Origin: Anaerolineae bacterium
GTDB lineage: Bacteria > Chloroflexota > Anaerolineae > Aggregatilineales > Phototrophicaceae
Assembly (NCBI GenBank): GCA_022843385.1
Contig: JALHNT010000040.1
Coordinates: forward strand, 1-64,000
Direction of reading: 5' to 3'
DNA: 64,000 nucleotides
The stretch's first letter is position 1. Every line of letters begins with the position of its first letter. Shown one piece after another: positions 1 to 64,000 of the stretch. A model generated the notes under the pieces. It was not told the origin of the DNA, searched no databases, and saw nothing but the letters and a program-made list of their open reading frames with translations. The translations under genes and the position numbers were made by a program.

Positions 1-2547
1 GATGGCGACATCATTCCTGAAGAAGTTCAGACTTATGCTCAATCCGTTCTCGATCTGACCGGAAGCCTGGACAAAATCGAGTGCCTCAATCAGGCTGGCT
101 TGCTTCTGAATGGAGACAATGATTACTGGTTTGATATACAGGATGCATGCCCATCTGAGTTTGCGATCTTCATACCAGGATTTCCCTACAGCACTTATCC
201 ACAGACAGGATGTCCGATAGTCGAAGATTTCGACGGTGACACTTTAGCCGGAAATAATGACTATTGCCCGCTTGATTTCGGCATCGCGGATAATCAGGGT
301 TGCCCGGCCGGGACACAAGTGGCCTTCGTGCTAACCCCAGGCGCGGCCGGAGCCACCCCCTCGCCTAATGCGATTAACGTGACCCAGACTCTAGCCGGAC
401 AAACGCTGAGCGCGGCCACCCAGTTGGCTGTAGCCCAAACCGCCACAATCAGCGCTCAGCAGACAGTTGCTGAGACGAATACACTGGCCGCGGGCATAAC
501 TGCCACTCAGGCCGCGGCCACTCAAATCGCACAAACGTCCGCGGCGGCGGCTGGAACCAGCACGGCAAATGCAGCCGCTTCAGCCACTCAGAATAGTCTA
601 CAGACTCAAGTGGCTGCCGGGACCTTGAACGCTGCCAGCGCAACGGCAATTGGTCAGCAGACGCAATCTAGTGGTCAGCAGCAGACTCAGGCGGCGCAGC
701 AGCAGCAAACGGCAGCAGCGGTACAATTGACCTCACAGGCTCAAGCGCAGGGTAGCGCGACACAGGCTCAAAACAATAACAGTTTTGCTCAGACGCAAGC
801 TGCAATTTTGCAGGCAACGCAGAATGCAAACGTGGCGAATACAGCCGCTGCAGTGCAGCAGACGGCTAATGCTCAGGCAACGCAAATTGCAGGTGACCTT
901 ACAGCGCAAGCAGCGGCCCAACAAACGGCCAACGCTGGGACGATCAGCGCTCAGTTGACGCAACTGGCAACTTCCGGGTTATCAACCCAGGCGATTGCAA
1001 CCTATGTTGTGGAGCGCCAAACACAGGGTTTCCAAACGGCAGTGGCTGGCGGACAGCAGACGCTGGCGGCACAACTCACTGGGACTGCCGCAGCACCGCC
1101 TGCTCAGGCCCAGACAGGGACAGCAGCGATCAATATTGCTCTTACTCAACAGGCGGACGCAATTGCGACGAGCAACGCATTCTTCAATACTTTGATTGCG
1201 ACGCTCTTCTTTCCGCCACCACCAGATGTGCTCGCGACGCAGGCAGTCCAAATCCAACAGACCTTTACGGCACAGACGGCGGCTGCGCCGGCGACGTTTG
1301 CAGTTCAAACTTCGGTAGCTGAAACTCAGATAGCTGCCTTTGAGCAGACTGCAGGTGCCATCATTCCCACAATCCAGTTGACGCAGACTGCGGACAAAGG
1401 CATAACTCGTACTGCTGCGGTTCTGACTGCGACATCTAATGCCAATGCTGCTACTGCTACAGCAGCGTTTCTTGCTCCAACACTCCACGTAAACCAAACA
1501 CTCGTTGGTACCTCGAATCCGGCTGCGTTAACTGCAACGATTGCTGTGCAGACAGCCAATGGCGCTCAGTTGACAGCTACACCGTTTTATGGCACTGGAA
1601 CGCAGTTAGCCGGCACTTCAGTGAATGTCGCTAATACTGCTGCGGCTGCTCTCGGCACTTTGAATGGTGCTGTCGGCACGGCACTTGTCTTAACCCAAAC
1701 AGCTCCCTTCCTCCCGTCTACACCGGAAGCTGGCACAGGAACCGCTGCAAGACAAACCTATGTGGCTGCAACTGCGACGAATCAATCCATTGATCGAACA
1801 TTGACGCTGGTAGCCACTCAAAACACTGCAGCAGCACAAACACTGACTAATGTTCCATCCACTGTGGATGCATTTGTTCTTACAGCCACTCAGGTTGCAC
1901 TTGAGCGCCAAACACAAACACAGATTGCTACTCTATCCACCTTGTCTTCCTTCCAAACTCAGAGCGCTGCGACGGCGACCTTTGGGTTCCTGAGAGCGGC
2001 ATCGCCAACCGGGCAGAGTTCGGGTGATATTAAGGGGACTCCCATTCCTGAAATCACGTTGACGCCGAATCTCGAAACATTGATGCCTGAGATAACGCTC
2101 ACGCCATCTGACCCAACGGCGGAACTCACAGCAGAAGTGACTGCCGAGTTGACGGCGGAATTGACAGCAGAAGTGACACTGGATGCTGCTGCATCGCCGG
2201 AGGCAACCGAGGCGCTTACGCCGGAATCAGGCCTTGAACCATCGTCGATAGCTGTTGAATTGTCACCCTTAGCACCGACTGAGGAAGCGCAACCACCGGT
2301 TGAGTCGCCGTTAGCACCGACTGGAGAAGTGCAACCAGCGGTTGAGTCGCCGCTTGCGCCGATTGATGAAGTCCCAGTACAGCCGCCGGCAGATGCACCG
2401 GTTGAACCGCCGGCTGAAGCGACCGAGTCGCCGCCTGAAGGCGCTCAGGCCAATTCCGATACAGCCTTGTCCGTGATCTTCATTATCTCATCAGGGCTGG
2501 CTGGCCTGATGGGGTGGTTCAATCTGAGGAAGCGACGCAAGGGATAA
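1..2547 (+). CDS. TQ/A-rich surface protein with C-terminal membrane anchor (5' truncated)
   Basis: The reading frame is open from base 1, so the gene begins upstream of the window; the first in-frame TTG (100) is not needed as a start. The first part carries Asp/Gly-rich, Cys-containing calcium-binding-like segments (DGDIIPEE at the window edge, then DFDGDTLAGNNDYC), reminiscent of thrombospondin type 3 repeats. About 550 residues of low-complexity Ala/Thr/Gln follow, with the recurrent word ATQTA and almost no charge. A Thr/Pro/Glu stretch comes next (ELTAEVTAEL, then three copies of an SPLAPT-type unit around residues 720-760). The end is one hydrophobic helix and a basic tail (LRKRRKG), typical of a stop-transfer anchor. 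Role unknown: I infer an extended, probably glycosylated stalk that projects adhesive or calcium-binding domains. Confidence 0.8.
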   Translation, partial: DGDIIPEEVQTYAQSVLDLTGSLDKIECLNQAGLLLNGDNDYWFDIQDACPSEFAIFIPGFPYSTYPQTGCPIVEDFDGDTLAGNNDYCPLDFGIADNQGCPAGTQVAFVLTPGAAGATPSPNAINVTQTLAGQTLSAATQLAVAQTATISAQQTVAETNTLAAGITATQAAATQIAQTSAAAAGTSTANAAASATQNSLQTQVAAGTLNAASATAIGQQTQSSGQQQTQAAQQQQTAAAVQLTSQAQAQGSATQAQNNNSFAQTQAAILQATQNANVANTAAAVQQTANAQATQIAGDLTAQAAAQQTANAGTISAQLTQLATSGLSTQAIATYVVERQTQGFQTAVAGGQQTLAAQLTGTAAAPPAQAQTGTAAINIALTQQADAIATSNAFFNTLIATLFFPPPPDVLATQAVQIQQTFTAQTAAAPATFAVQTSVAETQIAAFEQTAGAIIPTIQLTQTADKGITRTAAVLTATSNANAATATAAFLAPTLHVNQTLVGTSNPAALTATIAVQTANGAQLTATPFYGTGTQLAGTSVNVANTAAAALGTLNGAVGTALVLTQTAPFLPSTPEAGTGTAARQTYVAATATNQSIDRTLTLVATQNTAAAQTLTNVPSTVDAFVLTATQVALERQTQTQIATLSTLSSFQTQSAATATFGFLRAASPTGQSSGDIKGTPIPEITLTPNLETLMPEITLTPSDPTAELTAEVTAELTAELTAEVTLDAAASPEATEALTPESGLEPSSIAVELSPLAPTEEAQPPVESPLAPTGEVQPAVESPLAPIDEVPVQPPADAPVEPPAEATESPPEGAQANSDTALSVIFIISSGLAGLMGWFNLRKRRKG

Positions 2548-2560
2548 AGCGTCAGCAAGA

Positions 2561-2588
2561 GAGGCACGTTCGGCGTGCCTCTTTTTTT
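2561..2588 (+). terminator. Rho-independent terminator of the TQ-rich gene
   Basis: Perfect 8-bp stem GAGGCACG/CGTGCCTC around loop TTCGG, followed directly by seven T. It lies 14 bp after the stop codon and separates the surface protein from the FecR/kinase genes. Confidence 0.9.
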
Positions 2589-2704
2589 ACGTATCTGGAT
2601 AAATCGTTGGCTTCAGACCAGCATCATTCGTGTTATGATTGTCATATACTATTTAGTGCTGTCCGCCTCCATCAGTCAGTTTTCCAGGGCAATCAGGTAG
2701 AGTC

Positions 2705-3655
2705 ATGAGACAATTGTTTTTTGTCATCTTGTGGGTTGGACTATTTGGATTATCGTTGACCCAGGTTGAGGCGCAACAGGAGTTGGCTGCCACGCTGGAA
2801 GTGCTGGATGAGGGCGTTGAAGTGCTGCGTTTCAACACCTCCAACTGGATTCCCATCAGGGTTGAGGCGATTGTTGGCGTTGGGGATCGCATTCGGACAG
2901 ATGCCACCGGTCAGGCACGGGTAACCTTCTTTGCTGATGGCGTTGAAACGGACTTGCTCCCTAATACCGAGTATCAGATCAATCAATTCACGGGTGATGG
3001 CGAGTCATTCCAGCTTGAAGTTTCGGTTCTGGTGGGTCAGACAGTTCAGCGCATCAATCGCTTGCTGGACGCGAATTCGACTTATGATGTGCGCACGCCA
3101 AGCATGGCGCTGGCGGCACGGGGAACTGAATTTGTCGTGCGCGTGCAGGACGCCGGACGTTCCGCCATGCTGGTGAGCCAAGGTGTGGTTGCCGCAACTG
3201 CTGAGGAATTGGAGAGGGCTGTTGATCCCGGCTTTGGAATTCGCGCCGATGACCAGACCGGGCTAAGTGATGTGGTTCGCGCCGACAGCTTTGATGCGCT
3301 GGATGCCAGCCTGGATGGATGCGCCGGTTCGGTACGCACCACTGATGATGTGAGCGTCAATATCCGTCTGGGGGCCAGCACTGATTTTCCGATTGTGGGT
3401 GTTGTCCTGCCGCAGACGATTGACCGGCTGATGGGACAGGCAGAAGACAGTGATTGGTATCGCATTCGGTTTCGTGGAGGCTTCGGCTGGATATTGTCCT
3501 CAACGGCTCAGATTGAGGAAGAGTGCGCCGGTCTACGCGAATTCCCTGCTTCGTATGGTCCCGAAGATGTCGAGCAATATGCATTTGTGGGCAATCCGAT
3601 GGAGCTGGATGACCTGTTGAACAGTCCTATGCCTGAAGCCACTCAAGCTCCCTGA
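2705..3655 (+). CDS. Secreted FecR-domain protein with C-terminal SH3-like domain
   Basis: 316 residues. A signal peptide (about 1-24, ending VEAQQ) leads into a FecR-type beta domain at about 30-165: GDRIRTDATGQARVTFFADG, an LLPNTEY strand and an RTPSMALAARGTEFVV segment typical of FecR/DUF4880-less proteins. A bacterial SH3-like segment (about 205-275, VNIRLGASTDFPIVGVV to GGFGWILSS) would bind wall polymers or peptides. It is likely extracytoplasmic. Only 11 bp separate it from the CHASE2 kinase, whose sensor domain is also extracytoplasmic, so it may act as a partner or ligand of that kinase. The start is ATG at 2705 with a weak AGGT upstream. The FecR fold is clear; the function is inferred. 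Confidence 0.82.
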   Translation: MRQLFFVILWVGLFGLSLTQVEAQQELAATLEVLDEGVEVLRFNTSNWIPIRVEAIVGVGDRIRTDATGQARVTFFADGVETDLLPNTEYQINQFTGDGESFQLEVSVLVGQTVQRINRLLDANSTYDVRTPSMALAARGTEFVVRVQDAGRSAMLVSQGVVAATAEELERAVDPGFGIRADDQTGLSDVVRADSFDALDASLDGCAGSVRTTDDVSVNIRLGASTDFPIVGVVLPQTIDRLMGQAEDSDWYRIRFRGGFGWILSSTAQIEEECAGLREFPASYGPEDVEQYAFVGNPMELDDLLNSPMPEATQAP

Positions 3656-3666
3656 GTCAGTTGCTG

Positions 3667-6327
3667 ATGAGGGCAATTTCGCGCTCAATTCGCCCTCCGT
3701 CACGTCTTGGATTAGTGATTGGGGTGGGAGCATTAAGCGCATTGCTGATTTCGGGAATGTGGGTCAACAACTGGTTCAGTCAGATTCGCTTGTTTCTGAA
3801 TGATGTGTACTTTGTGGCGGCTCCCACAACTAGTCAGGTTGTTCTGGTTGCGCTCGATGAAACCAGTCACCGCGTATATGGTGAAGCACTGGCACAGTGG
3901 CCGCGTTCACTCTATGTTGAGATGATCCAGCAGATGCAGGGTGCGCGCGTCATTGCGCTGGATGTTCTCCTGGGCGATTCATCCCCTGATGATGACGAAT
4001 TAATCCGTGCCATGCGCGAGGCGCGTGACAGCGATGCACGTACACGGTTTGTCATCCCGGTGATCGGGAGTCAGCAGATGCTCCCGGCTGCTGGGCCGTT
4101 GGCGCGCTTCAGACAGGTGACGATTTCCGAGACCGGGATTGATGTTGCAGCGGATTATCTGGGGGTAGTCAACACGCTCGCCGATGTTGACGGTAAGGTC
4201 CGTCGTCAATTCTCGCTCATCGTTAGCGAGGGCGAGATTGTACCGTCGTTTAGTCTGGCGATTTACATGGCCTATTTGCGTATCCCTGCTGCGGCAATGG
4301 ATCAAGTCATCCAGGTTGGGGATGACCAGTTACAAATAGCAGAGATGCAGTTAAACGTTGATGATGAGGGGATGTGGCTTCAAAATTACTTTGGGCCGCC
4401 TGCTTCATTGAGTCAATCCACATTTCCGGTTTATTCCGCATTCGATGTCATTGAAGGCCGTATCTCTCCCGAAGCGTTTACTGGCAAGATCGTTCTGATC
4501 GGCCTGATGAACACATCTGGTGGTGCCGATTTGTATGCCGTACCTTCCAGCATCAGTGGTCAACTGATGGCTGGCGTGGAAATCCATGCCAATGCGGTTG
4601 AGAGCCTGGTACAGGGTCGTTTGCCGGTGGAGCAAAATCGGTCATCGCAGTTAGTCATGATTGTCGCTCTGTCGCTGATTTCAAGTCTGTTATATGTGCG
4701 CCTGCGCTGGACAATCATGCCATTGATGGCGCTGGCATTTATAGTGATCTGGTTGGTGATGGCCTTCTGGTCATTCAGCACGCGCCTGGAGATTATCAAC
4801 CTGTTTCATTCGACCTTAGCCATCATTCTCCCGATGATCCTTCACCTAGCCGCGAGTGTCGCCATCGAGATGAACCGGCGTACTCAGGCCGAATTCCTGC
4901 TGCAAAGCCTGGCCTCGGTGTCGCATCAACGACTAGTGCTGGAGCGTATTCTGCCGCGCGTTGCCGACGATATACAGCGCATCACCCGTTCACCCCAGGG
5001 AGCCATATGGTTGCCTGACAACGAGTCCAATATAGCCTGTAACCTCGCTTACGGCTGGGGTGGTGAACTAGCAAAGCAGCAGCTCCAGACTGAGGTGGCG
5101 CGTGTCGCAGCTTTGCAACAGATTCACCAGGATCGCGAGTCAGTGATCCTGCCAGTGGTCTGGCAGAGTCGAACGGTCGCCGTCATCAGCCTGCAAACGA
5201 GGCCGAACGGGTTCCAGCGAACGACTATGCTGGCGCGCCTTCAAGCTCTGGCGCGGGAAGTTGCCCCCAGTATTGAGAATGCGGTGTTGTATACGCGCAC
5301 CCAGGAGCAGAATGATCTGCTGGAAGCGATTCTGCGAGGATCGCCTGCGGGGATTATGGTCTTTAATGCTGAACTCCGCTTGCTGCGGGTGAACCCAGCG
5401 ATACAGACAGCTTTCAGTGGCTCGGTGCCTTTGGGTGGCAACCTGGTGGACGTACTCGACAAGAGTGTATTGCGGCAGGAAGACCTGGAGTCCCTGCAAA
5501 AACAAGTGCAGATGGGGCAGCCTTTTCATCACGAGTTTCAGCTTGGCAAGCGCACCTTCGCGCTGGATGCCGCCCGTCTGGAGTCGGGTTTCTGGGTGGT
5601 CATCCTCAATGATGTTTCCAGCCTGGCCGAGTTGAATGCCCTGAAGACGCAGATGCTTCGGATGGCTTCACATGATCTCAAAAAACCACTGGCGCGTATT
5701 GTTGGCTACGGCAGTTTGCTGGTGGATACACATCATAGTGAGAATCTGGATGAACAGCAGCGCCAGTTCATCGAACGCATTCTACTGGCCGGCGAGGATA
5801 TGAAGCAGATCATCAATGATATCCTTAACCTGGAGCAGTTACGGTCGCGCCGTCTTCAGTTCAAGCCGCTGGATATGGTTATGCTGGTGGGTGAGGTGGT
5901 CGAGCGCTTCAGGTTTGATGCCGATTTGAAAGGCATTGCCATGACTGTCGAATTACCACCACAACCCACCCATGTAAGCGGTGATTATGTTATGCTGGTA
6001 CTCATGATGAGTAATCTGGTGGAGAATGCGATCAAGTACACGCCAACGCAGGGCAGCGTGACGATCCGATTGGAAACGCCGGATACGTCCGTTGTTCGAT
6101 TCGAAGTGGACGATACTGGATATGGCATACCCCAGTCGGCGCAGGCCAATCTGTTTCAGGAGTTCTTTCGGGTGCGCACCGCGCAAACGGCTGATATTTC
6201 AGGTACCGGCCTAGGGCTGGCGCTGGCGAAGGAAATCACAGTAGCCCACCGGGGAAAAATAGATTTCGAGAGTGTTGAAGGTTGTGGGAGCAAATTCTAC
6301 GTTGAATTACCGCGACTTGAAGCTTAG
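3667..6327 (+). CDS. CHASE2-PAS sensor histidine kinase
   Basis: Membrane kinase of about 886 residues. TM1 is at about 15-38, an extracytoplasmic CHASE2 domain spans 45-320 (VVLVALDETS, RSLYVEMIQQM, ALDVLL), and three closely spaced TM helices cover 325-402, the standard CHASE2 topology. A GAF-like region (410-535) and a PAS domain (about 545-650) follow. HisKA has phosphoacceptor His669 in ASHDLKKPLAR, and the ATPase domain has N box NLVENAIKY, G1 DDTGYGIP and G2 GTGLGLALA. All catalytic boxes are intact. I chose ATG 3667; TTG 3661 is possible and neither has a clear ribosome site. It lies between two FecR/SH3 genes and overlaps the second, so the four are probably one transcript. The ligand is unknown. 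Confidence 0.9.
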   Translation: MRAISRSIRPPSRLGLVIGVGALSALLISGMWVNNWFSQIRLFLNDVYFVAAPTTSQVVLVALDETSHRVYGEALAQWPRSLYVEMIQQMQGARVIALDVLLGDSSPDDDELIRAMREARDSDARTRFVIPVIGSQQMLPAAGPLARFRQVTISETGIDVAADYLGVVNTLADVDGKVRRQFSLIVSEGEIVPSFSLAIYMAYLRIPAAAMDQVIQVGDDQLQIAEMQLNVDDEGMWLQNYFGPPASLSQSTFPVYSAFDVIEGRISPEAFTGKIVLIGLMNTSGGADLYAVPSSISGQLMAGVEIHANAVESLVQGRLPVEQNRSSQLVMIVALSLISSLLYVRLRWTIMPLMALAFIVIWLVMAFWSFSTRLEIINLFHSTLAIILPMILHLAASVAIEMNRRTQAEFLLQSLASVSHQRLVLERILPRVADDIQRITRSPQGAIWLPDNESNIACNLAYGWGGELAKQQLQTEVARVAALQQIHQDRESVILPVVWQSRTVAVISLQTRPNGFQRTTMLARLQALAREVAPSIENAVLYTRTQEQNDLLEAILRGSPAGIMVFNAELRLLRVNPAIQTAFSGSVPLGGNLVDVLDKSVLRQEDLESLQKQVQMGQPFHHEFQLGKRTFALDAARLESGFWVVILNDVSSLAELNALKTQMLRMASHDLKKPLARIVGYGSLLVDTHHSENLDEQQRQFIERILLAGEDMKQIINDILNLEQLRSRRLQFKPLDMVMLVGEVVERFRFDADLKGIAMTVELPPQPTHVSGDYVMLVLMMSNLVENAIKYTPTQGSVTIRLETPDTSVVRFEVDDTGYGIPQSAQANLFQEFFRVRTAQTADISGTGLGLALAKEITVAHRGKIDFESVEGCGSKFYVELPRLEA

Positions 6328-7273
6328 GCTGGGCTGTTGGGTGTTGCTCTGGACTCTGGTATTGAGCCAGGGCGTGGCGGCACAATCGGGTCAACTGTCG
6401 GCTGTTCTGCAAGTTACGCACGCCGGTGTCGAACTGAAGCGTGTCAATACAGTCGAGTGGCTGAGTTTGCCGGAGGATGCTCAGGCACCGCTGACCGAAG
6501 GCGACTGGTTGCGCACCGATGGATCCGGACGAGCGCTGATCAGGCTGGATGATGCGGCACAGTTGGTCTTGCTGCCCAACAGTGAACTGTATCTGGCACA
6601 ATTCCGCACCGACGATGGTTATGTTGTAGCCATGACACTGGAACGGGGACGATTGGTGCAGCAGACAGGATCAGGTTTGATGATGGACTACATGCTTCAG
6701 GCTGGGGAAGCGGAGATTGTTACCTCGCTGTCGCAATTTGCAGTACAGGTTGATCCTGAACAACATACGATGCTGATTGTGGCGGAAGGGCAGGGGCAGT
6801 TTGTGTTTCAGTCCACCACCTATAGCATTTACCGAGGATTTGGTGTGCGGATGCTTGACGCGAAAGTGTCGGCACTGACCCCGTTGAATTCACCGCTAGG
6901 TTTTAGCCAACTGGTCGGGCAACTGGATGGATGCGATGGGGTGGTTGATGCTACGCTGCCGGGGCTGGATGGCGTCTATGTACGGGTTGGACCAGGCGAA
7001 AACTTCAATGGATTAGGCGTCATTCCAGATGGGCAGGCGGTGCGTCTGTTAGGTGTTGGGGAAATCGGTGGACGCTACCTGGTGCCATACCTGTCTGGTT
7101 TTGCTTGGATCGTTACGAATGGCGTGGTGACCGACTGTCAGAATTTGCCCATCCTTCCGCCGGATGAGCAGTTTGTCGATAGTGTGATCAATCCAACCGA
7201 TGATGAATTGAACCTGCTTGAGCCATTTTTTGGCTTGCCACAGGGAGACCAATGGTTCTACCGATATGAATGA
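6302..7273 (+). CDS. Second secreted FecR/SH3-like protein
   Basis: About 323 residues, paralogous in layout to the protein at 2705. A signal peptide (LGCWVLLWTLVLSQGVAAQ) precedes a FecR-like domain (GDWLRTDGSGRALIRLDD, then LLPNSELYLAQF) and an SH3-like segment near the C-terminus (GVYVRVGPGENFNGLGVI to LSGFAWIV). The start is uncertain. TTG 6302 has GGAG 11 bp upstream and keeps a short N-region; GTG 6272 overlaps the kinase by 56 bp without a ribosome site; TTG 6317 is also possible. It overlaps the end of the CHASE2 kinase and its stop overlaps the next kinase gene, which implies coupled translation. Probably an extracytoplasmic partner of the neighbouring kinases (inferred). Confidence 0.78.
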   Translation: MNYRDLKLRLGCWVLLWTLVLSQGVAAQSGQLSAVLQVTHAGVELKRVNTVEWLSLPEDAQAPLTEGDWLRTDGSGRALIRLDDAAQLVLLPNSELYLAQFRTDDGYVVAMTLERGRLVQQTGSGLMMDYMLQAGEAEIVTSLSQFAVQVDPEQHTMLIVAEGQGQFVFQSTTYSIYRGFGVRMLDAKVSALTPLNSPLGFSQLVGQLDGCDGVVDATLPGLDGVYVRVGPGENFNGLGVIPDGQAVRLLGVGEIGGRYLVPYLSGFAWIVTNGVVTDCQNLPILPPDEQFVDSVINPTDDELNLLEPFFGLPQGDQWFYRYE

Positions 7274-8786
7274 TCGAATTCGGGTACTGTATGTTGATGA
7301 TGATGCTGGCGATTACGTCATGCTGCGGGAGATGTTCAGCGCGATCTCACCAACCCGTTACCAACTCGAATGGGCGGTGGATTATGACAAGGCGCTGGAG
7401 ATGATTCGCCTGGCCGAGCACCATGTTTACATTGTCGATTATTTCCTGGGGACGGACAATCGAACTGGCCTCGATCTGATTGCGGAGGCATTCCCAGGCG
7501 GTTGTCGTGTGCCGGTCATTCTGCTGACGGGACGGGGCAAAGAGGAAGTAGATGAACGGGCTCTCAAACTGGGAGTGGCTGAATACTTCGATAAACCTGA
7601 TCTGCGTGTTCCCTTGCTGGAGCGAGCAATTCGCTATGCTATCGAGCGGAAGCGGACGGAGTCCCAGTTGCGGGCCAGCGAAGCGCGAGTGCGTTCCATC
7701 ATCCAGTTTTCTCCGGATGCCATTTATGTACTGAGCAAAAATCGGGTGATCACACAGACCAATCCCGCGGCTCTGGCGCTGTTGGGTTATGCCGAGCAGG
7801 AATTGATGGGACATCCATTCGATGAGGTTATCCAGAAGAGTGCACAACAGTCCTTTTTCGCGCTGATGGAGTCTCTAAGTCTGGAAGTTGTGCGCCGCCA
7901 GGAATTGGAACTGCTGCATAAAGATGGGCGGGTGGTTGTCGCTGATTGCCAGATGGCGCTGATGCCGGGCGAACAGGAACAACCAGCGGCTTATATCCTT
8001 ACAGTGCGTGATGTGACCGAGCGCAAGAAGGCCGAGCTGGCGCTCCAAGAGTCGTTGAAGCGTGAGCGTGAGCTGAACGAATTGAAGACGCGCTTTGTCT
8101 CGACGGTTTCTCATGAATTCCGCACGCCCCTGACGATCATCCGCACAGCAGCTTTTGTGCTGAAGAATTACTTCGACCGCATGGACAGCGATAAGATTGC
8201 TACCAAATTTTCGGCGATTGAAGCCCAGATCGAGCATATGGCACTGCTGATCGAAGATGTCCTCTCGCTCTCCAAAATCCAGGCTGGGCGGGTGGATTTC
8301 AAGCCTGAGGTACGTGATCTGGCATTTTTCTGTCAGGTGACAGTTGACGAGTTCAGCGAGACACACAATCTGAGCGATCGTCTGACAGCGCGAATCCCGG
8401 CAGATGCAGTCAATTATCCCTTTGATCCCAAGTGGGTACGGCAGATCATCTGGAATCTATTGGATAATGCGCGCAAATACTCGCCGGATGGCAAGCCTAT
8501 TGTCATTGAACTGTTGCAAGAGCCGGCACAGGTGGTGCTTCAGATTACGGATGAGGGAATTGGCATCCCCGAAGACGACCTCTCGCATTTGTTCGAACCC
8601 TTTCACCGGGCATCCAATGTTTCTACGGTACCTGGTTCTGGGTTGGGCATGGCAATTGTTGATCAGGCGGTTGACCTTCATCACGGACGCATTGAGATTA
8701 GCAGCCGGATCAATAAAGGTTCGACCTTTCGGATTATTCTTCCGCTACCATCATCGCTGACGGAAGCGACTACGCCGAAGGAATAA
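7266..8786 (+). CDS. Receiver-PAS hybrid histidine kinase
   Basis: About 506 residues, soluble, no TM helix. An N-terminal receiver domain (1-125) has the acidic pair DDD near residue 10, phosphoacceptor Asp58 (IVDYFLG), a Thr switch (LLTGRG) and the Lys of FDKPDL. PAS spans about 140-255 (IIQFSPDAIYVLS). HisKA has His283 in VSHEFRTPLT, and the ATPase domain has NLLDNARKYSP, DEGIGIPEDD and GSGLGMAIV. A receiver placed before the kinase core fits a relay that takes phosphate from the CHASE2 kinase upstream. ATG 7266 starts 8 bp inside the preceding gene. No DNA-binding output domain is encoded nearby, so the final effector is missing from the window. Confidence 0.9.
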   Translation: MNDRIRVLYVDDDAGDYVMLREMFSAISPTRYQLEWAVDYDKALEMIRLAEHHVYIVDYFLGTDNRTGLDLIAEAFPGGCRVPVILLTGRGKEEVDERALKLGVAEYFDKPDLRVPLLERAIRYAIERKRTESQLRASEARVRSIIQFSPDAIYVLSKNRVITQTNPAALALLGYAEQELMGHPFDEVIQKSAQQSFFALMESLSLEVVRRQELELLHKDGRVVVADCQMALMPGEQEQPAAYILTVRDVTERKKAELALQESLKRERELNELKTRFVSTVSHEFRTPLTIIRTAAFVLKNYFDRMDSDKIATKFSAIEAQIEHMALLIEDVLSLSKIQAGRVDFKPEVRDLAFFCQVTVDEFSETHNLSDRLTARIPADAVNYPFDPKWVRQIIWNLLDNARKYSPDGKPIVIELLQEPAQVVLQITDEGIGIPEDDLSHLFEPFHRASNVSTVPGSGLGMAIVDQAVDLHHGRIEISSRINKGSTFRIILPLPSSLTEATTPKE

Positions 8787-8790
8787 GGAT

Positions 8791-9567
8791 ATGGCAGGGC
8801 GGCTTGAGGACAAAATAGCCTTCATCACGGGTGCCGGACGGGGAATCGGGCGGGCGGTGGCGCAGAAGATGGCGGAAGAAGGCGCAGCCGTCGTGATCGC
8901 CGAGCGCGATGCTAAAGCGGGCGAAAGGGCGGCGCGAGAACTCTCCCAGTCCGGCCATCGAGCATTATTTGTCAACACTGACATCACCGATGAACAACAG
9001 GTGCAGGCGGCGATTTCACAGGCCGCCAGCCACTTTGGGCAACTGCATATTCTGGTGAACAATGCTGGCGTCAACTTCTACTTCAACGCTACTCAGATGA
9101 GCAGCGCTGACTGGGATCAGGCGATGGCGGTTGACCTGAAGGGCGCGTGGATGTGCGCCAAGTACGCCATCCCGCGCATGGTCGAGGCCAGCGGCGGAGT
9201 CATCATCAACATTGCCAGTGTGCATTCCAGCATGACCACTTACAACATGTTCCCCTATGCGGTGGCAAAGGCGGGATTGGTTGGGATGACCCGCAGTCTG
9301 GCGCTGGATTGGGCGCGGCAGAATATCCGGGTGTTGGCCGTCAGCCCTGGTTGGGTTGGAACTGAACTTGTCGAAAAACACTTCGAGCGCGAGCTTGATC
9401 CGCAACTGGCACGGCAGCGGGTGAATCAAACGATTCCCATCGGACGCATTGGAACGCCGCGCGATATTGCCAACCTGGTAGCGTTCCTCGCCAGTGACGA
9501 AGCCAGTTACATGACCGGTACTGAGATCATGATTGAAGGCGGCATCACGGCGCGCTATGCCGAGTGA
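8791..9567 (+). CDS. SDR-family NAD(P)-dependent oxidoreductase
   Basis: 258 residues, classical short-chain dehydrogenase. The cofactor motif TGAGRGIG is at about 14-21, NNAG at about 90, catalytic Ser in NIASVHSS, and Tyr/Lys in YAVAK at about 154-158. The usual PG motif (SPGWVGTELV) and C-terminal SYMTGTEIMIEGG are present. The start ATG has AAGGA 8 bp upstream, overlapping the kinase stop region. The gene follows the kinase by 4 bp but functionally belongs with the catabolic genes downstream. Substrate unknown; the family oxidises hydroxyls of sugars, polyols or hydroxyacids. Confidence 0.9.
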   Translation: MAGRLEDKIAFITGAGRGIGRAVAQKMAEEGAAVVIAERDAKAGERAARELSQSGHRALFVNTDITDEQQVQAAISQAASHFGQLHILVNNAGVNFYFNATQMSSADWDQAMAVDLKGAWMCAKYAIPRMVEASGGVIINIASVHSSMTTYNMFPYAVAKAGLVGMTRSLALDWARQNIRVLAVSPGWVGTELVEKHFERELDPQLARQRVNQTIPIGRIGTPRDIANLVAFLASDEASYMTGTEIMIEGGITARYAE

Positions 9568-10491
9568 TTAGCCCACCGCCTGCTGGAACAGGCGATAGAC
9601 CCCGTCTATATTGACACGACGGATGACCTCGACATTGGCCGGATGGCCGCGTTCGCTATCGTGATCAATGATCGTCTGTCCGCGCGTTTCCGTTCCACCC
9701 AGTTCGACAGTCATGTAATGCAAAGCACCATCCAGCACCAGGTTGGGATCAAGGGTGACGGCCATCGCCAGCGGATCAGGCAGGAGATGTCCGCCGTGCC
9801 GACCAAATGCTGCCTGAATGCCGCGTCTGGCGTGCATCCCCTTGAGCAATAGGCCGGCAGGAGTCGGACGATCTCGCAGCGCATTGAACTGATCGCCTGG
9901 CAGCAGATTCATCAAGGTTGTTTCCCATGAGACCATTGTTGCCATCGGGAAAGTGTGCAGGGTGATGTGGGCGGCTTCCGGGTCACAGAAGATATTCCAC
10001 TCAGCCGTCAGGACTGGTGTATTCCCCTTGGCTTCAATGGTGCCACCCATGAACACGAATCGTTTGATTTTGCTGGGGAAACTTGGATCAATCCGGGCAG
10101 CCAGGGCGATATTCGTCAATGGTCCAAGCGCCACCAGCGTCAGCTCGCCGGGGTAGGTATTTGCGAGGCGCAGCAGGGCATCAACGGCCGGTTCGACTTC
10201 CGCTTGGGTCGTCACCGCCGGTCGCTCATCCCAGTCGCCGAGACCATCCTGCCCGTGATAATCGGATTCCGGGAACCAATCCGACAGAAGCGGTTTTTCC
10301 GCGCCGCGATAAACAGGAACGGTCTTCCCCAGAACCTGTAACACTATCAGCACATTGGCAATGACTTTGTCCACATGCACATTGCCGGTTAGCGTCGTGA
10401 TGGCTTCAACCTGTGCACCTGGATAGGTTAGCGCCAGTAGCAGTGCCTCGGCATCGTCGATGCCGGCATCCGTATCGATGATAAGTCGCAT
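9568..10491 (-). CDS. Inosine-uridine-type nucleoside hydrolase
   Basis: 307 residues, IunH family. The N-terminal calcium-binding signature IDTDAGIDDAEA is complete and a FMGGTI strand with following WNIFCDPEAA matches the substrate-ribose binding region. The enzyme cleaves the N-glycosidic bond of ribonucleosides to base plus ribose. ATG 10491 has AAGGA 7 bp upstream, and it follows the M20 gene by 10 bp on the same strand, so the two form an operon. A second nucleoside hydrolase is encoded at 45806. Base specificity cannot be read from sequence alone. Confidence 0.9.
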   Translation of the reverse strand: MRLIIDTDAGIDDAEALLLALTYPGAQVEAITTLTGNVHVDKVIANVLIVLQVLGKTVPVYRGAEKPLLSDWFPESDYHGQDGLGDWDERPAVTTQAEVEPAVDALLRLANTYPGELTLVALGPLTNIALAARIDPSFPSKIKRFVFMGGTIEAKGNTPVLTAEWNIFCDPEAAHITLHTFPMATMVSWETTLMNLLPGDQFNALRDRPTPAGLLLKGMHARRGIQAAFGRHGGHLLPDPLAMAVTLDPNLVLDGALHYMTVELGGTETRGQTIIDHDSERGHPANVEVIRRVNIDGVYRLFQQAVG

Positions 10492-10501
10492 CAGAGATTC
10501 C

Positions 10502-11716
10502 TTATGAATAGTGGGACATCCACCACGCAGTCAAGGCAAAGATGGCCGCTGCATCGACCAGCCCGCTGATCTCGGCATATTCATCAACGGCATGGGCATT
10601 CGCGCCGGTGGGCCCGAAACCGCAGATGGTCGGGATACCTCGCTCGATGAGCAGGTAACCTTCGTTGGCTGGGCCGGCAACAACGCGCGGTGTTCGATGT
10701 CCCTTGATCTGCACCGTCGCGGCTTCCAGTTCCTGAACAATCACGGCCTGATCGTCGGTGATGGCCGCGGCTGCATACGACAGCAGCTCGCTGGAGAAGC
10801 GCAGGCGCTTGCGGCTGACACGAGTGATGCAGTCTTCGATCAGCGCCTCGATCCGCTTCTGGTCGTATTCTGGGGTCAGGCGAATATCCAGCAGCGCTTC
10901 GCATAGATCTGGCACGACATTGACGCTAACCCCACCGCTGATCATCGTACCAGCCGTAATGATAGTGCGATAGTCCTCAAAATACCGTGTGGTGGAGTAG
11001 GGCAGTTTGAGGCTTTCCAGTTCCAGCAACAAGCGCGCCATACCGGTGACAGCATTGGCTCCGGCCACGCCTTCCTGCCAGTCATAGGCACCAGTGTGAA
11101 TCGCCTGACCGTGAGCGGTGATTTTGTAGCGGAGGAGGCCGCGATGCCCCAGGGTGATCTGGTCGCCGGAGTAGGCATAGATCGCCCCCAGCCCTTCGAG
11201 CAGGCCAATGTTGTGCAGATACTTGATGCCCAACGTTCCGGTTGCGCCGGACTCTTCATCCGGGAAACAGACCAACTGCGCCCGTCCGTTGACCAGCGAA
11301 CCCGGAGTCTGCGCCAGCGCCGCCAGCGCATATAGAGCCGCGCTCATCCCGCCTTTGGTATCGATGGCTCCGCGTCCGTAGATGCGTCCATCAACCACTT
11401 CGCCGGCGAAAGGAGGATATGTCCACTGCACCGGGTCGCCGGCTGGCACGGTATCGAGATGACCGAGCAGGAGCAGCCCGGTCTTGCCAGTTGGCGCGGT
11501 GCTGATGATGACATTCGGGCGCTCTGAGGTCATCCCAACAATCTGAGCGTGCAGCCCCAGGTTCTCCGCTTCAGCAGCGATGACTTCGGCAGCATGGCGT
11601 TCCGGGTCAACGCCATTAACCGATGGTGTCTGGATCAGGCGGCGACACAGATCAACGATGTGAGGTTGCGATTGGTGAACGGCCTGGACAAGCAGCGAGT
11701 CGATGGATTGGTTCAT
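10502..11716 (-). CDS. M20-family metallopeptidase / deacylase (ArgE/DapE-like)
   Basis: 404 residues. Metal-binding motifs of M20 enzymes are in order: LLLLGHLDTVPAGD (His, Asp), GRGAIDTKGGMSA (bridging Asp) and FPDEESGATG (catalytic Glu pair). A dimerisation domain follows (about 185-300, GHRGLLRYKITAHG) with a conserved His near the end (NAHAVDEYAE). It hydrolyses an amide bond in a small acylated amino acid or peptide; exact substrate unknown. First gene of a two-gene minus-strand operon with the nucleoside hydrolase, divergent from the cyclase gene, so 11717-11787 holds both promoters. Confidence 0.88.
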   Translation of the reverse strand: MNQSIDSLLVQAVHQSQPHIVDLCRRLIQTPSVNGVDPERHAAEVIAAEAENLGLHAQIVGMTSERPNVIISTAPTGKTGLLLLGHLDTVPAGDPVQWTYPPFAGEVVDGRIYGRGAIDTKGGMSAALYALAALAQTPGSLVNGRAQLVCFPDEESGATGTLGIKYLHNIGLLEGLGAIYAYSGDQITLGHRGLLRYKITAHGQAIHTGAYDWQEGVAGANAVTGMARLLLELESLKLPYSTTRYFEDYRTIITAGTMISGGVSVNVVPDLCEALLDIRLTPEYDQKRIEALIEDCITRVSRKRLRFSSELLSYAAAAITDDQAVIVQELEAATVQIKGHRTPRVVAGPANEGYLLIERGIPTICGFGPTGANAHAVDEYAEISGLVDAAAIFALTAWWMSHYS

Positions 11717-11787
11717 AAAGTTGCGGTTGAATGAAGCGACACCTAGAATTTAGCACAACTAGATGTTTAGTCAAAGGATTGTACTTT

Positions 11788-12672
11788 ATGTCCACTTTAC
11801 GGACCCAGCCGGGCGAGATGAAACCGTATGGGGCGCTGCCTGTGCCACAGATGACGCCGGAGCTGATCGGCCTGATGAAAACTGGCACCGTCTACAGCCT
11901 GGCGGTGGTACATTACGAGGGCATCCCGGTGCCGGGGCCGATGGTGCCGTACACCCTGACTCCCCGGCTGCGACATGGCGATCTGACGGAGATCGCCCCG
12001 GCTTCAGCAGCGGCGGAAGTCATCACGATGGCGGCTCACACCGGGACGCATATCGATGCGCTGTGTCATATCGGCGAGAGTCAGAATGCCGAGGGAGAGC
12101 CAGACGCACACGGCGAGGTGAGGCTATATGGTGGGGCGCGGGCGGCTGATACGGTCAGCTTTCAGGGACAGACTCACATGGGTATCGAGCAGATGCCGCC
12201 GATCATCACACGGGCTGTCCTGCTCGACATTCCTGCCTACAAAGGGGTAACGGTGTTGCCCGATGCCTACCCGGTCACAGCCGCCGATGTGCAGGGGGCA
12301 GCCGCCGCCCAGGGTGTGACGATCAGGCCAGGGACAGCGGTGCTGGTGCGGACAGGCTTCTACCAACACCTGCGGGATGGTAACCCGGCGTACAGCGCTG
12401 CCCAGGCCGGCTTGAATGTGGAAGCGGCGCGTTGGCTGTTGGAGCAGGGGATGATCCTGGCGGGTTCGGATACGATGGGCGTGGAGGTGATGCCGCCAAT
12501 GGATCATGGGGTACACCGCCTGCTGCTGGTGCATAACGGCGTCACCCACCTGGAGAATCTTTTTCTGGAGGAATTGGCGCACCAGCGCGTTTACGAATTC
12601 GTCCTGATCATCACGCCCCTGCGGTTGCAAGGCTCAACCGGCTCATGGGTTCATCCGATCGCGATTGCATAA
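11788..12672 (+). CDS. Cyclase-family (kynurenine formamidase-like) hydrolase
   Basis: About 294 residues. It carries the metal motif of the cyclase/KynB family, HTGTHIDALCHI (about 80-91), and a later GMEVMPPMDHGVHRLLL-type region (here DTMGVEVMPPMDHGV) near the C-terminus. Family members hydrolyse formamides, lactones or cyclic amides with a divalent metal. ATG 11788 is chosen because AAGGA lies 9 bp upstream; earlier in-frame codons from 11731 have none. The gene is 12 bp upstream of the UxaA-like gene and two genes before an enolase-superfamily dehydratase, which makes a lactone-opening or sugar-acid role plausible (inferred). Confidence 0.87.
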   Translation: MSTLRTQPGEMKPYGALPVPQMTPELIGLMKTGTVYSLAVVHYEGIPVPGPMVPYTLTPRLRHGDLTEIAPASAAAEVITMAAHTGTHIDALCHIGESQNAEGEPDAHGEVRLYGGARAADTVSFQGQTHMGIEQMPPIITRAVLLDIPAYKGVTVLPDAYPVTAADVQGAAAAQGVTIRPGTAVLVRTGFYQHLRDGNPAYSAAQAGLNVEAARWLLEQGMILAGSDTMGVEVMPPMDHGVHRLLLVHNGVTHLENLFLEELAHQRVYEFVLIITPLRLQGSTGSWVHPIAIA

Positions 12673-12684
12673 AGGATTTTTAAG

Positions 12685-14259
12685 ATGAATGTCGAACTGG
12701 TGAACAGCGCCCCACGCGGCCTCGTCCCCTTGAATCAGGTGGCGATCCGGCTGCATCCCGACGACGATGTGGCGGTGGTGCGGGAGTACATTGGCGTCGG
12801 GACAACGCTGGAGGTGGAGGGGACGCAGATACCGGTGCAGTCCTTCATCAGCAGCGGGCACAAAGTCGCCCTGCGAGCATTGGCTGATGGTCAGGCCGTG
12901 CGACGCTATGGGCAGATCATCGGCTTCGCCACGCAAGCGATTCGGCCGGGCGATCACGTTCACACTCACAATCTGGCGGTGCGCGATTTTGACCGCGACT
13001 ATGCTTACGGCGTGGATGTCGTGTCAGTGGATCGGATCGCGCTGGAGCAGCAACGGACTTTCATGGGCTACCGGCGACCTGATGGTCGTGTCGGTACGCG
13101 CAACTGCATCGGCGTGATCTCGACGGTGAATTGTTCAGCGCATACAGTGCGTGAGATTGCCCGCGCCTTCACCCCGGAACGGCTGGCACATTATCCCAAC
13201 GTCGATGGGGTGGTGGCTTTCGCTCATCTGTCCGGCTGCGGCAGCGCTTTAGGTGGGGCGGATTATGTCCTGTTGCAACGCACCCTGGCGGGGATGGCGC
13301 GTCATCCCAACATCGGTGCGTATATCATCGTCGGGCTGGGCTGCGAGACCAATCAGGTGTCTGATCTGATCGCCAATTATGGCTTGAATCACGGTGATTT
13401 TGAGCCGTACCACATCACGATTCAGGATGGCGGCGGGGTGCGTAAGACGATAGAGGCCGGCATCACGGCGATTGAAGAACTGCTCCCATTGGTGAATGCC
13501 ACCCAACGGACGCCGCAGCCGGTCTCCGCCATCAACCTGGCGCTTCAGTGCGGGGGCAGCGATGGCTGGTCGGGTGTGACGGCCAACCCGGCGCTGGGAC
13601 TGGTCGTCGATGAGCTGGTGCGGCAGGGTGGCACCGCTGTGCTTTCCGAGACGCCGGAGATCTATGGGGCGGAGCATCTATTGACGCGGCGGGCGATCAA
13701 CCGCGCAGTGGGTGAGAAGCTGGTGGCGAAAGTCCGGTGGTGGGAGCAGCACACGACGCAGCATGGCATCGTGATCGATAACAATCCGAGCGTGGGCAAC
13801 AAGGCGGGCGGCCTGACGACCATCTATGAGAAGTCGCTGGGGGCGGTGGCGAAGGGTGGGCATACCCCGCTGATGGCGGTTTATGATTACGCCGAGCCGA
13901 TCACCGAGCGCGGCTTCGTCTACATGGATACACCCGGTTATGACTCGGTTTCGGCGACGGGGCAGGTGGCGGGCGGCTCTAATCTCATCATGTTCACCAC
14001 CGGACGGGGGTCATGCTTCGGCTTTAAGCCGGCACCCAGCATTAAGATCGCCACCAACTCGGCCATGTATCATCACATGGTTGATGATATGGATGTGAAC
14101 GCCGGGGCGGTGCTGGAGGGCAGCGCCACGCTGGAGCAGGTCGCCGCGGAGATGTTCGAGTTGATGATCGCGGTGGCTTCCGGGCAGCCTTCCAAGAGCG
14201 AGGCGCAGGGGATCGGCGAGGCCGAGTTCAATCCCTGGACGCTGGGGGGAACGCTGTGA
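12685..14259 (+). CDS. uxaA: Altronate dehydratase-family hydro-lyase (UxaA/GarD type)
   Basis: 524 residues, full length for UxaA. An N-terminal SAF domain (about 15-100, NQVAIRLHPDDDVAVV to GDHVHTHNLAV) is followed by the catalytic part: GYRRPDGRVGTRN at about 132, HLSGCGSALGG, GLGCETNQ, CGGSDGWSGVTANPALG, and SETPEIYGAEH. Conserved cysteines for the iron centre are present. It dehydrates a sugar acid such as D-altronate or D-galactarate to a 2-keto-3-deoxy acid. ATG 12685 has AAGGA 8 bp upstream. A dedicated aldolase or KDG kinase is not adjacent. The specific substrate is unproven. Confidence 0.88.
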   Translation: MNVELVNSAPRGLVPLNQVAIRLHPDDDVAVVREYIGVGTTLEVEGTQIPVQSFISSGHKVALRALADGQAVRRYGQIIGFATQAIRPGDHVHTHNLAVRDFDRDYAYGVDVVSVDRIALEQQRTFMGYRRPDGRVGTRNCIGVISTVNCSAHTVREIARAFTPERLAHYPNVDGVVAFAHLSGCGSALGGADYVLLQRTLAGMARHPNIGAYIIVGLGCETNQVSDLIANYGLNHGDFEPYHITIQDGGGVRKTIEAGITAIEELLPLVNATQRTPQPVSAINLALQCGGSDGWSGVTANPALGLVVDELVRQGGTAVLSETPEIYGAEHLLTRRAINRAVGEKLVAKVRWWEQHTTQHGIVIDNNPSVGNKAGGLTTIYEKSLGAVAKGGHTPLMAVYDYAEPITERGFVYMDTPGYDSVSATGQVAGGSNLIMFTTGRGSCFGFKPAPSIKIATNSAMYHHMVDDMDVNAGAVLEGSATLEQVAAEMFELMIAVASGQPSKSEAQGIGEAEFNPWTLGGTL

Positions 14260-14271
14260 GGCGTGAAACGT

Positions 14272-14292
14272 GGACACGGCACTGCCGTGTCC
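14272..14292. repeat. Palindromic intergenic repeat, copy 1
   Basis: A perfect dyad with 10-bp arms GGACACGGCA/TGCCGTGTCC around one C, followed by CTAC. A near-identical copy is at 18901. It is a REP-like element just after the UxaA stop, and could act as a weak transcription barrier. Confidence 0.8.
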
Positions 14293-14361
14293 CTACACAG
14301 GTGACATTTCTTAATTTTCCAAATGGTCTCTTAGCTATCGATTTGAGCATGGGGGGATACG

Positions 14362-15486
14362 ATGAAGATTACACAGGTGATTTGTCAAATTCTGCGGATC
14401 GAGAGTGTGGAGGAGAAGACGGCCGGCAGCCAGGACTCGCTGTTGATCCGCATCCGCACAGACGAGGGGTTGGAAGGCATCGGCGAGGTCGATGCATCGC
14501 CGGAGGTGGGCAAGGCCATCATCGACGCGCCCTTCAGCCACCTGATCGCCTGCGGTCTGCGTGATCTGCTGGTGGGTGAAAATCCGCTGGAACATCAACG
14601 CCTCTGGGACAAACTCTATCGCCGGACGATGTATTACGGGCGGCGGGCGGCCGTCATCGCGGTGATGGGCGGGATCGATGTGGCGCTGTGGGATTTGAAG
14701 GGCAAGTTTTATAACCAGCCGATCCACCGTTTATTGGGTGGAAAGCAGCACGAGCGCATCAAAGCCTATGGCTCGATCCTGTTCGGGCGCGATGGACAGG
14801 AGACGGCGGACATCGGGCGGCGCTGGGTCGAAGCCGGTTATCAGGCGGTGAAGTTTGGCTGGGAACCGATGGGCCAATCCGAAGCGCTGGACATCGAGCT
14901 GGTGCGCGGGGCGCGGGCAGGCATGGGCGCTGAAGCCGAGCTGTTGATCGATGCTGGCTGTGTCTGGGATGCGCGGACGGCGCTGCGCCGGGCGGAGCGT
15001 TTCAAGGACTTCAACATCGGCTGGCTGGAAGAGCCGCTCAATCAGGATGATGTCGATGGTTACGTCTGGCTGCGGGATCGCTCGCCGGTGCCAATCGCGG
15101 CGGGCGAGGGCGAGTGTGGTCGCGGGGCGTTCCGACCCTGGATTGACCGGCACGCGCTGGATGTGTATCAGATCGATGTCCTCCGCAATGGCTTCACCGA
15201 GTCGGCCTACATCGGGCAGCGGGTGCTGGAGAACGGCGGGCGGCTGTGTAATCACGGCTACAAGAGCGGCATCTCGGTGGCGGCCTGCCTGCACTGGCTG
15301 TCTACCATACCCGGCGCTTTCCTGTTCGAGGACTGCGTGGAAGATTCGCCACTGCGCCACAATCTGACCCAGGAACGGATGCAGGCCGTCAATGGTTGGA
15401 TCAGCGCGCCGGATGCGCCGGGGCTGGGCGTGACGATCAACGAGGACTTTGTAAAGCGCTACCTCGTGGCCGAGTCGGGCTGGTGA
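14362..15486 (+). CDS. Enolase-superfamily dehydratase (mandelate racemase/muconate lactonizing type)
   Basis: 374 residues. The N-terminal capping domain (1-125) has the MYYGRRAAV/GIDVALWDL region; the barrel has a KFGW motif at about 170 and metal ligands Asp (LLIDAG), Glu (WLEEPL) and Glu (AAGEGE). A C-terminal NHGYKSG motif supplies the His/Lys end of the active site. The family abstracts an alpha proton of a carboxylate and most members beside UxaA dehydrate sugar acids. ATG 14362 has GGGGGGA close upstream. It sits 100 bp after the UxaA gene with a repeat between, so co-transcription is likely but not certain. Confidence 0.88.
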   Translation: MKITQVICQILRIESVEEKTAGSQDSLLIRIRTDEGLEGIGEVDASPEVGKAIIDAPFSHLIACGLRDLLVGENPLEHQRLWDKLYRRTMYYGRRAAVIAVMGGIDVALWDLKGKFYNQPIHRLLGGKQHERIKAYGSILFGRDGQETADIGRRWVEAGYQAVKFGWEPMGQSEALDIELVRGARAGMGAEAELLIDAGCVWDARTALRRAERFKDFNIGWLEEPLNQDDVDGYVWLRDRSPVPIAAGEGECGRGAFRPWIDRHALDVYQIDVLRNGFTESAYIGQRVLENGGRLCNHGYKSGISVAACLHWLSTIPGAFLFEDCVEDSPLRHNLTQERMQAVNGWISAPDAPGLGVTINEDFVKRYLVAESGW

Positions 15487-15940
15487 ATCCAGCCTGATCG
15501 AGACGAACTTTTGCTGCTGTTAGGACGAGGGCGAGTTGCTGCTGATTTTGCTGATTGGAGCCACGAACTCATCGCCAAAACACCGGGGCAGCCGAGGAAA
15601 GAAGAAGAATTCACCACAGAGCCGCAGAGATCACAGAGGCGTTTGATTCACAGGATTCGTCAGATTCGCATCACTCCTTTTTGCAGATTCGTGAATCAGC
15701 CAACGGGTGGTTGCTCATCTTTTGTTCGTTTACCGCCGGCGGATCGACCGTTGCGGTGGTTGAACGACGGGAGCGATCCGCCACGTTCCGCCGCCGGAAG
15801 ACTTGACCTGTTGGGCTCATCCCATCAGGACAGGGCGATATGCGCTTGTTAAGTTGCATTGGGACACAATCGAGTATTCCACAACGACCAGTGTAGAACA
15901 AATAGGCTATGATGTCAAGCCCCCAGAAAGTGAGGGTAAT

Positions 15941-15984
15941 GCCCTCACCCCTCGGCCACTTCTCCTACAGGGAGAAGGAGAGCC
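15941..15984. repeat. G/C-rich palindromic repeat (CCCTCACCCC family)
   Basis: GCCCTCACCCC leads into the hairpin CTTCTCC-TACAG-GGAGAAG. The same CCTACAG loop appears at 56429-56465, and related elements lie at 24999-25091 and 58316-58362, so this is a dispersed intergenic repeat family. Confidence 0.7.
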
Positions 15985-16031
15985 TGACACTGCCGAATCC
16001 GCTGTCTGGATGGGTAGGGATGGGCGCACTC

Positions 16032-16046
16032 AAGTGAAATTCACTT
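16032..16046. promoter_or_regulatory. 15-bp palindrome upstream of the TPR gene
   Basis: AAGTGAA-A-TTCACTT is a perfect dyad 45 bp before the TPR start. It could be an operator for a small dimeric regulator; no copy was seen elsewhere in the window. Confidence 0.4.
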
Positions 16047-16090
16047 AATCGTGGTAAATTGCAGGAACAATAGAGTGGATGGAGACGAAC

Positions 16091-17377
16091 ATGGACATCA
16101 GACGAATGCCCTTGATTGACCTGAAGCCCGATGATGAGAGCGCGCGGGAGATTGATGAACAGCAGCGGGCGCTGGATGCGGCGCGCTTGAGCGGGGATGC
16201 CAGGAGTGCAAGTCTGGCGCTGGGTGCACTGGGGGATATCTGGTTCCGACTCCGCCAGTACGAAAAAGCAGCCGATCATCACGAGCAGGCGCTGAGTCAG
16301 GCGCGAAGCGTTGCGGATCGGGACCATGAAATCACGCATCTGATGAACCTGGCACACAGCGTTTCCATCCTCGATCACTTTGATCGCGCGATCAGTTTGT
16401 ATCAAGAGGCGATTGCGTTATGTGTGCAGACACAGGATGTGGCGCGTGAAGCCGACTGCCGGTTGAGTGCCTCGTATGTCTACAGTCGGAAACATGACTT
16501 TGCATCGTCGTTGACCTACGCGGAACAAGCATTAGCGCTCTTTCGCCAGTGGGATGATTTGGCTGGGCAGCAAAAAGCGCTGTATAACCTCGGTCATTAT
16601 TACAACTACGAAGCCAACCAGGTGGAGCGCAGCATCGAGTCATTTGAGGAGGCGCTGGCGATTAGCCGGGCATCCGGGGATCGCTGTGCCGAGCGGCTGA
16701 CCTTATCATCGTTGGCATCGGTCTATCTCAGCAACCATCAGAGTGAAAAAGCGATTGCACATAAGCAAAGCGCTGTAGCGATTTCACGAGAATTGGGCGA
16801 TGTGCGCCATGAGCTGCGCGACCTGCTGGGGTTGGGGCAAACTTATTGGATGGGTGGACAGCCAGACTCGGCCAGAGATGCCTATCAACGGGCGCTGGAC
16901 TTGGCGCAATCGCTTGAAAATCATCATGAAGAAATGCATTGCCTTTCGGGATTGGGCGAGGTGTGCGTGGTTCTCAAACGACCCGAAGAAGCATTGAGTT
17001 ATTTCCAGCAAGCCTATGCGTTGGCGCAAGAGTATGTCACTAGCGCCGATCAAGCAAAGCAGTTGTTGGGCATCGGCTTAGTCCAGCAACATATTGGCGA
17101 TATTCAGCAGGCGATACGCTACGCGGAACGGGCGTTAGACCTGGTTCTGAAGTCAAGCCACCCTCACATGCCGATGTCTCCCCGAAGTGTAGTGATCAGC
17201 TTTCACGAACAAGCCGGGAATTATGAGCAGGCCTTGAACCATGCTTTGCAGGCGCGTGAGGTAATTCTGAGCGAGCTGAATGTTGTTAAGGGCAGCGAGA
17301 TGATGCTCAAGCGTTTTGATGACTGGATCGCCCAACTGCGTGCGAAGCTGGGGGAAGGCGGTGTAACGTCACAATGA
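16091..17377 (+). CDS. Tetratricopeptide-repeat protein
   Basis: About 428 residues consisting nearly entirely of TPR units of roughly 40 residues (ALGALGDIWFRLRQYEKAADHHEQAL, of which I cite ALGDIWFRLRQYEKA; ALYNLGHYYNYEANQVERSIESF; LSGLGEVCVVLKRPEEAL). The unit length matches the TPR_12/LGN-like class rather than classic 34-residue repeats. No signal peptide or catalytic domain, so a cytoplasmic scaffold is likely. I start at ATG 16091, which has GGAG 6 bp upstream; ATG 16079 is an alternative with a distant AGGA. It stands alone between a repeat-rich spacer and the polyol block. Confidence 0.85.
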   Translation: MDIRRMPLIDLKPDDESAREIDEQQRALDAARLSGDARSASLALGALGDIWFRLRQYEKAADHHEQALSQARSVADRDHEITHLMNLAHSVSILDHFDRAISLYQEAIALCVQTQDVAREADCRLSASYVYSRKHDFASSLTYAEQALALFRQWDDLAGQQKALYNLGHYYNYEANQVERSIESFEEALAISRASGDRCAERLTLSSLASVYLSNHQSEKAIAHKQSAVAISRELGDVRHELRDLLGLGQTYWMGGQPDSARDAYQRALDLAQSLENHHEEMHCLSGLGEVCVVLKRPEEALSYFQQAYALAQEYVTSADQAKQLLGIGLVQQHIGDIQQAIRYAERALDLVLKSSHPHMPMSPRSVVISFHEQAGNYEQALNHALQAREVILSELNVVKGSEMMLKRFDDWIAQLRAKLGEGGVTSQ

Positions 17378-17478
17378 AGGATGACGATGGAAAACCGATC
17401 TGCTGGGATTGGTTCAATTGAAGTAAGAAAATGCAAAGTGAAAGCAATCGAAAGCTAACGAAATTCAACAAAGTGCGT

Positions 17479-17484
17479 TATAAT
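17479..17484 (+). promoter_or_regulatory. Probable -10 box of the PHP gene
   Basis: Consensus TATAAT 35 bp before the ATG at 17519, in an AT-rich spacer. No good -35 hexamer is visible at 16-18 bp, so an activator may be involved. Confidence 0.5.
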
Positions 17485-17518
17485 CGGTCTAAAGTTTCTT
17501 TTAACCAACGAGCATCTC

Positions 17519-18853
<1,335 letters not shown>

Positions 18854-18900
18854 ATATTGCAGGGACGCCATAGGGACATGGCAAACGGTGGGATACGGCC

Positions 18901-18921
18901 GGACACGGCATTGCTGTGTCC
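18901..18921. repeat. Palindromic intergenic repeat, copy 2
   Basis: GGACACGGCA-T-TGCTGTGTCC followed by CTAC, with one arm mismatch relative to the copy at 14272. It lies between the PHP gene and the dehydrogenase gene; GGGACATGGCA at 18873 may be a decayed half. Confidence 0.75.
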
Positions 18922-18989
18922 CTACCGAACAAATTCATGAGAACACACCATACACGAATGAACCACTACTTTTGCGGAGGAGAAACCCA

Positions 18990-20696
18990 ATGACCGACCT
19001 GACCCACTATCGCACGGGCGATGTCCCTCTACCCGATCATAATGTCCTGTGGCCGCTGTATGGCGCGGGGCTGGATAATCTGGGGGCCGAGGGCAAACCG
19101 ATCGATACACCGCTGCCCAAGCCCGGCCCGGATGAGCTGCTGGTGCGGCATGATGCGGTAGGGCTGTGTTTTTCCGACATCAAGGTGATTAAGCTGGGCG
19201 AAGAACACCCCCGCATCTATCGCAAGATGCGCGAGAATCCGGTGGTGCTGGGGCATGAAGTCAGCATGACCGTCGTCGATGTGGGCAACAACCTCAAGGG
19301 CAAGTATCACATTGGTCAGCGCTTCATCATTCAGGCCGACATCTATGTGAAGGGCGTGGGTTATGCCTATGGCTACGAAATCCAGGGCGGCCTGTCGCAT
19401 TACGGCCTGATCGACAAGCGGGTGCTGGAAGGCGACGAAGGCAATTACCTGCTGCCGGTGCAGCCGGATAAGGGCTATGCCGAGAGTGCGCTGACCGAAC
19501 CCTGGGCCTGCGTCATCGCGGCTTACGGGCTGGAATATCGCACGACGCTCAAGCCGGGCGGCACCACCTGGATCATCGGCACGGGTGTGGATCGGGGCTA
19601 CAGCCTGAGCGCGGGTTTTGACGCCGACGCGCATCCGGCTCGACTGCTGCTCTCCAATGTCCCTGGTGCGCTGGCGGCCGATCTGAAGGAACGGGCGCGT
19701 GACCTGGGCATCGACATTCATGAGGTCAGCGATCTGGCGACTCCGCCAGTGGAACCAATCGATGATATTGTCCTGCTGGGCAATGACCCGGACATTGTGG
19801 AAAAGGTCAGCCCGCGCCTGGCGAACTTCGGCATCTTCGCCGTCGTCTCCGATCAGCCGATGCCGCGCAAACTGCCGGTGGATATGGGACGCATCCATTA
19901 TAATCGCTGGGTCTATGTAGGCACGACCAGCGCTGACATCGCCCACGCCTACAGCGAGGTGCCGGTGCGCTCGGAATTCAAGGCCGGCGGCAAAGCCTGG
20001 TTCGTCGGCGCGGCGGGGCCGATGGGACGGATGCACGTGCAGCGCGCCATCCAGATTCCCAATGGCCCGAAGACCGTCATCTGCACCGATGTCAGCGATC
20101 ACCGGCTGCAAGACCTGTACGACAGCTTCGTGGATGAGGCCAAGTCCAAAGGGATCGAGTACATCTGCATCAATCCGCAGAAAGACCCGGCAGCCTACAA
20201 CGCGCTGATGAATCCGTATCTGGCACACGGTTTCGACGACATCATCGTGCTGGCTCCGGTGACCTTCCTCATCAGCGACTCGGCGCGGTATCTGGCGCGG
20301 GAAGGCGTGATGAATGTGTTCGCCGGCGTGGCGCGTGGCACGATGGCCGAAGTTGATCTGAGCGATGTCTACCTCAAGCAAATCCGCTGGATCGGTCAAT
20401 CCGGTTCGACCATTCAGGATTTGCGGGTGATGCTGGAACAGGGCGAGTCGGGCATCCTCTCACGCAATCGTTCGGTCGCCGCCATCGGTTCGTTGAATGC
20501 GGCCAAAGATGGCATGAAGGCGCTGCAAGATGCGGTTTATCCGGGCAAGGTGGTGATCTTCCCCCATATCAAGGATATGCCGCTGACCGCGCTGGAAGAC
20601 CTGAAGGAGAAGCTGCCCACCGTTTACGCCAAACTCAAGGATGGGCGCGAGTGGACGGTTGAGGCTGAAGAAGAATTTTTGCGTCTGATGCTCTGA
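18990..20696 (+). CDS. Oversized zinc-type (MDR) sugar/polyol dehydrogenase, SorE-like
   Basis: About 568 residues against roughly 350-410 for usual MDR enzymes. The GroES-like catalytic part shows a zinc Cys in GLCFSDIKV and GHE in VVLGHEVSM (residues about 55-95). Two Rossmann-like segments follow: a degenerate one from about 190 (GGTTWIIGTGVDRGYS) and a normal one from about 330 (GGKAWFVGAAGPMGRMH). ATG 18990 has a strong GGAGGAG upstream; earlier codons from 18888 run through a repeat. It is 8 bp before an SrlD-like gene, the same pairing as sorE/sorD of sorbose operons, so a keto-sugar(-phosphate)/polyol redox step is likely. The exact substrate is unknown. Confidence 0.83.
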   Translation: MTDLTHYRTGDVPLPDHNVLWPLYGAGLDNLGAEGKPIDTPLPKPGPDELLVRHDAVGLCFSDIKVIKLGEEHPRIYRKMRENPVVLGHEVSMTVVDVGNNLKGKYHIGQRFIIQADIYVKGVGYAYGYEIQGGLSHYGLIDKRVLEGDEGNYLLPVQPDKGYAESALTEPWACVIAAYGLEYRTTLKPGGTTWIIGTGVDRGYSLSAGFDADAHPARLLLSNVPGALAADLKERARDLGIDIHEVSDLATPPVEPIDDIVLLGNDPDIVEKVSPRLANFGIFAVVSDQPMPRKLPVDMGRIHYNRWVYVGTTSADIAHAYSEVPVRSEFKAGGKAWFVGAAGPMGRMHVQRAIQIPNGPKTVICTDVSDHRLQDLYDSFVDEAKSKGIEYICINPQKDPAAYNALMNPYLAHGFDDIIVLAPVTFLISDSARYLAREGVMNVFAGVARGTMAEVDLSDVYLKQIRWIGQSGSTIQDLRVMLEQGESGILSRNRSVAAIGSLNAAKDGMKALQDAVYPGKVVIFPHIKDMPLTALEDLKEKLPTVYAKLKDGREWTVEAEEEFLRLML

Positions 20697-20704
20697 GAGG
20701 AATC

Positions 20705-21493
20705 ATGAACCCACAATACGAGAACAAAATCGCCATCGTCACCGGCGGCGGTCAGGGATTGGGACAGGCCATCTGCCTGCGGCTGGCGCATGAGGGCTGT
20801 CATGTGGTGGTGGCTGACCTGAACGAAGCCCAGGCCATCGAAACCGCCGGACTGGTCGAGAAGATGGGGCGGCGGTCGCGCGGCGTGAAGGTCGATGTGA
20901 CGCAGGAAGATCAGGTGGCGAAGCTGGTCGATGATACCGTCGCTGATTTCGGTGGGCTGGATTTGCTGGTCGCCAATGCCGGGGTCGTCCTGTCGGGCGA
21001 GATCGACACCTTCCCGGTGGAGAAGTGGCGCACGGTGATCGAGGTCAATCTGGTCGGCTACTTCCTGGCGGCCAAACACGCGGCGCGCATCATGAAAGCC
21101 CAGCGGCGCGGCACCATCATCCAGATCAATTCTAAGTCTGGCAAGAAGGGCAGCAACAAGAACAGCGCTTACGCCGCCTCGAAGTTCGGCGGCATCGGCC
21201 TGACGCAAAGCCTGGGGCTGGAGCTGGCGGAGTATGGCGTGCGGGTCAACGCCATCTGCCCCGGCAACCTGCTCGACTCGCCGCTGTGGGTCAACTCGCT
21301 CTACAAGCAGTATGCCCAGCGCTGGGGCATCACCGAAGAACAGGTACGGCAGAAATACATGGATGAGGTGCCGATGAAGCGCGGCTGCACCTATGATGAT
21401 GTGACCAATGTGCTGGTGTTCCTGGCCTCCGATCAGGCCAGTTATATGACCGGGCAGGCCATCAATGTCACCGGCGGGCAGGAAATGCGTTAG
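20705..21493 (+). CDS. srlD: Sorbitol-6-phosphate dehydrogenase-like SDR
   Basis: 262 residues. Beyond the general SDR motifs (TGGGQGLG, NAGV, Tyr/Lys in YAASK), the sequence carries text distinctive of SrlD/SorD: INSKSGKKGSNKNSAYAASK, ALICPGNLLDSPLW-type (here ICPGNLLDSPLWV), EVPMKRGCTYDDV and SYMTGQAINVTGGQ. SrlD oxidises D-glucitol 6-phosphate to fructose 6-phosphate with NAD. No PTS genes are present, so the enzyme may act on a free polyol or on one phosphorylated by a kinase elsewhere. It lies between the SorE-like and DUF2283 genes in one tight operon. Confidence 0.87.
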   Translation: MNPQYENKIAIVTGGGQGLGQAICLRLAHEGCHVVVADLNEAQAIETAGLVEKMGRRSRGVKVDVTQEDQVAKLVDDTVADFGGLDLLVANAGVVLSGEIDTFPVEKWRTVIEVNLVGYFLAAKHAARIMKAQRRGTIIQINSKSGKKGSNKNSAYAASKFGGIGLTQSLGLELAEYGVRVNAICPGNLLDSPLWVNSLYKQYAQRWGITEEQVRQKYMDEVPMKRGCTYDDVTNVLVFLASDQASYMTGQAINVTGGQEMR

Positions 21494-21494
21494 G

Positions 21495-21800
21495 ATGAAC
21501 GTCAGTTATGACACCCGTTACGACAGCCTGTATATCACGCTCAACGATAAGCCGGTTGTGGCGAGCCAAATGATCGGTCATGCAACGGTGATTGACCTCG
21601 ATGAATTCGGCGAGGTGATCGGGATTCATGTCATCGCGCCGCGTGAGCGTGAGATTGATCCATTTCACATCCAGCTCGAAACGCTCACTGAGCAAACGCC
21701 ACGCCGGGAGCCGACTGAGGCGGAACTGGCGCAGTTGCGGCAGGCATCGCAGGAAGCGCATCAACGCTATCGTGAACGGCACAATCTGGAAAAAACCTAG
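21495..21800 (+). CDS. DUF2283-family small protein
   Basis: 101 residues. The start, MNVSYDTRYDSLYITLNDKP, and VIDLDEFGEVIGIHVI match the short DUF2283 fold (a beta-rich domain of unknown function that recurs beside toxin genes or in metabolic operons). The C-terminal 35 residues are a charged helix. The ATG is 2 bp after the SrlD-like stop; the stop abuts the next gene, so it is translated with the operon. No toxin partner is visible. Role unknown. Confidence 0.75.
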   Translation: MNVSYDTRYDSLYITLNDKPVVASQMIGHATVIDLDEFGEVIGIHVIAPREREIDPFHIQLETLTEQTPRREPTEAELAQLRQASQEAHQRYRERHNLEKT

Positions 21801-23078
21801 ATGTCACTCAGCGGATCGCGTCAGTATGTCGGGTTTGGCTTCGGCGCTATTCAGGCCGGACTGCTGCTCTATGAAGCGTATCAATCGGGCAGCTTCAGCC
21901 GGCTCACCGTCGCCGAAGTCATGCCCGATGTGGTGGAGGCCATCCGGTCAGCCGGCGGCAGGTTCACCGTCAATATCGCGCAGGCGGATCGAGTCGAGAA
22001 TGCTGTGGTGGGGCCGGTTGACATTCGTGATCCAGCCGTCGAAGCCGACCGCGCTGCGTTGATCGAAGCGGTGGCCGCAGCCGACGAGATCGGGACGGCG
22101 GTGCCGAGTGTGCGATTCTTTCAGAACGATACGCCCGGCAGCATCCACCGCATTCTGGCGGAGGGCTTGCGCCGTAAAGCGGCCGAGGGCGGGCCACGAG
22201 CCGTCATCTACACTGCTGAAAATCACAATCATGCGGCGGAAATCCTCGAAGAAGCCGTGTTCGGGCTGATCCCGGAGCATGAACGCACCGCCGTCGGGGA
22301 ACGGGTGCGCTTTCTCAACACCGTGATCGGCAAGATGAGTGGGCTGGCTGACCCGGATGCGGTCATCGCCCCCCTGACGCCCGGCAGTCACCGTGCTTTT
22401 CTGGTCGAAGCCTTCAATCGCATCCTCATCTCGCGTATCAATTTTGCCGACCAGCTGTTCGAGCGCGGCATTGGGGTGTTCGTCGAGAAAGCCGACCTGC
22501 TGCCGTTTGAAGAGGCCAAACTCTACGGGCATAACGCCGTTCACGCGCTGGCAGCCTATCTGGCACAGGCGCGTGGATTGACGGCGATCAGCGATCTGCG
22601 CGACTACCCGGAGATAATGACGTTGCTGCGGAAAACCATCCTCGACGAATCGGGAGCGGCGCTCATCCGAAAGTACGCCGGGCTGGATGACCTGTTCACC
22701 CCGGCAGGGTTCGCTGCTTATGTTGATGATCTGCTGCCGCGCATGACCAATCCTTACCTGAAAGATGCGGTCACCCGCGTCGGACGCGACCCGCAACGTA
22801 AGCTGGGCTGGGATGACCGGCTGATCGGGGCGCTGCGGCTGGCGCTGCGGCAGGGCATCATGCCGCGTGGTTATGCGCTGGGGGCGGTGGCCGCGCTGGC
22901 CGCCATCAACCCGGCCTATGTCAGCGATATAGCTGCATCCGAATCGTTCCTGCGCCAGCTCTGGCAGCCGTCACAGCCGGATGAAGCTGAAGTCGCCTCG
23001 GTTCTCCAGTTGATTCAGGATGCGCATTCGACTTTTGCATCCTGGTTGCACTCCGGGTTTACCGCGCCATTGGCGTGA
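21801..23078 (+). CDS. Mannitol dehydrogenase-family enzyme (mannitol-1-phosphate 5-dehydrogenase-like)
   Basis: 425 residues. An N-terminal Rossmann part (GFGFGAIQAGLLLYEAY) differs from classical MtlD, which has GxGxxGRG. The C-terminal mannitol dehydrogenase domain is recognisable: EKADLLPFEEAKLYGHNAVHAL (cited KLYGHNAVHAL), MTNPYLKDAVTRVGRDPQRKL (cited NPYLKDAVTRVGRD) and WDDRLIGALRLALRQG. It interconverts a polyol(-phosphate) with its keto form using NAD. ATG follows the previous stop directly. With the SorE- and SrlD-like genes it makes three different polyol redox families in one operon. Confidence 0.85.
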   Translation: MSLSGSRQYVGFGFGAIQAGLLLYEAYQSGSFSRLTVAEVMPDVVEAIRSAGGRFTVNIAQADRVENAVVGPVDIRDPAVEADRAALIEAVAAADEIGTAVPSVRFFQNDTPGSIHRILAEGLRRKAAEGGPRAVIYTAENHNHAAEILEEAVFGLIPEHERTAVGERVRFLNTVIGKMSGLADPDAVIAPLTPGSHRAFLVEAFNRILISRINFADQLFERGIGVFVEKADLLPFEEAKLYGHNAVHALAAYLAQARGLTAISDLRDYPEIMTLLRKTILDESGAALIRKYAGLDDLFTPAGFAAYVDDLLPRMTNPYLKDAVTRVGRDPQRKLGWDDRLIGALRLALRQGIMPRGYALGAVAALAAINPAYVSDIAASESFLRQLWQPSQPDEAEVASVLQLIQDAHSTFASWLHSGFTAPLA

Positions 23079-23103
23079 CGGGACTTTCACGCGTGGAAAG
23101 TTA

Positions 23104-23162
23104 GTAAATCTCAACTTTTGCCTGTTCTTGCCTGTTTATCAGGCAACATGCTCGATCAACTG
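23104..23162. repeat. 59-bp dispersed element with hairpin, copy 1 (inverted)
   Basis: On the minus strand this reads CAGTTGA...GCCTGATAAACAGGCA...GAACAGG...AAAGTT...ATTTAC. The 16-bp core, whose ends form a GCCTG-ATAAA-CAGGC hairpin, is identical to that at 48210-48225. It lies in the leader of the substrate-binding-protein gene. Confidence 0.7.
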
Positions 23163-23293
23163 CGTAAGACACAAATTGAACCGCCCTGCGACCTGAACCA
23201 AAGCGGTAGGCGATTTGGTTAAAGAGGGTTACAATCGTTGACGGGCGATTTTCCGAACTATTGACAATAGAGCGAAACAAGAAAGGGTTGGGT

Positions 23294-24958
23294 ATGAAAC
23301 GATTACTCCTGCTCGTACTGGTGCTTCTGGTGGCGCTGCCACTGAGCATCGCTGCTGCCCAGGATGATGAGACAGTCGTCATTCGCGGCTTCGGCAATAT
23401 CAGCAGCTTCAATCCGGCGCTGGCTTCGGATGGCGCGTCGTTCCAGGCCTACAGCCTGCTGTTCCCCGCCCCGGTGCGGGTGGACAGCTTCACCGGCGAA
23501 CCGACCCCCGGCCTGACCAGTTGGACCGTTTCGGAAGATGGGTTGACTTACACCTTCACCATCACTGAAGGCGCGGTCTGGAGCGACGGCACCCCCATCA
23601 CCGCCGACGACATGATCTTCACCATCGGCGCGATCCAGCAGGAAGAAATCGCGACCGTGCTGGAATCGAACGTGGCGCTGATCGACAGCGTGACCAAGAT
23701 CGATGATCGCACCTATGAGATCAAGCTGAGTTCCCCGGACTGCGCGGCGCTGAGCCAGTTCGGCGCGATCCGCTTCATGCCGGCGCACAAGTACGCGGCG
23801 GATTACAGCGATTTCATGGGGAGCGACTTCAACATGAACCCGGACATCAGCGGTGGCCCGTACATTCTGGAAGAATGGGCACCGGATGAGGGCCAGCGCT
23901 TCCGCGCCAACGCCGACTTCTGGGGCGGTGCGCCGCAGATTCCCTTCCTGGTCAACCGCGTGATTGGCGAACAGACCGTCGCGCTTCAGGCGATCCAGGC
24001 CGGTGAAATCGACTACACCTACTTCCAGGGCGATCTGTTCTCGCAGATCACCAATCAGGAAGACCTGCAATTCCAGTTCTTCCCCCAGTACACTGTCAAC
24101 TTCCTGTCGCTGAACTGGGCTGACCCCAGCAATCCACAGCCAGCGGTGGACGAAGCCGGCAATCCGGTGGAACAGACGCCGCATCCGTTGTTCAGCGATG
24201 TGAACGTGCGTAAAGCGGTGGCGATGGGTTACAACAAGCAGGACATTCTGGCGACACTGGGCGGCGAGACCGGCGGCACACGACTGGTCGGCGCAGTGGC
24301 TCCCAGCGTGACCTGGGCTTACAACAGCAGCATCGAACCCTATCCCTTTGATCCGGAGATGGCACAGCAGATGCTGGAAGAAGCCGGTTGGGTCGATAGC
24401 GACGGCGATGGCGTGCGCGAGAAGGATGGCGTCAAGCTGTCATTCACCATCCGCTACAGCAACATTCTGAACCTGTTCGAGACGACCGCGCTCATCGCTC
24501 AGGATCAGCTCAATCAGATCGGTTTCGATGTGCAGTTGGAACTGGTGGAATGGGCGAATTACCTGGATGATGTCTACTTCGGTCAGAATTACGACGCCAC
24601 CCCGATGAGCAACAGCGGTGGCACGGCTCCGCCGGACCCGAACGACTTCATGACGCTGCTGCTGACGGCGGAAGATGTCCCCGGCGCGGGCAACAACCTG
24701 GCCTCCTATGTCAACCCGCAGATCGATGAACTGGTAGCGCAGGCACGCACGGTTCCTGGCTGCGACCTGGCGGCGCGGGCGGAAATCTACCAGCAGATTC
24801 AGCAGATCGCCCACGATGATGTGGCCTATGACTGGACGTTCACCCCGAACATCTATCAGATCGCCAACAAGCGCATCGGCGGCTTCGAACCCGGCCCGTC
24901 GTGGGTTTTCTACGGCTACACCGGTCATGTCCAGAACTGGACGCTGGGCGGCGAATAA
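23294..24958 (+). CDS. ABC transporter substrate-binding protein, family 5 (peptide/opine type)
   Basis: 554 residues. Signal peptide MKRLLLLVLVLLVALPLSIAA ends near AQDDE (no lipobox Cys). SBP_bac_5 fold text follows: PTPGLTSWTVSEDGLTYTFT (cited WTVSEDGLTYTFT), WSDGTPITADDMIFT, DISGGPYILEEW, NVRKAVAMGYNKQDIL and QMLEEAGWVDSDGDGVREKDG. It binds oligopeptides, nickel or sugars outside the cell. ATG 23294 is preceded by AAAGGG. The gene converges on two permease genes of the same transporter class at 25729-27702; no ATPase is nearby. Confidence 0.9.
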   Translation: MKRLLLLVLVLLVALPLSIAAAQDDETVVIRGFGNISSFNPALASDGASFQAYSLLFPAPVRVDSFTGEPTPGLTSWTVSEDGLTYTFTITEGAVWSDGTPITADDMIFTIGAIQQEEIATVLESNVALIDSVTKIDDRTYEIKLSSPDCAALSQFGAIRFMPAHKYAADYSDFMGSDFNMNPDISGGPYILEEWAPDEGQRFRANADFWGGAPQIPFLVNRVIGEQTVALQAIQAGEIDYTYFQGDLFSQITNQEDLQFQFFPQYTVNFLSLNWADPSNPQPAVDEAGNPVEQTPHPLFSDVNVRKAVAMGYNKQDILATLGGETGGTRLVGAVAPSVTWAYNSSIEPYPFDPEMAQQMLEEAGWVDSDGDGVREKDGVKLSFTIRYSNILNLFETTALIAQDQLNQIGFDVQLELVEWANYLDDVYFGQNYDATPMSNSGGTAPPDPNDFMTLLLTAEDVPGAGNNLASYVNPQIDELVAQARTVPGCDLAARAEIYQQIQQIAHDDVAYDWTFTPNIYQIANKRIGGFEPGPSWVFYGYTGHVQNWTLGGE

Positions 24959-24998
24959 GACTGACTCAGACTATTCCGGAAAAATAATTCTACAAAGA

Positions 24999-25091
24999 AC
25001 CCCTATCCCCCCAGCCCCCTTTCCCCGCACGCGGAGAAAGGGGGAGTCAAAAGCCCCTCTCCGTACAACGGGGAGGGGTTTGGGGTGGGGT
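24999..25091. repeat. Composite G/C-rich palindrome
   Basis: Outer arms ACCCCTATCCCCCCA and TGGGGTGGGGT enclose two hairpins, CCCCCTTTC.../GAAAGGGGG and CCCCTCTCCGT/ACGGGGAGGGG. It sits between convergent genes and belongs to the CCCTCACCCC repeat family. Confidence 0.75.
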
Positions 25092-25131
25092 GAATTGGAG
25101 AGGCAAATTTTGGAACAGCCTCAACACAGAC

Positions 25132-25158
25132 AGAGGGTGCAGCCTGCACCCTCTTTTT
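25132..25158 (+). terminator. Terminator of the substrate-binding-protein gene
   Basis: Perfect 10-bp stem AGAGGGTGCA/TGCACCCTCT with loop GCC and a run of five T. It ends where the convergent minus-strand gene stops. Confidence 0.88.
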
Positions 25159-25732
25159 ATTCCAGGATTTGCAGGCTTTCCAGCATGGCCTGCAACGTCG
25201 GCTCGATGGTCGGCCACTCCTCCAGCGGGGCGGTCAGGGCGATGATGTAGACGAAGGTGTTCTGTGCCAGCGTCGCCAGGATGCGCCCCCGTGACTCCGG
25301 GCTGTCCTCATTCTCTTTGCCCTCAATCTCAACCCGCAGCGCCGCTCGATCTAAAAGCGTAGTGGAGGTGATGTCACCCTGCTGCACCCAGAAGCGATCT
25401 GAGCGCAGCGGGCCGCGCCGCAGATAGAGGTCAAGCGCTTCTTCCAACGTTCCGAACGACCCCAGCGGCCCCAGACGTTGGACGGTGAAGGTCGGGCCGG
25501 GTTTGGCCTGGAACAGGGTCGATGTCGGGCCGAGCAGCATCAATCCCTGCATCGGGATGGTGTAATCCCATTCGGCAGGATAACGGACGGTGAAGCCCTG
25601 CGGACTATCGTCAAACACCTGGGTCAACGGCAGCCCGGCATTGAGCGATGGCGAACGGTTCGCCAGCAGCACGATCACGATCAACGCGATGAGGCTGAAG
25701 CTCACGATCAAGGGCCGGCTGTACTGCCTCAT
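25157..25732 (-). CDS. Small membrane-anchored PsbP-like protein
   Basis: About 191 residues. An N-terminal helix (RPLIVSFSLIALIVIVLLA) anchors or exports it. The soluble part begins QGFTVRYPAEWDYTI, a PsbP/DUF1795-like opening (GF-V-YP--W), and ends in LAALAQNTFVYIIALTAP-type strands (here TLAQNTFVYIIALTA). ATG 25732 is chosen: AAAGG lies 8 bp upstream and the codon overlaps the permease stop by 4 bp, so translation is coupled. Probably an accessory extracytoplasmic protein of the transporter operon; function unknown. Confidence 0.75.
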   Translation of the reverse strand: MRQYSRPLIVSFSLIALIVIVLLANRSPSLNAGLPLTQVFDDSPQGFTVRYPAEWDYTIPMQGLMLLGPTSTLFQAKPGPTFTVQRLGPLGSFGTLEEALDLYLRRGPLRSDRFWVQQGDITSTTLLDRAALRVEIEGKENEDSPESRGRILATLAQNTFVYIIALTAPLEEWPTIEPTLQAMLESLQILE

Positions 25733-26670
25733 GCCTGACCTTTTTTCTGCCCCAACCGCACCCGATGAGGATCGAGCGCATCCCGCAGGCCATCGCCGAC
25801 CAGATAGAAGCACATGACCGTCGTCATAATCAGCAGACCGGGCCAGACGACGAGGTGGACGCCGGTGGCGAAATAGGTGCGCGAGTCGGTCAGCATATTG
25901 CCCCAGCTTGGTACCGGCGGCTGCACCCCGACCCCCAGAAAGCTCAAGCCGGATTCGATCAGGATCAGGTTGCCGGCGATGATCGACCCGGTCACGATGA
26001 CGATGGAGAGCAGATTGGGCAGGATGTGTGCGAGCAGCAGTTGCCGATCAGAAGCACCCAGCGCCCGCGCCGCCAGCACATAATCGCGTTCCTTCAGGCT
26101 CAACACTTCCGCCCGAACCAACCGCGTCGTCCCGGTCCAGCCGGTCAGCGCCAGGATCAGGATGAGCGTCTCGGCGTTCGGCTGCCAGATGGCGGCCACG
26201 ATCAGCAGGATGAACAGCGGTGGGATCGAGTTGAGGGTGTTGACGGCCCAGGTGATGAAGTCATCGACGCGCTTGCCGTAATAGCCGGAGAGCAGCCCCA
26301 GCACAATGCCGATCAGGATAATCATCAGACTGGCGCTGTAGGCAATCGCCAGTGACACCCGTCCGCCGTACATCAGGCGAATGAGCTGGTCGCGCCCCAG
26401 ATGATCGGTGCCGAGCAGATTGCCGCCTGAACCCGGTGGCAGGAAGCGCTGGCTGGCATTGGTGCGCGTCACATCAATTTGCAGCACATTCTCCACCAGT
26501 GGCGGCCCCAGCACACAGGTGATGGTCAGCAGCAGCAGCACGATCAAGGCCGCCAGCGTGAGGCGATCTCGCAACAGATGACGCACACCGTCCTGAAACA
26601 GCGTCCGCGAGCGCGCCTGATCGACAGCAGTCAGTTGCAGTTTAGGGACAGCCGGTTGCGCAGCGCTCAT
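25729..26670 (-). CDS. ABC transporter permease, DppC/OppC type
   Basis: 313 residues, about six TM helices. An N-terminal OppC-N helix (TLAALIVLLLLTITCVLGPPL) is followed by the GTDHLGRDQLIRLMYGGR motif that marks DppC/OppC proteins, and the EAA loop near LGASDRQLLLAHILPNLL. It forms half of the membrane channel for peptide-class import. GGAG precedes the ATG by 6 bp. It is 3 bp after the OppB-type gene and overlaps the small gene downstream. Confidence 0.92.
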   Translation of the reverse strand: MSAAQPAVPKLQLTAVDQARSRTLFQDGVRHLLRDRLTLAALIVLLLLTITCVLGPPLVENVLQIDVTRTNASQRFLPPGSGGNLLGTDHLGRDQLIRLMYGGRVSLAIAYSASLMIILIGIVLGLLSGYYGKRVDDFITWAVNTLNSIPPLFILLIVAAIWQPNAETLILILALTGWTGTTRLVRAEVLSLKERDYVLAARALGASDRQLLLAHILPNLLSIVIVTGSIIAGNLILIESGLSFLGVGVQPPVPSWGNMLTDSRTYFATGVHLVVWPGLLIMTTVMCFYLVGDGLRDALDPHRVRLGQKKGQA

Positions 26671-26673
26671 GCC

Positions 26674-27702
26674 TCACTCCAGACGAATGCGCGGATCAAG
26701 CAGCGCATAGAGAATATCGGATAGCAGAACACCCAGGATGAACATGGCAGCTGCGATCACCACCGAACCCATCACCACCGGGTAGTCGCGGTTTAACACA
26801 GCGGTCACCACCAGCCGTCCCATGCCCGGCCAGGTGAACACCTGCTCGACGATCACAGCGCCACTGAGCAGCGTCCCCAGCCCCGGGCCCAGAAAAGTGG
26901 CTACCGGCAGCAGGGCGTTGCGGGTGGCATGACGCACCCAGACGACGCGATCCGCCAGCCCTTTCGCCCGCGCCGTGCGGATGTAATCCTGCGTCAGCAC
27001 TTCCAGCAGCTCGGTACGGGTGAAGCGCGAGACGAAGGCAATCGTCCCCAGCGACAGGACGAACACCGGCATCACCATGTAACGGGCAGTTTCAAGCAGA
27101 TTGAAGCCGTCGCTTCGGCTGGCGATGTCGCGCATCCCACTCATCGGCAGCCAGTCGAGATTGACGCTGAAGACGATGATGAGCAGCAAGCCTAACCAGA
27201 AAGCCGGTACCGCGTTGCCAATGACCGAGATGACGCGCACCACCTGGTCGAGCCAGGTCTTGTGATAGACCGCTGCCACCACGCCCAACGCGATGCCCGC
27301 GCCATAACCCAACACCAGCGCGGTGAAGGTCAAGAGCAGCGTGGCCGGGATGCGCTCGACGATCAGGCTCAGAACCGGTTCGCGCTGGCGGATCGAGTTG
27401 CCCAGATCACCGCGCAGCAGGCCGCGCCGTTCGCCATTGGTATCGCCCACGCCGTCACCGTCGATGTCCATCCGCGTCCAGTCGTTGCCGATGAGCCAGT
27501 AGATGTACTGGGTCAGCGGTGGCTGATCCAGACCCAGCTCGCGACGCATGGTTTCAGCGGCCTCCGGGTCGCGGTTGGGCGAAAAGGTGATGAGATCAAT
27601 CGGGTCACCCGGCGAGAGGATCATCAACAGGAAGGAGATGATTGTCACGCCAAAGAAGGTTGGAATGCCCTGGAGCGCCCGGCGCAGCAGATATTGTCCC
27701 AT
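26674..27702 (-). CDS. ABC transporter permease, DppB/OppB type
   Basis: 342 residues. The N-terminus MGQYLLRRALQGIPTFFGV and SPGDPIDL are typical of DppB; six TM helices and the EAA loop (ARAKGLADRVVWVRHATRNALLP, cited AKGLADRVVWVRHA) are visible. It pairs with the DppC-type protein. The gene faces away from the Rpe-like operon across a 165-bp spacer that contains the SorC-type operator, so both units may share that control. No ATP-binding subunit is encoded in the window. Confidence 0.92.
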   Translation of the reverse strand: MGQYLLRRALQGIPTFFGVTIISFLLMILSPGDPIDLITFSPNRDPEAAETMRRELGLDQPPLTQYIYWLIGNDWTRMDIDGDGVGDTNGERRGLLRGDLGNSIRQREPVLSLIVERIPATLLLTFTALVLGYGAGIALGVVAAVYHKTWLDQVVRVISVIGNAVPAFWLGLLLIIVFSVNLDWLPMSGMRDIASRSDGFNLLETARYMVMPVFVLSLGTIAFVSRFTRTELLEVLTQDYIRTARAKGLADRVVWVRHATRNALLPVATFLGPGLGTLLSGAVIVEQVFTWPGMGRLVVTAVLNRDYPVVMGSVVIAAAMFILGVLLSDILYALLDPRIRLE

Positions 27703-27768
27703 AAGCGTAACCTGTTTTGGTGAAGTGACTTATCATAACGGAGTTCAGATGGAAGGGCAAAAGAATCC

Positions 27769-27782
27769 GTCAAACGTTTGAC
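27769..27782. promoter_or_regulatory. 14-bp perfect palindrome over the -35 box
   Basis: GTCAAAC/GTTTGAC. Its right arm overlaps the -35 hexamer TTGACA, so a bound dimer would block RNA polymerase. The centre CG with flanking AAA/TTT resembles LacI-family sites in style only. Confidence 0.5.
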
Positions 27783-27807
27783 AGACCAGGTCACGTCATG
27801 TTACATT
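27778..27807 (+). promoter_or_regulatory. Promoter of the Rpe-like/MocA/GMC operon
   Basis: -35 TTGACA (27778-27783), 18-bp spacer, -10 TACATT (27802-27807) with an extended TG two bases before. Transcription would start just before or within the operator at 27815. Confidence 0.65.
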
Positions 27808-27814
27808 GTAATAA

Positions 27815-27839
27815 TGCACAGAGAGTGTGCAATTGCACA
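27815..27839. promoter_or_regulatory. Candidate SorC-type operator, copy 1
   Basis: Three half-sites TGCACA-N5-TGTGCA-N2-TGCACA; the last two form the perfect 14-bp palindrome TGTGCAATTGCACA. The same three-part spacing occurs at 63297-63321 in front of the SorC-type regulator gene. Its position, just after the -10 box, fits repression. Confidence 0.7.
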
Positions 27840-27867
27840 GACCGGCTTCGAGAAAAGGAATCCTAAC

Positions 27868-28671
27868 GTGGTTGAACCCATTGGCAAGGTGACACAGCAG
27901 TGCAAGATCGCCGCCGGATTATTCTGGGCCGATTATGCCGTATTAGGCGCACAAGTGAAAGACCTGGAACAGGCCGGAGTCGATTGGATTCATATCGAAG
28001 TCCGCGATGGCAAGTACATGGATTTCGGGATGCCGCGCGGCGGGTTTGACATCATCGAAGGCACCCGTAAAAGCACGGCGCTGGAGATCGAAGCCCAGCT
28101 TCAGATGGTGCGCCCGACTTTCGATGTCTTCAAGCAGTTGGCCGATATTGGCGTGAACCTGATCTCGCTGCCGATTGAGACCACCGGCGAAACCCTGATC
28201 CAGAATATCACCTACATCAAAGAGACGCTGGGCCTAAAAGTCGGCGTCTGGGCCTGGCAGGGCTGCCCAACCCTCTTCTTTGAACAATACATCCCGTTCG
28301 TGGACATCATTGAATACGAAAGCCGGGCGCCGTTCTGGGTCAGCACCAGCGGTAGCAAGAGTCCCCATACCATCGACCCGATTGTGGTCCAGAGCGTGCG
28401 CCAACTCCATGACATGATTGTCGCTGCCGGGCGCGAAGGGCAGGTGGAATTGATGGAAGATGGCGGGCTGAACGCCGGCAATGTGGCTGAGTTCATCGCG
28501 GTTGGTATGACCGTGGGGGAATTCTCTTCGCCTTTGCTCAAAGGGTCGAACGGCAAGCTGCAACCCGGCACCGGCGAGATCGCGGCTGCTGTCAAGAAAC
28601 TGCGGGATGTGATGACCCAGGCCAGCGACCAGTACCGCGATGTGGACGGGCTGAAGAAAGCGCAGGGGTAA
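27868..28671 (+). CDS. Ribulose-phosphate 3-epimerase-like TIM-barrel protein
   Basis: About 267 residues, somewhat longer than Rpe (about 220). Rpe-type text: KIAAGLFWADYAVLGAQVKD, HIEVRDGKYMDFG (in place of the usual H-DVMDG-F), VRPTFDVFKQLADIGVNLIS and ELMEDGGLNAGN (in place of EVDGG). The two metal-bearing histidines of Rpe are not all evident, so the substrate probably differs (for example a keto-hexose phosphate). GTG 27868 has AAAGGAA 8 bp upstream; the earlier ATGs lie inside the promoter or operator. First gene of an operon with MocA, GMC and SDR enzymes. Confidence 0.78.
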   Translation: MVEPIGKVTQQCKIAAGLFWADYAVLGAQVKDLEQAGVDWIHIEVRDGKYMDFGMPRGGFDIIEGTRKSTALEIEAQLQMVRPTFDVFKQLADIGVNLISLPIETTGETLIQNITYIKETLGLKVGVWAWQGCPTLFFEQYIPFVDIIEYESRAPFWVSTSGSKSPHTIDPIVVQSVRQLHDMIVAAGREGQVELMEDGGLNAGNVAEFIAVGMTVGEFSSPLLKGSNGKLQPGTGEIAAAVKKLRDVMTQASDQYRDVDGLKKAQG

Positions 28672-28672
28672 G

Positions 28673-29818
28673 ATGAAAAAACTGGGCGTCGCCCTGATCG
28701 GCTATGGCGGGATTGGTCGGGTTCATGCCATAGCCTACCGCAATATTCCCTTTCACTATGGCCTGCCCGCCGACAGCATCCGCATCGTCGGGGTCGCTAC
28801 CAGCAACCCGGATAGCGCCCAAAAAGCGGCGGCCGAGATCGGCTGCGAGATCGGCACCGCCGATTATCGTGAGCTGCTGGCGCACCCGGAGGTGGACTTC
28901 ATCGACTGCTGTCTGCCTAACAACCTGCATGAAGCGGTCGTCATCGCGGCAGCGCAGGCCGGTAAGCACATCTACTGTGAGAAGCCGCTGGCGATGAACG
29001 TGGCTGAAGCGCAGCGGATGGTCGAAGCGGTGGAGCAGGCCGGCGTCAAAACTCAGGTGACCTTCAACGTGCGCTTCTACCCGGCGATGCAGCGCGCCAA
29101 ACAATTGATTGACGATGGTTTCATCGGACGGGTGTTTTCCTATCGTGGTCGTTACTATCGCTCCAGCTATATCGACGCCAGCAAACCGCTGTCATGGCGG
29201 CTCAGTCGGGCGGTTTCCGGTGGCGGGGCGCTCTTCGATCTCGGTTCACACATCCTCGATCTGGCCTATTATCTGCTGGGCGAGTTTGGTTCGGTACAGG
29301 CTACACTCGATACGCTCATCAAGGAACGTCCGGTCGCAGCCGGTTCGTCTGAGATGCAGCCGGTGGATGTGGACGACATCGCCTTGATGCACACGCGCCT
29401 CAAGGATGGCACACTCGGTCTGTTTGAAATCTCGCGCATGGGAACCGGGGCGACCAATGACTGCATCATCGAGGTCTTTGGCGATAAAGGGGCGCTGCGC
29501 TTCAATGCGGCAGATATGAACTGGCTGGAGGTCTATGACGCCCGCGACCCGGAGAAGCCCCTCGGCGGAATGCGCGGCTTCCGCAAGATTGAAACGATTG
29601 GGCGCTATGATGGCGCGAAATCGCCCGATTGGTCGCACACACCGGGCTTCATCCGCAGCCACGCCGAATGTCAATATCAGTTCATGAAAGCCATCAGCCA
29701 TGATAAACCCGCCGCGCCCAACTTCACCGATGGGCTGCATATCCAGGCAGTGATGGAAGCGGCTGAACGCTCATCGGAACAGGGACGCTGGGTAAAGTTA
29801 AGTGAGGTTGGTGGCTAA
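28673..29818 (+). CDS. Gfo/Idh/MocA-family oxidoreductase
   Basis: 381 residues. Rossmann start GVALIGYGGIGRVHA, YCEKPLA at about 105 (Lys of the EKP motif), then the alpha/beta C-terminal domain with GGGALFDLGSHILDLAYYL (Asp/His pair). The family oxidises inositols and sugars with NAD(P). It is 1 bp after the Rpe-like stop and its stop abuts the GMC gene. The operator in front of the operon ties it to the regulator next to the IolC-like gene, which makes an inositol-type substrate a fair guess. Confidence 0.9.
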   Translation: MKKLGVALIGYGGIGRVHAIAYRNIPFHYGLPADSIRIVGVATSNPDSAQKAAAEIGCEIGTADYRELLAHPEVDFIDCCLPNNLHEAVVIAAAQAGKHIYCEKPLAMNVAEAQRMVEAVEQAGVKTQVTFNVRFYPAMQRAKQLIDDGFIGRVFSYRGRYYRSSYIDASKPLSWRLSRAVSGGGALFDLGSHILDLAYYLLGEFGSVQATLDTLIKERPVAAGSSEMQPVDVDDIALMHTRLKDGTLGLFEISRMGTGATNDCIIEVFGDKGALRFNAADMNWLEVYDARDPEKPLGGMRGFRKIETIGRYDGAKSPDWSHTPGFIRSHAECQYQFMKAISHDKPAAPNFTDGLHIQAVMEAAERSSEQGRWVKLSEVGG

Positions 29819-31354
29819 ATGACGCGCGAAGTGGATGTCGTCATCATCGGCAGCGGCATGGGTGGTGGGACGCTGGCTTATGCGCTGCGCGACGCCGGGC
29901 TGAAAATTCTGCTGATCGAACGGGGAGATTACCTGCCAGCCGAGCCGGAGAACTGGCAACCGGAAGCGGTCTTCGACCAGAAGCGCTATAAGCCGGATGA
30001 ACATTGGCTGGATGCCAGCAACAGCCAGCCGTTTCAGCCGGGCGTCCACTATTTTGTCGGTGGCAACACCAAAGTCTATGGGGCGGCGCTGCCCCGGTTG
30101 CGGCGCGAAGACTTTGGCGCGGTCGAACACGAAGGCGGGACATCGCCGGCCTGGCCGATCAGCTACGATGATCTGGAACCCTACTATGCCGAAGCGGAAC
30201 GCCTTTATCGGGTGCATGGCAAACCCGGCGACGACCCGACCGAACCAGCCCGTTCCGGCCCCTTTCCCTATCCCCATGTCCCCAACGAATCCTATATGGA
30301 TGATCTGGCGGATCGGCTGCGGGGTCAGGGCTTACACCCGTTTTACCTGCCGATGGGGATCGATCTGCGGGAAGGGGGGCGCTGCATCCGCTGCAAAACC
30401 TGTGATGGCTTCCCCTGTAAAGTGATGGCGAAGAGCGATGCCGATACCTGCGCGGTGCGTCCGGCGCTGGAGGGTGGACAGGTTGACTTATGGACGCAAA
30501 CCAGGGCGCTGCGCCTGCTGACCGATGATACCGGCAAACAGATCGTTGGGGTGGAAGTCGAGCGTCTGGGCGAGAAAGTCATCGTTCGTGCGACCCACTA
30601 CATCGTCGCGTGCGGTGCGGTCAATTCGACGCTGCTGCTGCTGCGCTCGGCCAACGCCAAACACCCCAACGGTCTCGCCAACTCATCGGGGCAATTAGGG
30701 CGCAATTATATGGTGCATAACAACACCGCCTTGATGGCGGTTGATCCGTTCCGCCGCAACCCAACTGTGTTTCAGAAGACGATGGCCGTCAACGATTATT
30801 ACTTCAGGAGTGATCGCTGGCGCTACCCGATGGGCAATGTTCAGCTTTTGGGCAAGCTCCAGGCGGGGATGCTGACCGCCGCCCAACCCCTCGTCCCCAA
30901 ACCGATTCTGCAAGGCATGGCGAACCGCAGCGTTGACTGGTGGGTGATGTCGGAGGATTTGCCCGATCCCAACAACCGCATCGAACTGATGAGCAGCGGT
31001 CAGGTGCGCGTCCACTGGAAGCCCAACAACCTCGTCGCTCATGACCAGTTGATCCAGGCCAGCCGCGACATGATGAAACGCGCCGGTTATCCGCTGGTGC
31101 TGATCCAGCGCATGGGCATCGAGACCAACTCACACCAATGCGGCACGGCGCGGATGGGGCATGACCCGGCTAGCTCGGTGCTGGATGCCCATTGCAAGGC
31201 TCACGACCTGGACAATCTCTATGTGCTGGATGCCTCGTTCTTTCCATCATCTGCCGCCATGAACCCGGCACTGACCATCGCTGCGCAGGCGCTCCGGGTG
31301 GGTCGCCATCTGGCGCAGCGCTTGGGAGTCACAATTGCGCCTGTACACAACTGA
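29819..31354 (+). CDS. GMC-family FAD oxidoreductase with a four-cysteine insertion
   Basis: 511 residues. FAD motif VVIIGSGMGGGTLAYAL at about 6-22, ending with a GMC C-terminal domain (NSHQCGTARMGHDP with catalytic His, then NPALTIAAQALR). Between them, at about 181-205, CIRCKTCDGFPC gives the spacing C-x2-C-x2-C-x4-C. Substrates of the family are alcohols, sugars and polyols; the electron acceptor is often membrane-bound or cytochrome. It directly follows the MocA gene. No signal peptide. The cysteine group may hold a metal or a disulphide. Confidence 0.88.
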   Translation: MTREVDVVIIGSGMGGGTLAYALRDAGLKILLIERGDYLPAEPENWQPEAVFDQKRYKPDEHWLDASNSQPFQPGVHYFVGGNTKVYGAALPRLRREDFGAVEHEGGTSPAWPISYDDLEPYYAEAERLYRVHGKPGDDPTEPARSGPFPYPHVPNESYMDDLADRLRGQGLHPFYLPMGIDLREGGRCIRCKTCDGFPCKVMAKSDADTCAVRPALEGGQVDLWTQTRALRLLTDDTGKQIVGVEVERLGEKVIVRATHYIVACGAVNSTLLLLRSANAKHPNGLANSSGQLGRNYMVHNNTALMAVDPFRRNPTVFQKTMAVNDYYFRSDRWRYPMGNVQLLGKLQAGMLTAAQPLVPKPILQGMANRSVDWWVMSEDLPDPNNRIELMSSGQVRVHWKPNNLVAHDQLIQASRDMMKRAGYPLVLIQRMGIETNSHQCGTARMGHDPASSVLDAHCKAHDLDNLYVLDASFFPSSAAMNPALTIAAQALRVGRHLAQRLGVTIAPVHN

Positions 31355-31372
31355 GTGTTGATCCAAACAGGC

Positions 31373-31390
31373 GCATCAGTGGGCTGATGC
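31373..31390 (+). terminator. Hairpin after the GMC gene
   Basis: GCATCAG-TGGG-CTGATGC, followed by CACGCTTTTGTTT. The stem is only 7 bp and the T run is interrupted, so it is a weak or partial terminator 18 bp after the stop. Confidence 0.45.
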
Positions 31391-31442
31391 CACGCTTTTG
31401 TTTATAGTTATGCGTAACTCGGCATCACTCAGGGGGCATCTC

Positions 31443-32198
31443 ATGAAACTGAAGGGCAAGACCGCATTCATCACTGGGGCGGCCAACGGCATCGGCGAAG
31501 CCACCGCGCGACGATTGGCGGCAGATGGCGCCCGCGTTGTCATGACGGATATTGAAATCGAGCGACTAGCTCAGGTGGCTGCCGAGATCGCCGCAACGGG
31601 AACCGAGGTCAGGCATTATCCGCTGGATGTTACGCGCCGCGATCAGGTGCAGGCGGTCTTCGATCAGCTTCAGACGGATTGGGGTGCGCCCGATGTGGTG
31701 GCGCACATCGCTGGCGTCGGCAAGGCTCTGCACTTCCTCAAGCTGACGGATGCCGACTGGTCGCGCACCATTGATATCAATTTGCGGGGATCATTCCTGG
31801 TCGGGCAAATCGGCGCACAGGCGATGGTCAACGCCGGGATTCACGGTTCCATCGTGTTCATGGCCTCGACCAATGGCCTGGTGGCTGAAGAAGAACTGGC
31901 CGATTACAACGCTTCCAAGTTTGGGGTCGTCGGTTTGATGAAAACGATGGCGATTGATCTGGCGTCGTCTCATATCCGCGTCAACAGCGTCAACCCCGGT
32001 CTGATCCGCACCCGGCTGACGCAGGGATCGTGGGACGAAACCGAAACCGGTCAGTGGTATACCCGCGAACGCATTCCAATGCGCCGGTTAGGGTTGCCGG
32101 CTGAGGTCGCTGCCTGTGTTTCCTTCCTGGCCTCGGATGATGCGTCTTACGTTACTGGTCATACGCTGGTGGTGGATGGCGGCCAGTTGACATTGTAG
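31443..32198 (+). CDS. SDR-family NAD(P)-dependent oxidoreductase
   Basis: 251 residues. TGAANGIGEATA cofactor motif, Ser in MASTNGL, Tyr/Lys in YNASK and SYVTGHTLVVDGG at the end. NHIAGVG replaces the classic NNAG (here HIAGVG), a common variant. ATG 31443 has GGGGG upstream; the longer frame from 31398 has none. It follows the GMC gene by 88 bp and a weak hairpin, so it can be transcribed with the operon or alone. Likely an alcohol dehydrogenase of the same pathway. Confidence 0.88.
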   Translation: MKLKGKTAFITGAANGIGEATARRLAADGARVVMTDIEIERLAQVAAEIAATGTEVRHYPLDVTRRDQVQAVFDQLQTDWGAPDVVAHIAGVGKALHFLKLTDADWSRTIDINLRGSFLVGQIGAQAMVNAGIHGSIVFMASTNGLVAEEELADYNASKFGVVGLMKTMAIDLASSHIRVNSVNPGLIRTRLTQGSWDETETGQWYTRERIPMRRLGLPAEVAACVSFLASDDASYVTGHTLVVDGGQLTL

Positions 32199-32248
32199 CG
32201 GTTACGAAAATATCTCAAGGGATGCAATAGTCTGAAAGCCACAACAAT

Positions 32249-32283
32249 GGGTTAGCTCGAACCCACTATCACAAGGCTAACCC
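32249..32283 (+). promoter_or_regulatory. Long-loop hairpin just before a start codon
   Basis: Arms GGGTTAGC and GCTAACCC are separated by 19 bases; the 3' arm ends 2 bp before ATG 32286, which has no ribosome-binding site. It could mask the start in the mRNA. Confidence 0.4.
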
Positions 32284-32285
32284 CG

Positions 32286-32663
32286 ATGCATATTCAGGTA
32301 TCATGGATTGACGAAGCGAATTCAGTACTACTGGTGAAGTTCAATCCCGGCTGGAGCTGGAACGAATATCACACAATGATATCGGAACGGCAGCAACAAC
32401 ATCAGGCGGGGAGATTTGTCTATGTCATCGCTGACCTGACTGAAGGTGGGCTGCCGAAAAGTGGCTCGGCTGTCGCGCAACACCGGGCCGTTTCCAACGA
32501 ATCACTCGTCATCATTGTCACCAAGAATGCTTTTTTGCGTGTGATGGCCGAACTGGGAATCAAACTCTTCCACAGTGAAAATCGTTATCGACTGGCAAGC
32601 TCCTACGCTGAAGCCGAGCAGATTATCGCCACGCATCGCGCCCCGGCCGCACCGGCAGCCTAG
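32286..32663 (+). CDS. Small conserved protein, tandem paralogue A
   Basis: 125 residues, no signal peptide or TM helix. The pattern is WIDEANSVLLVKFNPGWSWNEYH, YVIADL, GSAVAQHR, then a hydrophobic strand LVIIVTKNAF and a C-terminal helix with AEAEQIIATHR. Alternating strands and helices suggest a STAS/SpoIIAA-like or similar alpha/beta fold, but I recognise no named family. The paralogue at 32853 shares the same blocks over its whole length. Function unknown. Confidence 0.75.
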   Translation: MHIQVSWIDEANSVLLVKFNPGWSWNEYHTMISERQQQHQAGRFVYVIADLTEGGLPKSGSAVAQHRAVSNESLVIIVTKNAFLRVMAELGIKLFHSENRYRLASSYAEAEQIIATHRAPAAPAA

Positions 32664-32852
32664 CCAAATTCAGAGCCAAGGACATCGGAGCTAGGTGTGG
32701 TACTGCTGAGAGCGATCTGTCATGGCGTCAGGTTGCCAACTATCCTCTAACGCTTTACTAACTACTCCTTCACAACATCTTTTTCACCACCGGTCCCCCG
32801 GTTCAGCTATACTACATTAAGATCGTTATGAACTTAGCAGGGGGGCAACCAG

Positions 32853-33233
32853 ATGAAGGTTCAATCGCAATGGCTTGATGCCGATTCGACGGTCTTGCTG
32901 GTCGAATACTTTCCGGGCTGGACGTGGGATGACCACCACATCGTCATCACCAAGACGCTGGGCGAACGACAGCCTGGGAAATTCATCTATGTGATGGCGG
33001 ATCTTTCTAAAGGCACTTTTCCAACTAAGGGATCAGCAGTCGCCCAGCACCGCGATGTGGGTGACAATGTGCTGATTATCATCATCACGAACAATACTTT
33101 CGTGAAAATGATCTCGGATATTGGCATCAAGATGCGCAAGGAAGAACATCTTTATCGAGTAGTCAAAACTCGCGCTGAAGCCGAGCGCGTCATCGCCGAG
33201 CATCGCAGCAAGGTATCACTGCCCAGTCCTTAA
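32853..33233 (+). CDS. Small conserved protein, tandem paralogue B
   Basis: 126 residues, homologous throughout to the protein at 32286: WLDADSTVLLVEYFPGWTWDDHH, YVMADLSKG, GSAVAQHRDVG, LIIIITNNTF and AEAERVIAEHR. GGGGG lies 9 bp before the ATG and a TATACT -10-like box is at 32808-32813, so unlike its sibling it has its own expression signals. Its TAA overlaps the TAA of the convergent flavoprotein gene. Function unknown. Confidence 0.8.
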   Translation: MKVQSQWLDADSTVLLVEYFPGWTWDDHHIVITKTLGERQPGKFIYVMADLSKGTFPTKGSAVAQHRDVGDNVLIIIITNNTFVKMISDIGIKMRKEEHLYRVVKTRAEAERVIAEHRSKVSLPSP

Positions 33234-34168
33234 GCGGGAGTTTTGACGATCTCAACCACGTCGGCGGCGCAGCCCCATGACAGGGTATAACCAACCCCGG
33301 CATGCCCATAGTTGTGGATGATCGTCTGTCCACTACGCCGTTCTGCTTCCAGCCGGACGGCGTAACGCCCTGGGCGCAGCCCGACCTGGGTAGCAATGAC
33401 AGGCGCTTGTGCCAGCGCCGGCTCGATGGGATGGCAGCGCCGCAGAATGTCGCTGTTGATCGCCGGGTCAGGGTCCAAACTCCAGTTTCCCATTTGCGAG
33501 ACGCCGCCCAGGATGACGCCATCGGGGCGGGGCAAAATGTAGGTGAAAGCCTCATCATCGGTGAATCCCTGGGTGATGGACGGGGCATTCACTCTCATGA
33601 CCTGCCCGCGTAGCGGATAGACGCTGGCATCGTCCGCGATCTGTCGCGCCCACACGCCGCTGCAATTGACCACGATCCGACTATCCAGTTCATTCAGATC
33701 CTGAATTTCGCGCTGCTCAACCACCCCACCCCGGCTGACAAACCGTTCGCGCAGGTATTCCAGATAGACGGGTGGCTCGACCAGCGGAATATCCAGCAAG
33801 AAGCCATCGGCGTATCCGGTTGGTCGCTCTGAAACGGTGAGGCGGCGGAAGAATGGCAGGAGATCGGCATACCAGGGGTCTGGCATCGGCTGATTGAACA
33901 CATCGCGGAAGCGCACCAACTGGATGCCGGGTGCGCCCTCTGCAATCAACGATAGATACACCCGCAGGGATGTTTCGGCCCAGCGCCGGTGCTGACCTTG
34001 CCCATCATGCCCGCCATACCAGTACGCGCCGGCAGCGACGGAAGTGAGGTTCATGCCAATGTCGCGGGCGACGATCTTCACCGCGAAGCCGTGTTCCTGT
34101 AAGCGCAGCGCGGAAGTCAACCCAATCACACCACAGCCGAGTACGACAATCGATAGTTTTTCATTCAT
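33230..34168 (-). CDS. D-amino-acid-oxidase-like FAD flavoprotein
   Basis: About 312 residues. FAD motif VVLGCGVIGLTSALRL, the DAO sequence VYPLRGQVMRV, and a C-terminal signature VGLRPGRYAVRLE followed by NYGHAGVGYTLSWGCA that is close to eukaryotic D-amino-acid and D-aspartate oxidases. It would oxidatively deaminate a D-amino acid, or a similar amine, with oxygen. No targeting signal. ATG 34168 has GGAG upstream; the extra N-terminal 15 codons from 34213 lack a site. It stands alone on the minus strand, back to back with the M42 genes and converging on paralogue B. Confidence 0.87.
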   Translation of the reverse strand: MNEKLSIVVLGCGVIGLTSALRLQEHGFAVKIVARDIGMNLTSVAAGAYWYGGHDGQGQHRRWAETSLRVYLSLIAEGAPGIQLVRFRDVFNQPMPDPWYADLLPFFRRLTVSERPTGYADGFLLDIPLVEPPVYLEYLRERFVSRGGVVEQREIQDLNELDSRIVVNCSGVWARQIADDASVYPLRGQVMRVNAPSITQGFTDDEAFTYILPRPDGVILGGVSQMGNWSLDPDPAINSDILRRCHPIEPALAQAPVIATQVGLRPGRYAVRLEAERRSGQTIIHNYGHAGVGYTLSWGCAADVVEIVKTPA

Positions 34169-34227
34169 TCGCCAGCGCGCTCCTTCAGGGTTATAGTCAT
34201 GCCGATTGTCCACTCACACGGTTGATT

Positions 34228-35253
34228 ATGCACACCGAACTTGCCTCTCTGCTATTTGATCTGACTCGTGTCGGCGGCCTCTCTGGTCAGGAAGATGCTA
34301 TCGCATCCTCTTTGGCGGAGCGGTTGAAGCCGCTGGCCGATGAAGTCTGGATCGACGGCATCTGCAACGTGGTTGCTCGCTTTGGTCCACCGTCAGCGAA
34401 GTCGGTCGCCATCCTCGCCCATATCGACACGGTGGGGATGCTGGTCAAGCGGCACAACCCGGATGGCACGCTGGGCATTGTGCCGGTGGGCGGCATCAAC
34501 CTGAAGTCGCTGCCGGGGACACCGGTGCTGGTTGGGGATAAACCGGGCGTCATCGGTGTGCGCTCGCAGCATCAGGCGCGTCCGGGCGATGAAGCCATCA
34601 GCGCCGATGATCTCTATATCCAGGTGGCCGATGCCAGTCAGATCGAGATCACCACGCCTGTCTCTTACGCAGCGCATCCGATACGGATGGGTGATCTGGT
34701 CGCCAGTCCATATCTGGATAATCGCGCGGGGTGTGCGGCGCTGCTGACGCTGGCTGAACAGATCAAAGGGGCGGAATACACCATCTATCTGATCGGCACG
34801 GCGCAAGAAGAAACGACCAGCGCTGGAGCGTATTCGATTCTGCACACGCTGAAACCGGCCTGTGCGGTATTCGTCGATGGCACGGTCAGCTATGACACAG
34901 CGGAAACGCGCGGCAAAGGCTCGGTTATGCTAGGGGGCGGGCCGGTGCTGACGGCTTTTCTTTACACCTCCGGCTCGAATGGCTGGCACGCTGATCCAAA
35001 CCTGCGTCGTCACCTGAAATTCCTGGCTGATGATGGCAACATCCCGTATCAGCAGGATGCCACGCACGGCCTCATCAGCGACGCCAAAGTGGCGACCTGG
35101 CTGGGGCTGCCCAGCGCCGTCATCGGCATCCCGATGCGTGGCAAGCATTCTCAACTCGAAACCCTTCATCTCGACGATCTGGCACAGACCGTCGCCCTGC
35201 TGAAGGCCTTCGTCCATGCACCGCTGCCTATCTTCGAGCGAGGACTATTTTGA
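34228..35253 (+). CDS. M42-family metallo-aminopeptidase/glucanase-like protein
   Basis: About 341 residues. M42 ligands in order: AILAHIDTVGMLV (His), YLDNRAGCAAL (bridging Asp), GTAQEETTSAGA (Glu pair), FVDGTVS (Asp) and GKHSQLET (His). A PDZ-like insertion lies at about 70-165, as usual. These zinc or cobalt enzymes trim peptides from the N-terminus in the cytoplasm. ATG 34228 is used; TTG 34222 is 2 codons earlier. Overlaps the second M42-like gene by 4 bp. Confidence 0.88.
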   Translation: MHTELASLLFDLTRVGGLSGQEDAIASSLAERLKPLADEVWIDGICNVVARFGPPSAKSVAILAHIDTVGMLVKRHNPDGTLGIVPVGGINLKSLPGTPVLVGDKPGVIGVRSQHQARPGDEAISADDLYIQVADASQIEITTPVSYAAHPIRMGDLVASPYLDNRAGCAALLTLAEQIKGAEYTIYLIGTAQEETTSAGAYSILHTLKPACAVFVDGTVSYDTAETRGKGSVMLGGGPVLTAFLYTSGSNGWHADPNLRRHLKFLADDGNIPYQQDATHGLISDAKVATWLGLPSAVIGIPMRGKHSQLETLHLDDLAQTVALLKAFVHAPLPIFERGLF

Positions 35254-36395
35254 TCCACGATTTCGTTCAGTCCATCTCAACCGATCTGGCGCGACATCCC
35301 TTCAACGACGAGGCAACGCTGTGGCCGGCGCTGCGGCGGCTGCTTCAGGCTCACGCACCCTCCGGCGGTGCCTGGCTGCCCGGCGCGATCGTTGATGATA
35401 TTCAGGCCATCAGCGCACAGCTCGGCCTGGAGCATCACTTCATCCGCCAGATCGCGGCGACGGGCAACGCCGGCATGGCGTTCGGTGCCGATAAAGCCGC
35501 TGCCGATGTCATTGTCCTGGCGCATATGGATCGGCCTACGTACCGGGTGCGCTCGCTCAGTGATGGACTGCTCTATCCGATGTGCGCCACCCGCTTTCCG
35601 GCAACTGTGTATCAAACGGGGGCGAAGGCGCTGCGTTACATCGAAGGTCGGATGCAGGTCAGTGCGCGTGGGTCACTGATAACCCACGATGGCGGCAAGA
35701 CTGTCCACTTCCAGTTGAGCGAGGGAGAACTGGCGTGGCAGGACACGGTGACGATGGCGGTCGAGCCGGTTCTGGAAAATGGCGTGATTCAGGGAACCGG
35801 ACTGGACAATTGTCTCGGCGTCATCACAGCACTGGGACTGGCGGTTGCCCTCCAGCAAATGGAAGCCGATCTGATCGCGGCTGACCGGCGCTGCCTGATC
35901 GTCTTCACTGATCAGGAAGAAGGTATCCCGGATGCCTATTTCGGACACGGTGCCGCCCGGCTGACGTTCGCTGTGCCGCCGCCGACAGTCGGCTGCATCG
36001 TTGTGGATGCCCAAACCGTCAACGACGCATTGGTGATGGGGCAGGGGACAGCACATGGCACGGTGTCGGCCTGGAGTCGTGGGTCGGTGGTGCCACCCAA
36101 TCTGATCGCGCTGGCGCTTGACCTGAGCGCTGCTGTCAATGTGCAGCAGCCCAACACCCTTCAGATGAACACCGGCTATCTCTCCCGCAGCGATGATATG
36201 GCGCTGGGGCGCTGGTCGCAAATTCTGGGCATGAGCGGCCCGCCGATGATCGAGCCGCACACCGGCGAAGAACAGGCGCATCTGAGCGATGTACAGTGCG
36301 CCTTCCACTGGTTGAGTGTTTTCACGCTGGCGACCCTGGGGCTGAACCCGTCAATTCAGCGCCAATATGCCCTTGGCAGCCGAGAATCGGTTTAA
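35250..36395 (+). CDS. Second M42-like peptidase paralogue
   Basis: 381 residues. VIVLAHMDRPTYRV, TGLDNCLGVITALG and IVFTDQEEGIPDAYFGH keep the His, Asp and Glu positions of M42, but the spacing and flanks differ from the gene upstream (for example HMDRP in place of HIDTVG). The TTG start overlaps the previous stop (TTGA) and has GAGG upstream, a translational-coupling arrangement. The pair may form a hetero-oligomer or have split substrate ranges (inferred). Some residues of the final His region are unclear. Confidence 0.8.
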   Translation: MIHDFVQSISTDLARHPFNDEATLWPALRRLLQAHAPSGGAWLPGAIVDDIQAISAQLGLEHHFIRQIAATGNAGMAFGADKAAADVIVLAHMDRPTYRVRSLSDGLLYPMCATRFPATVYQTGAKALRYIEGRMQVSARGSLITHDGGKTVHFQLSEGELAWQDTVTMAVEPVLENGVIQGTGLDNCLGVITALGLAVALQQMEADLIAADRRCLIVFTDQEEGIPDAYFGHGAARLTFAVPPPTVGCIVVDAQTVNDALVMGQGTAHGTVSAWSRGSVVPPNLIALALDLSAAVNVQQPNTLQMNTGYLSRSDDMALGRWSQILGMSGPPMIEPHTGEEQAHLSDVQCAFHWLSVFTLATLGLNPSIQRQYALGSRESV

Positions 36396-36415
36396 GACTG
36401 AGTTAAGCGAATTGG

Positions 36416-36444
36416 TTGACAACTTCCGTTAGGTTCAGTAATCT
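36416..36444 (+). promoter_or_regulatory. Promoter of the BMP-type importer operon
   Basis: -35 TTGACA, exact 17-bp spacer, -10 TAATCT. It lies 54 bp before the lipoprotein-type binding-protein start, in a spacer with no other gene. Strong match for a housekeeping sigma factor. Confidence 0.8.
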
Positions 36445-36497
36445 CTTTCATCATGCTACCCTACAACTACAGTTTTCAGGTTTAAGGAGAAATGGGA

Positions 36498-37658
36498 ATG
36501 TCACGGACTCGAATTAGTTTGCTGGCGGTCATGCTGGTCGCCTTGCTGGCGGTCTCGTTCGCGGGCGTCAGCGCCCAGGATGAACCGCTGCGGATTTCGC
36601 TGGTTGTCAACGGTGTGCTGGGCGATAAGTCGTTCTTCGACTCGGCGCAGCGTGGTATGGATATGGCGATGGATGAGTATGATATCGAAGTCAATACCAT
36701 CGAACTCGGCATCGATCCGCAGAACTGGGAGAGCGGTCTGGCTGATGCCATGAGCGACAGCGAGAGCTATGATGTGCTGATCGCCGGAACCTTCCAGATG
36801 ATCGACTTCCTGGCGAGCAACTCACATAAGTACCCGGACAAGACCTTCGTCTTCTTCGATGCCCCGATGCCCTACGACAATGCCGAACTGTGTGTTGAGG
36901 GCTGTGCCAACGTCTACTCGATCACCTACAAGCAGAATGAAGGCTCGTTCCTGGCCGGTGTCTACGCCGCTGCCATGAGCAGCCAGGAAATCGAAGGCAT
37001 GAACCCGGAAGTCGTCCTCGGTGCGCTGGGTGGTCAGGACATCCCGGTCATCAATGACTTCATCGTGGGTTACGAACAGGGTGCCTGCCTGGTCAGCGCC
37101 GATGCACAGGTGCTGGTACAGTATGCCGGTGGCTGGAATGACCCGGCCAAGGGCAAGGAAATCGCCCTGGCGATGTACGAACAGAATGCCGACATCGTCT
37201 TCCAGATCGCTGGCGGCACCGGCGTGGGCGTGTTTGAAGCGGCTGAAGAGCAGGGTCACTTCGCCATCGGCGTCGACTCCGACCAGGCCAGCATTATCCT
37301 CGACACCGATCCGGAACAGGCGGTTCGTATTCTGACCTCGATGCAGAAGAACGTCGATGCCTCGCTGTTCCGCGCGGTTGGTCTGATCCTGGATGGCGAA
37401 CTGCCGGTTGGCACGGTTGAAAATCTGGGTCTGGATACCAACGGTGTCAGCCTGTCGATCAACGACATCTACACCGAAGCCACCCCGCAAAATGTGCAGG
37501 ATCTGGTCGCCGCTGCCACTGAAGCCGTGGTCGCCGGCGACATCACGGTGAACACCGTGTTCGCTGACGAAGCCACTGCTGCGAAGGTTGGTCAGGGTTG
37601 CGCCGCGATGCCCGCCACCGAATTCGATGCATCGGAATATCTGAGCGCCGGAATGTAA
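36498..37658 (+). CDS. BMP-family ABC substrate-binding protein (nucleoside/simple sugar)
   Basis: About 386 residues. Signal peptide SRTRISLLAVMLVALLAVSF ends near VSAQDEP; there is no lipobox Cys. The BMP (Med/PnrA-like) fold is marked by VNGVLGDKSFFDSAQRGMD, KQNEGSFLAGVYAA and IAGGTGVGVFEAAEEQG, then GVDSDQA. It captures a nucleoside or sugar outside the cell for the transporter downstream. ATG 36498 has AAGGAG 8 bp upstream; ATG 36492 would be too close to that site. A strong terminator-like hairpin follows, favouring high expression of this component. Confidence 0.9.
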   Translation: MSRTRISLLAVMLVALLAVSFAGVSAQDEPLRISLVVNGVLGDKSFFDSAQRGMDMAMDEYDIEVNTIELGIDPQNWESGLADAMSDSESYDVLIAGTFQMIDFLASNSHKYPDKTFVFFDAPMPYDNAELCVEGCANVYSITYKQNEGSFLAGVYAAAMSSQEIEGMNPEVVLGALGGQDIPVINDFIVGYEQGACLVSADAQVLVQYAGGWNDPAKGKEIALAMYEQNADIVFQIAGGTGVGVFEAAEEQGHFAIGVDSDQASIILDTDPEQAVRILTSMQKNVDASLFRAVGLILDGELPVGTVENLGLDTNGVSLSINDIYTEATPQNVQDLVAAATEAVVAGDITVNTVFADEATAAKVGQGCAAMPATEFDASEYLSAGM

Positions 37659-37686
37659 TCGCCTTGCGCTGATCGTTTCTAGCAGA

Positions 37687-37713
37687 ACAAGGGGCTTCCA
37701 AGCCCCTTGTTTT
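37687..37713 (+). terminator. Attenuating terminator after the binding-protein gene
   Basis: Stem ACAAGGGGC/GCCCCTTGT (extended inward by TT/AA) with four T. It lies inside the operon, between binding protein and ATPase, and would lower transport-subunit transcripts relative to the binding protein. Confidence 0.82.
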
Positions 37714-37750
37714 ACACACAGCCAGGTAGGTCGTTCTCACGAAAATCAAT

Positions 37751-39289
37751 ATGCCCTTATTAGAAGCCCTCAACATTGTTAAGGTCTACCCCAATGGCGT
37801 GCGCGCCAACAACAACATCTCCTTCTCGATTGAGCAGGGGGAAATTCATGCCATCGTCGGCGAAAACGGCGCGGGCAAATCCACCCTGATGAAGATGTTG
37901 TATGGCCTGGAGACGCCAACTTCCGGTCAGATCACGCTGCGCGGTCAGCCGGTATCGATTGACACCCCGCATAAAGCCATTGAACTCGGCATCGGCATGG
38001 TGCACCAGAACTTCATGCTGGTCGATTCGTTCACCGTCGCCGAGAACATCGCGCTGGGGAGAGAACCGCGCAGTGGCGCAGCGCTCGACCGCGCCAAAGC
38101 GATTCAGGATACCAGGCAACTGGCCGAAACCTATGGCCTGCAGGTTGACCCCACCGCTCGGATCGACTCGATCCCGGTGGGGATGCGCCAGCGCGTCGAG
38201 ATTCTCAAGGCGCTCTATCGTGGGGCGGAAATCCTGATCCTCGATGAACCCACCGCTGTGCTGACGCCGAAAGAGACCAACGATCTGTTCACCGCGATCC
38301 GCAGTCTGGTCAAACAGGGCAAGACCCTGATCTTCATCACCCATAAGCTGCGCGAGGTGATGGAAATCTCCGATCGGGTGACGGTGATGCGCGATGCCCA
38401 GAAGGTCGGTACGGTCAACACCCGCGACACCAGCATCCCGGAACTGGCGCGAATGATGGTTGGGCGCGAAGTCTTCATGGTGGTCGATAAGCCGCCGGTC
38501 AAGCGCGGTCAGCCGGTGTTGGAAGTCAAAGACCTGACTTATGCCAACGAGGCCGGACGGGCATTGGTCAACCATGTCTCCTTCACGGTCTACGAGAATG
38601 AAATTCTCGGCATCGCTGGCGTCGAGGGCAACGGCCAGACCGAGCTGATCGAGGTGCTGACGGGTCTGCGGAATCCTACCGGCGGCGAAGCCCTGGTCGA
38701 TGGCAAACCGATTCTGGGGCAGGGGCCGCGCAAAGTCCGGGAGAACCGGGTGACCCACATCCCGGAAGATCGCCTGACCAACGGCGTCGCCCGCGATGGC
38801 AGCATTGCCGATAACCTGATTATTGACCGCTACTATCGCGCTCCTTACGCCCGTTCCGGCCTGCTTGACCTGGGTAAGGTGGCTCAGAATGGTGCCGACA
38901 TGATTAAGCAATTCGGCATCCTGGCACCCAGCTCGTCGCTGCCCGTCGGCAGTCTATCGGGCGGCAACATGCAGAAAGTCATCGTCGCCCGCGAGTTCTC
39001 CTCATCGCCCCGGCTGCTGATCGCTGCCCAGCCCACGCGCGGCGTGGACATCGGCGCAATCGAATTCATCCATCAGCAGTTGGTCAATAAACGCACCGAA
39101 GGTCTGGCGATTCTGCTGGTCTCGGCGGATTTACAGGAAGTGATGAAACTGGCTGACCGGCTGATGGTGATGTACAACGGCGAGGTCGTCGCCATTTTGC
39201 CCAACGGCCCAGATGTGACCGAAGAGAAGCTGGGTCTGTATATGCTGGGCGCAGCGCGGCAAACCGCCGAGGAAATGGGGGCTGTCTGA
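37751..39289 (+). CDS. Double ABC ATPase of a nucleoside/sugar importer (NupO/RbsA-like)
   Basis: 512 residues, two fused nucleotide-binding domains. The first has Walker [10 protein letters not shown], signature-side [11 protein letters not shown], Walker [11 protein letters not shown] and H-loop ITHKLRE. The second has a degenerate Walker A ([10 protein letters not shown], no Lys-Ser/Thr), [15 protein letters not shown] and a TRGVD Walker B region, as expected for this class, in which site two is often inactive. It powers the two permeases encoded next. No ribosome site is evident before ATG 37751. Overlaps the permease start by 1 bp. Confidence 0.93.
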
Positions 39290-41007
39290 TGACCACTGCG
39301 TCACGTTCCTGGGGCTGGCTGATCGTCGGGCTGGTCGCTGCTGTCCTCGTCACCGTTTTCATCACCAGCCGCATGTTCAACGGCTCGGTCGAGGAAATGA
39401 CGGCACAGGCTGATTACGGCAACATCATCCTGGTGAATGTGCTGGTCGGCGTCAGCGTGGCGCTGTTCATCTTCCAGTTGAAATGGGGGGCGCTGCGGGT
39501 GACGCTCACGGTGGTTGGTGCGCTCATCCTCGGCTACATCGTCACCGCTTTCTTCAATCTGGATACGGCCCAGCGTTTCGTGCGCGGCGAATTTGAAGTT
39601 GCTCTGATCTCGCAGGCTGCGCCGGTCAGTGGCGCTGGGATCGACCTGGCTTATGGTGACACCGCCGAGGGTGAACTCAACCAGCCCGGCGCACGCACCC
39701 CGCTGACTGAAGCGCGTTACACCTTTCAGGGAACGCAGGGCGATGTCGTCACTATCATGGCCTATGGGGCGAATCGCCGCGCCACCGTCGATCTTCAGGT
39801 GGCATTACAGGATGCCAGCGGGTCAACACTTGTCAGCGCCGCCACCTCCACTGCCGAGCAGCGCGAACAATTCGAGGACATGCGTACCGAACGCGATGCC
39901 GCGATTCAGGATTTCACCCTGCCAGCCGATGGCCTATATACCATTGATGTTCGTCCCGAACCGGTCGCTTTCGCCACAACCATCAGCGAAACCGTTCAGG
40001 CGACCAATGCTGCCTACGATGCCTTTCTGCTGGGTGCGCTGGGACGCACCAATCGTTGGGCGGTCTGGATACAGGATGCCCTGACGTTGATCCTGATCGG
40101 TCTGGCGATTGCCATCGTCTTCCGCGCCAACCAGTTCAGTCTGGGCGCTGAGGGTCAGCTCTATTTGGGTGCGCTGGCTTCTGGCGTGGTGGCACTGGCC
40201 TGGGGTAATCTCTCGCCCTGGCTGGTGATACCGGTCGCCCTGCTGGCTTCGGTCACAGCCGGCTTTCTCTGGGGGCTGATCCCCGGCGTCCTCAAAGCCT
40301 ACCTGAACGCCAACGAACTGGTCTCGACGCTGATGCTGAACACCATCGCCATCCGCTTCTATGATCTGGTGCTGACGTTCCAGCTCAAGCCGCCGGAAGC
40401 CGGCTACATCGCCACCGATCGCTTTACTGACAACGCCATCTTCCCGCCGATTGTTGCCGAAACGCAGGTGACGGTGGCGGTCTTCATCGTCATCGCGGCG
40501 GTCATCGCCGTGTGGCTGCTCATCACCCGCACGCCGCTGGGCTACGAAATCCGCATGGTGGGCGCGAACCAGAAGTTCGCCGATTACGGCGGTGTCAACA
40601 CCAAACGCACGATTATGCTGGCAATGGCGGTCAGCGGCATCCTGGCCGGGCTGGCCGGGGCGCACCTGAGCATGGGCATCTACCGGCAGTTGCTCATCAA
40701 CATTTCGATTGGGCTGGCCTTTGAAGGGGTGGTGGTGGCGCTGCTGGCGCGCAACGATCCGCTGGTCATCCCGTTCACTGGCTTCCTCTACGCCTACTTA
40801 CGCGCCGGGGCGCAGTTCATGGAGCGTGATGCCAACGTCAGCTTTGAGGTGGTGCGTATCATCCAGGCTGTCATCATCCTGCTCATCACGGCGGAGGCGC
40901 TCACGGCTTTCTTCCAGCAGCGCCGCGCCCGACGCAAAGGGCTTGAGTCCGGGACGCCCAGCGCCGACACATCCAAACCGGCAGTAGAAGGGAGCGCACA
41001 TGGCTGA
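39289..41007 (+). CDS. ABC permease (NupP-like) with inserted PPC-like outer domain
   Basis: 572 residues against about 350 for the family. TM helices at about 8-28, 44-62 and 66-86, then a soluble domain at 95-245, then a BPD_transp_2 core from about 258 (LTLILIGLAIAIVFRANQFSLG, cited IVFRANQFSLGAEGQ; LGYEIRMVGANQKFADYGG). The insert reads like a bacterial pre-peptidase C-terminal (PPC) beta-sandwich: RYTFQGTQGDVVTIMAYG, then LPADGLYTIDVRPE. Positive charges after TM2 (KWGALR) put the insert outside the membrane. It could shape ligand handover from the binding protein or contact the cell wall. Confidence 0.87.
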   Translation: MTTASRSWGWLIVGLVAAVLVTVFITSRMFNGSVEEMTAQADYGNIILVNVLVGVSVALFIFQLKWGALRVTLTVVGALILGYIVTAFFNLDTAQRFVRGEFEVALISQAAPVSGAGIDLAYGDTAEGELNQPGARTPLTEARYTFQGTQGDVVTIMAYGANRRATVDLQVALQDASGSTLVSAATSTAEQREQFEDMRTERDAAIQDFTLPADGLYTIDVRPEPVAFATTISETVQATNAAYDAFLLGALGRTNRWAVWIQDALTLILIGLAIAIVFRANQFSLGAEGQLYLGALASGVVALAWGNLSPWLVIPVALLASVTAGFLWGLIPGVLKAYLNANELVSTLMLNTIAIRFYDLVLTFQLKPPEAGYIATDRFTDNAIFPPIVAETQVTVAVFIVIAAVIAVWLLITRTPLGYEIRMVGANQKFADYGGVNTKRTIMLAMAVSGILAGLAGAHLSMGIYRQLLINISIGLAFEGVVVALLARNDPLVIPFTGFLYAYLRAGAQFMERDANVSFEVVRIIQAVIILLITAEALTAFFQQRRARRKGLESGTPSADTSKPAVEGSAHG

Positions 41008-42400
41008 CGCTATCATCAACGGCATTTTCAGCGCCGCATTCCTGGCTTCGATCCTGCGCGTGACCACGCCCATCCTGCTGCCCTCGCTCGGCGCGCTGAT
41101 CTCGGATCGCGCCGGGGTCATCAACATCGGTCTGGAGGGCATGATGCTCGGCGCGGCTTTCACGGGCGTGATCGTCAGCGCCTATTCACAGACCTGGTTC
41201 GGGCCGGAGACCGGTCAGATCATCGGCCCCTGGCTCGGTCTGGTGGCCGGCGTCTTCGTCTCGGTCATGATGGCCCTGATGCTGGGTTTCTTCCACCTGC
41301 GCCTGAACGCCAATCTGATTCTGTCGGGCGTGGCGATCAGTTTCCTCGGTTCGGCGGCTACCGTCGCCATCATGTTCGAACTGACTGGTGACCGGGGCAA
41401 TACCAGCACCCTCGCCAGCCTGCAAATCCCCTTCATCCAACTGCCGGAATTCATCAACAGCATCCCGCTGATCGGGCCGTTCTTCTTTGAGGTGTTCGAT
41501 AATCAGAGCGCCATGACCTGGATCGCCTTCATCTCGGTCGGGTTGGTGTGGTTTCTGCTCTATCGCACCCCCTTCGGGATGCATCTTCGCGCTGCCGGCG
41601 AAAACCCGATGGCGGCACAGTCGGTCGGCATCCCGGTGCAGCGCACCCGTTTCATCGCCCTGATGCTGAGTGGTCTTTTTGCCGGGCTGGGTGGTATTCA
41701 CATGAGCATGGGCTACCTCTCGCTGTTCCAGCGCGACATGACCGCCGGGCGCGGCTTCATCGCGCTGGCGACTCCGCTCTTGGGCGGCAACACGCCCGCC
41801 GGGACGATGGTCGCGTCGATGGTCTTTGGCTTCTTCGATGCCCTCTCGAACCGCATCGGCTCACTGCAAATTCCGTCAATGCTGCCGTTGATGGTGCCGA
41901 ACGTCGCAACCGTCATGGCGCTGGTCATTTATGCCCTGCAAACCCGCCAATCGCAACGGGTGAAAGCCCTGCGCGCCGCCTCAACCGGCGACTTCAACGC
42001 CGCTTACTGGAACATCATCCAGCGCCTCAGTCTGATGCATGTGGTGCTGGCGATGCTGGCGATCATCGGTATCATCATCGCTATCTGTCTGTTCGCCGCG
42101 CCCAACGGTTTTGGCGGCAATGAGGTGGCCTTCCCGCTTGGACTGGTGATCGCTGTCGTTTCGGTGATCCTGATCGCCATCAATGTGCCGTTCCTGGCGC
42201 GGGTCGAGCGCATCGCCCAACAGGTATGGTACAGCGGCGTGGCAGCCGTCATCTCGTTGGGGGTGTATCTCGGTCTGTTCTTGGCGCTGTTCTATGCCCC
42301 AACCCTGGCCCTCCCGCTGGCACTCGTCCTGGGCGCGGCCATCTGGGCCGGTCTGGGCGGCATCCGCCTGGTGGGTATGCGCCAGCCGCAGTTGGCGTGA
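41000..42400 (+). CDS. Second ABC permease (NupQ-like) with four extra TM helices
   Basis: 466 residues. The core (1-310) shows the BPD_transp_2 pattern: GALISDRAGVINIGLEGMM, RLNANLILSGVAISF and HLRAAGENPMAAQSVGI. After VIYALQTRQ comes an extension of about 140 residues with four predicted helices (YWNIIQRLSLMHVVLAMLAI onward, ending near GGIRLVGM). Typical members stop at about 300-320. The ATG lies inside the preceding gene (8-bp overlap). It forms the channel with the NupP-like protein; the extension has no known role. Confidence 0.88.
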   Translation: MADAIINGIFSAAFLASILRVTTPILLPSLGALISDRAGVINIGLEGMMLGAAFTGVIVSAYSQTWFGPETGQIIGPWLGLVAGVFVSVMMALMLGFFHLRLNANLILSGVAISFLGSAATVAIMFELTGDRGNTSTLASLQIPFIQLPEFINSIPLIGPFFFEVFDNQSAMTWIAFISVGLVWFLLYRTPFGMHLRAAGENPMAAQSVGIPVQRTRFIALMLSGLFAGLGGIHMSMGYLSLFQRDMTAGRGFIALATPLLGGNTPAGTMVASMVFGFFDALSNRIGSLQIPSMLPLMVPNVATVMALVIYALQTRQSQRVKALRAASTGDFNAAYWNIIQRLSLMHVVLAMLAIIGIIIAICLFAAPNGFGGNEVAFPLGLVIAVVSVILIAINVPFLARVERIAQQVWYSGVAAVISLGVYLGLFLALFYAPTLALPLALVLGAAIWAGLGGIRLVGMRQPQLA

Positions 42401-42413
42401 CCGGTGAACGCAC

Positions 42414-43358
42414 ATGAACCAGTCGTGGGTTGTTGGCATTGATCTGGGCGGCACTAAAATCGATATGGGTCTGATCGCGCCCGATAACGGCGTCATCGCG
42501 CGTCATCGGATGCCGACCCAGAACGAACAGGGGCCGCAGGCGATGGTGGAACGCATCGCCCAGGTCATGGCTGACTTTGCCAGTCACCTGCCAGCCGGCA
42601 AGACCATCGAAGCCCTCGGCATCTGCACCCCTGGCCCAGTGGATCACATCAGCGGTTCGCTGCTGACGCTGGTCAATCTGCCCGGTCTGTCCCACAGTCC
42701 GCTGCGGCAGATGCTGGCTGACCGATTGGGTATCCCGGTCAAACTCGATCATGATGCCAAAGTCGCGGCGCTGGGCGATTTTCATTACGGTGCCGGACGC
42801 GGGGCGCGCAGCATGACCTACACCGTGTTGGGGACGGGTGTGGGCGCGGCCATCATCCTGAATGGACAGTTGTACTACGGCGATGGCAATGCCGCTGGCG
42901 AAGTTGGTCACATCACCATTGACCGCTACGGCGAGATGGAGAACAGCGGTGTGCGCGGCGCGGTGCAGCGCTACACCAGCGGCCCCAACCTGGCGCGACA
43001 GTACCGTGAGGTCGTGGGCAGCGCGGTGATGGCGGATGGCACGCCGATCACCGGGGAAGTCGTGGCGCAGCGAGCGTTGTCTGGCGACCCGGTCGCCGTT
43101 CGATTGATCGCTGAAGCCGGCGAGGCGCTCGGCATCGCGGTGGCGTCGATGGCAATGATCCTCGATATTGAACTGAACGTCATCGGCGGCGGGTTGGCAC
43201 GATTGGGCGACCTGTTGCTGGAGCCAGCCCGTCAGTCGATGAGGCGTTACTGCTTTCAGGCGTTGGGCGAACGGGTGAAGATTGTCGCCAGCGCACTGCC
43301 GGATACTGGCCCGCTTCTCGGCTGCGCTTACATGGCACGGGAGTTACTCCATACCTGA
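42414..43358 (+). CDS. ROK-family protein lacking the zinc motif
   Basis: 314 residues. ATP and sugar motifs of ROK kinases: VVGIDLGGTKIDMG, KLDHDAKVAALGDFHYG, VLGTGVGAAII and GEVGHITIDRYG. The zinc segment CxCGxxGCxE that normally follows is replaced by MENSGVRGAVQRYTSG with no cysteine. No HTH is present, so it is a kinase-type rather than a repressor-type ROK. It likely phosphorylates a hexose, glucosamine or allose, though loss of zinc ligands may change stability or substrate. Thirteen bases after the permease. Confidence 0.85.
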   Translation: MNQSWVVGIDLGGTKIDMGLIAPDNGVIARHRMPTQNEQGPQAMVERIAQVMADFASHLPAGKTIEALGICTPGPVDHISGSLLTLVNLPGLSHSPLRQMLADRLGIPVKLDHDAKVAALGDFHYGAGRGARSMTYTVLGTGVGAAIILNGQLYYGDGNAAGEVGHITIDRYGEMENSGVRGAVQRYTSGPNLARQYREVVGSAVMADGTPITGEVVAQRALSGDPVAVRLIAEAGEALGIAVASMAMILDIELNVIGGGLARLGDLLLEPARQSMRRYCFQALGERVKIVASALPDTGPLLGCAYMARELLHT

Positions 43359-43377
43359 TCGATTGATCGGAATGGTA

Positions 43378-43407
43378 TTCGTCACACACACGCGGATTGG
43401 ATAGAAT
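43378..43407 (+). promoter_or_regulatory. Possible internal promoter before the ADP-ribosylglycohydrolase gene
   Basis: TTCGTC, 18-bp spacer, TAGAAT in the 91-bp gap after the ROK gene. A fair -10 box but weak -35. Confidence 0.35.
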
Positions 43408-43449
43408 GTCAATTCGCAGTTGTATGACGCAGCGCATAGGAGTCCCGAT

Positions 43450-44454
43450 TTGTCCACACTCAAAGAGAAAATACTCGGCGGCCTTTACGGTCAGGCGTTG
43501 GGCGATGCCTGGGGTATGCCGGCTTACTTCCATCCAGACCAGACCTGGAAAGCCTATGGCTGGATCACCGACTTCCTGCCCGCCCCGCCGGATCATGAGG
43601 TTCATGCCGGGCTGCCCGCCGCCCGCATCACCGATGATTCTGAGCAGGCGTTTTCGCTGGCCTGGGAATACATCCATGCCAAAGATGTCACCCTGGCGGC
43701 GACCATCAAGGGCATCGTCGAGTGGTATGATCGGGTAGGCGGCGACACGTCCAAATACGTCGGCCCCAGCACCCGGCGCGGCGTCCAGGCGCTCAAACGC
43801 GGTGACGATCCGCACACCACCGGGCGGCTTGGGGATACCAACGGCGCGGCCATGCGCGTCTCGCCGGTGGGACTGTTGCATCCCAATGACCCCATCGGCG
43901 CGATAGATGATGCCGCCATCTCCTGTATCCCCACCCACAACACCAGCGTCGCCATCTCCGGTGCCAGCGCGATTGCGGCCGCCATCGCCATCGCCATGCG
44001 CAAGGATGCCACGCTGGACGCCATCATCGCCGGGGGGCTGCTGGGCGCAGAGCTGGGCCGTCAGAAAGGCCATCCCTGGCTGGGGCCGTCTGTGACCCGA
44101 CGCATCGAAATGGCAGTGACCATCGCGCGCAAAGGTGGCGATCCATTGGCGCGGCTGCGCGAAATCTTTGATACCGTCGGTACCTCGCTCTCGATTGTTG
44201 AGACGGTTGGCGCGGCCTTCGGTGTGCTGGTCATGGCCGATGCTGATCCGAAGCAGACCGCCATCTATGCCGCCAATTGTTCCGGTGATGCCGATACGGT
44301 GGGGGCGATTGCCTGCGCTATCGCTGGAACGTATCGTGGAGTGGGCGCGATTGACCCGGCCATCATCGCGCGACTGGATGCCGATGAGATTTGCAAACAG
44401 TACAACATCCCCGCCATAGCCGAGGGCCTGTATAGCATGGTCAGCCCTTCATGA
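43450..44454 (+). CDS. ADP-ribosylglycohydrolase-family enzyme
   Basis: About 334 residues. The family marks are present: GGLYGQALGDAWGMP at the N-terminus, ARITDDSEQAFSLAW (metal-binding Asp pair) and CSGDADTVGAIACAIAGTYRG (C-terminal Asp, in the place of GDTDT). These magnesium enzymes cleave N-glycosidic bonds to ADP-ribose or ribosyl compounds. TTG 43450 is chosen because AGGAG lies 7 bp upstream; TTG 43420 has none. Its stop overlaps the PfkB gene by 4 bp. Beside a nucleoside importer, kinases and nucleoside hydrolase, it probably serves ribosyl salvage rather than protein de-modification (inferred). Confidence 0.85.
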   Translation: MSTLKEKILGGLYGQALGDAWGMPAYFHPDQTWKAYGWITDFLPAPPDHEVHAGLPAARITDDSEQAFSLAWEYIHAKDVTLAATIKGIVEWYDRVGGDTSKYVGPSTRRGVQALKRGDDPHTTGRLGDTNGAAMRVSPVGLLHPNDPIGAIDDAAISCIPTHNTSVAISGASAIAAAIAIAMRKDATLDAIIAGGLLGAELGRQKGHPWLGPSVTRRIEMAVTIARKGGDPLARLREIFDTVGTSLSIVETVGAAFGVLVMADADPKQTAIYAANCSGDADTVGAIACAIAGTYRGVGAIDPAIIARLDADEICKQYNIPAIAEGLYSMVSPS

Positions 44455-45404
44455 CAGCGCCTGTTGTGTCTTTAGGCGATCTGGTGATTGATCTGGTCAC
44501 GCCGGTTAACCTCCCCATCACGCCGTTCGATCACCAGGAGTCGGGCGGGGCGCTGCCGGAACCAGGCGGCTCTGGCAATTTCATGATTTTGGGGGCGCGG
44601 CTGGGGATGGCGGTGTCGTCGGTGGGCGCGGTGGGTGATGACTTATTTGGCCGCTTCCTGTGCGAGGTCCTCGTCAGCGAAGGCGTCAATATCAGCGGGA
44701 TTGTCCGCGTGCCTGATGTGAATTCGACGCTGGTGCTGGATCTGATTGATCGCAGGACCGGTCAGCACGTCTTCATCGGCAGCAGCAGCCAGGCCGCCCC
44801 GGTGGCCTATTCAACCCTGATGGATGGGATCATCGCCAGCGCCGGAGCAGTCTTCTTTCAGGGCTATACCCTGCTGGAAAAAGCCAATGTTGAGATCACA
44901 CCGCGAGCCATAGCCGCCGCACGGGGGCGCGGCATCCCGGTCTATTTCGATGTCGGCCCTACGGTCAAGCATCACCCGATTGACGACCTGGACAGCATCA
45001 TCCAACAGACCGACATCCTGATGCTGACGGAGGACGAGGTGCCGCTGGCGGCGCATGGTCAGACCGGCGACCCGGCCTTTGCCTGGTTGCTGGCACAGGG
45101 GCCGCACACGCTGGTGGTCAAGCAGGGTGGACAGGGCTGCACCATCATCCGTTCTGAGGGACAACTGGCAGTCCCCGGTTTCCCGGTAAACGTGATCGAT
45201 ACCGTTGGCGCGGGCGATTGCTTCGATGCGGCTTTCATCTTCGCCCGGCTGTCCGGTCAGGGCTGGGGAGAAGCGGCGCAATTCGCTAATGCAGTCGGTG
45301 CCGCCAGCGTGCAAAAGCGCGGCGCGGGGCGTAATGTGCCGACGTGTGCTGAAGTCCGATCTCTCCTGGAACATCACCGAGTCTGGAACCCACTGTCATG
45401 TTGA
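44451..45404 (+). CDS. PfkB-family carbohydrate/nucleoside kinase
   Basis: 317 residues. GGSGNFMILGARLG near the N-terminus gives the first PfkB signature; the second, DTVGAGDCFDAAFIFA, has the catalytic Asp. It would transfer the ATP phosphate to a ribose, nucleoside or 2-keto-3-deoxy acid. ATGA overlap with the ADP-ribosylglycohydrolase and 7-bp overlap with the YjbQ gene mean tightly coupled expression. Ribokinase is the best guess from the context: nucleoside hydrolases and the hydrolase upstream release ribose. Confidence 0.88.
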   Translation: MTAPVVSLGDLVIDLVTPVNLPITPFDHQESGGALPEPGGSGNFMILGARLGMAVSSVGAVGDDLFGRFLCEVLVSEGVNISGIVRVPDVNSTLVLDLIDRRTGQHVFIGSSSQAAPVAYSTLMDGIIASAGAVFFQGYTLLEKANVEITPRAIAAARGRGIPVYFDVGPTVKHHPIDDLDSIIQQTDILMLTEDEVPLAAHGQTGDPAFAWLLAQGPHTLVVKQGGQGCTIIRSEGQLAVPGFPVNVIDTVGAGDCFDAAFIFARLSGQGWGEAAQFANAVGAASVQKRGAGRNVPTCAEVRSLLEHHRVWNPLSC

Positions 45405-45802
45405 GAACCATTGATCTGCAAACCCCGGCGGGCGAGTCGCTGACTGATGTGACGGCGCAGGTGAAAGACATCGTCGGCGCAACCGGCGTACTCTCGGGCC
45501 TGTGCGTCCTGTTTGTCCCCCACACCACAGCCGCCATCACCATCAACTCGATGCTGGATACGGCCACTGCTACCGACATCATCCACGATCTGAAGCGGTT
45601 GGTGCCAACGCGGGTGGATTTCGTCCATCAGTACGACACGCCGGCGGATGCCGCCGGTCATATCAAGGCGGCGCTTATCGGTCACAGCGTTACGCTCATC
45701 ATTGATCGCGGACAATTGCTGCTGGGGAGTTCCCAGAGCATTTTATTCTATGAGTTCGACGGGCCGCGCGAACGCAAAATTCAGGTGAAGGTGCAGGGAT
45801 AA
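45398..45802 (+). CDS. yjbQ: YjbQ/UPF0047-family protein
   Basis: 134 residues, usual length. VPHTTAAITINSMLDTATATDI matches the metal/phosphate site HTT-AI-IN (cited PHTTAAITIN), and SVTLIIDRGQLLLGSSQSILFYEFDGPRERK matches the family C-terminus (cited LLLGSSQSILFYEFDGP). The canonical HAHIKA segment appears as AAGHIKAALIG. Members complement thiamine-phosphate synthase weakly and may act on other phosphates. It lies in a nucleoside/sugar kinase operon, 3 bp before the nucleoside hydrolase. Confidence 0.88.
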   Translation: MLRTIDLQTPAGESLTDVTAQVKDIVGATGVLSGLCVLFVPHTTAAITINSMLDTATATDIIHDLKRLVPTRVDFVHQYDTPADAAGHIKAALIGHSVTLIIDRGQLLLGSSQSILFYEFDGPRERKIQVKVQG

Positions 45803-45805
45803 CCC

Positions 45806-46759
45806 ATGCCACGCAAGATTATCATCGATACCGACCCCGGCGTAGACGACACGATGGCGATCTATTTCGCCCTCAAGTCGCCGGAACTGGAAGTGATCGG
45901 GCTGACGACCATCTTCGGCAATGTGACAACCGAACTGGCGACGACCAACGCGCTGCGGCTGCTGGAGATCGCCGGTCGCACCGATATTCCGGTTGCCAGA
46001 GGTGCGGACGACCCGGTGGCGGTGCCGTTTGGCGGGCCGGTCGCCTTTGTACATGGCGAGGATGGTCAGGGCAATGTCTTCCTGCCGCCGCCTACGACTC
46101 AGGTTATTGACCAAAGCGCAGCCCAGTTCATCGTCGAGCAGATCATGAGCCAGCCAGGGCAGGTGACACTGGTGCCGGTCGGGCCCTTGACCAACATCGC
46201 CTTGGCGCTGCGCCTCGAACCCCGCATCGCTCAACACGTACAGGAAGTGGTCATCATGGGCGGCAACGCGCTGGGGCCGGGCAATGCTACGCCCTCCGCC
46301 GAAGCCAACATTCACAACGACCCCGAAGCGGCTGACGTGGTGTTCGGCGCTCCCAGGAAGGTGACGATGGTCGGGCTGGATGTCACCCACAAAGTCTTCA
46401 TGAGCGATGCTCATCTGGCCGAGTATGGACGCATCAACAACCCGCTGGCGCAGCACATCGCCCGCATCGTGCCGTTCTACCGCGACTTCTTCCACGAACG
46501 CAGCCAGATTGACGGCATCTGGGTGCATGACTCGTCCGCCGTGGCCTATGTCATTGATCCGGGCCTGTTCAAAACCGAGCAGTGGCCGGTGCGTGTGGAC
46601 GCTAACGACAGCATCAGCCGGGGCAAAACCTGGCCGGCCATCGGCGACACCGACCGGCATAATCTGGAACCCTGGCACAACCGCCCGCGCGTCAATGTCT
46701 GCGTCGATGTGCAGGGCGACAAAGTGGTTGAGATGGAACTCGCCCGGATGCGGAGCTGA
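45806..46759 (+). CDS. Inosine-uridine-type nucleoside hydrolase
   Basis: 317 residues. IIDTDPGVDDTMAIYFAL is the full calcium/ribose motif; VVIMGGNALGPGNATPSAE and NIHNDPEAADVVF follow as in IunH. It splits nucleosides into base and ribose, the likely first step after import by the operon's transporter, with the PfkB kinase acting next. A second, distinct member is at 9568. It is 1 bp upstream of the SIS-domain gene. Confidence 0.92.
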   Translation: MPRKIIIDTDPGVDDTMAIYFALKSPELEVIGLTTIFGNVTTELATTNALRLLEIAGRTDIPVARGADDPVAVPFGGPVAFVHGEDGQGNVFLPPPTTQVIDQSAAQFIVEQIMSQPGQVTLVPVGPLTNIALALRLEPRIAQHVQEVVIMGGNALGPGNATPSAEANIHNDPEAADVVFGAPRKVTMVGLDVTHKVFMSDAHLAEYGRINNPLAQHIARIVPFYRDFFHERSQIDGIWVHDSSAVAYVIDPGLFKTEQWPVRVDANDSISRGKTWPAIGDTDRHNLEPWHNRPRVNVCVDVQGDKVVEMELARMRS

Positions 46760-46760
46760 C

Positions 46761-47921
46761 ATGCGTTCACCAATGCACCAACAGATCGATACCCTGCCCG
46801 CACTGGTGCGGCAGATCGCCAAACCGTTCGATGTTTCGGCGCGTGGCACCTTCGACTTCGAACTCTGCACGTCGATCAAGCGCGTTTATCTCACCGGCTG
46901 CGGCGACAGCCATCATGCCTCGGTCGGGGCCGAACTGGCCTTTCACCAACTGGCGGGTGTCCCCACCCAGGCGTTGACCGCCCTGACGTTCAGCCGTTAT
47001 ACCGCTGGCTTTCTGGCGAACACCGGCCCCAAGACCAACCTGGTGATCGCGGTGTCGGTGTCGGGGGTCGTCTCGCGCACCATCGAGGCGCTGTCATTGG
47101 CGCAGAAAGCCGGTGCGGTGGGCATCGCCCTGACCGGCACGGCTGGCTCACCCCTGGCACAGGCCACCAACAAGGTCTTTCTGACCACCGTCCCTCCGCT
47201 GCCGGACGAGATGCGCGGCATGGTGGTGCCGGGGGTGCGCTCGTACCTGGCGTCACAGGTCGCGCTCTACAGCGCCGCCATCCGCATTGGCGAGGTGCGC
47301 GGTCATCTGACGACGATGAGGGCCGATCAACTCCGCGCCGAGCTGTTGGGGTTGGCTGACGTGATGGAAAAGACGATCCAGGTCTGTGAGCCGCTATGTC
47401 AGGATTTGGTGCAGCGCTGGTCAGATGCCCGTGAGTTCGTCTACGTCGGCGGCGGCCCACTCTATGGCGCGGCCATGTTCAGCGCGGCCAAGCTCTTAGA
47501 AGCGACCGGCGATCCGGCCATGGCGCAGGACACCGAAGAGTGGACGCATTTGCAATACTTCACGGCTCATCCACCGACGCCGACTATCATACTGGATGCC
47601 GCCGGCTTTGACCGGGATCGCATGGCCGAGATGGCGCGAGCCGCCCAATCCATCGGGCGCGATGTGGTCGGCGTACTGCCACAGGGCGAAGGCGAGATCA
47701 GCGCCTATGTCAACACGGTGCTGCCGGTGCAGGGGGCAGTGCGCGAGTGTTTTGCCCCGTTGGTCTACAGCATCCCTGGCGAACTGCTGGCAGCCGAACG
47801 CGCCGCCCGGCTGGGAAGCGCATACTTCCGCGACTTCAGCGGTGGGCGCACGGTCGAGTGGTCGAAAGAAGGAGCCAGCCGCATCCGCGACAGCCACATT
47901 CAGACCGATGTGCTAAGATAG
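46761..47921 (+). CDS. SIS-domain sugar isomerase/deglycase-like protein
   Basis: About 386 residues with two SIS folds. YLTGCGDSHHASVGAELAFH and AVSVSGVVSRTIEAL form the first phosphosugar site; FVYVGGGPLYGAAMFSAAK with EEWTHLQYFTAHP forms the second. No glutaminase domain, so it is not GlmS; it is nearer to AgaS/FrlB-like isomerases and deaminases. It starts at ATG 46761, 1 bp after the nucleoside hydrolase stop; the longer frame into that gene is a shadow. It probably converts an aminated or ketose phosphate for central metabolism. Confidence 0.87.
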   Translation: MRSPMHQQIDTLPALVRQIAKPFDVSARGTFDFELCTSIKRVYLTGCGDSHHASVGAELAFHQLAGVPTQALTALTFSRYTAGFLANTGPKTNLVIAVSVSGVVSRTIEALSLAQKAGAVGIALTGTAGSPLAQATNKVFLTTVPPLPDEMRGMVVPGVRSYLASQVALYSAAIRIGEVRGHLTTMRADQLRAELLGLADVMEKTIQVCEPLCQDLVQRWSDAREFVYVGGGPLYGAAMFSAAKLLEATGDPAMAQDTEEWTHLQYFTAHPPTPTIILDAAGFDRDRMAEMARAAQSIGRDVVGVLPQGEGEISAYVNTVLPVQGAVRECFAPLVYSIPGELLAAERAARLGSAYFRDFSGGRTVEWSKEGASRIRDSHIQTDVLR

Positions 47922-47952
47922 GCAGGATGGGAGTCAACCGAAAGAGGGGCTT

Positions 47953-48165
47953 ATGCAGACCTTAACACTTCAGATTCCAGATGTCTTGATGGAGCAGGTG
48001 ATTCGGCGGGCTGAGGAAACCGAACAGGCAGTGGAAGCAGTCGCTCTTTCCTGGTTGGAACAGGGGGCATCAGCCAATACCCCGCAAATCTGGTCACCAC
48101 AGGCCACACCAGAGACCATCGCCATTCTGGAACGCATGCTCGAAGAAGACCGATTAAGTGTGTGA
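47953..48165 (+). CDS. Small antitoxin-like protein
   Basis: 70 residues. LTLQIPDVLMEQVIRRAEET looks like a beta strand followed by a helix, as in ribbon-helix-helix or VapB-type antitoxins. GAGGGG lies 5-8 bp before the ATG. No toxin gene follows (the next 149 bp are an intergenic repeat and the PfkB leader), so it is an orphan or regulates something elsewhere. Low similarity to any family I recognise. Confidence 0.65.
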   Translation: MQTLTLQIPDVLMEQVIRRAEETEQAVEAVALSWLEQGASANTPQIWSPQATPETIAILERMLEEDRLSV

Positions 48166-48190
48166 GTCCAGTCGCGCGGTAGGGTTGACT

Positions 48191-48249
48191 CAGTTGAGTA
48201 CGAATTTGGGCCTGATAAACAGGCAGGAACAGGTAAAGTTAGCATTTAC
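48191..48249. repeat. 59-bp dispersed element with hairpin, copy 2
   Basis: Starts CAGTTGA, contains the 16-bp core GCCTGATAAACAGGCA (48210-48225), then GAACAGG, AAAGTT and ATTTAC. The reverse complement of 23104-23162 matches it along the entire length. It precedes the GAGN PfkB gene by 65 bp. Confidence 0.7.
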
Positions 48250-48314
48250 AATCTTTTTAACTACGTAAGTCTTATCACTATTCAATCCTCTCATTTTGCA
48301 CAAGGTCAGTTTGC

Positions 48315-49211
48315 ATGCCCACTCCCACCTACCTCAGCATTGGCAGCATCTTCATCGACGACATCGTGTATCCCGATGGACGCACCGACATGGAAATCCT
48401 GGGCGGGGGTGGGGTGCATACGGCTGCCGGGATGAGCGTCTGGGAGGAACGCGCCGGGTTGGTGGCGTCGATGGGAACGGGGATGCCAGAGGCGGCGGCG
48501 GCTCGCATCGAACGCGACTTCGACTCGCAGGGCGTCGTTCACCTGGACATCCCGCAGATGCGCGCCTGGCAGGTGTTCGAGTGGGATGGCAAGCGCACCG
48601 AGTTGTTCCGCGTCAAGGAGATCGACCCCTTCATGCGCGCCCCTCGCCCTGGCGAAATCCCCGCCAGTTATTCACCCGCCCAGGCCGTGAGCATCCTGCG
48701 CGATGCCGAGGATTTTCTGGCGTGGCGGGCGGTCTTCCCCCAGGCGACAGTCTTCTGGGAGCCGGAGCAGATGTTCATGGAGCCGCAGAACAGCGCGGCC
48801 TTTCGGGCAGCGCTCCCCCAGGCCGACATTGTTTCGCCCAACCGATTAGAAGCCAGCCTCGTCTACGGCTTTGATGATGTTCATCGTCTGCTCGATGCCA
48901 TGCTGACCGATGGCGCGAAGGTGGTGGCGCTGCGACTGGGCGAAGAGGGATCATGGGTGGCCTCCGCCGATGAGCGTTTACATATCCCAATCGTGCCGGT
49001 GCCGCAGGTGGTTGATGTGACCGGCGCCGGTAACACCTACTGCGGCGGCTTTCTGGTGGGCTGGCAGCGCACGCATGACCTGCGTACCGCCGGATGCTAC
49101 GGCGCGGTGGCCGCCTCCTTCGCCATCGAAAGCGTGGGAGTCCTCAAGCTGCCCACGCCGGAAGAACGGGATCGACGGTATCAGGCGCTCCATGAAATCA
49201 CAGCGCACTAG
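48315..49211 (+). CDS. PfkB-family protein of Mak32 type with GAGN in place of GAGD
   Basis: 298 residues. The fold is plain (LSIGSIFIDDIVYPDGRTD, GGGGVHTAAGMSVW, VALRLGEEGSW) but the second signature reads VTGAGNTYCGGFLVG: Asn240 stands where PfkB kinases keep the catalytic Asp. The same GAGN form occurs in fungal Mak32-like proteins. It may be a weak kinase, a sugar sensor, or use another base. It is transcribed alone towards the APH-fold gene, whose stop abuts its own stop. Upstream lies the 59-bp repeat. Confidence 0.82.
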   Translation: MPTPTYLSIGSIFIDDIVYPDGRTDMEILGGGGVHTAAGMSVWEERAGLVASMGTGMPEAAAARIERDFDSQGVVHLDIPQMRAWQVFEWDGKRTELFRVKEIDPFMRAPRPGEIPASYSPAQAVSILRDAEDFLAWRAVFPQATVFWEPEQMFMEPQNSAAFRAALPQADIVSPNRLEASLVYGFDDVHRLLDAMLTDGAKVVALRLGEEGSWVASADERLHIPIVPVPQVVDVTGAGNTYCGGFLVGWQRTHDLRTAGCYGAVAASFAIESVGVLKLPTPEERDRRYQALHEITAH

Positions 49212-50180
49212 TCAGCCGGGGAATTGTTCACGCAAACCGATGAGCGCGTCCTGGCGGATGACCTCACCCACATCCGGCATGAGAAACAGGCGCTGACCGT
49301 AGTCCCCGATCTCCTGCACCATCCACTCGCAGCGATAGTAGGCCATCGCCACTTCATCCACCTCCACCGGACCGTAACCGCTGAGGAAGGCGCTTTCGTG
49401 TGCCGGGCGTTCGGCTTCTGTCGTGGACGAGTCCAGGATGAAGATCAGGTCGCGCTCTTTGGGGGCCAGCAGCACTTCATCCCAATCCACGATGTGCAGG
49501 TCACCATCCCGATCAACCAGCACATTGGCGGTGTGAATATCGGCGTGACACAGGACAAAAGGCCGTGACCGCTGCTGCATCTGGCGTCCCAGATGGTCGA
49601 TGCGCTCAAGATGAGCCTGAATTTCCCCCAATTTATCTTTCCAGAAAGCTGCGCCGGCCCGCTGAACTGGATCATCGAACGCGTGCTCGGCAATCCGGGT
49701 TGTGATCTCATGAATGATGGCGCACCATCCGGGAGAAAATGACTCGGTTGGTGTCTTCGCTTCGATATGCGAGGGTAAATGAGTGTCGTGAATCTGTTTG
49801 AGCATCACACCCAGCGCTTGCCACTGCGACCCCGAAAGCCCCTGCTCCATGCCGGTTCGTCCATCAATGAAGGGATAGACCATGAGCACGTAGCCATCGA
49901 GCGCCTGCCAGAGCTGCTGCGCCTGATTGGGCAGCGGCGCGAGGACGGCCTCAATCCCGCTGCATCGAAGATAATCCGGTATCAACAGACTCGGTTCATC
50001 GACGGCGCCGCGTTTGAGCTTGACGAAGTATGACCGTTCATCCACCGTGCTGACCTGGTAAACCCAGGTGTTCGAGCTGTTACCGAGCGGCAGAAACGCC
50101 AACTTCACAACCGGAATGCCGTAGTGTTGGCGGATAGCGGCCAGGATGACTTCAGCGGCTAAAGCGGGCTGTTCCAGCAT
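49212..50180 (-). CDS. APH-fold small-molecule kinase
   Basis: 322 residues. Kinase motifs: FVLCHADIHTANVLVDRDGD (catalytic Asp, cited CHADIHTANVLVD) and LHIVDWDEVLLAPKERD (metal Asp). An N-lobe strand SYFVKLKRG gives the ATP-binding Lys. The fold covers aminoglycoside, choline, homoserine and sugar kinases. Located after the aldolase at the 3' end of the minus-strand block, 142 bp apart with a simple repeat between, so it can be independent. A resistance role is possible but context points to metabolism. Confidence 0.85.
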   Translation of the reverse strand: MLEQPALAAEVILAAIRQHYGIPVVKLAFLPLGNSSNTWVYQVSTVDERSYFVKLKRGAVDEPSLLIPDYLRCSGIEAVLAPLPNQAQQLWQALDGYVLMVYPFIDGRTGMEQGLSGSQWQALGVMLKQIHDTHLPSHIEAKTPTESFSPGWCAIIHEITTRIAEHAFDDPVQRAGAAFWKDKLGEIQAHLERIDHLGRQMQQRSRPFVLCHADIHTANVLVDRDGDLHIVDWDEVLLAPKERDLIFILDSSTTEAERPAHESAFLSGYGPVEVDEVAMAYYRCEWMVQEIGDYGQRLFLMPDVGEVIRQDALIGLREQFPG

Positions 50181-50282
50181 GACTACCCTGCCTGTGCAAG
50201 ATCAGAACCAACCGGTTGAATGATGCCCTGAAAAACGGTTCATGACAGGCTGCAACCGGTGTGAAACGATCTACCTTGCACT

Positions 50283-50322
50283 AACAACCAACAACTAAAA
50301 ACTAACAACTAAAAACTAACGA
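50283..50322. repeat. AACTAA-type simple repeat
   Basis: Tandem variants of ACTAACAACTAAAA fill about 40 bp between the aldolase stop and the APH gene; GACAACTAACAACTA recurs at 56574. AT-rich, no coding sense. Confidence 0.7.
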
Positions 50323-51276
50323 CTACACATACCACGCCGTACTCACTACCGGCGCAGGGACTTTCGCCGACCAGTCGCTAGCATTCTCGGCACAGATCGT
50401 TGCCAGTTCGCGCATACGCTCGCGTCCGGTGGTCTGAAGAAATTGCGTGCGCGCTTCAGCCTGAAGCTGCACCGCCTCGCCCCACACTGCCCGTCCAGCG
50501 ATCACCCCGCTGGCTCCCCCCTGGCAGGCCACCAGGGTTTGGCGCTTGAACAGGTCATAGCTCACCCCCGCGCTCAACAGCGCCCAGGGGACAGTGCAGG
50601 CTGCTGTGACGTCAGCCACCGCCGCCCGCCACACCGCCTCATCCGGCTCGTGCTTCACATCCACCGGGAACTCCAGCTTCAGGACATCGACCCCCAGCTT
50701 GCAGAAAACGCGGACGCTCTCCACCACCACCTGTCGCAGTTCGGCATTGGTGAGCGAACGCTGCGGGTCGAGCGAGTAGGCAATCGGTTCGAGGAAGAAG
50801 GGGATGTCCCAGCGGCGGCATTCATCGACAACCCGCGACACCAGATCATGCTTCTCCGCCGCCACGCCATCCGCCGGATGATAATACAGCAGGAGCTTGA
50901 CGCCTGTCCCGCCCACGCGCTTGATCTGCTCTACCGACCAGTTTCCAATGAAGCGCGTCATGCGCTGGCTGGGATGCACATCATAATTGGTCTCTTCCAG
51001 CGGAGCCAGCAGCCCCTTCTGCCCGCTGATAGATCCCTCAGCGATGCCGGCGCTGATGCCGTAGGTCGGGTCGGTCAGGACGGCGCTGGCTTCCGGCAGC
51101 AGGTGATGCATGACCTGGCGTTTGAAATCGGTGAACTGTGCCTCGGTGATGGGTGACGGGGCATACTGGTTGAGCGCCGCCTGTAGATTGGCGCGGTGAT
51201 CGACCGCGACGATGGCGAAATGCCCGGCGGGGGTGCTGGATTGCAACAGATGGCGATACTTGCCGAGCGTCGTCAT
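50323..51276 (-). CDS. LacD-type class I aldolase
   Basis: 317 residues, DeoC/LacD family. VAVDHRANLQAAL at the start, GVKLLLYYHPADG (Schiff-base Lys region), IPFFLEPIAYSLD, VDVLKLEFPVD, LLSAGVSYDLF and GVIAGRAVWGEA match LacD point by point. LacD cleaves tagatose 1,6-bisphosphate; here the gene overlaps the IolC-like kinase by 4 bp (ATGA), so it may cleave the phosphorylated 5-dehydro-2-deoxygluconate instead of the usual IolJ (inferred). Products would be dihydroxyacetone phosphate and a C3 semialdehyde. Confidence 0.87.
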   Translation of the reverse strand: MTTLGKYRHLLQSSTPAGHFAIVAVDHRANLQAALNQYAPSPITEAQFTDFKRQVMHHLLPEASAVLTDPTYGISAGIAEGSISGQKGLLAPLEETNYDVHPSQRMTRFIGNWSVEQIKRVGGTGVKLLLYYHPADGVAAEKHDLVSRVVDECRRWDIPFFLEPIAYSLDPQRSLTNAELRQVVVESVRVFCKLGVDVLKLEFPVDVKHEPDEAVWRAAVADVTAACTVPWALLSAGVSYDLFKRQTLVACQGGASGVIAGRAVWGEAVQLQAEARTQFLQTTGRERMRELATICAENASDWSAKVPAPVVSTAWYV

Positions 51277-52280
51277 AGGCCACCATACCCGGCGGTGAAC
51301 GCCTCGACTTCGGGCAGTGTGGGCATGAAGTTGGCACAGCCGTGTTTGGTGACGACAATCGCGCCGCAGGCATTGCCCAACCGCGCCGATCGGTACAGAC
51401 TCCAGCTGTTGACCAGGCCGTAGAGAAAGCCGCCGCCGAACGCATCGCCCGCGCCCAGAATGTTGTAAATCTCCACCGGGAAACCCGGCACATCCACCGG
51501 CGCTTTCCCGATCTCATGCAGGCGCGCCCCGTGTGCCCCACGCTTCTCGACCAGCACCGGCGGGCCATAGGCCATCAACTGCTGGATCGCCGCCTCGGTA
51601 TCGCCCTCGACATGGGTATCCGAGTCCGACGGGGTGCGGCGCACCTGATCCGCCGCCGTCAGCATGGCCGCGTTGATCTCGTCCTCGGTGCCGATGACAA
51701 TATCGACCAGCCGCAGTGCCGAACGGATGGCGACGCCGAACGCGCGCGCGTCGTGCCACTGGCTGGGGCGGAAATCGATGTCCAGCACCACCTTTGCTCC
51801 GGCAGACCGGGCCAGTTCGGCGGCGAAAAGGGTGGCGCTGCGCGAGGGGTCTTTGCTCAGGTTGAGGCCGGCGAACTGGAACACCTTGCAATCGGTAATC
51901 GGGGAGGCGATCACATCATCAATCGTCAGTTCGATGTCGGCGCAGTTGTCGCGGTAAAACGTCAGTGGGAAATGATCGGGCGGCTCGATGCCCAGCACCG
52001 CCGCAGCCGTGCGCCGTCCGGCCTTGCGCGGGATGAACTGGGTGGCGATGCCTTCTTTGGTCAGGAAGTTCAGCACGAAGTCCCCGACCGGGTCCTGACC
52101 GACTGCCGTCAGCAGAGCGGTCTTCAGCCCCAGACGTCGCGCCCCGACGCAGATGTTGGTGGGCGACCCGCCGACATAGGCGGCAAAACTGGTGATGTCG
52201 ATAAAGGCCGCGCCGACATCGTTCGAATAGAGGTCAATCGAACTGCGGCCCATGTTGAGCAAGTCATAGGTAGGAGTCAT
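51273..52280 (-). CDS. iolC: 5-dehydro-2-deoxygluconokinase-like PfkB kinase
   Basis: About 335 residues. The N-terminus DLLNMGRSSIDLYSNDVGAA, AAYVGGSPTNICVGARRLGL and FPLTFYRDNCADIEL are characteristic of IolC rather than of general PfkB proteins. VVLDIDFRPSQW and GAGDAFGGGFLYGL (catalytic Asp) complete the kinase. IolC phosphorylates 5-dehydro-2-deoxy-D-gluconate in myo-inositol breakdown. IolB, IolD and IolE are not in the window. Start ATG 52280 by homology; ATG 52295 is 5 codons earlier. Operon with the LacD-type aldolase. Confidence 0.85.
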   Translation of the reverse strand: MTPTYDLLNMGRSSIDLYSNDVGAAFIDITSFAAYVGGSPTNICVGARRLGLKTALLTAVGQDPVGDFVLNFLTKEGIATQFIPRKAGRRTAAAVLGIEPPDHFPLTFYRDNCADIELTIDDVIASPITDCKVFQFAGLNLSKDPSRSATLFAAELARSAGAKVVLDIDFRPSQWHDARAFGVAIRSALRLVDIVIGTEDEINAAMLTAADQVRRTPSDSDTHVEGDTEAAIQQLMAYGPPVLVEKRGAHGARLHEIGKAPVDVPGFPVEIYNILGAGDAFGGGFLYGLVNSWSLYRSARLGNACGAIVVTKHGCANFMPTLPEVEAFTAGYGGL

Positions 52281-52410
52281 GATAAGTGAACGCATTCTCC
52301 GATCAGGAAGCGAATCAACTGACAGTCAATTGTACCGTCGAGCCGGATAAAGCGCAGCCTGATGGAGGGGCAGGTGGATCTGCCCCTGTGTCATCACATC
52401 AGAAGAAGAA

Positions 52411-52824
52411 TCACGACCCGCCCAACGCCGCCACGCCTTCCTTTGCCAGCACCACATCATCGGCTTCTGGCAGTCCGCTGACCCCCACCGCGCCGACGAC
52501 TTCGCCGTTGTGCAGGATCGGCACACCCCCGCCCCAACCGACGTAGCGCAGCTCACCGAAGTTCGTCAGCGGCCAGGCTTTCTCGCGCGAGGAATTGCCC
52601 ACATCCTTGCTTTCCTTGCGTTCGCGGGCGGCGGTGTAAGCCTTGTTGATGGCGATATTGATCGAAGGCAGCGGGCAGCCCTCGGTGCGGGCGAAGGCCA
52701 GCAGCTCGCCATGCGAATCGACGACGGCGACGGCAGCCCCGCGCCCCTGTTTTTCCAGTTCACTTTGAATATGCCCCAGCACTTTCTGGGCATCGCTGAG
52801 TGTCAGTACGGTTACGGTTTTCAT
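52411..52824 (-). CDS. HbpS/GlcG-like (DUF336) protein
   Basis: 137 residues. AVAVVDSHGELLAFARTEGC, SINIAINKAYTAARERK and GGGVPILHNGEVVGAVGVSG are the three blocks of the GlcG/HbpS family. Members bind haem or cob(I)alamin-type ligands or sense redox; in catabolic operons they accompany oxidases and dehydratases. 14 bp separate it from the DegT gene upstream, and 130 bp from the IolC-like gene downstream, so it ends the DegT unit. No ribosome site is clear. Confidence 0.87.
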   Translation of the reverse strand: MKTVTVLTLSDAQKVLGHIQSELEKQGRGAAVAVVDSHGELLAFARTEGCPLPSINIAINKAYTAARERKESKDVGNSSREKAWPLTNFGELRYVGWGGGVPILHNGEVVGAVGVSGLPEADDVVLAKEGVAALGGS

Positions 52825-52838
52825 GTTGCGCTCGCGGC

Positions 52839-54116
52839 TTAAGCCAGCCCCAGTTCTTTGGCCGACTGCTGATAAACGTCGATGATGCGGTTCGCGCCTT
52901 CCTCGGTCAGGGATGGCGGCACGGTGATGAGGATGCTGCGGTCAATCAGATCATCCAGTTGGGGCAGCGCGCCTTTGCGGTAGTCGATCTCTTTGTGGAA
53001 CTCGTTCAGTGGATCGCTCCAGGGGCGTCCGGCGCTGTTTACACCGCGCTTCTCGATCAGGCTGACGTTGTTGTAATACACGTGCAGCCCCCAATCGACC
53101 ATGTGGATATTGCCCACGCCCCAGGGGCCAGGCTTGACCCCGCCCGCCCGCGTCTTCTCGGTCATGGCTTTGGCGATCTCAAAGCTCGGCCAACTGATGA
53201 GGCAGAAGGGGCCGCTGTCGCCGTTGGGGTCGATCACCCGCCGGGTCTTCGCGCCGGGGATCGCGCCGATGCCCTGATAGAGTTGATGATTACGCGCTCG
53301 CATCCGGCTGGTAATCATATCGAGCTTCTGCGTCTGGGCATACAACACCGCCGCCGACACCTCGCTCATATGCACACATTGTCCCCAGGTCTGAATCTCC
53401 CCGGTCATATCGACGCGCCCGGCAGCGTTGCGCGAATAGCCGACATCGTGATAGGCCCAGGCTTTGGCACCCAGCACATCATTATCGCTGACCACTAGGC
53501 CGCCTTCGCCGGCGGTGATGTTCTTGTTGTACTGAAAGCTGTAGATGGCGATGTCGCCGAAGCTGCCCAGCGGTTTGCCCTTGAAGCTCGCGCCATTGGC
53601 CTGCGCCACATCCTCGATCAGCAGCACATTATGTTTCTTGCAGATCTCGACGATGCGCTCGACATTGCCACACGCCCCACTCATATGCACCAGCAGCACG
53701 GCTTTGGTGCGCGGGCTGATCTTGCGCTCCAGATCATCCGGGTCCATGGTGTAGGTATCATCAATATCGACCAGTCGCGGGATCGCGCCACAGCGCACCA
53801 CCGCCGAGATACAGGCCACCCACATATACCCCGGCAGCAGCACCTCATCGCCTGGCCCGACATCGGCAGTCAGCATGGCCGTCGAAAGCGCGGTCGTGCC
53901 GCTGGTCACCAGCACAGCATACTTGCGGTTCAGCCGCTTGCGGAAGAAGTCCTCTACCTTGTCGGCGTAATGTTGCAGCTCATGGCCGTAGAAGCGGTAC
54001 GGGCTGCGTGCCAGCAGCACCTTCGTCACGGCGTCGATCTCTTCTTCGCCGATGAAATAGCTGCCCGGCCATTCGTAGGGCAGCAGAAATTCTTCATTCA
54101 CCTGTTCTTCGCTCAT
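52839..54116 (-). CDS. DegT/DnrJ/EryC1/StrS aminotransferase
   Basis: About 425 residues. LVTSGTTALSTAML, LLIEDVAQANGASFKG (Asp on the PLP nitrogen) and FQYNKNITAGEGGLVV (Schiff-base Lys) are diagnostic. The family aminates keto-sugars or keto-cyclitols such as scyllo-inosose. ATG 54116 is 8 bp after AAAGGAG; ATG 54122 would be only 2 bp after it. It is separated from the MalG-type permease by repeats and a duplicated leader (54254-54343). With an IolC-like enzyme downstream, a cyclitol substrate is likely (inferred). Confidence 0.9.
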   Translation of the reverse strand: MSEEQVNEEFLLPYEWPGSYFIGEEEIDAVTKVLLARSPYRFYGHELQHYADKVEDFFRKRLNRKYAVLVTSGTTALSTAMLTADVGPGDEVLLPGYMWVACISAVVRCGAIPRLVDIDDTYTMDPDDLERKISPRTKAVLLVHMSGACGNVERIVEICKKHNVLLIEDVAQANGASFKGKPLGSFGDIAIYSFQYNKNITAGEGGLVVSDNDVLGAKAWAYHDVGYSRNAAGRVDMTGEIQTWGQCVHMSEVSAAVLYAQTQKLDMITSRMRARNHQLYQGIGAIPGAKTRRVIDPNGDSGPFCLISWPSFEIAKAMTEKTRAGGVKPGPWGVGNIHMVDWGLHVYYNNVSLIEKRGVNSAGRPWSDPLNEFHKEIDYRKGALPQLDDLIDRSILITVPPSLTEEGANRIIDVYQQSAKELGLA

Positions 54117-54161
54117 GCTCATAACTCCTTTGAAAATAAGGCTTGCAATCGGGTGTCAGCC

Positions 54162-54183
54162 GCCGAGGGGTTAACCCCTCGGC
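54162..54183. repeat. 22-bp perfect palindrome
   Basis: GCCGAGGGGTT/AACCCCTCGGC with no loop, 40 bp upstream of the DegT start. A second hairpin lies at 54271. Probably a REP-type element. Confidence 0.75.
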
Positions 54184-54253
54184 TATCCTTTTCCGGTAAG
54201 CCCACTGAAGGGGCTGCTGTCCCGGACTGTCTTCTTTAGCGCCTTTAGTGCGC

Positions 54254-54343
54254 TTACCGATTTCCCGTTAGCTGGGCGGCTTTAGCCCCCAGCGGCATCG
54301 TCCATAACCTATTTTCATCCCTTCGGTCGAATGTGTGTTTCAT
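54254..54343 (-). CDS. 29-codon mini-ORF with strong ribosome site
   Basis: ATG 54343 is preceded by TTTCAAAGGAGTTAT, identical to the DegT leader. The product starts MKHTFDRRDENRL and ends ...GNR before TAA, running into a hairpin. It may be a leader peptide or the broken 5' end of a gene; no family is recognisable. Low confidence that it is functional. Confidence 0.35.
   Translation of the reverse strand: MKHTFDRRDENRLWTMPLGAKAAQLTGNR
54271..54293. repeat. GCTGGG hairpin
   Basis: GCTGGG...CCCAGC arms enclose CGGCTTTAGCC. It overlaps the 3' end of the mini-ORF and belongs with the palindrome at 54162. Confidence 0.6.
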
Positions 54344-54401
54344 GAATAACTCCTTTGAAAGCATCCTCTTGATCGAAGTGATAATTCCTGGTCGAACGTC
54401 C

Positions 54402-55280
54402 CTAATCCTTCAGGCTGCCCACCGTCAGGCCGGCGATGAACTGCTTTTGCAGCGTGAAGAACAGGATCGTCATCGGGATGATCGCCAGCACCGACGCCGC
54501 CATCAGCAGATGAAAATTCTGCTGGAAGCGGGTGCGAAAGATCGAGGCGATCATCAACTGCACCGTGAAATTCTCCTGTGACCGCAGATAGACCAGCGGT
54601 TGCAGGAAGTCATTCCAACTGGTGGTGAAGACGAACAGCGCCAGCGCCCCCAACGCCGGACGGGCAATCGGCAGCACGATGCGCCAGAACACGCCAAACT
54701 CGCTGGCTCCGTCCAGCCGCCCGGCATCCAGCAGTTCATCCGGGATGCTGAACATATACTGCCGCATCCAGAAAATGCCAAAGGCATTGGCGGCCGATGG
54801 CAAGATCAACGCCCACAGCTTATCCAACAGCCCCAGCCGTCCCATCACGATGTAATTGGGCACGAGCTGGACGCTGGCCGGGATCATCACCGTCCCCAGC
54901 ACCAGGGTGAATAACAGCGCCCGACCACGAAAACGATACTTGGCAAACGCGAATCCCGCCAGCGAACAGAGAAAGGTCTGAATGATGACGTTCGCCAGCC
55001 CGACGATCAGGCTGTTGCCCATACTGCGGAGAAACAGCGTCGTCGTCAGCAGTTCGTTGTAGTTGTTGAGCGAGGGATTGAGCGGCACCAGCCACACCGG
55101 GATCGTCAGGATTTCGTCCAGTGGCTTGAAGGCCGAGATGACCATCCAGTAAAACGGGATCAACGACAGCACCGCCGCCGTGAACAAAATCCCATACATC
55201 ACTGCCTGGGTGATGCGCCGTTGCAGATTGTCGGGTATCACCGGCCCCGAACCCGTCATGACCTCCTGTGCTGCCATCAT
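54402..55280 (-). CDS. Carbohydrate ABC permease, MalG type
   Basis: 292 residues, six TM helices. PFYWMVISAFKPLDEI near the N-terminus and EAA loop RLDGASEFGVFWRIVLPIARPALG (cited DGASEFGVFWRIVLP) are typical. It pairs with the MalF-type protein encoded upstream. The start could be ATG 55280 or 55277; AGGAGG lies just before. No ATPase in the operon, as is common when one MsmK-type subunit serves many importers. Confidence 0.92.
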   Translation of the reverse strand: MMAAQEVMTGSGPVIPDNLQRRITQAVMYGILFTAAVLSLIPFYWMVISAFKPLDEILTIPVWLVPLNPSLNNYNELLTTTLFLRSMGNSLIVGLANVIIQTFLCSLAGFAFAKYRFRGRALLFTLVLGTVMIPASVQLVPNYIVMGRLGLLDKLWALILPSAANAFGIFWMRQYMFSIPDELLDAGRLDGASEFGVFWRIVLPIARPALGALALFVFTTSWNDFLQPLVYLRSQENFTVQLMIASIFRTRFQQNFHLLMAASVLAIIPMTILFFTLQKQFIAGLTVGSLKD

Positions 55281-55286
55281 CCCCTC

Positions 55287-56207
55287 CTAACGCTCATGAT
55301 CGCGTGTGCCGACCCGCAGTTGGATCAGCGACAGGACGAAGATGATGATGCCAATGATATAGGCCATGGCCGAGCCGTAACCGAACTTGAAGAACTGGAA
55401 CGAGGTGCGGTAGAGCAACAGGCCAGCCACCAACCCCGATTGGTTGACCCCGCCGGTCACGCCGAACAGGGTGTACGGTTCAGCGAACAGGTTGAACGCG
55501 GCAATCGTGCTGATCACAACATCAAAGAGGATGATTGGGCGCATCAGTGGCAGGGTGATGTACCAGAAGATCTGCCGGCCATTCGCGCCATCGACCATCG
55601 CCGCTTCAGAAAGCTCCGGCGGGATGCTCTGCAATCCGGCCAGCATGATGACCAGATCGTTACCGATGTACTTCCAGATGATGAGCAGCGTCAACACCAG
55701 CAGCGTCAGCGATGGCTCATTGAGGAAGTTCACCCGTTCCAGGCCCAGCCGTGCCAGCAGTTCATTCAACAGGCCGAAGGGATTACCCAGCATCAGGTTG
55801 AAGACCTGGCTGGCGACCACCAGCGACACCACCAGCGGCAGATAAAACACGGTGCGGAAAAAGCCGCGAAAGCGCACCAGTTTATTGTTCAGTACCACGG
55901 CCAGCAGCAGCCCGCCGCCCACCGTCGCCGGGACGCTCAACAGCAGCAGCACCGCTGTGTTCCGCAGCGCGATCTGAAATTCGCTGTCTCGCAGCAGGCT
56001 GAAGTAATTCTGCATCCCGATGAAGCGCGGCGGTTGAATGCCGGTCCATTCATGCAGACTGATGTAACCAGAATACAGAATCGGGAACAGGCCGAAGATG
56101 GCGAAGATGATGAAGAAAGGGGAAATGAACAGGTAGGGCGCGAGTTTGTTCCAACGAAAGCGCGGAGCCGGAACGGATGCACCGATCACAACCGATTTGG
56201 CAGCCAC
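55287..56207 (-). CDS. Carbohydrate ABC permease, MalF type
   Basis: 306 residues. LAPYLFISPFFIIFAIFGLFPILYS is the first helix (cited YLFISPFFIIFAIFGLF); the EAA loop is MVDGANGRQIFWYITLPLM. GTG start with GGGGAAG upstream. It ends 6 bp before the MalG-type gene. With the Tat-exported binding protein upstream it makes an importer for a sugar or cyclitol. Confidence 0.92.
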   Translation of the reverse strand: MAAKSVVIGASVPAPRFRWNKLAPYLFISPFFIIFAIFGLFPILYSGYISLHEWTGIQPPRFIGMQNYFSLLRDSEFQIALRNTAVLLLLSVPATVGGGLLLAVVLNNKLVRFRGFFRTVFYLPLVVSLVVASQVFNLMLGNPFGLLNELLARLGLERVNFLNEPSLTLLVLTLLIIWKYIGNDLVIMLAGLQSIPPELSEAAMVDGANGRQIFWYITLPLMRPIILFDVVISTIAAFNLFAEPYTLFGVTGGVNQSGLVAGLLLYRTSFQFFKFGYGSAMAYIIGIIIFVLSLIQLRVGTRDHER

Positions 56208-56591
56208 AACATCTTCCCCGTGATATCATTCAGCAATGGAGCAATCTGAGCGTCCGAAGCGCTATCTCAAACCCTGCTGGATGCCGCTTGATGGCGATGA
56301 ACCCGACTCATGGACGAGTCAGGCTCATCTACCAATCGATTGACGGCGTCTGGTCTTGTCCCTGGTACACGATCAGAACAGGCTTATGGGTATCTAGTAC
56401 AGCTTGGCCTAAATGACCCTGGTGTTTGCCCTCACCCCAGCCCCTCTCCTACAGGGCGAGGGGAGAAAACAACTCTGGGTGCAGTTGAGCCTCGGTGTAC
56501 CAGTCACCGTGTTTTCACAACAGGTCTTGAGCGATGCCAACCCTTGCCAACGAACCCGCATTCAACCAGGAACTGACAACTAACAACTATG
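56208..56591. other. Gene-free spacer with G/C palindrome
   Basis: 384 bp between binding protein and permease. It holds one CCCTCACCCC-family element and, near 56574, an AACTAA-type repeat. A 35-codon frame at 56236 has no ribosome site and is not called. The spacer separates the binding protein from its permeases, which is unusual. Confidence 0.6.
56429..56465. repeat. CCCTCACCCC-family palindrome
   Basis: GCCCTCACCCCAG, then CCCCTC-TCCTACAGGGC-GAGGGG. It shares the CCTACAG loop with the element at 15941. Confidence 0.75.
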
Positions 56592-57935
56592 CTATCCCTT
56601 GCCCAGCTTCGTCCGCATCTCGTCAGCCGAGTTCTTCAAGCCATCTTCGACACTGACCTCGCCTCGCAGGATCGGCTCGATGCCGCTGGTCAGGATGGCG
56701 CGGGCTTCGACCCAGCCGCGTCCGAACCACACATCGGGCAGATCGGCCAGGATTTCGCCGAACAGCTTGTAAATGAACTGACCGCCGAAGTAATCCACCG
56801 GGGTTTCTTCCAACTGGGCGACGACTTTCTTATGCGTCGGCAGGATGCCGCCGGTCACTTCGTAGAATTTCATCTGAGCTTCTTCGGTGAGCTGTACCTC
56901 GTACAGGACTCCCCAGGCACCATCAATATTGGGCGCAGCCGCCGGAATGCCCGTTACGGTCGGAATCTGGAAAGCCGCCCGCAATCCACCCTCTTGCAGC
57001 GCCGGCAGCCGCATAATGCGCCAGTTGCCGGATTGATCGGCGAGTTGGCTCTTCAGACCCAGCGGCCACCAGGCCGGGCAGATGTTCGTCGCCACCAGTC
57101 CCGACTGGTAAGCGGCCACTGATGAGTCAGTCGTCTGGAAGGAATACGCGACTTCTGGATCGCTGAAGACTTTCCTGAAGACTTCAATCCCGGCGATGGC
57201 ATCCGGCTCATCGATGATGACCTTGTCATCTTCCTTGTTGAAGAACACGCCGTGATACCCGGCCAGATGCAGGAAGACTTCATGCACCTGATGTGGCGCA
57301 CCCAGCACCGCCATCTGGCTGCCGGGCGCATCGATCGAGATCATCTTGATGGTTTCGCCGCTATCTTTCCACAACTTCTTGCCGGCTTCGATGAAGCCAT
57401 CCCAGGTCGCCAGATCATCTTCGGTGATGCCGTACTGCTCCAGAATATCCACCCGGTACGCCATGCCCATCGGCTGGTTATCCTGCGGCAGCCCACAGAG
57501 TTTGCCATCCGGCCCCTTGGCTAATTGCACTGCAATCGACATAAAATCGTCGGCATAGGGCGCGAACCGTTCGGTCAGATCAAACATCCCGGCAGCGAAA
57601 TCACCGACGTAGTTAACATCGAAGTTCACCACATCTGGCACACCGATGCCTGAGACCAGCGCATTCAGAATATTGGCGTGGGCTTCCAGATAGGAAAACT
57701 GCTGGGTGGCGATTTCCAGCCCCGGATACTTGGCGATGAGGGCATCTTTGGCAGCGTTGTAGCTGTCAATCGTGCCGGTGTAACCCCAGATGCTCACCGG
57801 GCCGGTCACATTCTGCGGGCCGCTGTCCTGCATCCGGGCGATACCCAGGCGCGACAGCGTGGCGGCGCTCACCCCCAGCGCAGACAGGTATAAGAATTGG
57901 CGGCGAGACAGGTGCTTCTGCAAGAAGTACGACAT
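56592..57935 (-). CDS. Tat-exported extracellular sugar-binding protein (family 1)
   Basis: 447 residues. The N-terminus contains SRRQFLYLSALGVSAATL, a twin-arginine signal, so it is exported folded. SBP_bac_1 features: VSIWGYTGTIDSYNAAKDAL, DVVNFDVNYVGDFAAGM and DLATWDGFIEAGKKLW. It captures a carbohydrate for the MalF/MalG-type permeases. GAGGAGG precedes the ATG by 8 bp. The spacer to the permeases contains repeats, so it may be expressed at a higher level than they are. Confidence 0.9.
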   Translation of the reverse strand: MSYFLQKHLSRRQFLYLSALGVSAATLSRLGIARMQDSGPQNVTGPVSIWGYTGTIDSYNAAKDALIAKYPGLEIATQQFSYLEAHANILNALVSGIGVPDVVNFDVNYVGDFAAGMFDLTERFAPYADDFMSIAVQLAKGPDGKLCGLPQDNQPMGMAYRVDILEQYGITEDDLATWDGFIEAGKKLWKDSGETIKMISIDAPGSQMAVLGAPHQVHEVFLHLAGYHGVFFNKEDDKVIIDEPDAIAGIEVFRKVFSDPEVAYSFQTTDSSVAAYQSGLVATNICPAWWPLGLKSQLADQSGNWRIMRLPALQEGGLRAAFQIPTVTGIPAAAPNIDGAWGVLYEVQLTEEAQMKFYEVTGGILPTHKKVVAQLEETPVDYFGGQFIYKLFGEILADLPDVWFGRGWVEARAILTSGIEPILRGEVSVEDGLKNSADEMRTKLGKG

Positions 57936-58369
57936 GAAACAAGCCTCCTCAATTTCCCCAATAATGAATGCTGACGAGCGGCCACGACCTCATCGACCAC
58001 TCATCCATATTTTAGCGAATGTTAAGCATACCGCGTTTGTCAGAATTGCACCAAATGCGTCAGGGCTTTTCGTTTCTTGCACGGCTCATCAAGACACGAC
58101 TACGTCAATTTACCTTTCAGAGCTTGAACCGAGGCTTTGCTCCCCGTTCGTGGGGAAAGTAAGCCGGGGAGAGGGGATGCATATGCAGGATTATCTTATT
58201 GGAATAGGCTACTCAAATCGAATAACCGGTTCAGGAGATTTTCTGATTCATCATGATGACCTAATTCAACCGGGGTATGTCTAAAAAGTAGTCGGGATTC
58301 CGCACAATCGGAGGGATGATTCCCCTCCCACCATATGGACGGCGAGAGGGGAGGGGTGCCTTATCAGGG
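57936..58369. other. 434-bp gene-free spacer
   Basis: Between the E1 stop and the binding-protein start on the same strand. The promoter of the binding-protein gene should lie at about 57960-58060, but no clear hexamer pair stands out. The rest holds palindrome remnants (CTCCCC.../...GGGGAG near 58137-58175) and the element at 58316. Confidence 0.55.
58316..58362. repeat. CCCCTCCC...GGGAGGGG inverted repeat
   Basis: TCCCCTCCC and GGGGAGGGG arms around about 18 bp, 8 bp past the E1 stop. A possible transcription barrier without a T run; related to the G/C repeat family. Confidence 0.6.
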
Positions 58370-60826
58370 CTAGACGCCCAGGCGGTTGCGGCGGAGGATT
58401 TCGCTGGTGGTCTGCTGCGTCGTCACCTGATGACCGGGCAGCGGCAGGATGCGCTCGTGAATGGTGTCAAGCAGCCACTCAGCAGTGGGAAAGAACAGGT
58501 CTTCCAACTCGGCTGGCGGGGTGATCCAGTTGCGCGCCCCGACCACCGCCACCGGGCCATCCAGATGATCGAAGGCCAGTTGGCTGATGTTGGAAGCGAG
58601 GGTGTGCATGAACGAGCCGCGTTCGCAGGCGTCTGAAGCCACCAGAATCTTGCCGGTCTTCTTCACCGACTCAACGATCTTGTCGTAGTTCAACGGGTTG
58701 ATGAAGCGGGCGTCGATGACTTCTGCCGACAGGTTGTATTTCTGCTTCAGGATGTCGGCGGCTTGCAGCGCCCGGTAGAGCGTCGCGCCGACGGTCAACA
58801 GGGTGATGTCGCTGCCTTCGCGGTAGATAGCCGGTTCGCCCATCTCAACTTCATAGTAGCCCACCGGCACGCCGCTCTTGACCAGGACTTCCGGTTCAGT
58901 GTAAAGCCGCTGGCTCTCGAAGAAGATCACCGGGTCGGTGCCACGCAGCGCCAGGTTGAGCATCCCTTTGGCGTCATACGGCGTGGCCGGGAACATGACC
59001 TTCAGACCGGGGATATGGGCGACCAGCGCCGTCCAGTCCTGCGAGTGCTGCGCCCCATATTTCGAGCCGACGGAGACGCGCAGCACCAACGGCATCTCCA
59101 GCACGCGGGCGGACATCGACTGCCACTTCGCCATCTGGTTGAAGATTTCGTCGCCAGCGCGCCCCATGAAGTCGCAGTACATCAACTCGGCCACCACGCG
59201 CCCACCGCTGATGGCATAGCCCACCGACGTGCCGGCAATCGCGCCTTCCGAAATAGGTGAGTTGAACAGGCGGTGATAGGGCAGGGCTTCGGTCAGGCCG
59301 CGATACACGCCGAACGCGCCACCCCAGTCGCGGTTCTCTTCACCGTAGGCGATCATGGTTGGGTCTTCATAGAAGCGGTGAATCATGGCCTCGAACAGCG
59401 CCTCGGCATAGGTCAGGCACTTCAGCTTGGGCAGCGGCTTGCCGGCTTCATCAAGGCCGTAGCGGAACTTCTCCGCGGTCACTTTCAGGCGGGTTTCTTC
59501 CTTCGGCAGCAGGACTTCCGGCGTCCCTTCTGCCATGCGATCCTTGACGCCGTTGGAGAACATCAGCTCGCCAATCTGGTCGCCTAGGCTGATGCGCGGC
59601 GATTGTTCCAGCGAGATCGCTGCCTTCAGCACCTTGACCAGCCGGGCGACGATGCCAGCGCGGATGGTCGCCATCTGGGCTTCGCTCGAATGCCCATTGT
59701 CCATCAGGTATTCACCGAAATTGAGCAGCGAATCCTGCTGCCGCCACAGATCGACTTCCGACTTGTCGCGGTACGATGACGCATCCGAGGGCGAGTGTCC
59801 GGTGAAGCGGTAGGTGATGGTGTCGAGCATGACCGGGCCGCGCCCTTCGTCCAATACCTGACGCTTGCGGGCGATGGCATCGGCCACCGCCAGCGGATTG
59901 TAACCATCGATGCGTTCGACGTGCATGGCCTCCGGGTTGACGCCCAGCCCCACGCGCGCGAGCATCCCAAAGCCCATCGTTTCGCCCTGTGGCTGGCCGC
60001 CCATGCCGTAGAAGTTATTCATGAAGTTGAAGATCATCTTCGGCGCACCGCCCAGGTCTTTGTCCCACAGCGTGTGGTACTGATCCATCGCCGCGAACAT
60101 CATCGCTTCCCAGACCGGCCCGCAGCCCATCGAAGCATCGCCGATGTTGGCGATCACGATGCCGGGTTTGCGATTGACGCGCTTGTACAGGGCTGACCCG
60201 ACGGCAATATCCGCCGACGCGCCGACGATGGCGTTGTTGGGCATGATGCCGAAGGGCGGGAAGAAGGCGTGCATCGAGCCGCCCATGCCTTTGTTGAAGC
60301 CGGTGACGCGCCCGAAGATTTCCGCCAGCGCTCCATACAGCAGAAAATCAATCGCCAGTTCCTTGATCGAGCCTTTAGAGAAGGTCTCGACCACTTTCAG
60401 GACGGCGCCATCCATGTAGCTTTCCATGATGGCCTGCAACTGGTCATCGCTCATCTTATCGATGGACGACAGACCCTTCGCCAGGATTTCGCCGTGACTG
60501 CGGTGTGAACCGAAGATGAAATCGTCGGGCGTCAGATGATACGACTGACCGACCACCGATGCTTCCTGACCGATGGACAGGTGAGCCGGGCCTTTATGGT
60601 TGTATTCGATGCCCTCGTAGCTGCCTTCTTTTTTGATGCGATCCAGCATCGTCTCGAACTCGCGGATGACCGCCATATCGCGGAACATCCGCACCAGATT
60701 GGTCGTGCCGTAAACGTTGGCTTCCAACACCGGGTTCGATTCATAGGCATTCACCGGGATTTCAGGCGCGACGATGCTGGTCTTTTTGCGCGCTTCTACC
60801 GGGTCGATCATGAGTGTCTTGGTCAC
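58370..60826 (-). CDS. Fused alpha-beta E1 of a 2-oxo acid dehydrogenase complex
   Basis: About 818 residues. The alpha half has [15 protein letters not shown] and the TPP motif [14 protein letters not shown]...NNFYGMGGQ; the beta half begins near [15 protein letters not shown] and has [30 protein letters not shown] and [19 protein letters not shown]. It decarboxylates a 2-oxo acid or acetoin and passes the acyl group to E2. GTG 60826 is chosen: AAAGGA lies 8 bp upstream. An insertion in the alpha half (about 150-180) is unlike standard PDH. No E3 gene nearby. Follows E2 on the same strand. Confidence 0.9.
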
Positions 60827-60904
60827 AGCGTCAATCCTTTGGTCTGAGATAAGCAAGGTTTTCGGGTCTGACCCGTGCAATGATTTCGTTGAGTGATGGA
60901 TACC

Positions 60905-62254
60905 TTATACCGCCAGCAGCAGCTCGAACTGCGCGATGTTCCGCGCCAGCGCTTGCAGGAACCGCGCCCCCGGTGCGCCATCCACAATCTGGTGATCGAC
61001 AGTCAAGGACAGGCCGATGCTGGGGATGAATTCCAACTGCTCATCCAATTCGACCGCCTTCAGATGGATGTTGCCCACGCCCAGGATGGCGACCTGCGGC
61101 GGGTTCAGCACCGGAGTGAAGGTTTCGACGCCGAATGCCCCCAGATTGGAGACAGTGAAGGTTCCGCCATCCAGTTCATCCAGCTTGATCTTGCCTTCCT
61201 GACAGGCCGCCGCCAGCCGCGCCGCCTCTGCCGAAAGCTGCTTCAGGTTGAGGTGGTTAGCATTCCGAATGACCGGCACCATCAGGCCGCGTGGGGTATC
61301 GACGGCGAAGCCCAGATGCACATCGGCATAACGGTAGATGGTCTCGTCTTTCAGCCAGCCGTTGATGTCGCGGAACTGCGGCAGCGTCCGGGCGACGGCG
61401 TACATCACCAGATCGTTGATGGTCACCTTACGCAGACCCAGGCTCTCGTCACTGGCTTTCAGCCGGGCCCGGTAAGCCTGCAAGTCACGCGCATCAGCGA
61501 AGGCGTTCATGGTCAGTTGCGCCGTTGTTTGCAGCGAATTCAGCATCCGCCCGGCAATGACTTTGCGGACACCCTTCAGCGGCAGGGTTTCGACTTCACC
61601 GGCGCTGGCCGGGGCGACCGCCAGGGCAGGGCTTTCCGCCGGGGCGCTGGTTGGGATCAGGTCTTTCTTGGTGACTCGTCCGCCGGGGCCGCTGCCCTGT
61701 GCCGGGGCGACAAACTCACCGGCTTCGACCATCGACTTGGCGACTGGCGTCAGTTTCGGCTGCCGTTCCAGCGCCGCCAGCACATCGCGCTCGATGATGC
61801 GTCCGCCGGGGCCGCTGCCGTTGATGCCCTCCAGGTTGAGCGTCTTGCGCTCGGCCAGGTTGCGGGCGCGCGGCGAGATACCGATGATGGCGGCTGATCC
61901 GACCGCTGCGCTGACCGTTTCGCTGACAGGCGATGCCAGTGGCACGGCTGCGACCGCCACGACCGGAGCTTCGGCTGCGACAGCCCCGCCCGGACGCAGA
62001 TGATCGACATTCTCTCCGCTCTGACCGATGGCGGCGATGTTGACCATCACCGGAACGTCATCGCCGGTTTTGAAGAACTGTGCCAGCAAGACGCCGGATG
62101 CCGGACTTTCGACATCCACCGTCGTCTTATCGGTTTCGACTTCGCACAGCGCGTCGCCTTCCTTCACGGTATCGCCGACCTGTTTCTTCCAGCCGACGAT
62201 GATCGAACTCTCGACGCTGTTGCCCAGCTTGGGCATCACCACCGCAGTAGCCAT
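60905..62254 (-). CDS. E2 dihydrolipoamide acyltransferase with two peripheral-subunit-binding modules
   Basis: 449 residues. Lipoyl domain 1-80 with Lys43 in [13 protein letters not shown]; two E1/E3-binding modules at about 126-165 ([11 protein letters not shown]...[13 protein letters not shown]) and 168-205 ([12 protein letters not shown]...[13 protein letters not shown]); acyltransferase core with [13 protein letters not shown] at the end. One such module is the norm, so a second is unusual. It lies between the regulator and E1, reversing the usual E1-E2 order. The acyl chain cannot be predicted. Confidence 0.9.
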
Positions 62255-62303
62255 CCTGTATTGTCCTTATGGTTGCTTGTAAAAATGCATGATTTTCGAC
62301 TCT

Positions 62304-63266
62304 TCAGACATGGGTTACCGTGTCCAGTTCCAGCACCCGGTTGGCGGTTTCGTCATCAGTACACAGCACCTTGATCGCTCCGGTGCGGAGCGCCCCCAGA
62401 ATCGCCCGTGTCTTCTCCGATCCCATCGCCACCGCCAGCGTCGTCGGTATCTGGCGCAGTTCATCCATCGTGATGGCGATGACGCGCTGGTTGAGCAGGC
62501 AGGGATGCAGCTCGCCGTGCAGCGTGAAAATGTAGCCGGCCAGATCGCCAACTGCGCCTTCCTGCGAGAGCTGGCGCATCTCGTCGGCTGAGACGAATCC
62601 GGCTTTGACGTACATGGAGATATTCGGATCAAGCTGCCCGATGCCGAGCAGGGCGATGTCGGCGATGCGGGCGGTCGTGAGCGCCCGTTGGATGTCGCGC
62701 TGATTGCGTACCACGGCGGCGGCTTCGGCGGAATCCACGATCAGCGGCGACGAGAGATAATGGACTTCGCCGTTGACTTTGTGCGCCAGTTGACGCGCCA
62801 GCACCGCGCTGTCGAGTTCCTGCATGATGCGCGGCATACTGCCCATCGCCTGAGCGATCTGCACCCGTCCGCGTACATCTGGGCGAATGGCGTTGATGAC
62901 TTCGTAAGTGGAGTGACCGAGACAGACGGCGACAGTGGCGCTGGTGTTGAGGTATTGTTCCAGATAGCGGGCGCTGAGCTGCCCCAGACGGCGCAGTTCG
63001 GCGTTGGGGTTGCGATGCGAGTTCTCCAGCACGCGGGCGTCTTTCAACCCGAAGCGCTGGCGCAGTTGTTCTTCCAGCAATGGATTGCGCTTGATCGGCC
63101 AATCGATGATGATCTGGACGACGTTTTCTTCACGCGCCTGCTTCAACAGCCGGTAAACCTTGACGCGCGACACCCCCAGTTCATCGGCTATCGCGTTCTG
63201 CGTCATGTCCCGTTCGTAATACATCGAGGCGATCTGCGCCAGCAGCGCGTGTTGGTGTTCTTCCAT
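62304..63266 (-). CDS. SorC/DeoR-type sugar-responsive transcription regulator
   Basis: About 320 residues. An N-terminal HTH (MTQNAIADELGVSRVKVYRLLKQA, cited QNAIADELGVSRVKVYRLL) is followed by a SorC-type sugar-binding domain with VAVCLGHSTYEVINAI, VQIAQAMGSMPR and IALLGIGQLDPNISMY, ending VAMGSEKTRAILGALRTG. Effectors of the family are phosphorylated sugars. ATG 63266 begins a natural start for the HTH; upstream in-frame codons lie in the promoter. Its own promoter carries the three-part operator (63297-63321), so autorepression is likely. E2 and E1 follow in the same direction. Confidence 0.9.
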   Translation of the reverse strand: MEEHQHALLAQIASMYYERDMTQNAIADELGVSRVKVYRLLKQAREENVVQIIIDWPIKRNPLLEEQLRQRFGLKDARVLENSHRNPNAELRRLGQLSARYLEQYLNTSATVAVCLGHSTYEVINAIRPDVRGRVQIAQAMGSMPRIMQELDSAVLARQLAHKVNGEVHYLSSPLIVDSAEAAAVVRNQRDIQRALTTARIADIALLGIGQLDPNISMYVKAGFVSADEMRQLSQEGAVGDLAGYIFTLHGELHPCLLNQRVIAITMDELRQIPTTLAVAMGSEKTRAILGALRTGAIKVLCTDDETANRVLELDTVTHV

Positions 63267-63296
63267 GCCACGATCTTGTACTAAAGGTGATACAAA

Positions 63297-63321
63297 TGCA
63301 CTTATGATGTGCATTTGCACA
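63297..63321. promoter_or_regulatory. Candidate SorC-type operator, copy 2
   Basis: TGCACT-N5-TGTGCA-N2-TGCACA, the same three half-sites and spacings as 27815-27839. It overlaps the last base of the -10 box and covers the start point of the regulator's promoter. Confidence 0.72.
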
Positions 63322-63349
63322 CTATAACACGAAATCAGGATTTCGTCAA
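63321..63349 (-). promoter_or_regulatory. Promoter of the regulator gene
   Basis: On the minus strand TTGACG, exactly 17 bp, TATAGT. The operator begins at the -10 end. Confidence 0.78.
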
Positions 63350-63376
63350 AGCACAATTGGTTAAGAATTGGCGATA

Positions 63377-63405
63377 TTGCGCGGGCCTGGCCGTCATGCT
63401 ATCGT
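63377..63405 (+). promoter_or_regulatory. Possible promoter of the MBL-fold gene
   Basis: TTGCGC, 17 bp, TATCGT, 38 bp before the ATG. Divergent from the regulator promoter. Confidence 0.5.
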
Positions 63406-63442
63406 CTGCCTGGAATGGATCAGCGCGCTCAGGAGGGCAGCC

Positions 63443-64000
63443 ATGAAGTTGACGCCAACGGTACATGTGGTCGGGGGAGGGCGGTTCGGTTTCGGCATAT
63501 CCGGAGCGCTGGATTGCCATGTCTATCTGCTGAATGGCGGCTCAGAACTGGCGCTGGTTGATCCGGGGCTGGGTTTGGCCCATGACTTCGACACCATTCT
63601 GGAGAATATCCGCGCCGATGGCCTCGACCCCAAACGCATTCGCAAGCTGATCCTGACCCATTACCACTGCGATCACATTGGCGCGGCGGCTGAAGCACAG
63701 AAGCGGCTGGATGTCGAAGTATTTGCCTCAACCCTGGCGGCACCGGTCATCCGCAGCGGCGATGAGCGCGCCGTGTCCTTGGACGTGGCAAAGGCGGCTG
63801 GCTTCTATCCGCCTGATTTTGTGCTGCCGCCCTGTCCGGTGGATGTTGAAGTGCGCGAAGGCGATACGCTCACCGTCGGTGAGCTGCGTTGGACGGCTTA
63901 TGAGACTCCGGGTCACTGCGATGGTCACCTGAGTTTTCATATCAGCGGCGGCGACCGGGTGTATCTGCTGGGGGCGGATCTGGTGTTCTGGGGCGGGCGC
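63443..64000 (+). CDS. MBL-fold metallo-hydrolase (3' truncated by the window)
   Basis: At least 186 residues; no stop before the window end. LTHYHCDHIGAAAE is the HxHxDH zinc motif, preceded by NALVDPGLGLAHD-type text (here LALVDPGLGL) and followed by ETPGHCDGHLSFH with the third-ligand His. AGGAGG lies 8 bp before ATG 63443. MBL enzymes hydrolyse thioesters, lactones or phosphodiesters; the rest of the gene is needed to assign it. Divergent from the SorC-type regulator, so it may share its control. Confidence 0.87.
   Translation, partial: MKLTPTVHVVGGGRFGFGISGALDCHVYLLNGGSELALVDPGLGLAHDFDTILENIRADGLDPKRIRKLILTHYHCDHIGAAAEAQKRLDVEVFASTLAAPVIRSGDERAVSLDVAKAAGFYPPDFVLPPCPVDVEVREGDTLTVGELRWTAYETPGHCDGHLSFHISGGDRVYLLGADLVFWGGR

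What the first reader, a model, noticed from the sequence alone, without database searches (positions are those of the whole stretch)
27769..63349. One three-part operator joins two distant catabolic blocks into a likely SorC-type regulon
TGCACA-N5-TGTGCA-N2-TGCACA at 27815-27839 and TGCACT-N5-TGTGCA-N2-TGCACA at 63297-63321 have the same half-sites and spacings. Each lies just after or on a -10 box. The second is the promoter of a SorC-type regulator, E2 and E1; the first fronts the Rpe-like/MocA/GMC operon and also faces the peptide-type permease genes. I saw no third copy. Repression with release by a phosphorylated sugar is the simplest reading. The orientation relative to transcription is opposite at the two sites.
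Basis: partly seen in the sequence, partly recalled or inferred. Interest (0 to 1): 0.72.

Follow-up and report, generated by a model that had tools for sequence, protein, structure and literature searches.

The report
Four-part sugar-regulator operator reunites split operon

Summary
The 25-bp pattern occurs at 27815-27839 and 63297-63321 and, with up to 2 mismatches, nowhere else in the 7.85-Mb genome. (1) The site is really a 33-bp, four-half-site operator, TGTGCA-N2-TGCACA-N5-TGTGCA-N2-TGCACA, one end half-site decayed in each window copy. Both copies begin at the last base of a -10 box, so the "opposite orientation" is only which end decayed. (2) Control of the neighbouring peptide-type permease genes is not supported. 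In relatives (mostly Chloroflexota by record title) the two blocks form one cluster, E2-E1-SorC-Rpe-MocA-...-GMC-HbpS-ROK. Of 66 loci collected by the Rpe-like gene, 44 of 45 with the SorC regulator carry the operator, against 3 of 21 without. In the order, 35 of 154 genomes have the operator and all 35 are among the 38 with the SorC orthologue. A model trained on seven relatives' operators finds only the two window sites in this genome. Most likely mechanism: a DeoR-type SorC tetramer covers the transcription start and is released by a phosphosugar. Binding, repression and effector are inferred, not shown.

The parts
27807..27839 (+). Operator 1, 33 bp, four half-sites: TGTAAT (27807-27812, degenerate, 3 of 6), TGCACA (27815-27820), TGTGCA (27826-27831), TGCACA (27834-27839)
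27778..27807 (+). Promoter-like site of the Rpe-like operon: -35 TTGACA 27778-27783, spacer 18, -10 TACATT 27802-27807; the last base of the -10 is the first base of operator 1
   Evidence: sequence
27868..28671 (+). Rpe-like protein (PF00834), first gene of the block; GTG start chosen from homologues and an AAAAGGA sequence upstream
28673..29818 (+). Gfo/Idh/MocA oxidoreductase (best NCBIfam levoglucosan dehydrogenase, 290.7 bits against a cut-off of 650)
29819..31354 (+). GMC oxidoreductase (closest solved relatives by sequence: fructose dehydrogenase large subunit and glucose dehydrogenase)
31398..32198 (+). Short-chain dehydrogenase, last gene of the block; no counterpart seen in the relatives' Rpe clusters
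63289..63321 (-). Operator 2, 33 bp; + strand half-sites GATACA (63289-63294, degenerate, 3 of 6), TGCACT (63297-63302), TGTGCA (63308-63313), TGCACA (63316-63321)
63321..63349 (-). Promoter-like site of the SorC operon: -35 TTGACG 63349-63344, spacer 17, -10 TATAGT 63326-63321; the last base of the -10 is the first base of operator 2
   Evidence: sequence
62304..63266 (-). SorC-family regulator (PF04198 plus N-terminal HTH), DeoR/LsrR/SorC-like, proposed to bind both operators
60905..62254 (-). 2-oxoacid dehydrogenase E2 (lipoyl, E3-binding and catalytic domains)
58370..60880 (-). 2-oxoacid dehydrogenase E1, alpha and beta fused
42414..43358 (+). ROK-family sugar kinase; homologue of the ROK gene of the relatives' cluster, here apart and without an operator (the genome was not searched for other ROK genes)
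52411..52824 (-). HbpS-like protein; homologue of the HbpS gene of the relatives' cluster, here apart and without an operator (the genome was not searched for other HbpS genes)

Best explanation
A DeoR-subfamily SorC regulator (62304-63266) controls its own operon (SorC-E2-E1) and a second operon 35 kb away (Rpe-like-MocA-GMC-SDR) through one 33-bp operator type with four half-sites. A tetramer (dimer of dimers) is expected to sit on the two 14-bp palindromes TGTGCA-N2-TGCACA, which repeat every 19 bp. This covers the transcription start just behind the -10 box and shuts out RNA polymerase. A phosphorylated intermediate of the pathway would release it. The ancestral state is most simply one contiguous cluster; in this genome it has been broken up, and the operator keeps two of the pieces co-regulated. 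Shown by computation: the sites, their placement, their conservation, their co-occurrence with the regulator, and the cluster in relatives. Inferred: binding by this protein, repression, tetramer stoichiometry, a phosphosugar effector, and the direction of the cluster's evolution.
For: Only two sites in the genome. A sequence-only model built from seven relatives' operators, own sites left out, finds only these two places at E up to 10, and a 47-site model likewise at E up to 1; in both only the best 150 candidates were scored. The Rpe-like gene is in 10 of 101 genomes including the window's own; in 8 of the other 9 the SorC orthologue lies directly upstream. Of 66 loci collected by the Rpe-like gene, 44 of 45 with SorC carry an operator of 18 or more of 24 positions, against 3 of 21 without SorC; one of those three (L144) has a SorC orthologue on another contig. 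Sixty permuted half-sites reach 18 in at most 6 of 66 loci (mean 0.63) against 47 for the real one, and at 20 or more only the N2 spacing with N5 (34 loci) or N6 (3) stands out, all other spacings giving 0 or 1. TTGACA starts exactly 30 bases before the operator in 34 of 50 sites, and an exact TTGACA lies in the 45 bases upstream in 46 of 50. All 35 operator-bearing genomes of 154 in the order are among the 38 with the SorC orthologue. G101 repeats the window's situation: E2 and Rpe-MocA on separate contigs, each with the operator, and SorC on a third. G014 has an operator before E2 on C1 and an N6 form before SorC-Rpe on C7. L115 has three operators, one perfect (24 of 24), before E2-E1, SorC and GMC. 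The regulator's relatives form a clade (98/99) apart from the genome's other two SorC proteins and share SR[VI]K[VI] in the putative recognition helix, against SRSNV and SRQSV in those two.
Against: No binding or expression data exist. G059 has two SorC orthologues and no standard operator near either; a weak match (E 0.26) lies about 36 kb from one of them, and one of its promoters has a diverged look-alike seen by eye only. In G101 no operator was found in the 1.5 kb before SorC itself. In G106 the cluster is also split, and the Rpe block (L129) has no operator (best 16 of 24) although the E2 block has a weak one (18), so a split does not always keep both sites. L155 and L156 carry a scoring operator but only distant SorC proteins (33-37%). 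G160 has the orthologue and no operator at the threshold. The score of 18 is not far above chance: shuffled 19.5-kb stretches reach 18 in 4 of 100. The relatives' operators were first found with a pattern taken from the window, and the 47-site model was trained on loci that partly are the same genomes as those, so its positives there are partly by construction; the 116 genomes with neither are not. Many genomes come from one genus (g17), so counts are not independent.
Confidence: 0.87

Rival explanations
1. The sites are bound by another regulator, such as one of the two other SorC proteins of the genome, and this SorC is only a passenger of the cluster.
For: Two further SorC-family proteins over the cut-off are encoded in the genome (contigs C16 and C64). 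L155 and L156 have operator-like sites without a close SorC orthologue.
Against: Operator presence follows this SorC clade genome by genome (35 of 38 with it, 0 of 116 without, at the thresholds). The loci around the other two own SorC genes hold no match above the shuffled maximum (best 16 and 17 of 24, null 15-18). Their recognition helices differ. One operator is the regulator's own promoter.
Confidence: 0.06
2. The 33-bp element acts in the transcript, as a leader RNA structure, and not as a DNA operator.
For: It lies from about the transcription start into the 5' leader.
Against: Inference from geometry, no folding was run: each 14-bp palindrome has only two bases between its arms, too few for a hairpin loop; and the fixed distance to -35 and -10 is what a DNA site needs.
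Confidence: 0.02
3. SorC activates rather than represses these promoters.
For: Some SorC-family proteins are reported as activators (recalled, not looked up).
Against: The operator begins at or just behind the -10 box and runs over the start in both window promoters and most relatives' sites, and 46 of 50 sites have an exact TTGACA upstream, i.e. promoters that should need no activator.
Confidence: 0.04
4. The operator also controls the divergent peptide-type permease genes (25729-27702, -).
For: The site lies about 105 bp from the permease start codon on the other strand.
Against: The permease genes have no counterpart in the 9 relatives' Rpe loci (not tested in the 66 loci), and their promoter-like site (-35 from 27760, -10 ending at 27732, 9 of 12) does not overlap the operator.
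Confidence: 0.15
5. Chance palindromes in two promoters.
For: Half-operators TGTGCA-N2-TGCACA with one mismatch occur at 14 other places in the genome, about what base counting alone predicts; their surroundings were not examined.
Against: as above.
Confidence: 0.01

Closest known systems
DeoR of Bacillus subtilis and its dra-nupC-pdp operator (PMC11229326, passages read)
   Same: SorC family, same type of HTH and effector domain; best NCBIfam match of the window regulator and among the best solved matches (8r7y). Its operator is a palindrome plus a direct repeat with a proposed, degenerate fourth half-site, read by a tetramer: the same three-plus-one appearance as the window sites.
   Different: Half-site TTGAA/TTCAA and 39 bp, with a direct-repeat period of 22 bp (counted by me from the printed operator) against TGCACA, 33 bp and 19 bp here. 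DeoR's operator lies at -60 to -21, this one from the -10 into the leader. The lysine thought to bind deoxyribose-5-phosphate (its identity is recalled) aligns with methionine here. Only 193.5 bits against a cut-off of 420.
CggR of Bacillus subtilis and the gapA operator (PMC11229326, passages read)
   Same: Two half-operators read by a tetramer; direct-repeat period 20 bp (counted by me from the printed operator), close to 19 here; downstream of the promoter elements.
   Different: Winged HTH of the other SorC subfamily; 45-bp operator at +32 to +77; different half-sites; glycolytic target genes.
Sorbitol operon regulator SorC (2w48) and LsrR (4go1, 4l5i)
   Same: Best full-length matches among solved structures.
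   Different: Different target genes (recalled); their operators were not compared here.

Membership tests
SorC family of regulators | C-terminal sugar-binding effector domain PF04198 | tested here: met
   221 bits against a cut-off of 27
SorC family of regulators | N-terminal homeodomain-like HTH (DeoR subfamily) | tested here: met
   HTH-type matches at residues about 12-51 counted from the ATG and alignment including the HTH with SorC, LsrR and DeoR chains
SorC family of regulators | Operator made of two half-operators for a dimer of dimers | tested here: met
   Two 14-bp palindromes repeated at 19 bp in the 47 N5 sites of relatives and, with one decayed half-site each, in both window sites; that this protein binds them is not shown
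SorC family of regulators | Tetramer on DNA | not testable with these tools
   Needs protein
SorC family of regulators | Phosphorylated sugar as effector | not testable with these tools
   Family property stated in PMC11229326 (passages); not shown for this protein
Bacillus DeoR equivalog (NF053881) | Score over the curated cut-off | tested here: not met
   193.5 against 420 bits
Bacillus DeoR equivalog (NF053881) | Lysine for covalent deoxyribose-5-phosphate binding | tested here: not met
   Methionine at the aligned position (which lysine is recalled, not read); M, I or T in the clade

The most novel reading that the evidence does not exclude
The sites define a compact operator class for SorC tetramers: four half-sites in 33 bp at 19-bp period, fixed at the -10 box, that shows openly the fourth contact only proposed for DeoR. 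It governs an undescribed oxidative sugar route (Rpe-like, MocA, GMC, ROK kinase, HbpS-like) that ends in its own 2-oxoacid dehydrogenase, shared across Chloroflexota, with operator-bearing relatives also in two records titled Trueperaceae (L113, L116); related clusters without the operator occur in Spirochaetes-titled records.
Probability: 0.4. Interest if true: 0.6.

Novelty: new variant of a known kind. Interest (0 to 1): 0.43.

Why it matters
It gives about fifty candidate natural operators of one SorC clade with a nearly fixed promoter geometry, including a perfect four-half-site one, which makes the question of how SorC tetramers read DNA directly testable. It ties a 2-oxoacid dehydrogenase to a sugar-oxidising cluster in uncultured Chloroflexota. 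It is also a clear case of a regulatory site holding together an operon that the genome has broken up.

Tried and rejected
The three-part reading was dropped after relatives showed four half-sites. The opposite-orientation puzzle was dropped: both 33-bp sites start at the last base of the -10 box. Permease control was not supported. Further regulon members in the genome were sought with a half-operator pattern (16 places, of which only the two window sites are exact; the backwards control gives 1; the other 14 places were not examined) and with two models, and none was found. Only the best 150 candidates per genome are scored in those model searches, and 46. The genes between E1 and 49 kb (sugar ABC transporter, DegT, IolC-type kinase, LacD-type aldolase) were considered as part of the operon; a 434-bp gap follows E1 and, apart from HbpS and generic permease matches, they have no counterpart in the relatives' Rpe loci, so they are left out. 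Paper searches for this operator or for SorC regulons in Chloroflexi: (SorC family, Chloroflexi, operator, regulon) 0 papers; (SorC family, Chloroflexi) 0 papers; some searches listed, among the 12, 12, 9 and 15 papers shown, none that by title or abstract start treats it. The library holds only open-licence papers. The pathway's substrate could not be named: the NCBIfam matches shown for the Rpe, MocA, GMC (25 of 30 shown), E1 and E2 proteins are all below their cut-offs; only the SDR passes one, a broad glucose 1-dehydrogenase subfamily model (220.7 against 215).
Full report
OBSERVATION. Both sites read as described. The 25-bp pattern has exact matches only at 27815-27839 and 63297-63321. 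In the window 4 matches at up to 3 mismatches compare with 0.15 expected by shuffling. In the whole genome no match with 1 or 2 mismatches exists; the seven further ones have 3. A consensus promoter scan places TTGACA-18-TACATT ending at 27807 (+) and TTGACG-17-TATAGT ending at 63321 (-).

GENES. The first site fronts an Rpe-like protein, a Gfo/Idh/MocA oxidoreductase, a GMC oxidoreductase and a short-chain dehydrogenase. The second fronts a SorC-family regulator, E2 and a fused E1. The regulator's best NCBIfam match is DeoR of Bacillus, under its cut-off (193.5 of 420 bits). Its best solved matches are SorC, LsrR and DeoR. The genome encodes two more proteins over the PF04198 cut-off, on C16 and C64.

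RELATIVES. In 101 genomes including the window's own, the Rpe-like gene occurs in 10. In 8 of the other 9 a SorC orthologue at 51-60% identity lies directly upstream; the ninth, G037, has the Rpe operon without it and only a distant SorC (34%) elsewhere. The cluster of relatives, taken together, is E2-E1-SorC-Rpe-MocA-(sugar-binding protein and permeases in some)-GMC-HbpS-ROK; single loci lack one or another gene or are cut by contig ends. In the window homologues of the same genes are scattered: Rpe-MocA-GMC at 28 kb, ROK at 42 kb, HbpS at 52 kb, E1-E2-SorC at 58-63 kb. The 35-kb gap between the two sites is therefore most simply a break-up of one ancestral cluster.

OPERATOR. Scanning relatives with four half-sites instead of three gave 20-22 of 24 matching positions before E2 or SorC in G021 (two sites), G008, G058, G056 and G060; 20 with N6 before SorC in G014; and 18 before E1 in G053. 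Shuffled 19.5-kb stretches reach 15-18, with 18 in 4 of 100. G037 and both SorC loci of G059 had none, and the loci of the more distant SorC proteins reached at most 17. A further site before E2 of G014, outside the stretch first fetched, came up. The 33-bp element is TGTGCA-N2-TGCACA-N5-TGTGCA-N2-TGCACA. The window copies match 3,6,6,6 and 6,6,5,3 of 6 in the four half-sites, read along transcription.

WIDER TEST. A scan of named genomes with an alignment of six Rpe-like proteins returned 66 loci, mostly titled Anaerolineae or Chloroflexi, some Trueperaceae and Spirochaetes. These were collected by the Rpe gene, not by the regulator or the site. With SorC at 45% identity or more, 44 of 45 loci carry an operator of 18 or more of 24; without it, 3 of 21 (Fisher 3.5e-12, loci not independent). 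The one exception is L126 (G059). Of the three, L144 lies in a genome with a SorC orthologue on another contig; L155 and L156 do not have a close one. Three loci without SorC are contig-end cuts (L114, L138, L140). Sixty permuted half-sites reach 18 in at most 6 of 66 loci (mean 0.63) against 47 for the real one. At 20 or more, N2 with N5 gives 34 loci, N2 with N6 gives 3, and every other spacing tried 0 or 1. Of 50 sites, 34 have an exact TTGACA starting 30 bases before the operator, and 46 have an exact TTGACA in the 45 bases before it.

GENOME LEVEL. A sequence-only model from seven relatives' sites, window sites left out, finds in the window's genome only the two places (best E 4.1e-4 and 0.0345). 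The 47-site model gives E 1.4e-4 and 2.7e-4 and no other place at E up to 1. In the order, 35 of 154 genomes have an operator at E up to 1e-3 and 38 of 154 a SorC orthologue at E up to 1e-80. All 35 are among the 38; the three without are G059, G157 and G160. G157 has the same regulator place as G106, whose weaker site before E2 is seen at E 0.03.

PARALLEL CASES. G101, the genome of L144, has E2 on C8 and Rpe-MocA on C25, each with the operator (22 and 21 of 24), and SorC on C49 with none in the 1.5 kb before it. G014 has operators before E2 on C1 and, with N6, before SorC-Rpe on C7. L115 has three operators, before SorC, before GMC (that one without a clear -35) and, perfect, before E2-E1. 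Split clusters with retained operators thus occur more than once. Against this, the split cluster of G106 has only a weak operator before E2 and none at its Rpe block (L129).

REGULATOR. Eleven sequences including the window's form a clade (98/99 support, midpoint-rooted tree of 20) apart from the genome's other two SorC proteins, and share SR[VI]K[VI] in the putative recognition helix. The lysine that DeoR is recalled to use for its sugar phosphate is methionine here, so the effector is probably bound in another way.

MECHANISM. DeoR and CggR bind as tetramers, dimers of dimers, each dimer on one half-operator; for DeoR a degenerate extra half-site was proposed (PMC11229326, passages read). 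The window element fits that plan with a 19-bp period, against 20 and 22 bp counted from the printed CggR and DeoR operators. Its position from the -10 box into the leader implies exclusion of RNA polymerase. Binding, repression and effector are not shown.

VERDICT. The regulon is very probably real; it is a new regulon and a compact operator variant of a known regulator family. The substrate remains unnamed.

Noticed in passing
27868-28671: The Rpe-like protein aligns to ribulose-phosphate 3-epimerase, but two positions recalled as metal ligands are changed (HVD to HIE, and the later His to Gln), and these changes are invariant among the six relatives aligned. It may not be an ordinary epimerase.
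   Followed up: partly
36492-47921: A purine or nucleoside uptake and breakdown set (Bmp-type binding protein, ABC ATPase, two permeases, ADP-ribosylglycohydrolase, PfkB kinase, nucleoside hydrolase, SIS protein) lies between the two operator blocks, as if inserted into the broken cluster.
   Followed up: no
50323-52295: An IolC-type 5-dehydro-2-deoxygluconokinase (385.8 bits, cut-off 300) next to a LacD-type aldolase downstream of E1, suggesting an inositol-like or deoxygluconate branch.
   Followed up: no
49212-50180: A phosphotransferase-family protein resembling aminoglycoside kinase APH(9) but far below that model's cut-off (214.5 of 680 bits); more likely a kinase of unknown substrate.
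   Followed up: no
L047, just before the SorC gene at 9247: One G059 promoter has, by eye, a look-alike operator with TGTTCA-type half-sites in the same place behind TTGACA-17-TATATT, hinting at a change of operator specificity.
   Followed up: no
L155 4806-4838, L156 8945-8977: Operator-like sites before a ROK-Rpe-MocA block in genomes with only distant SorC proteins.
   Followed up: no
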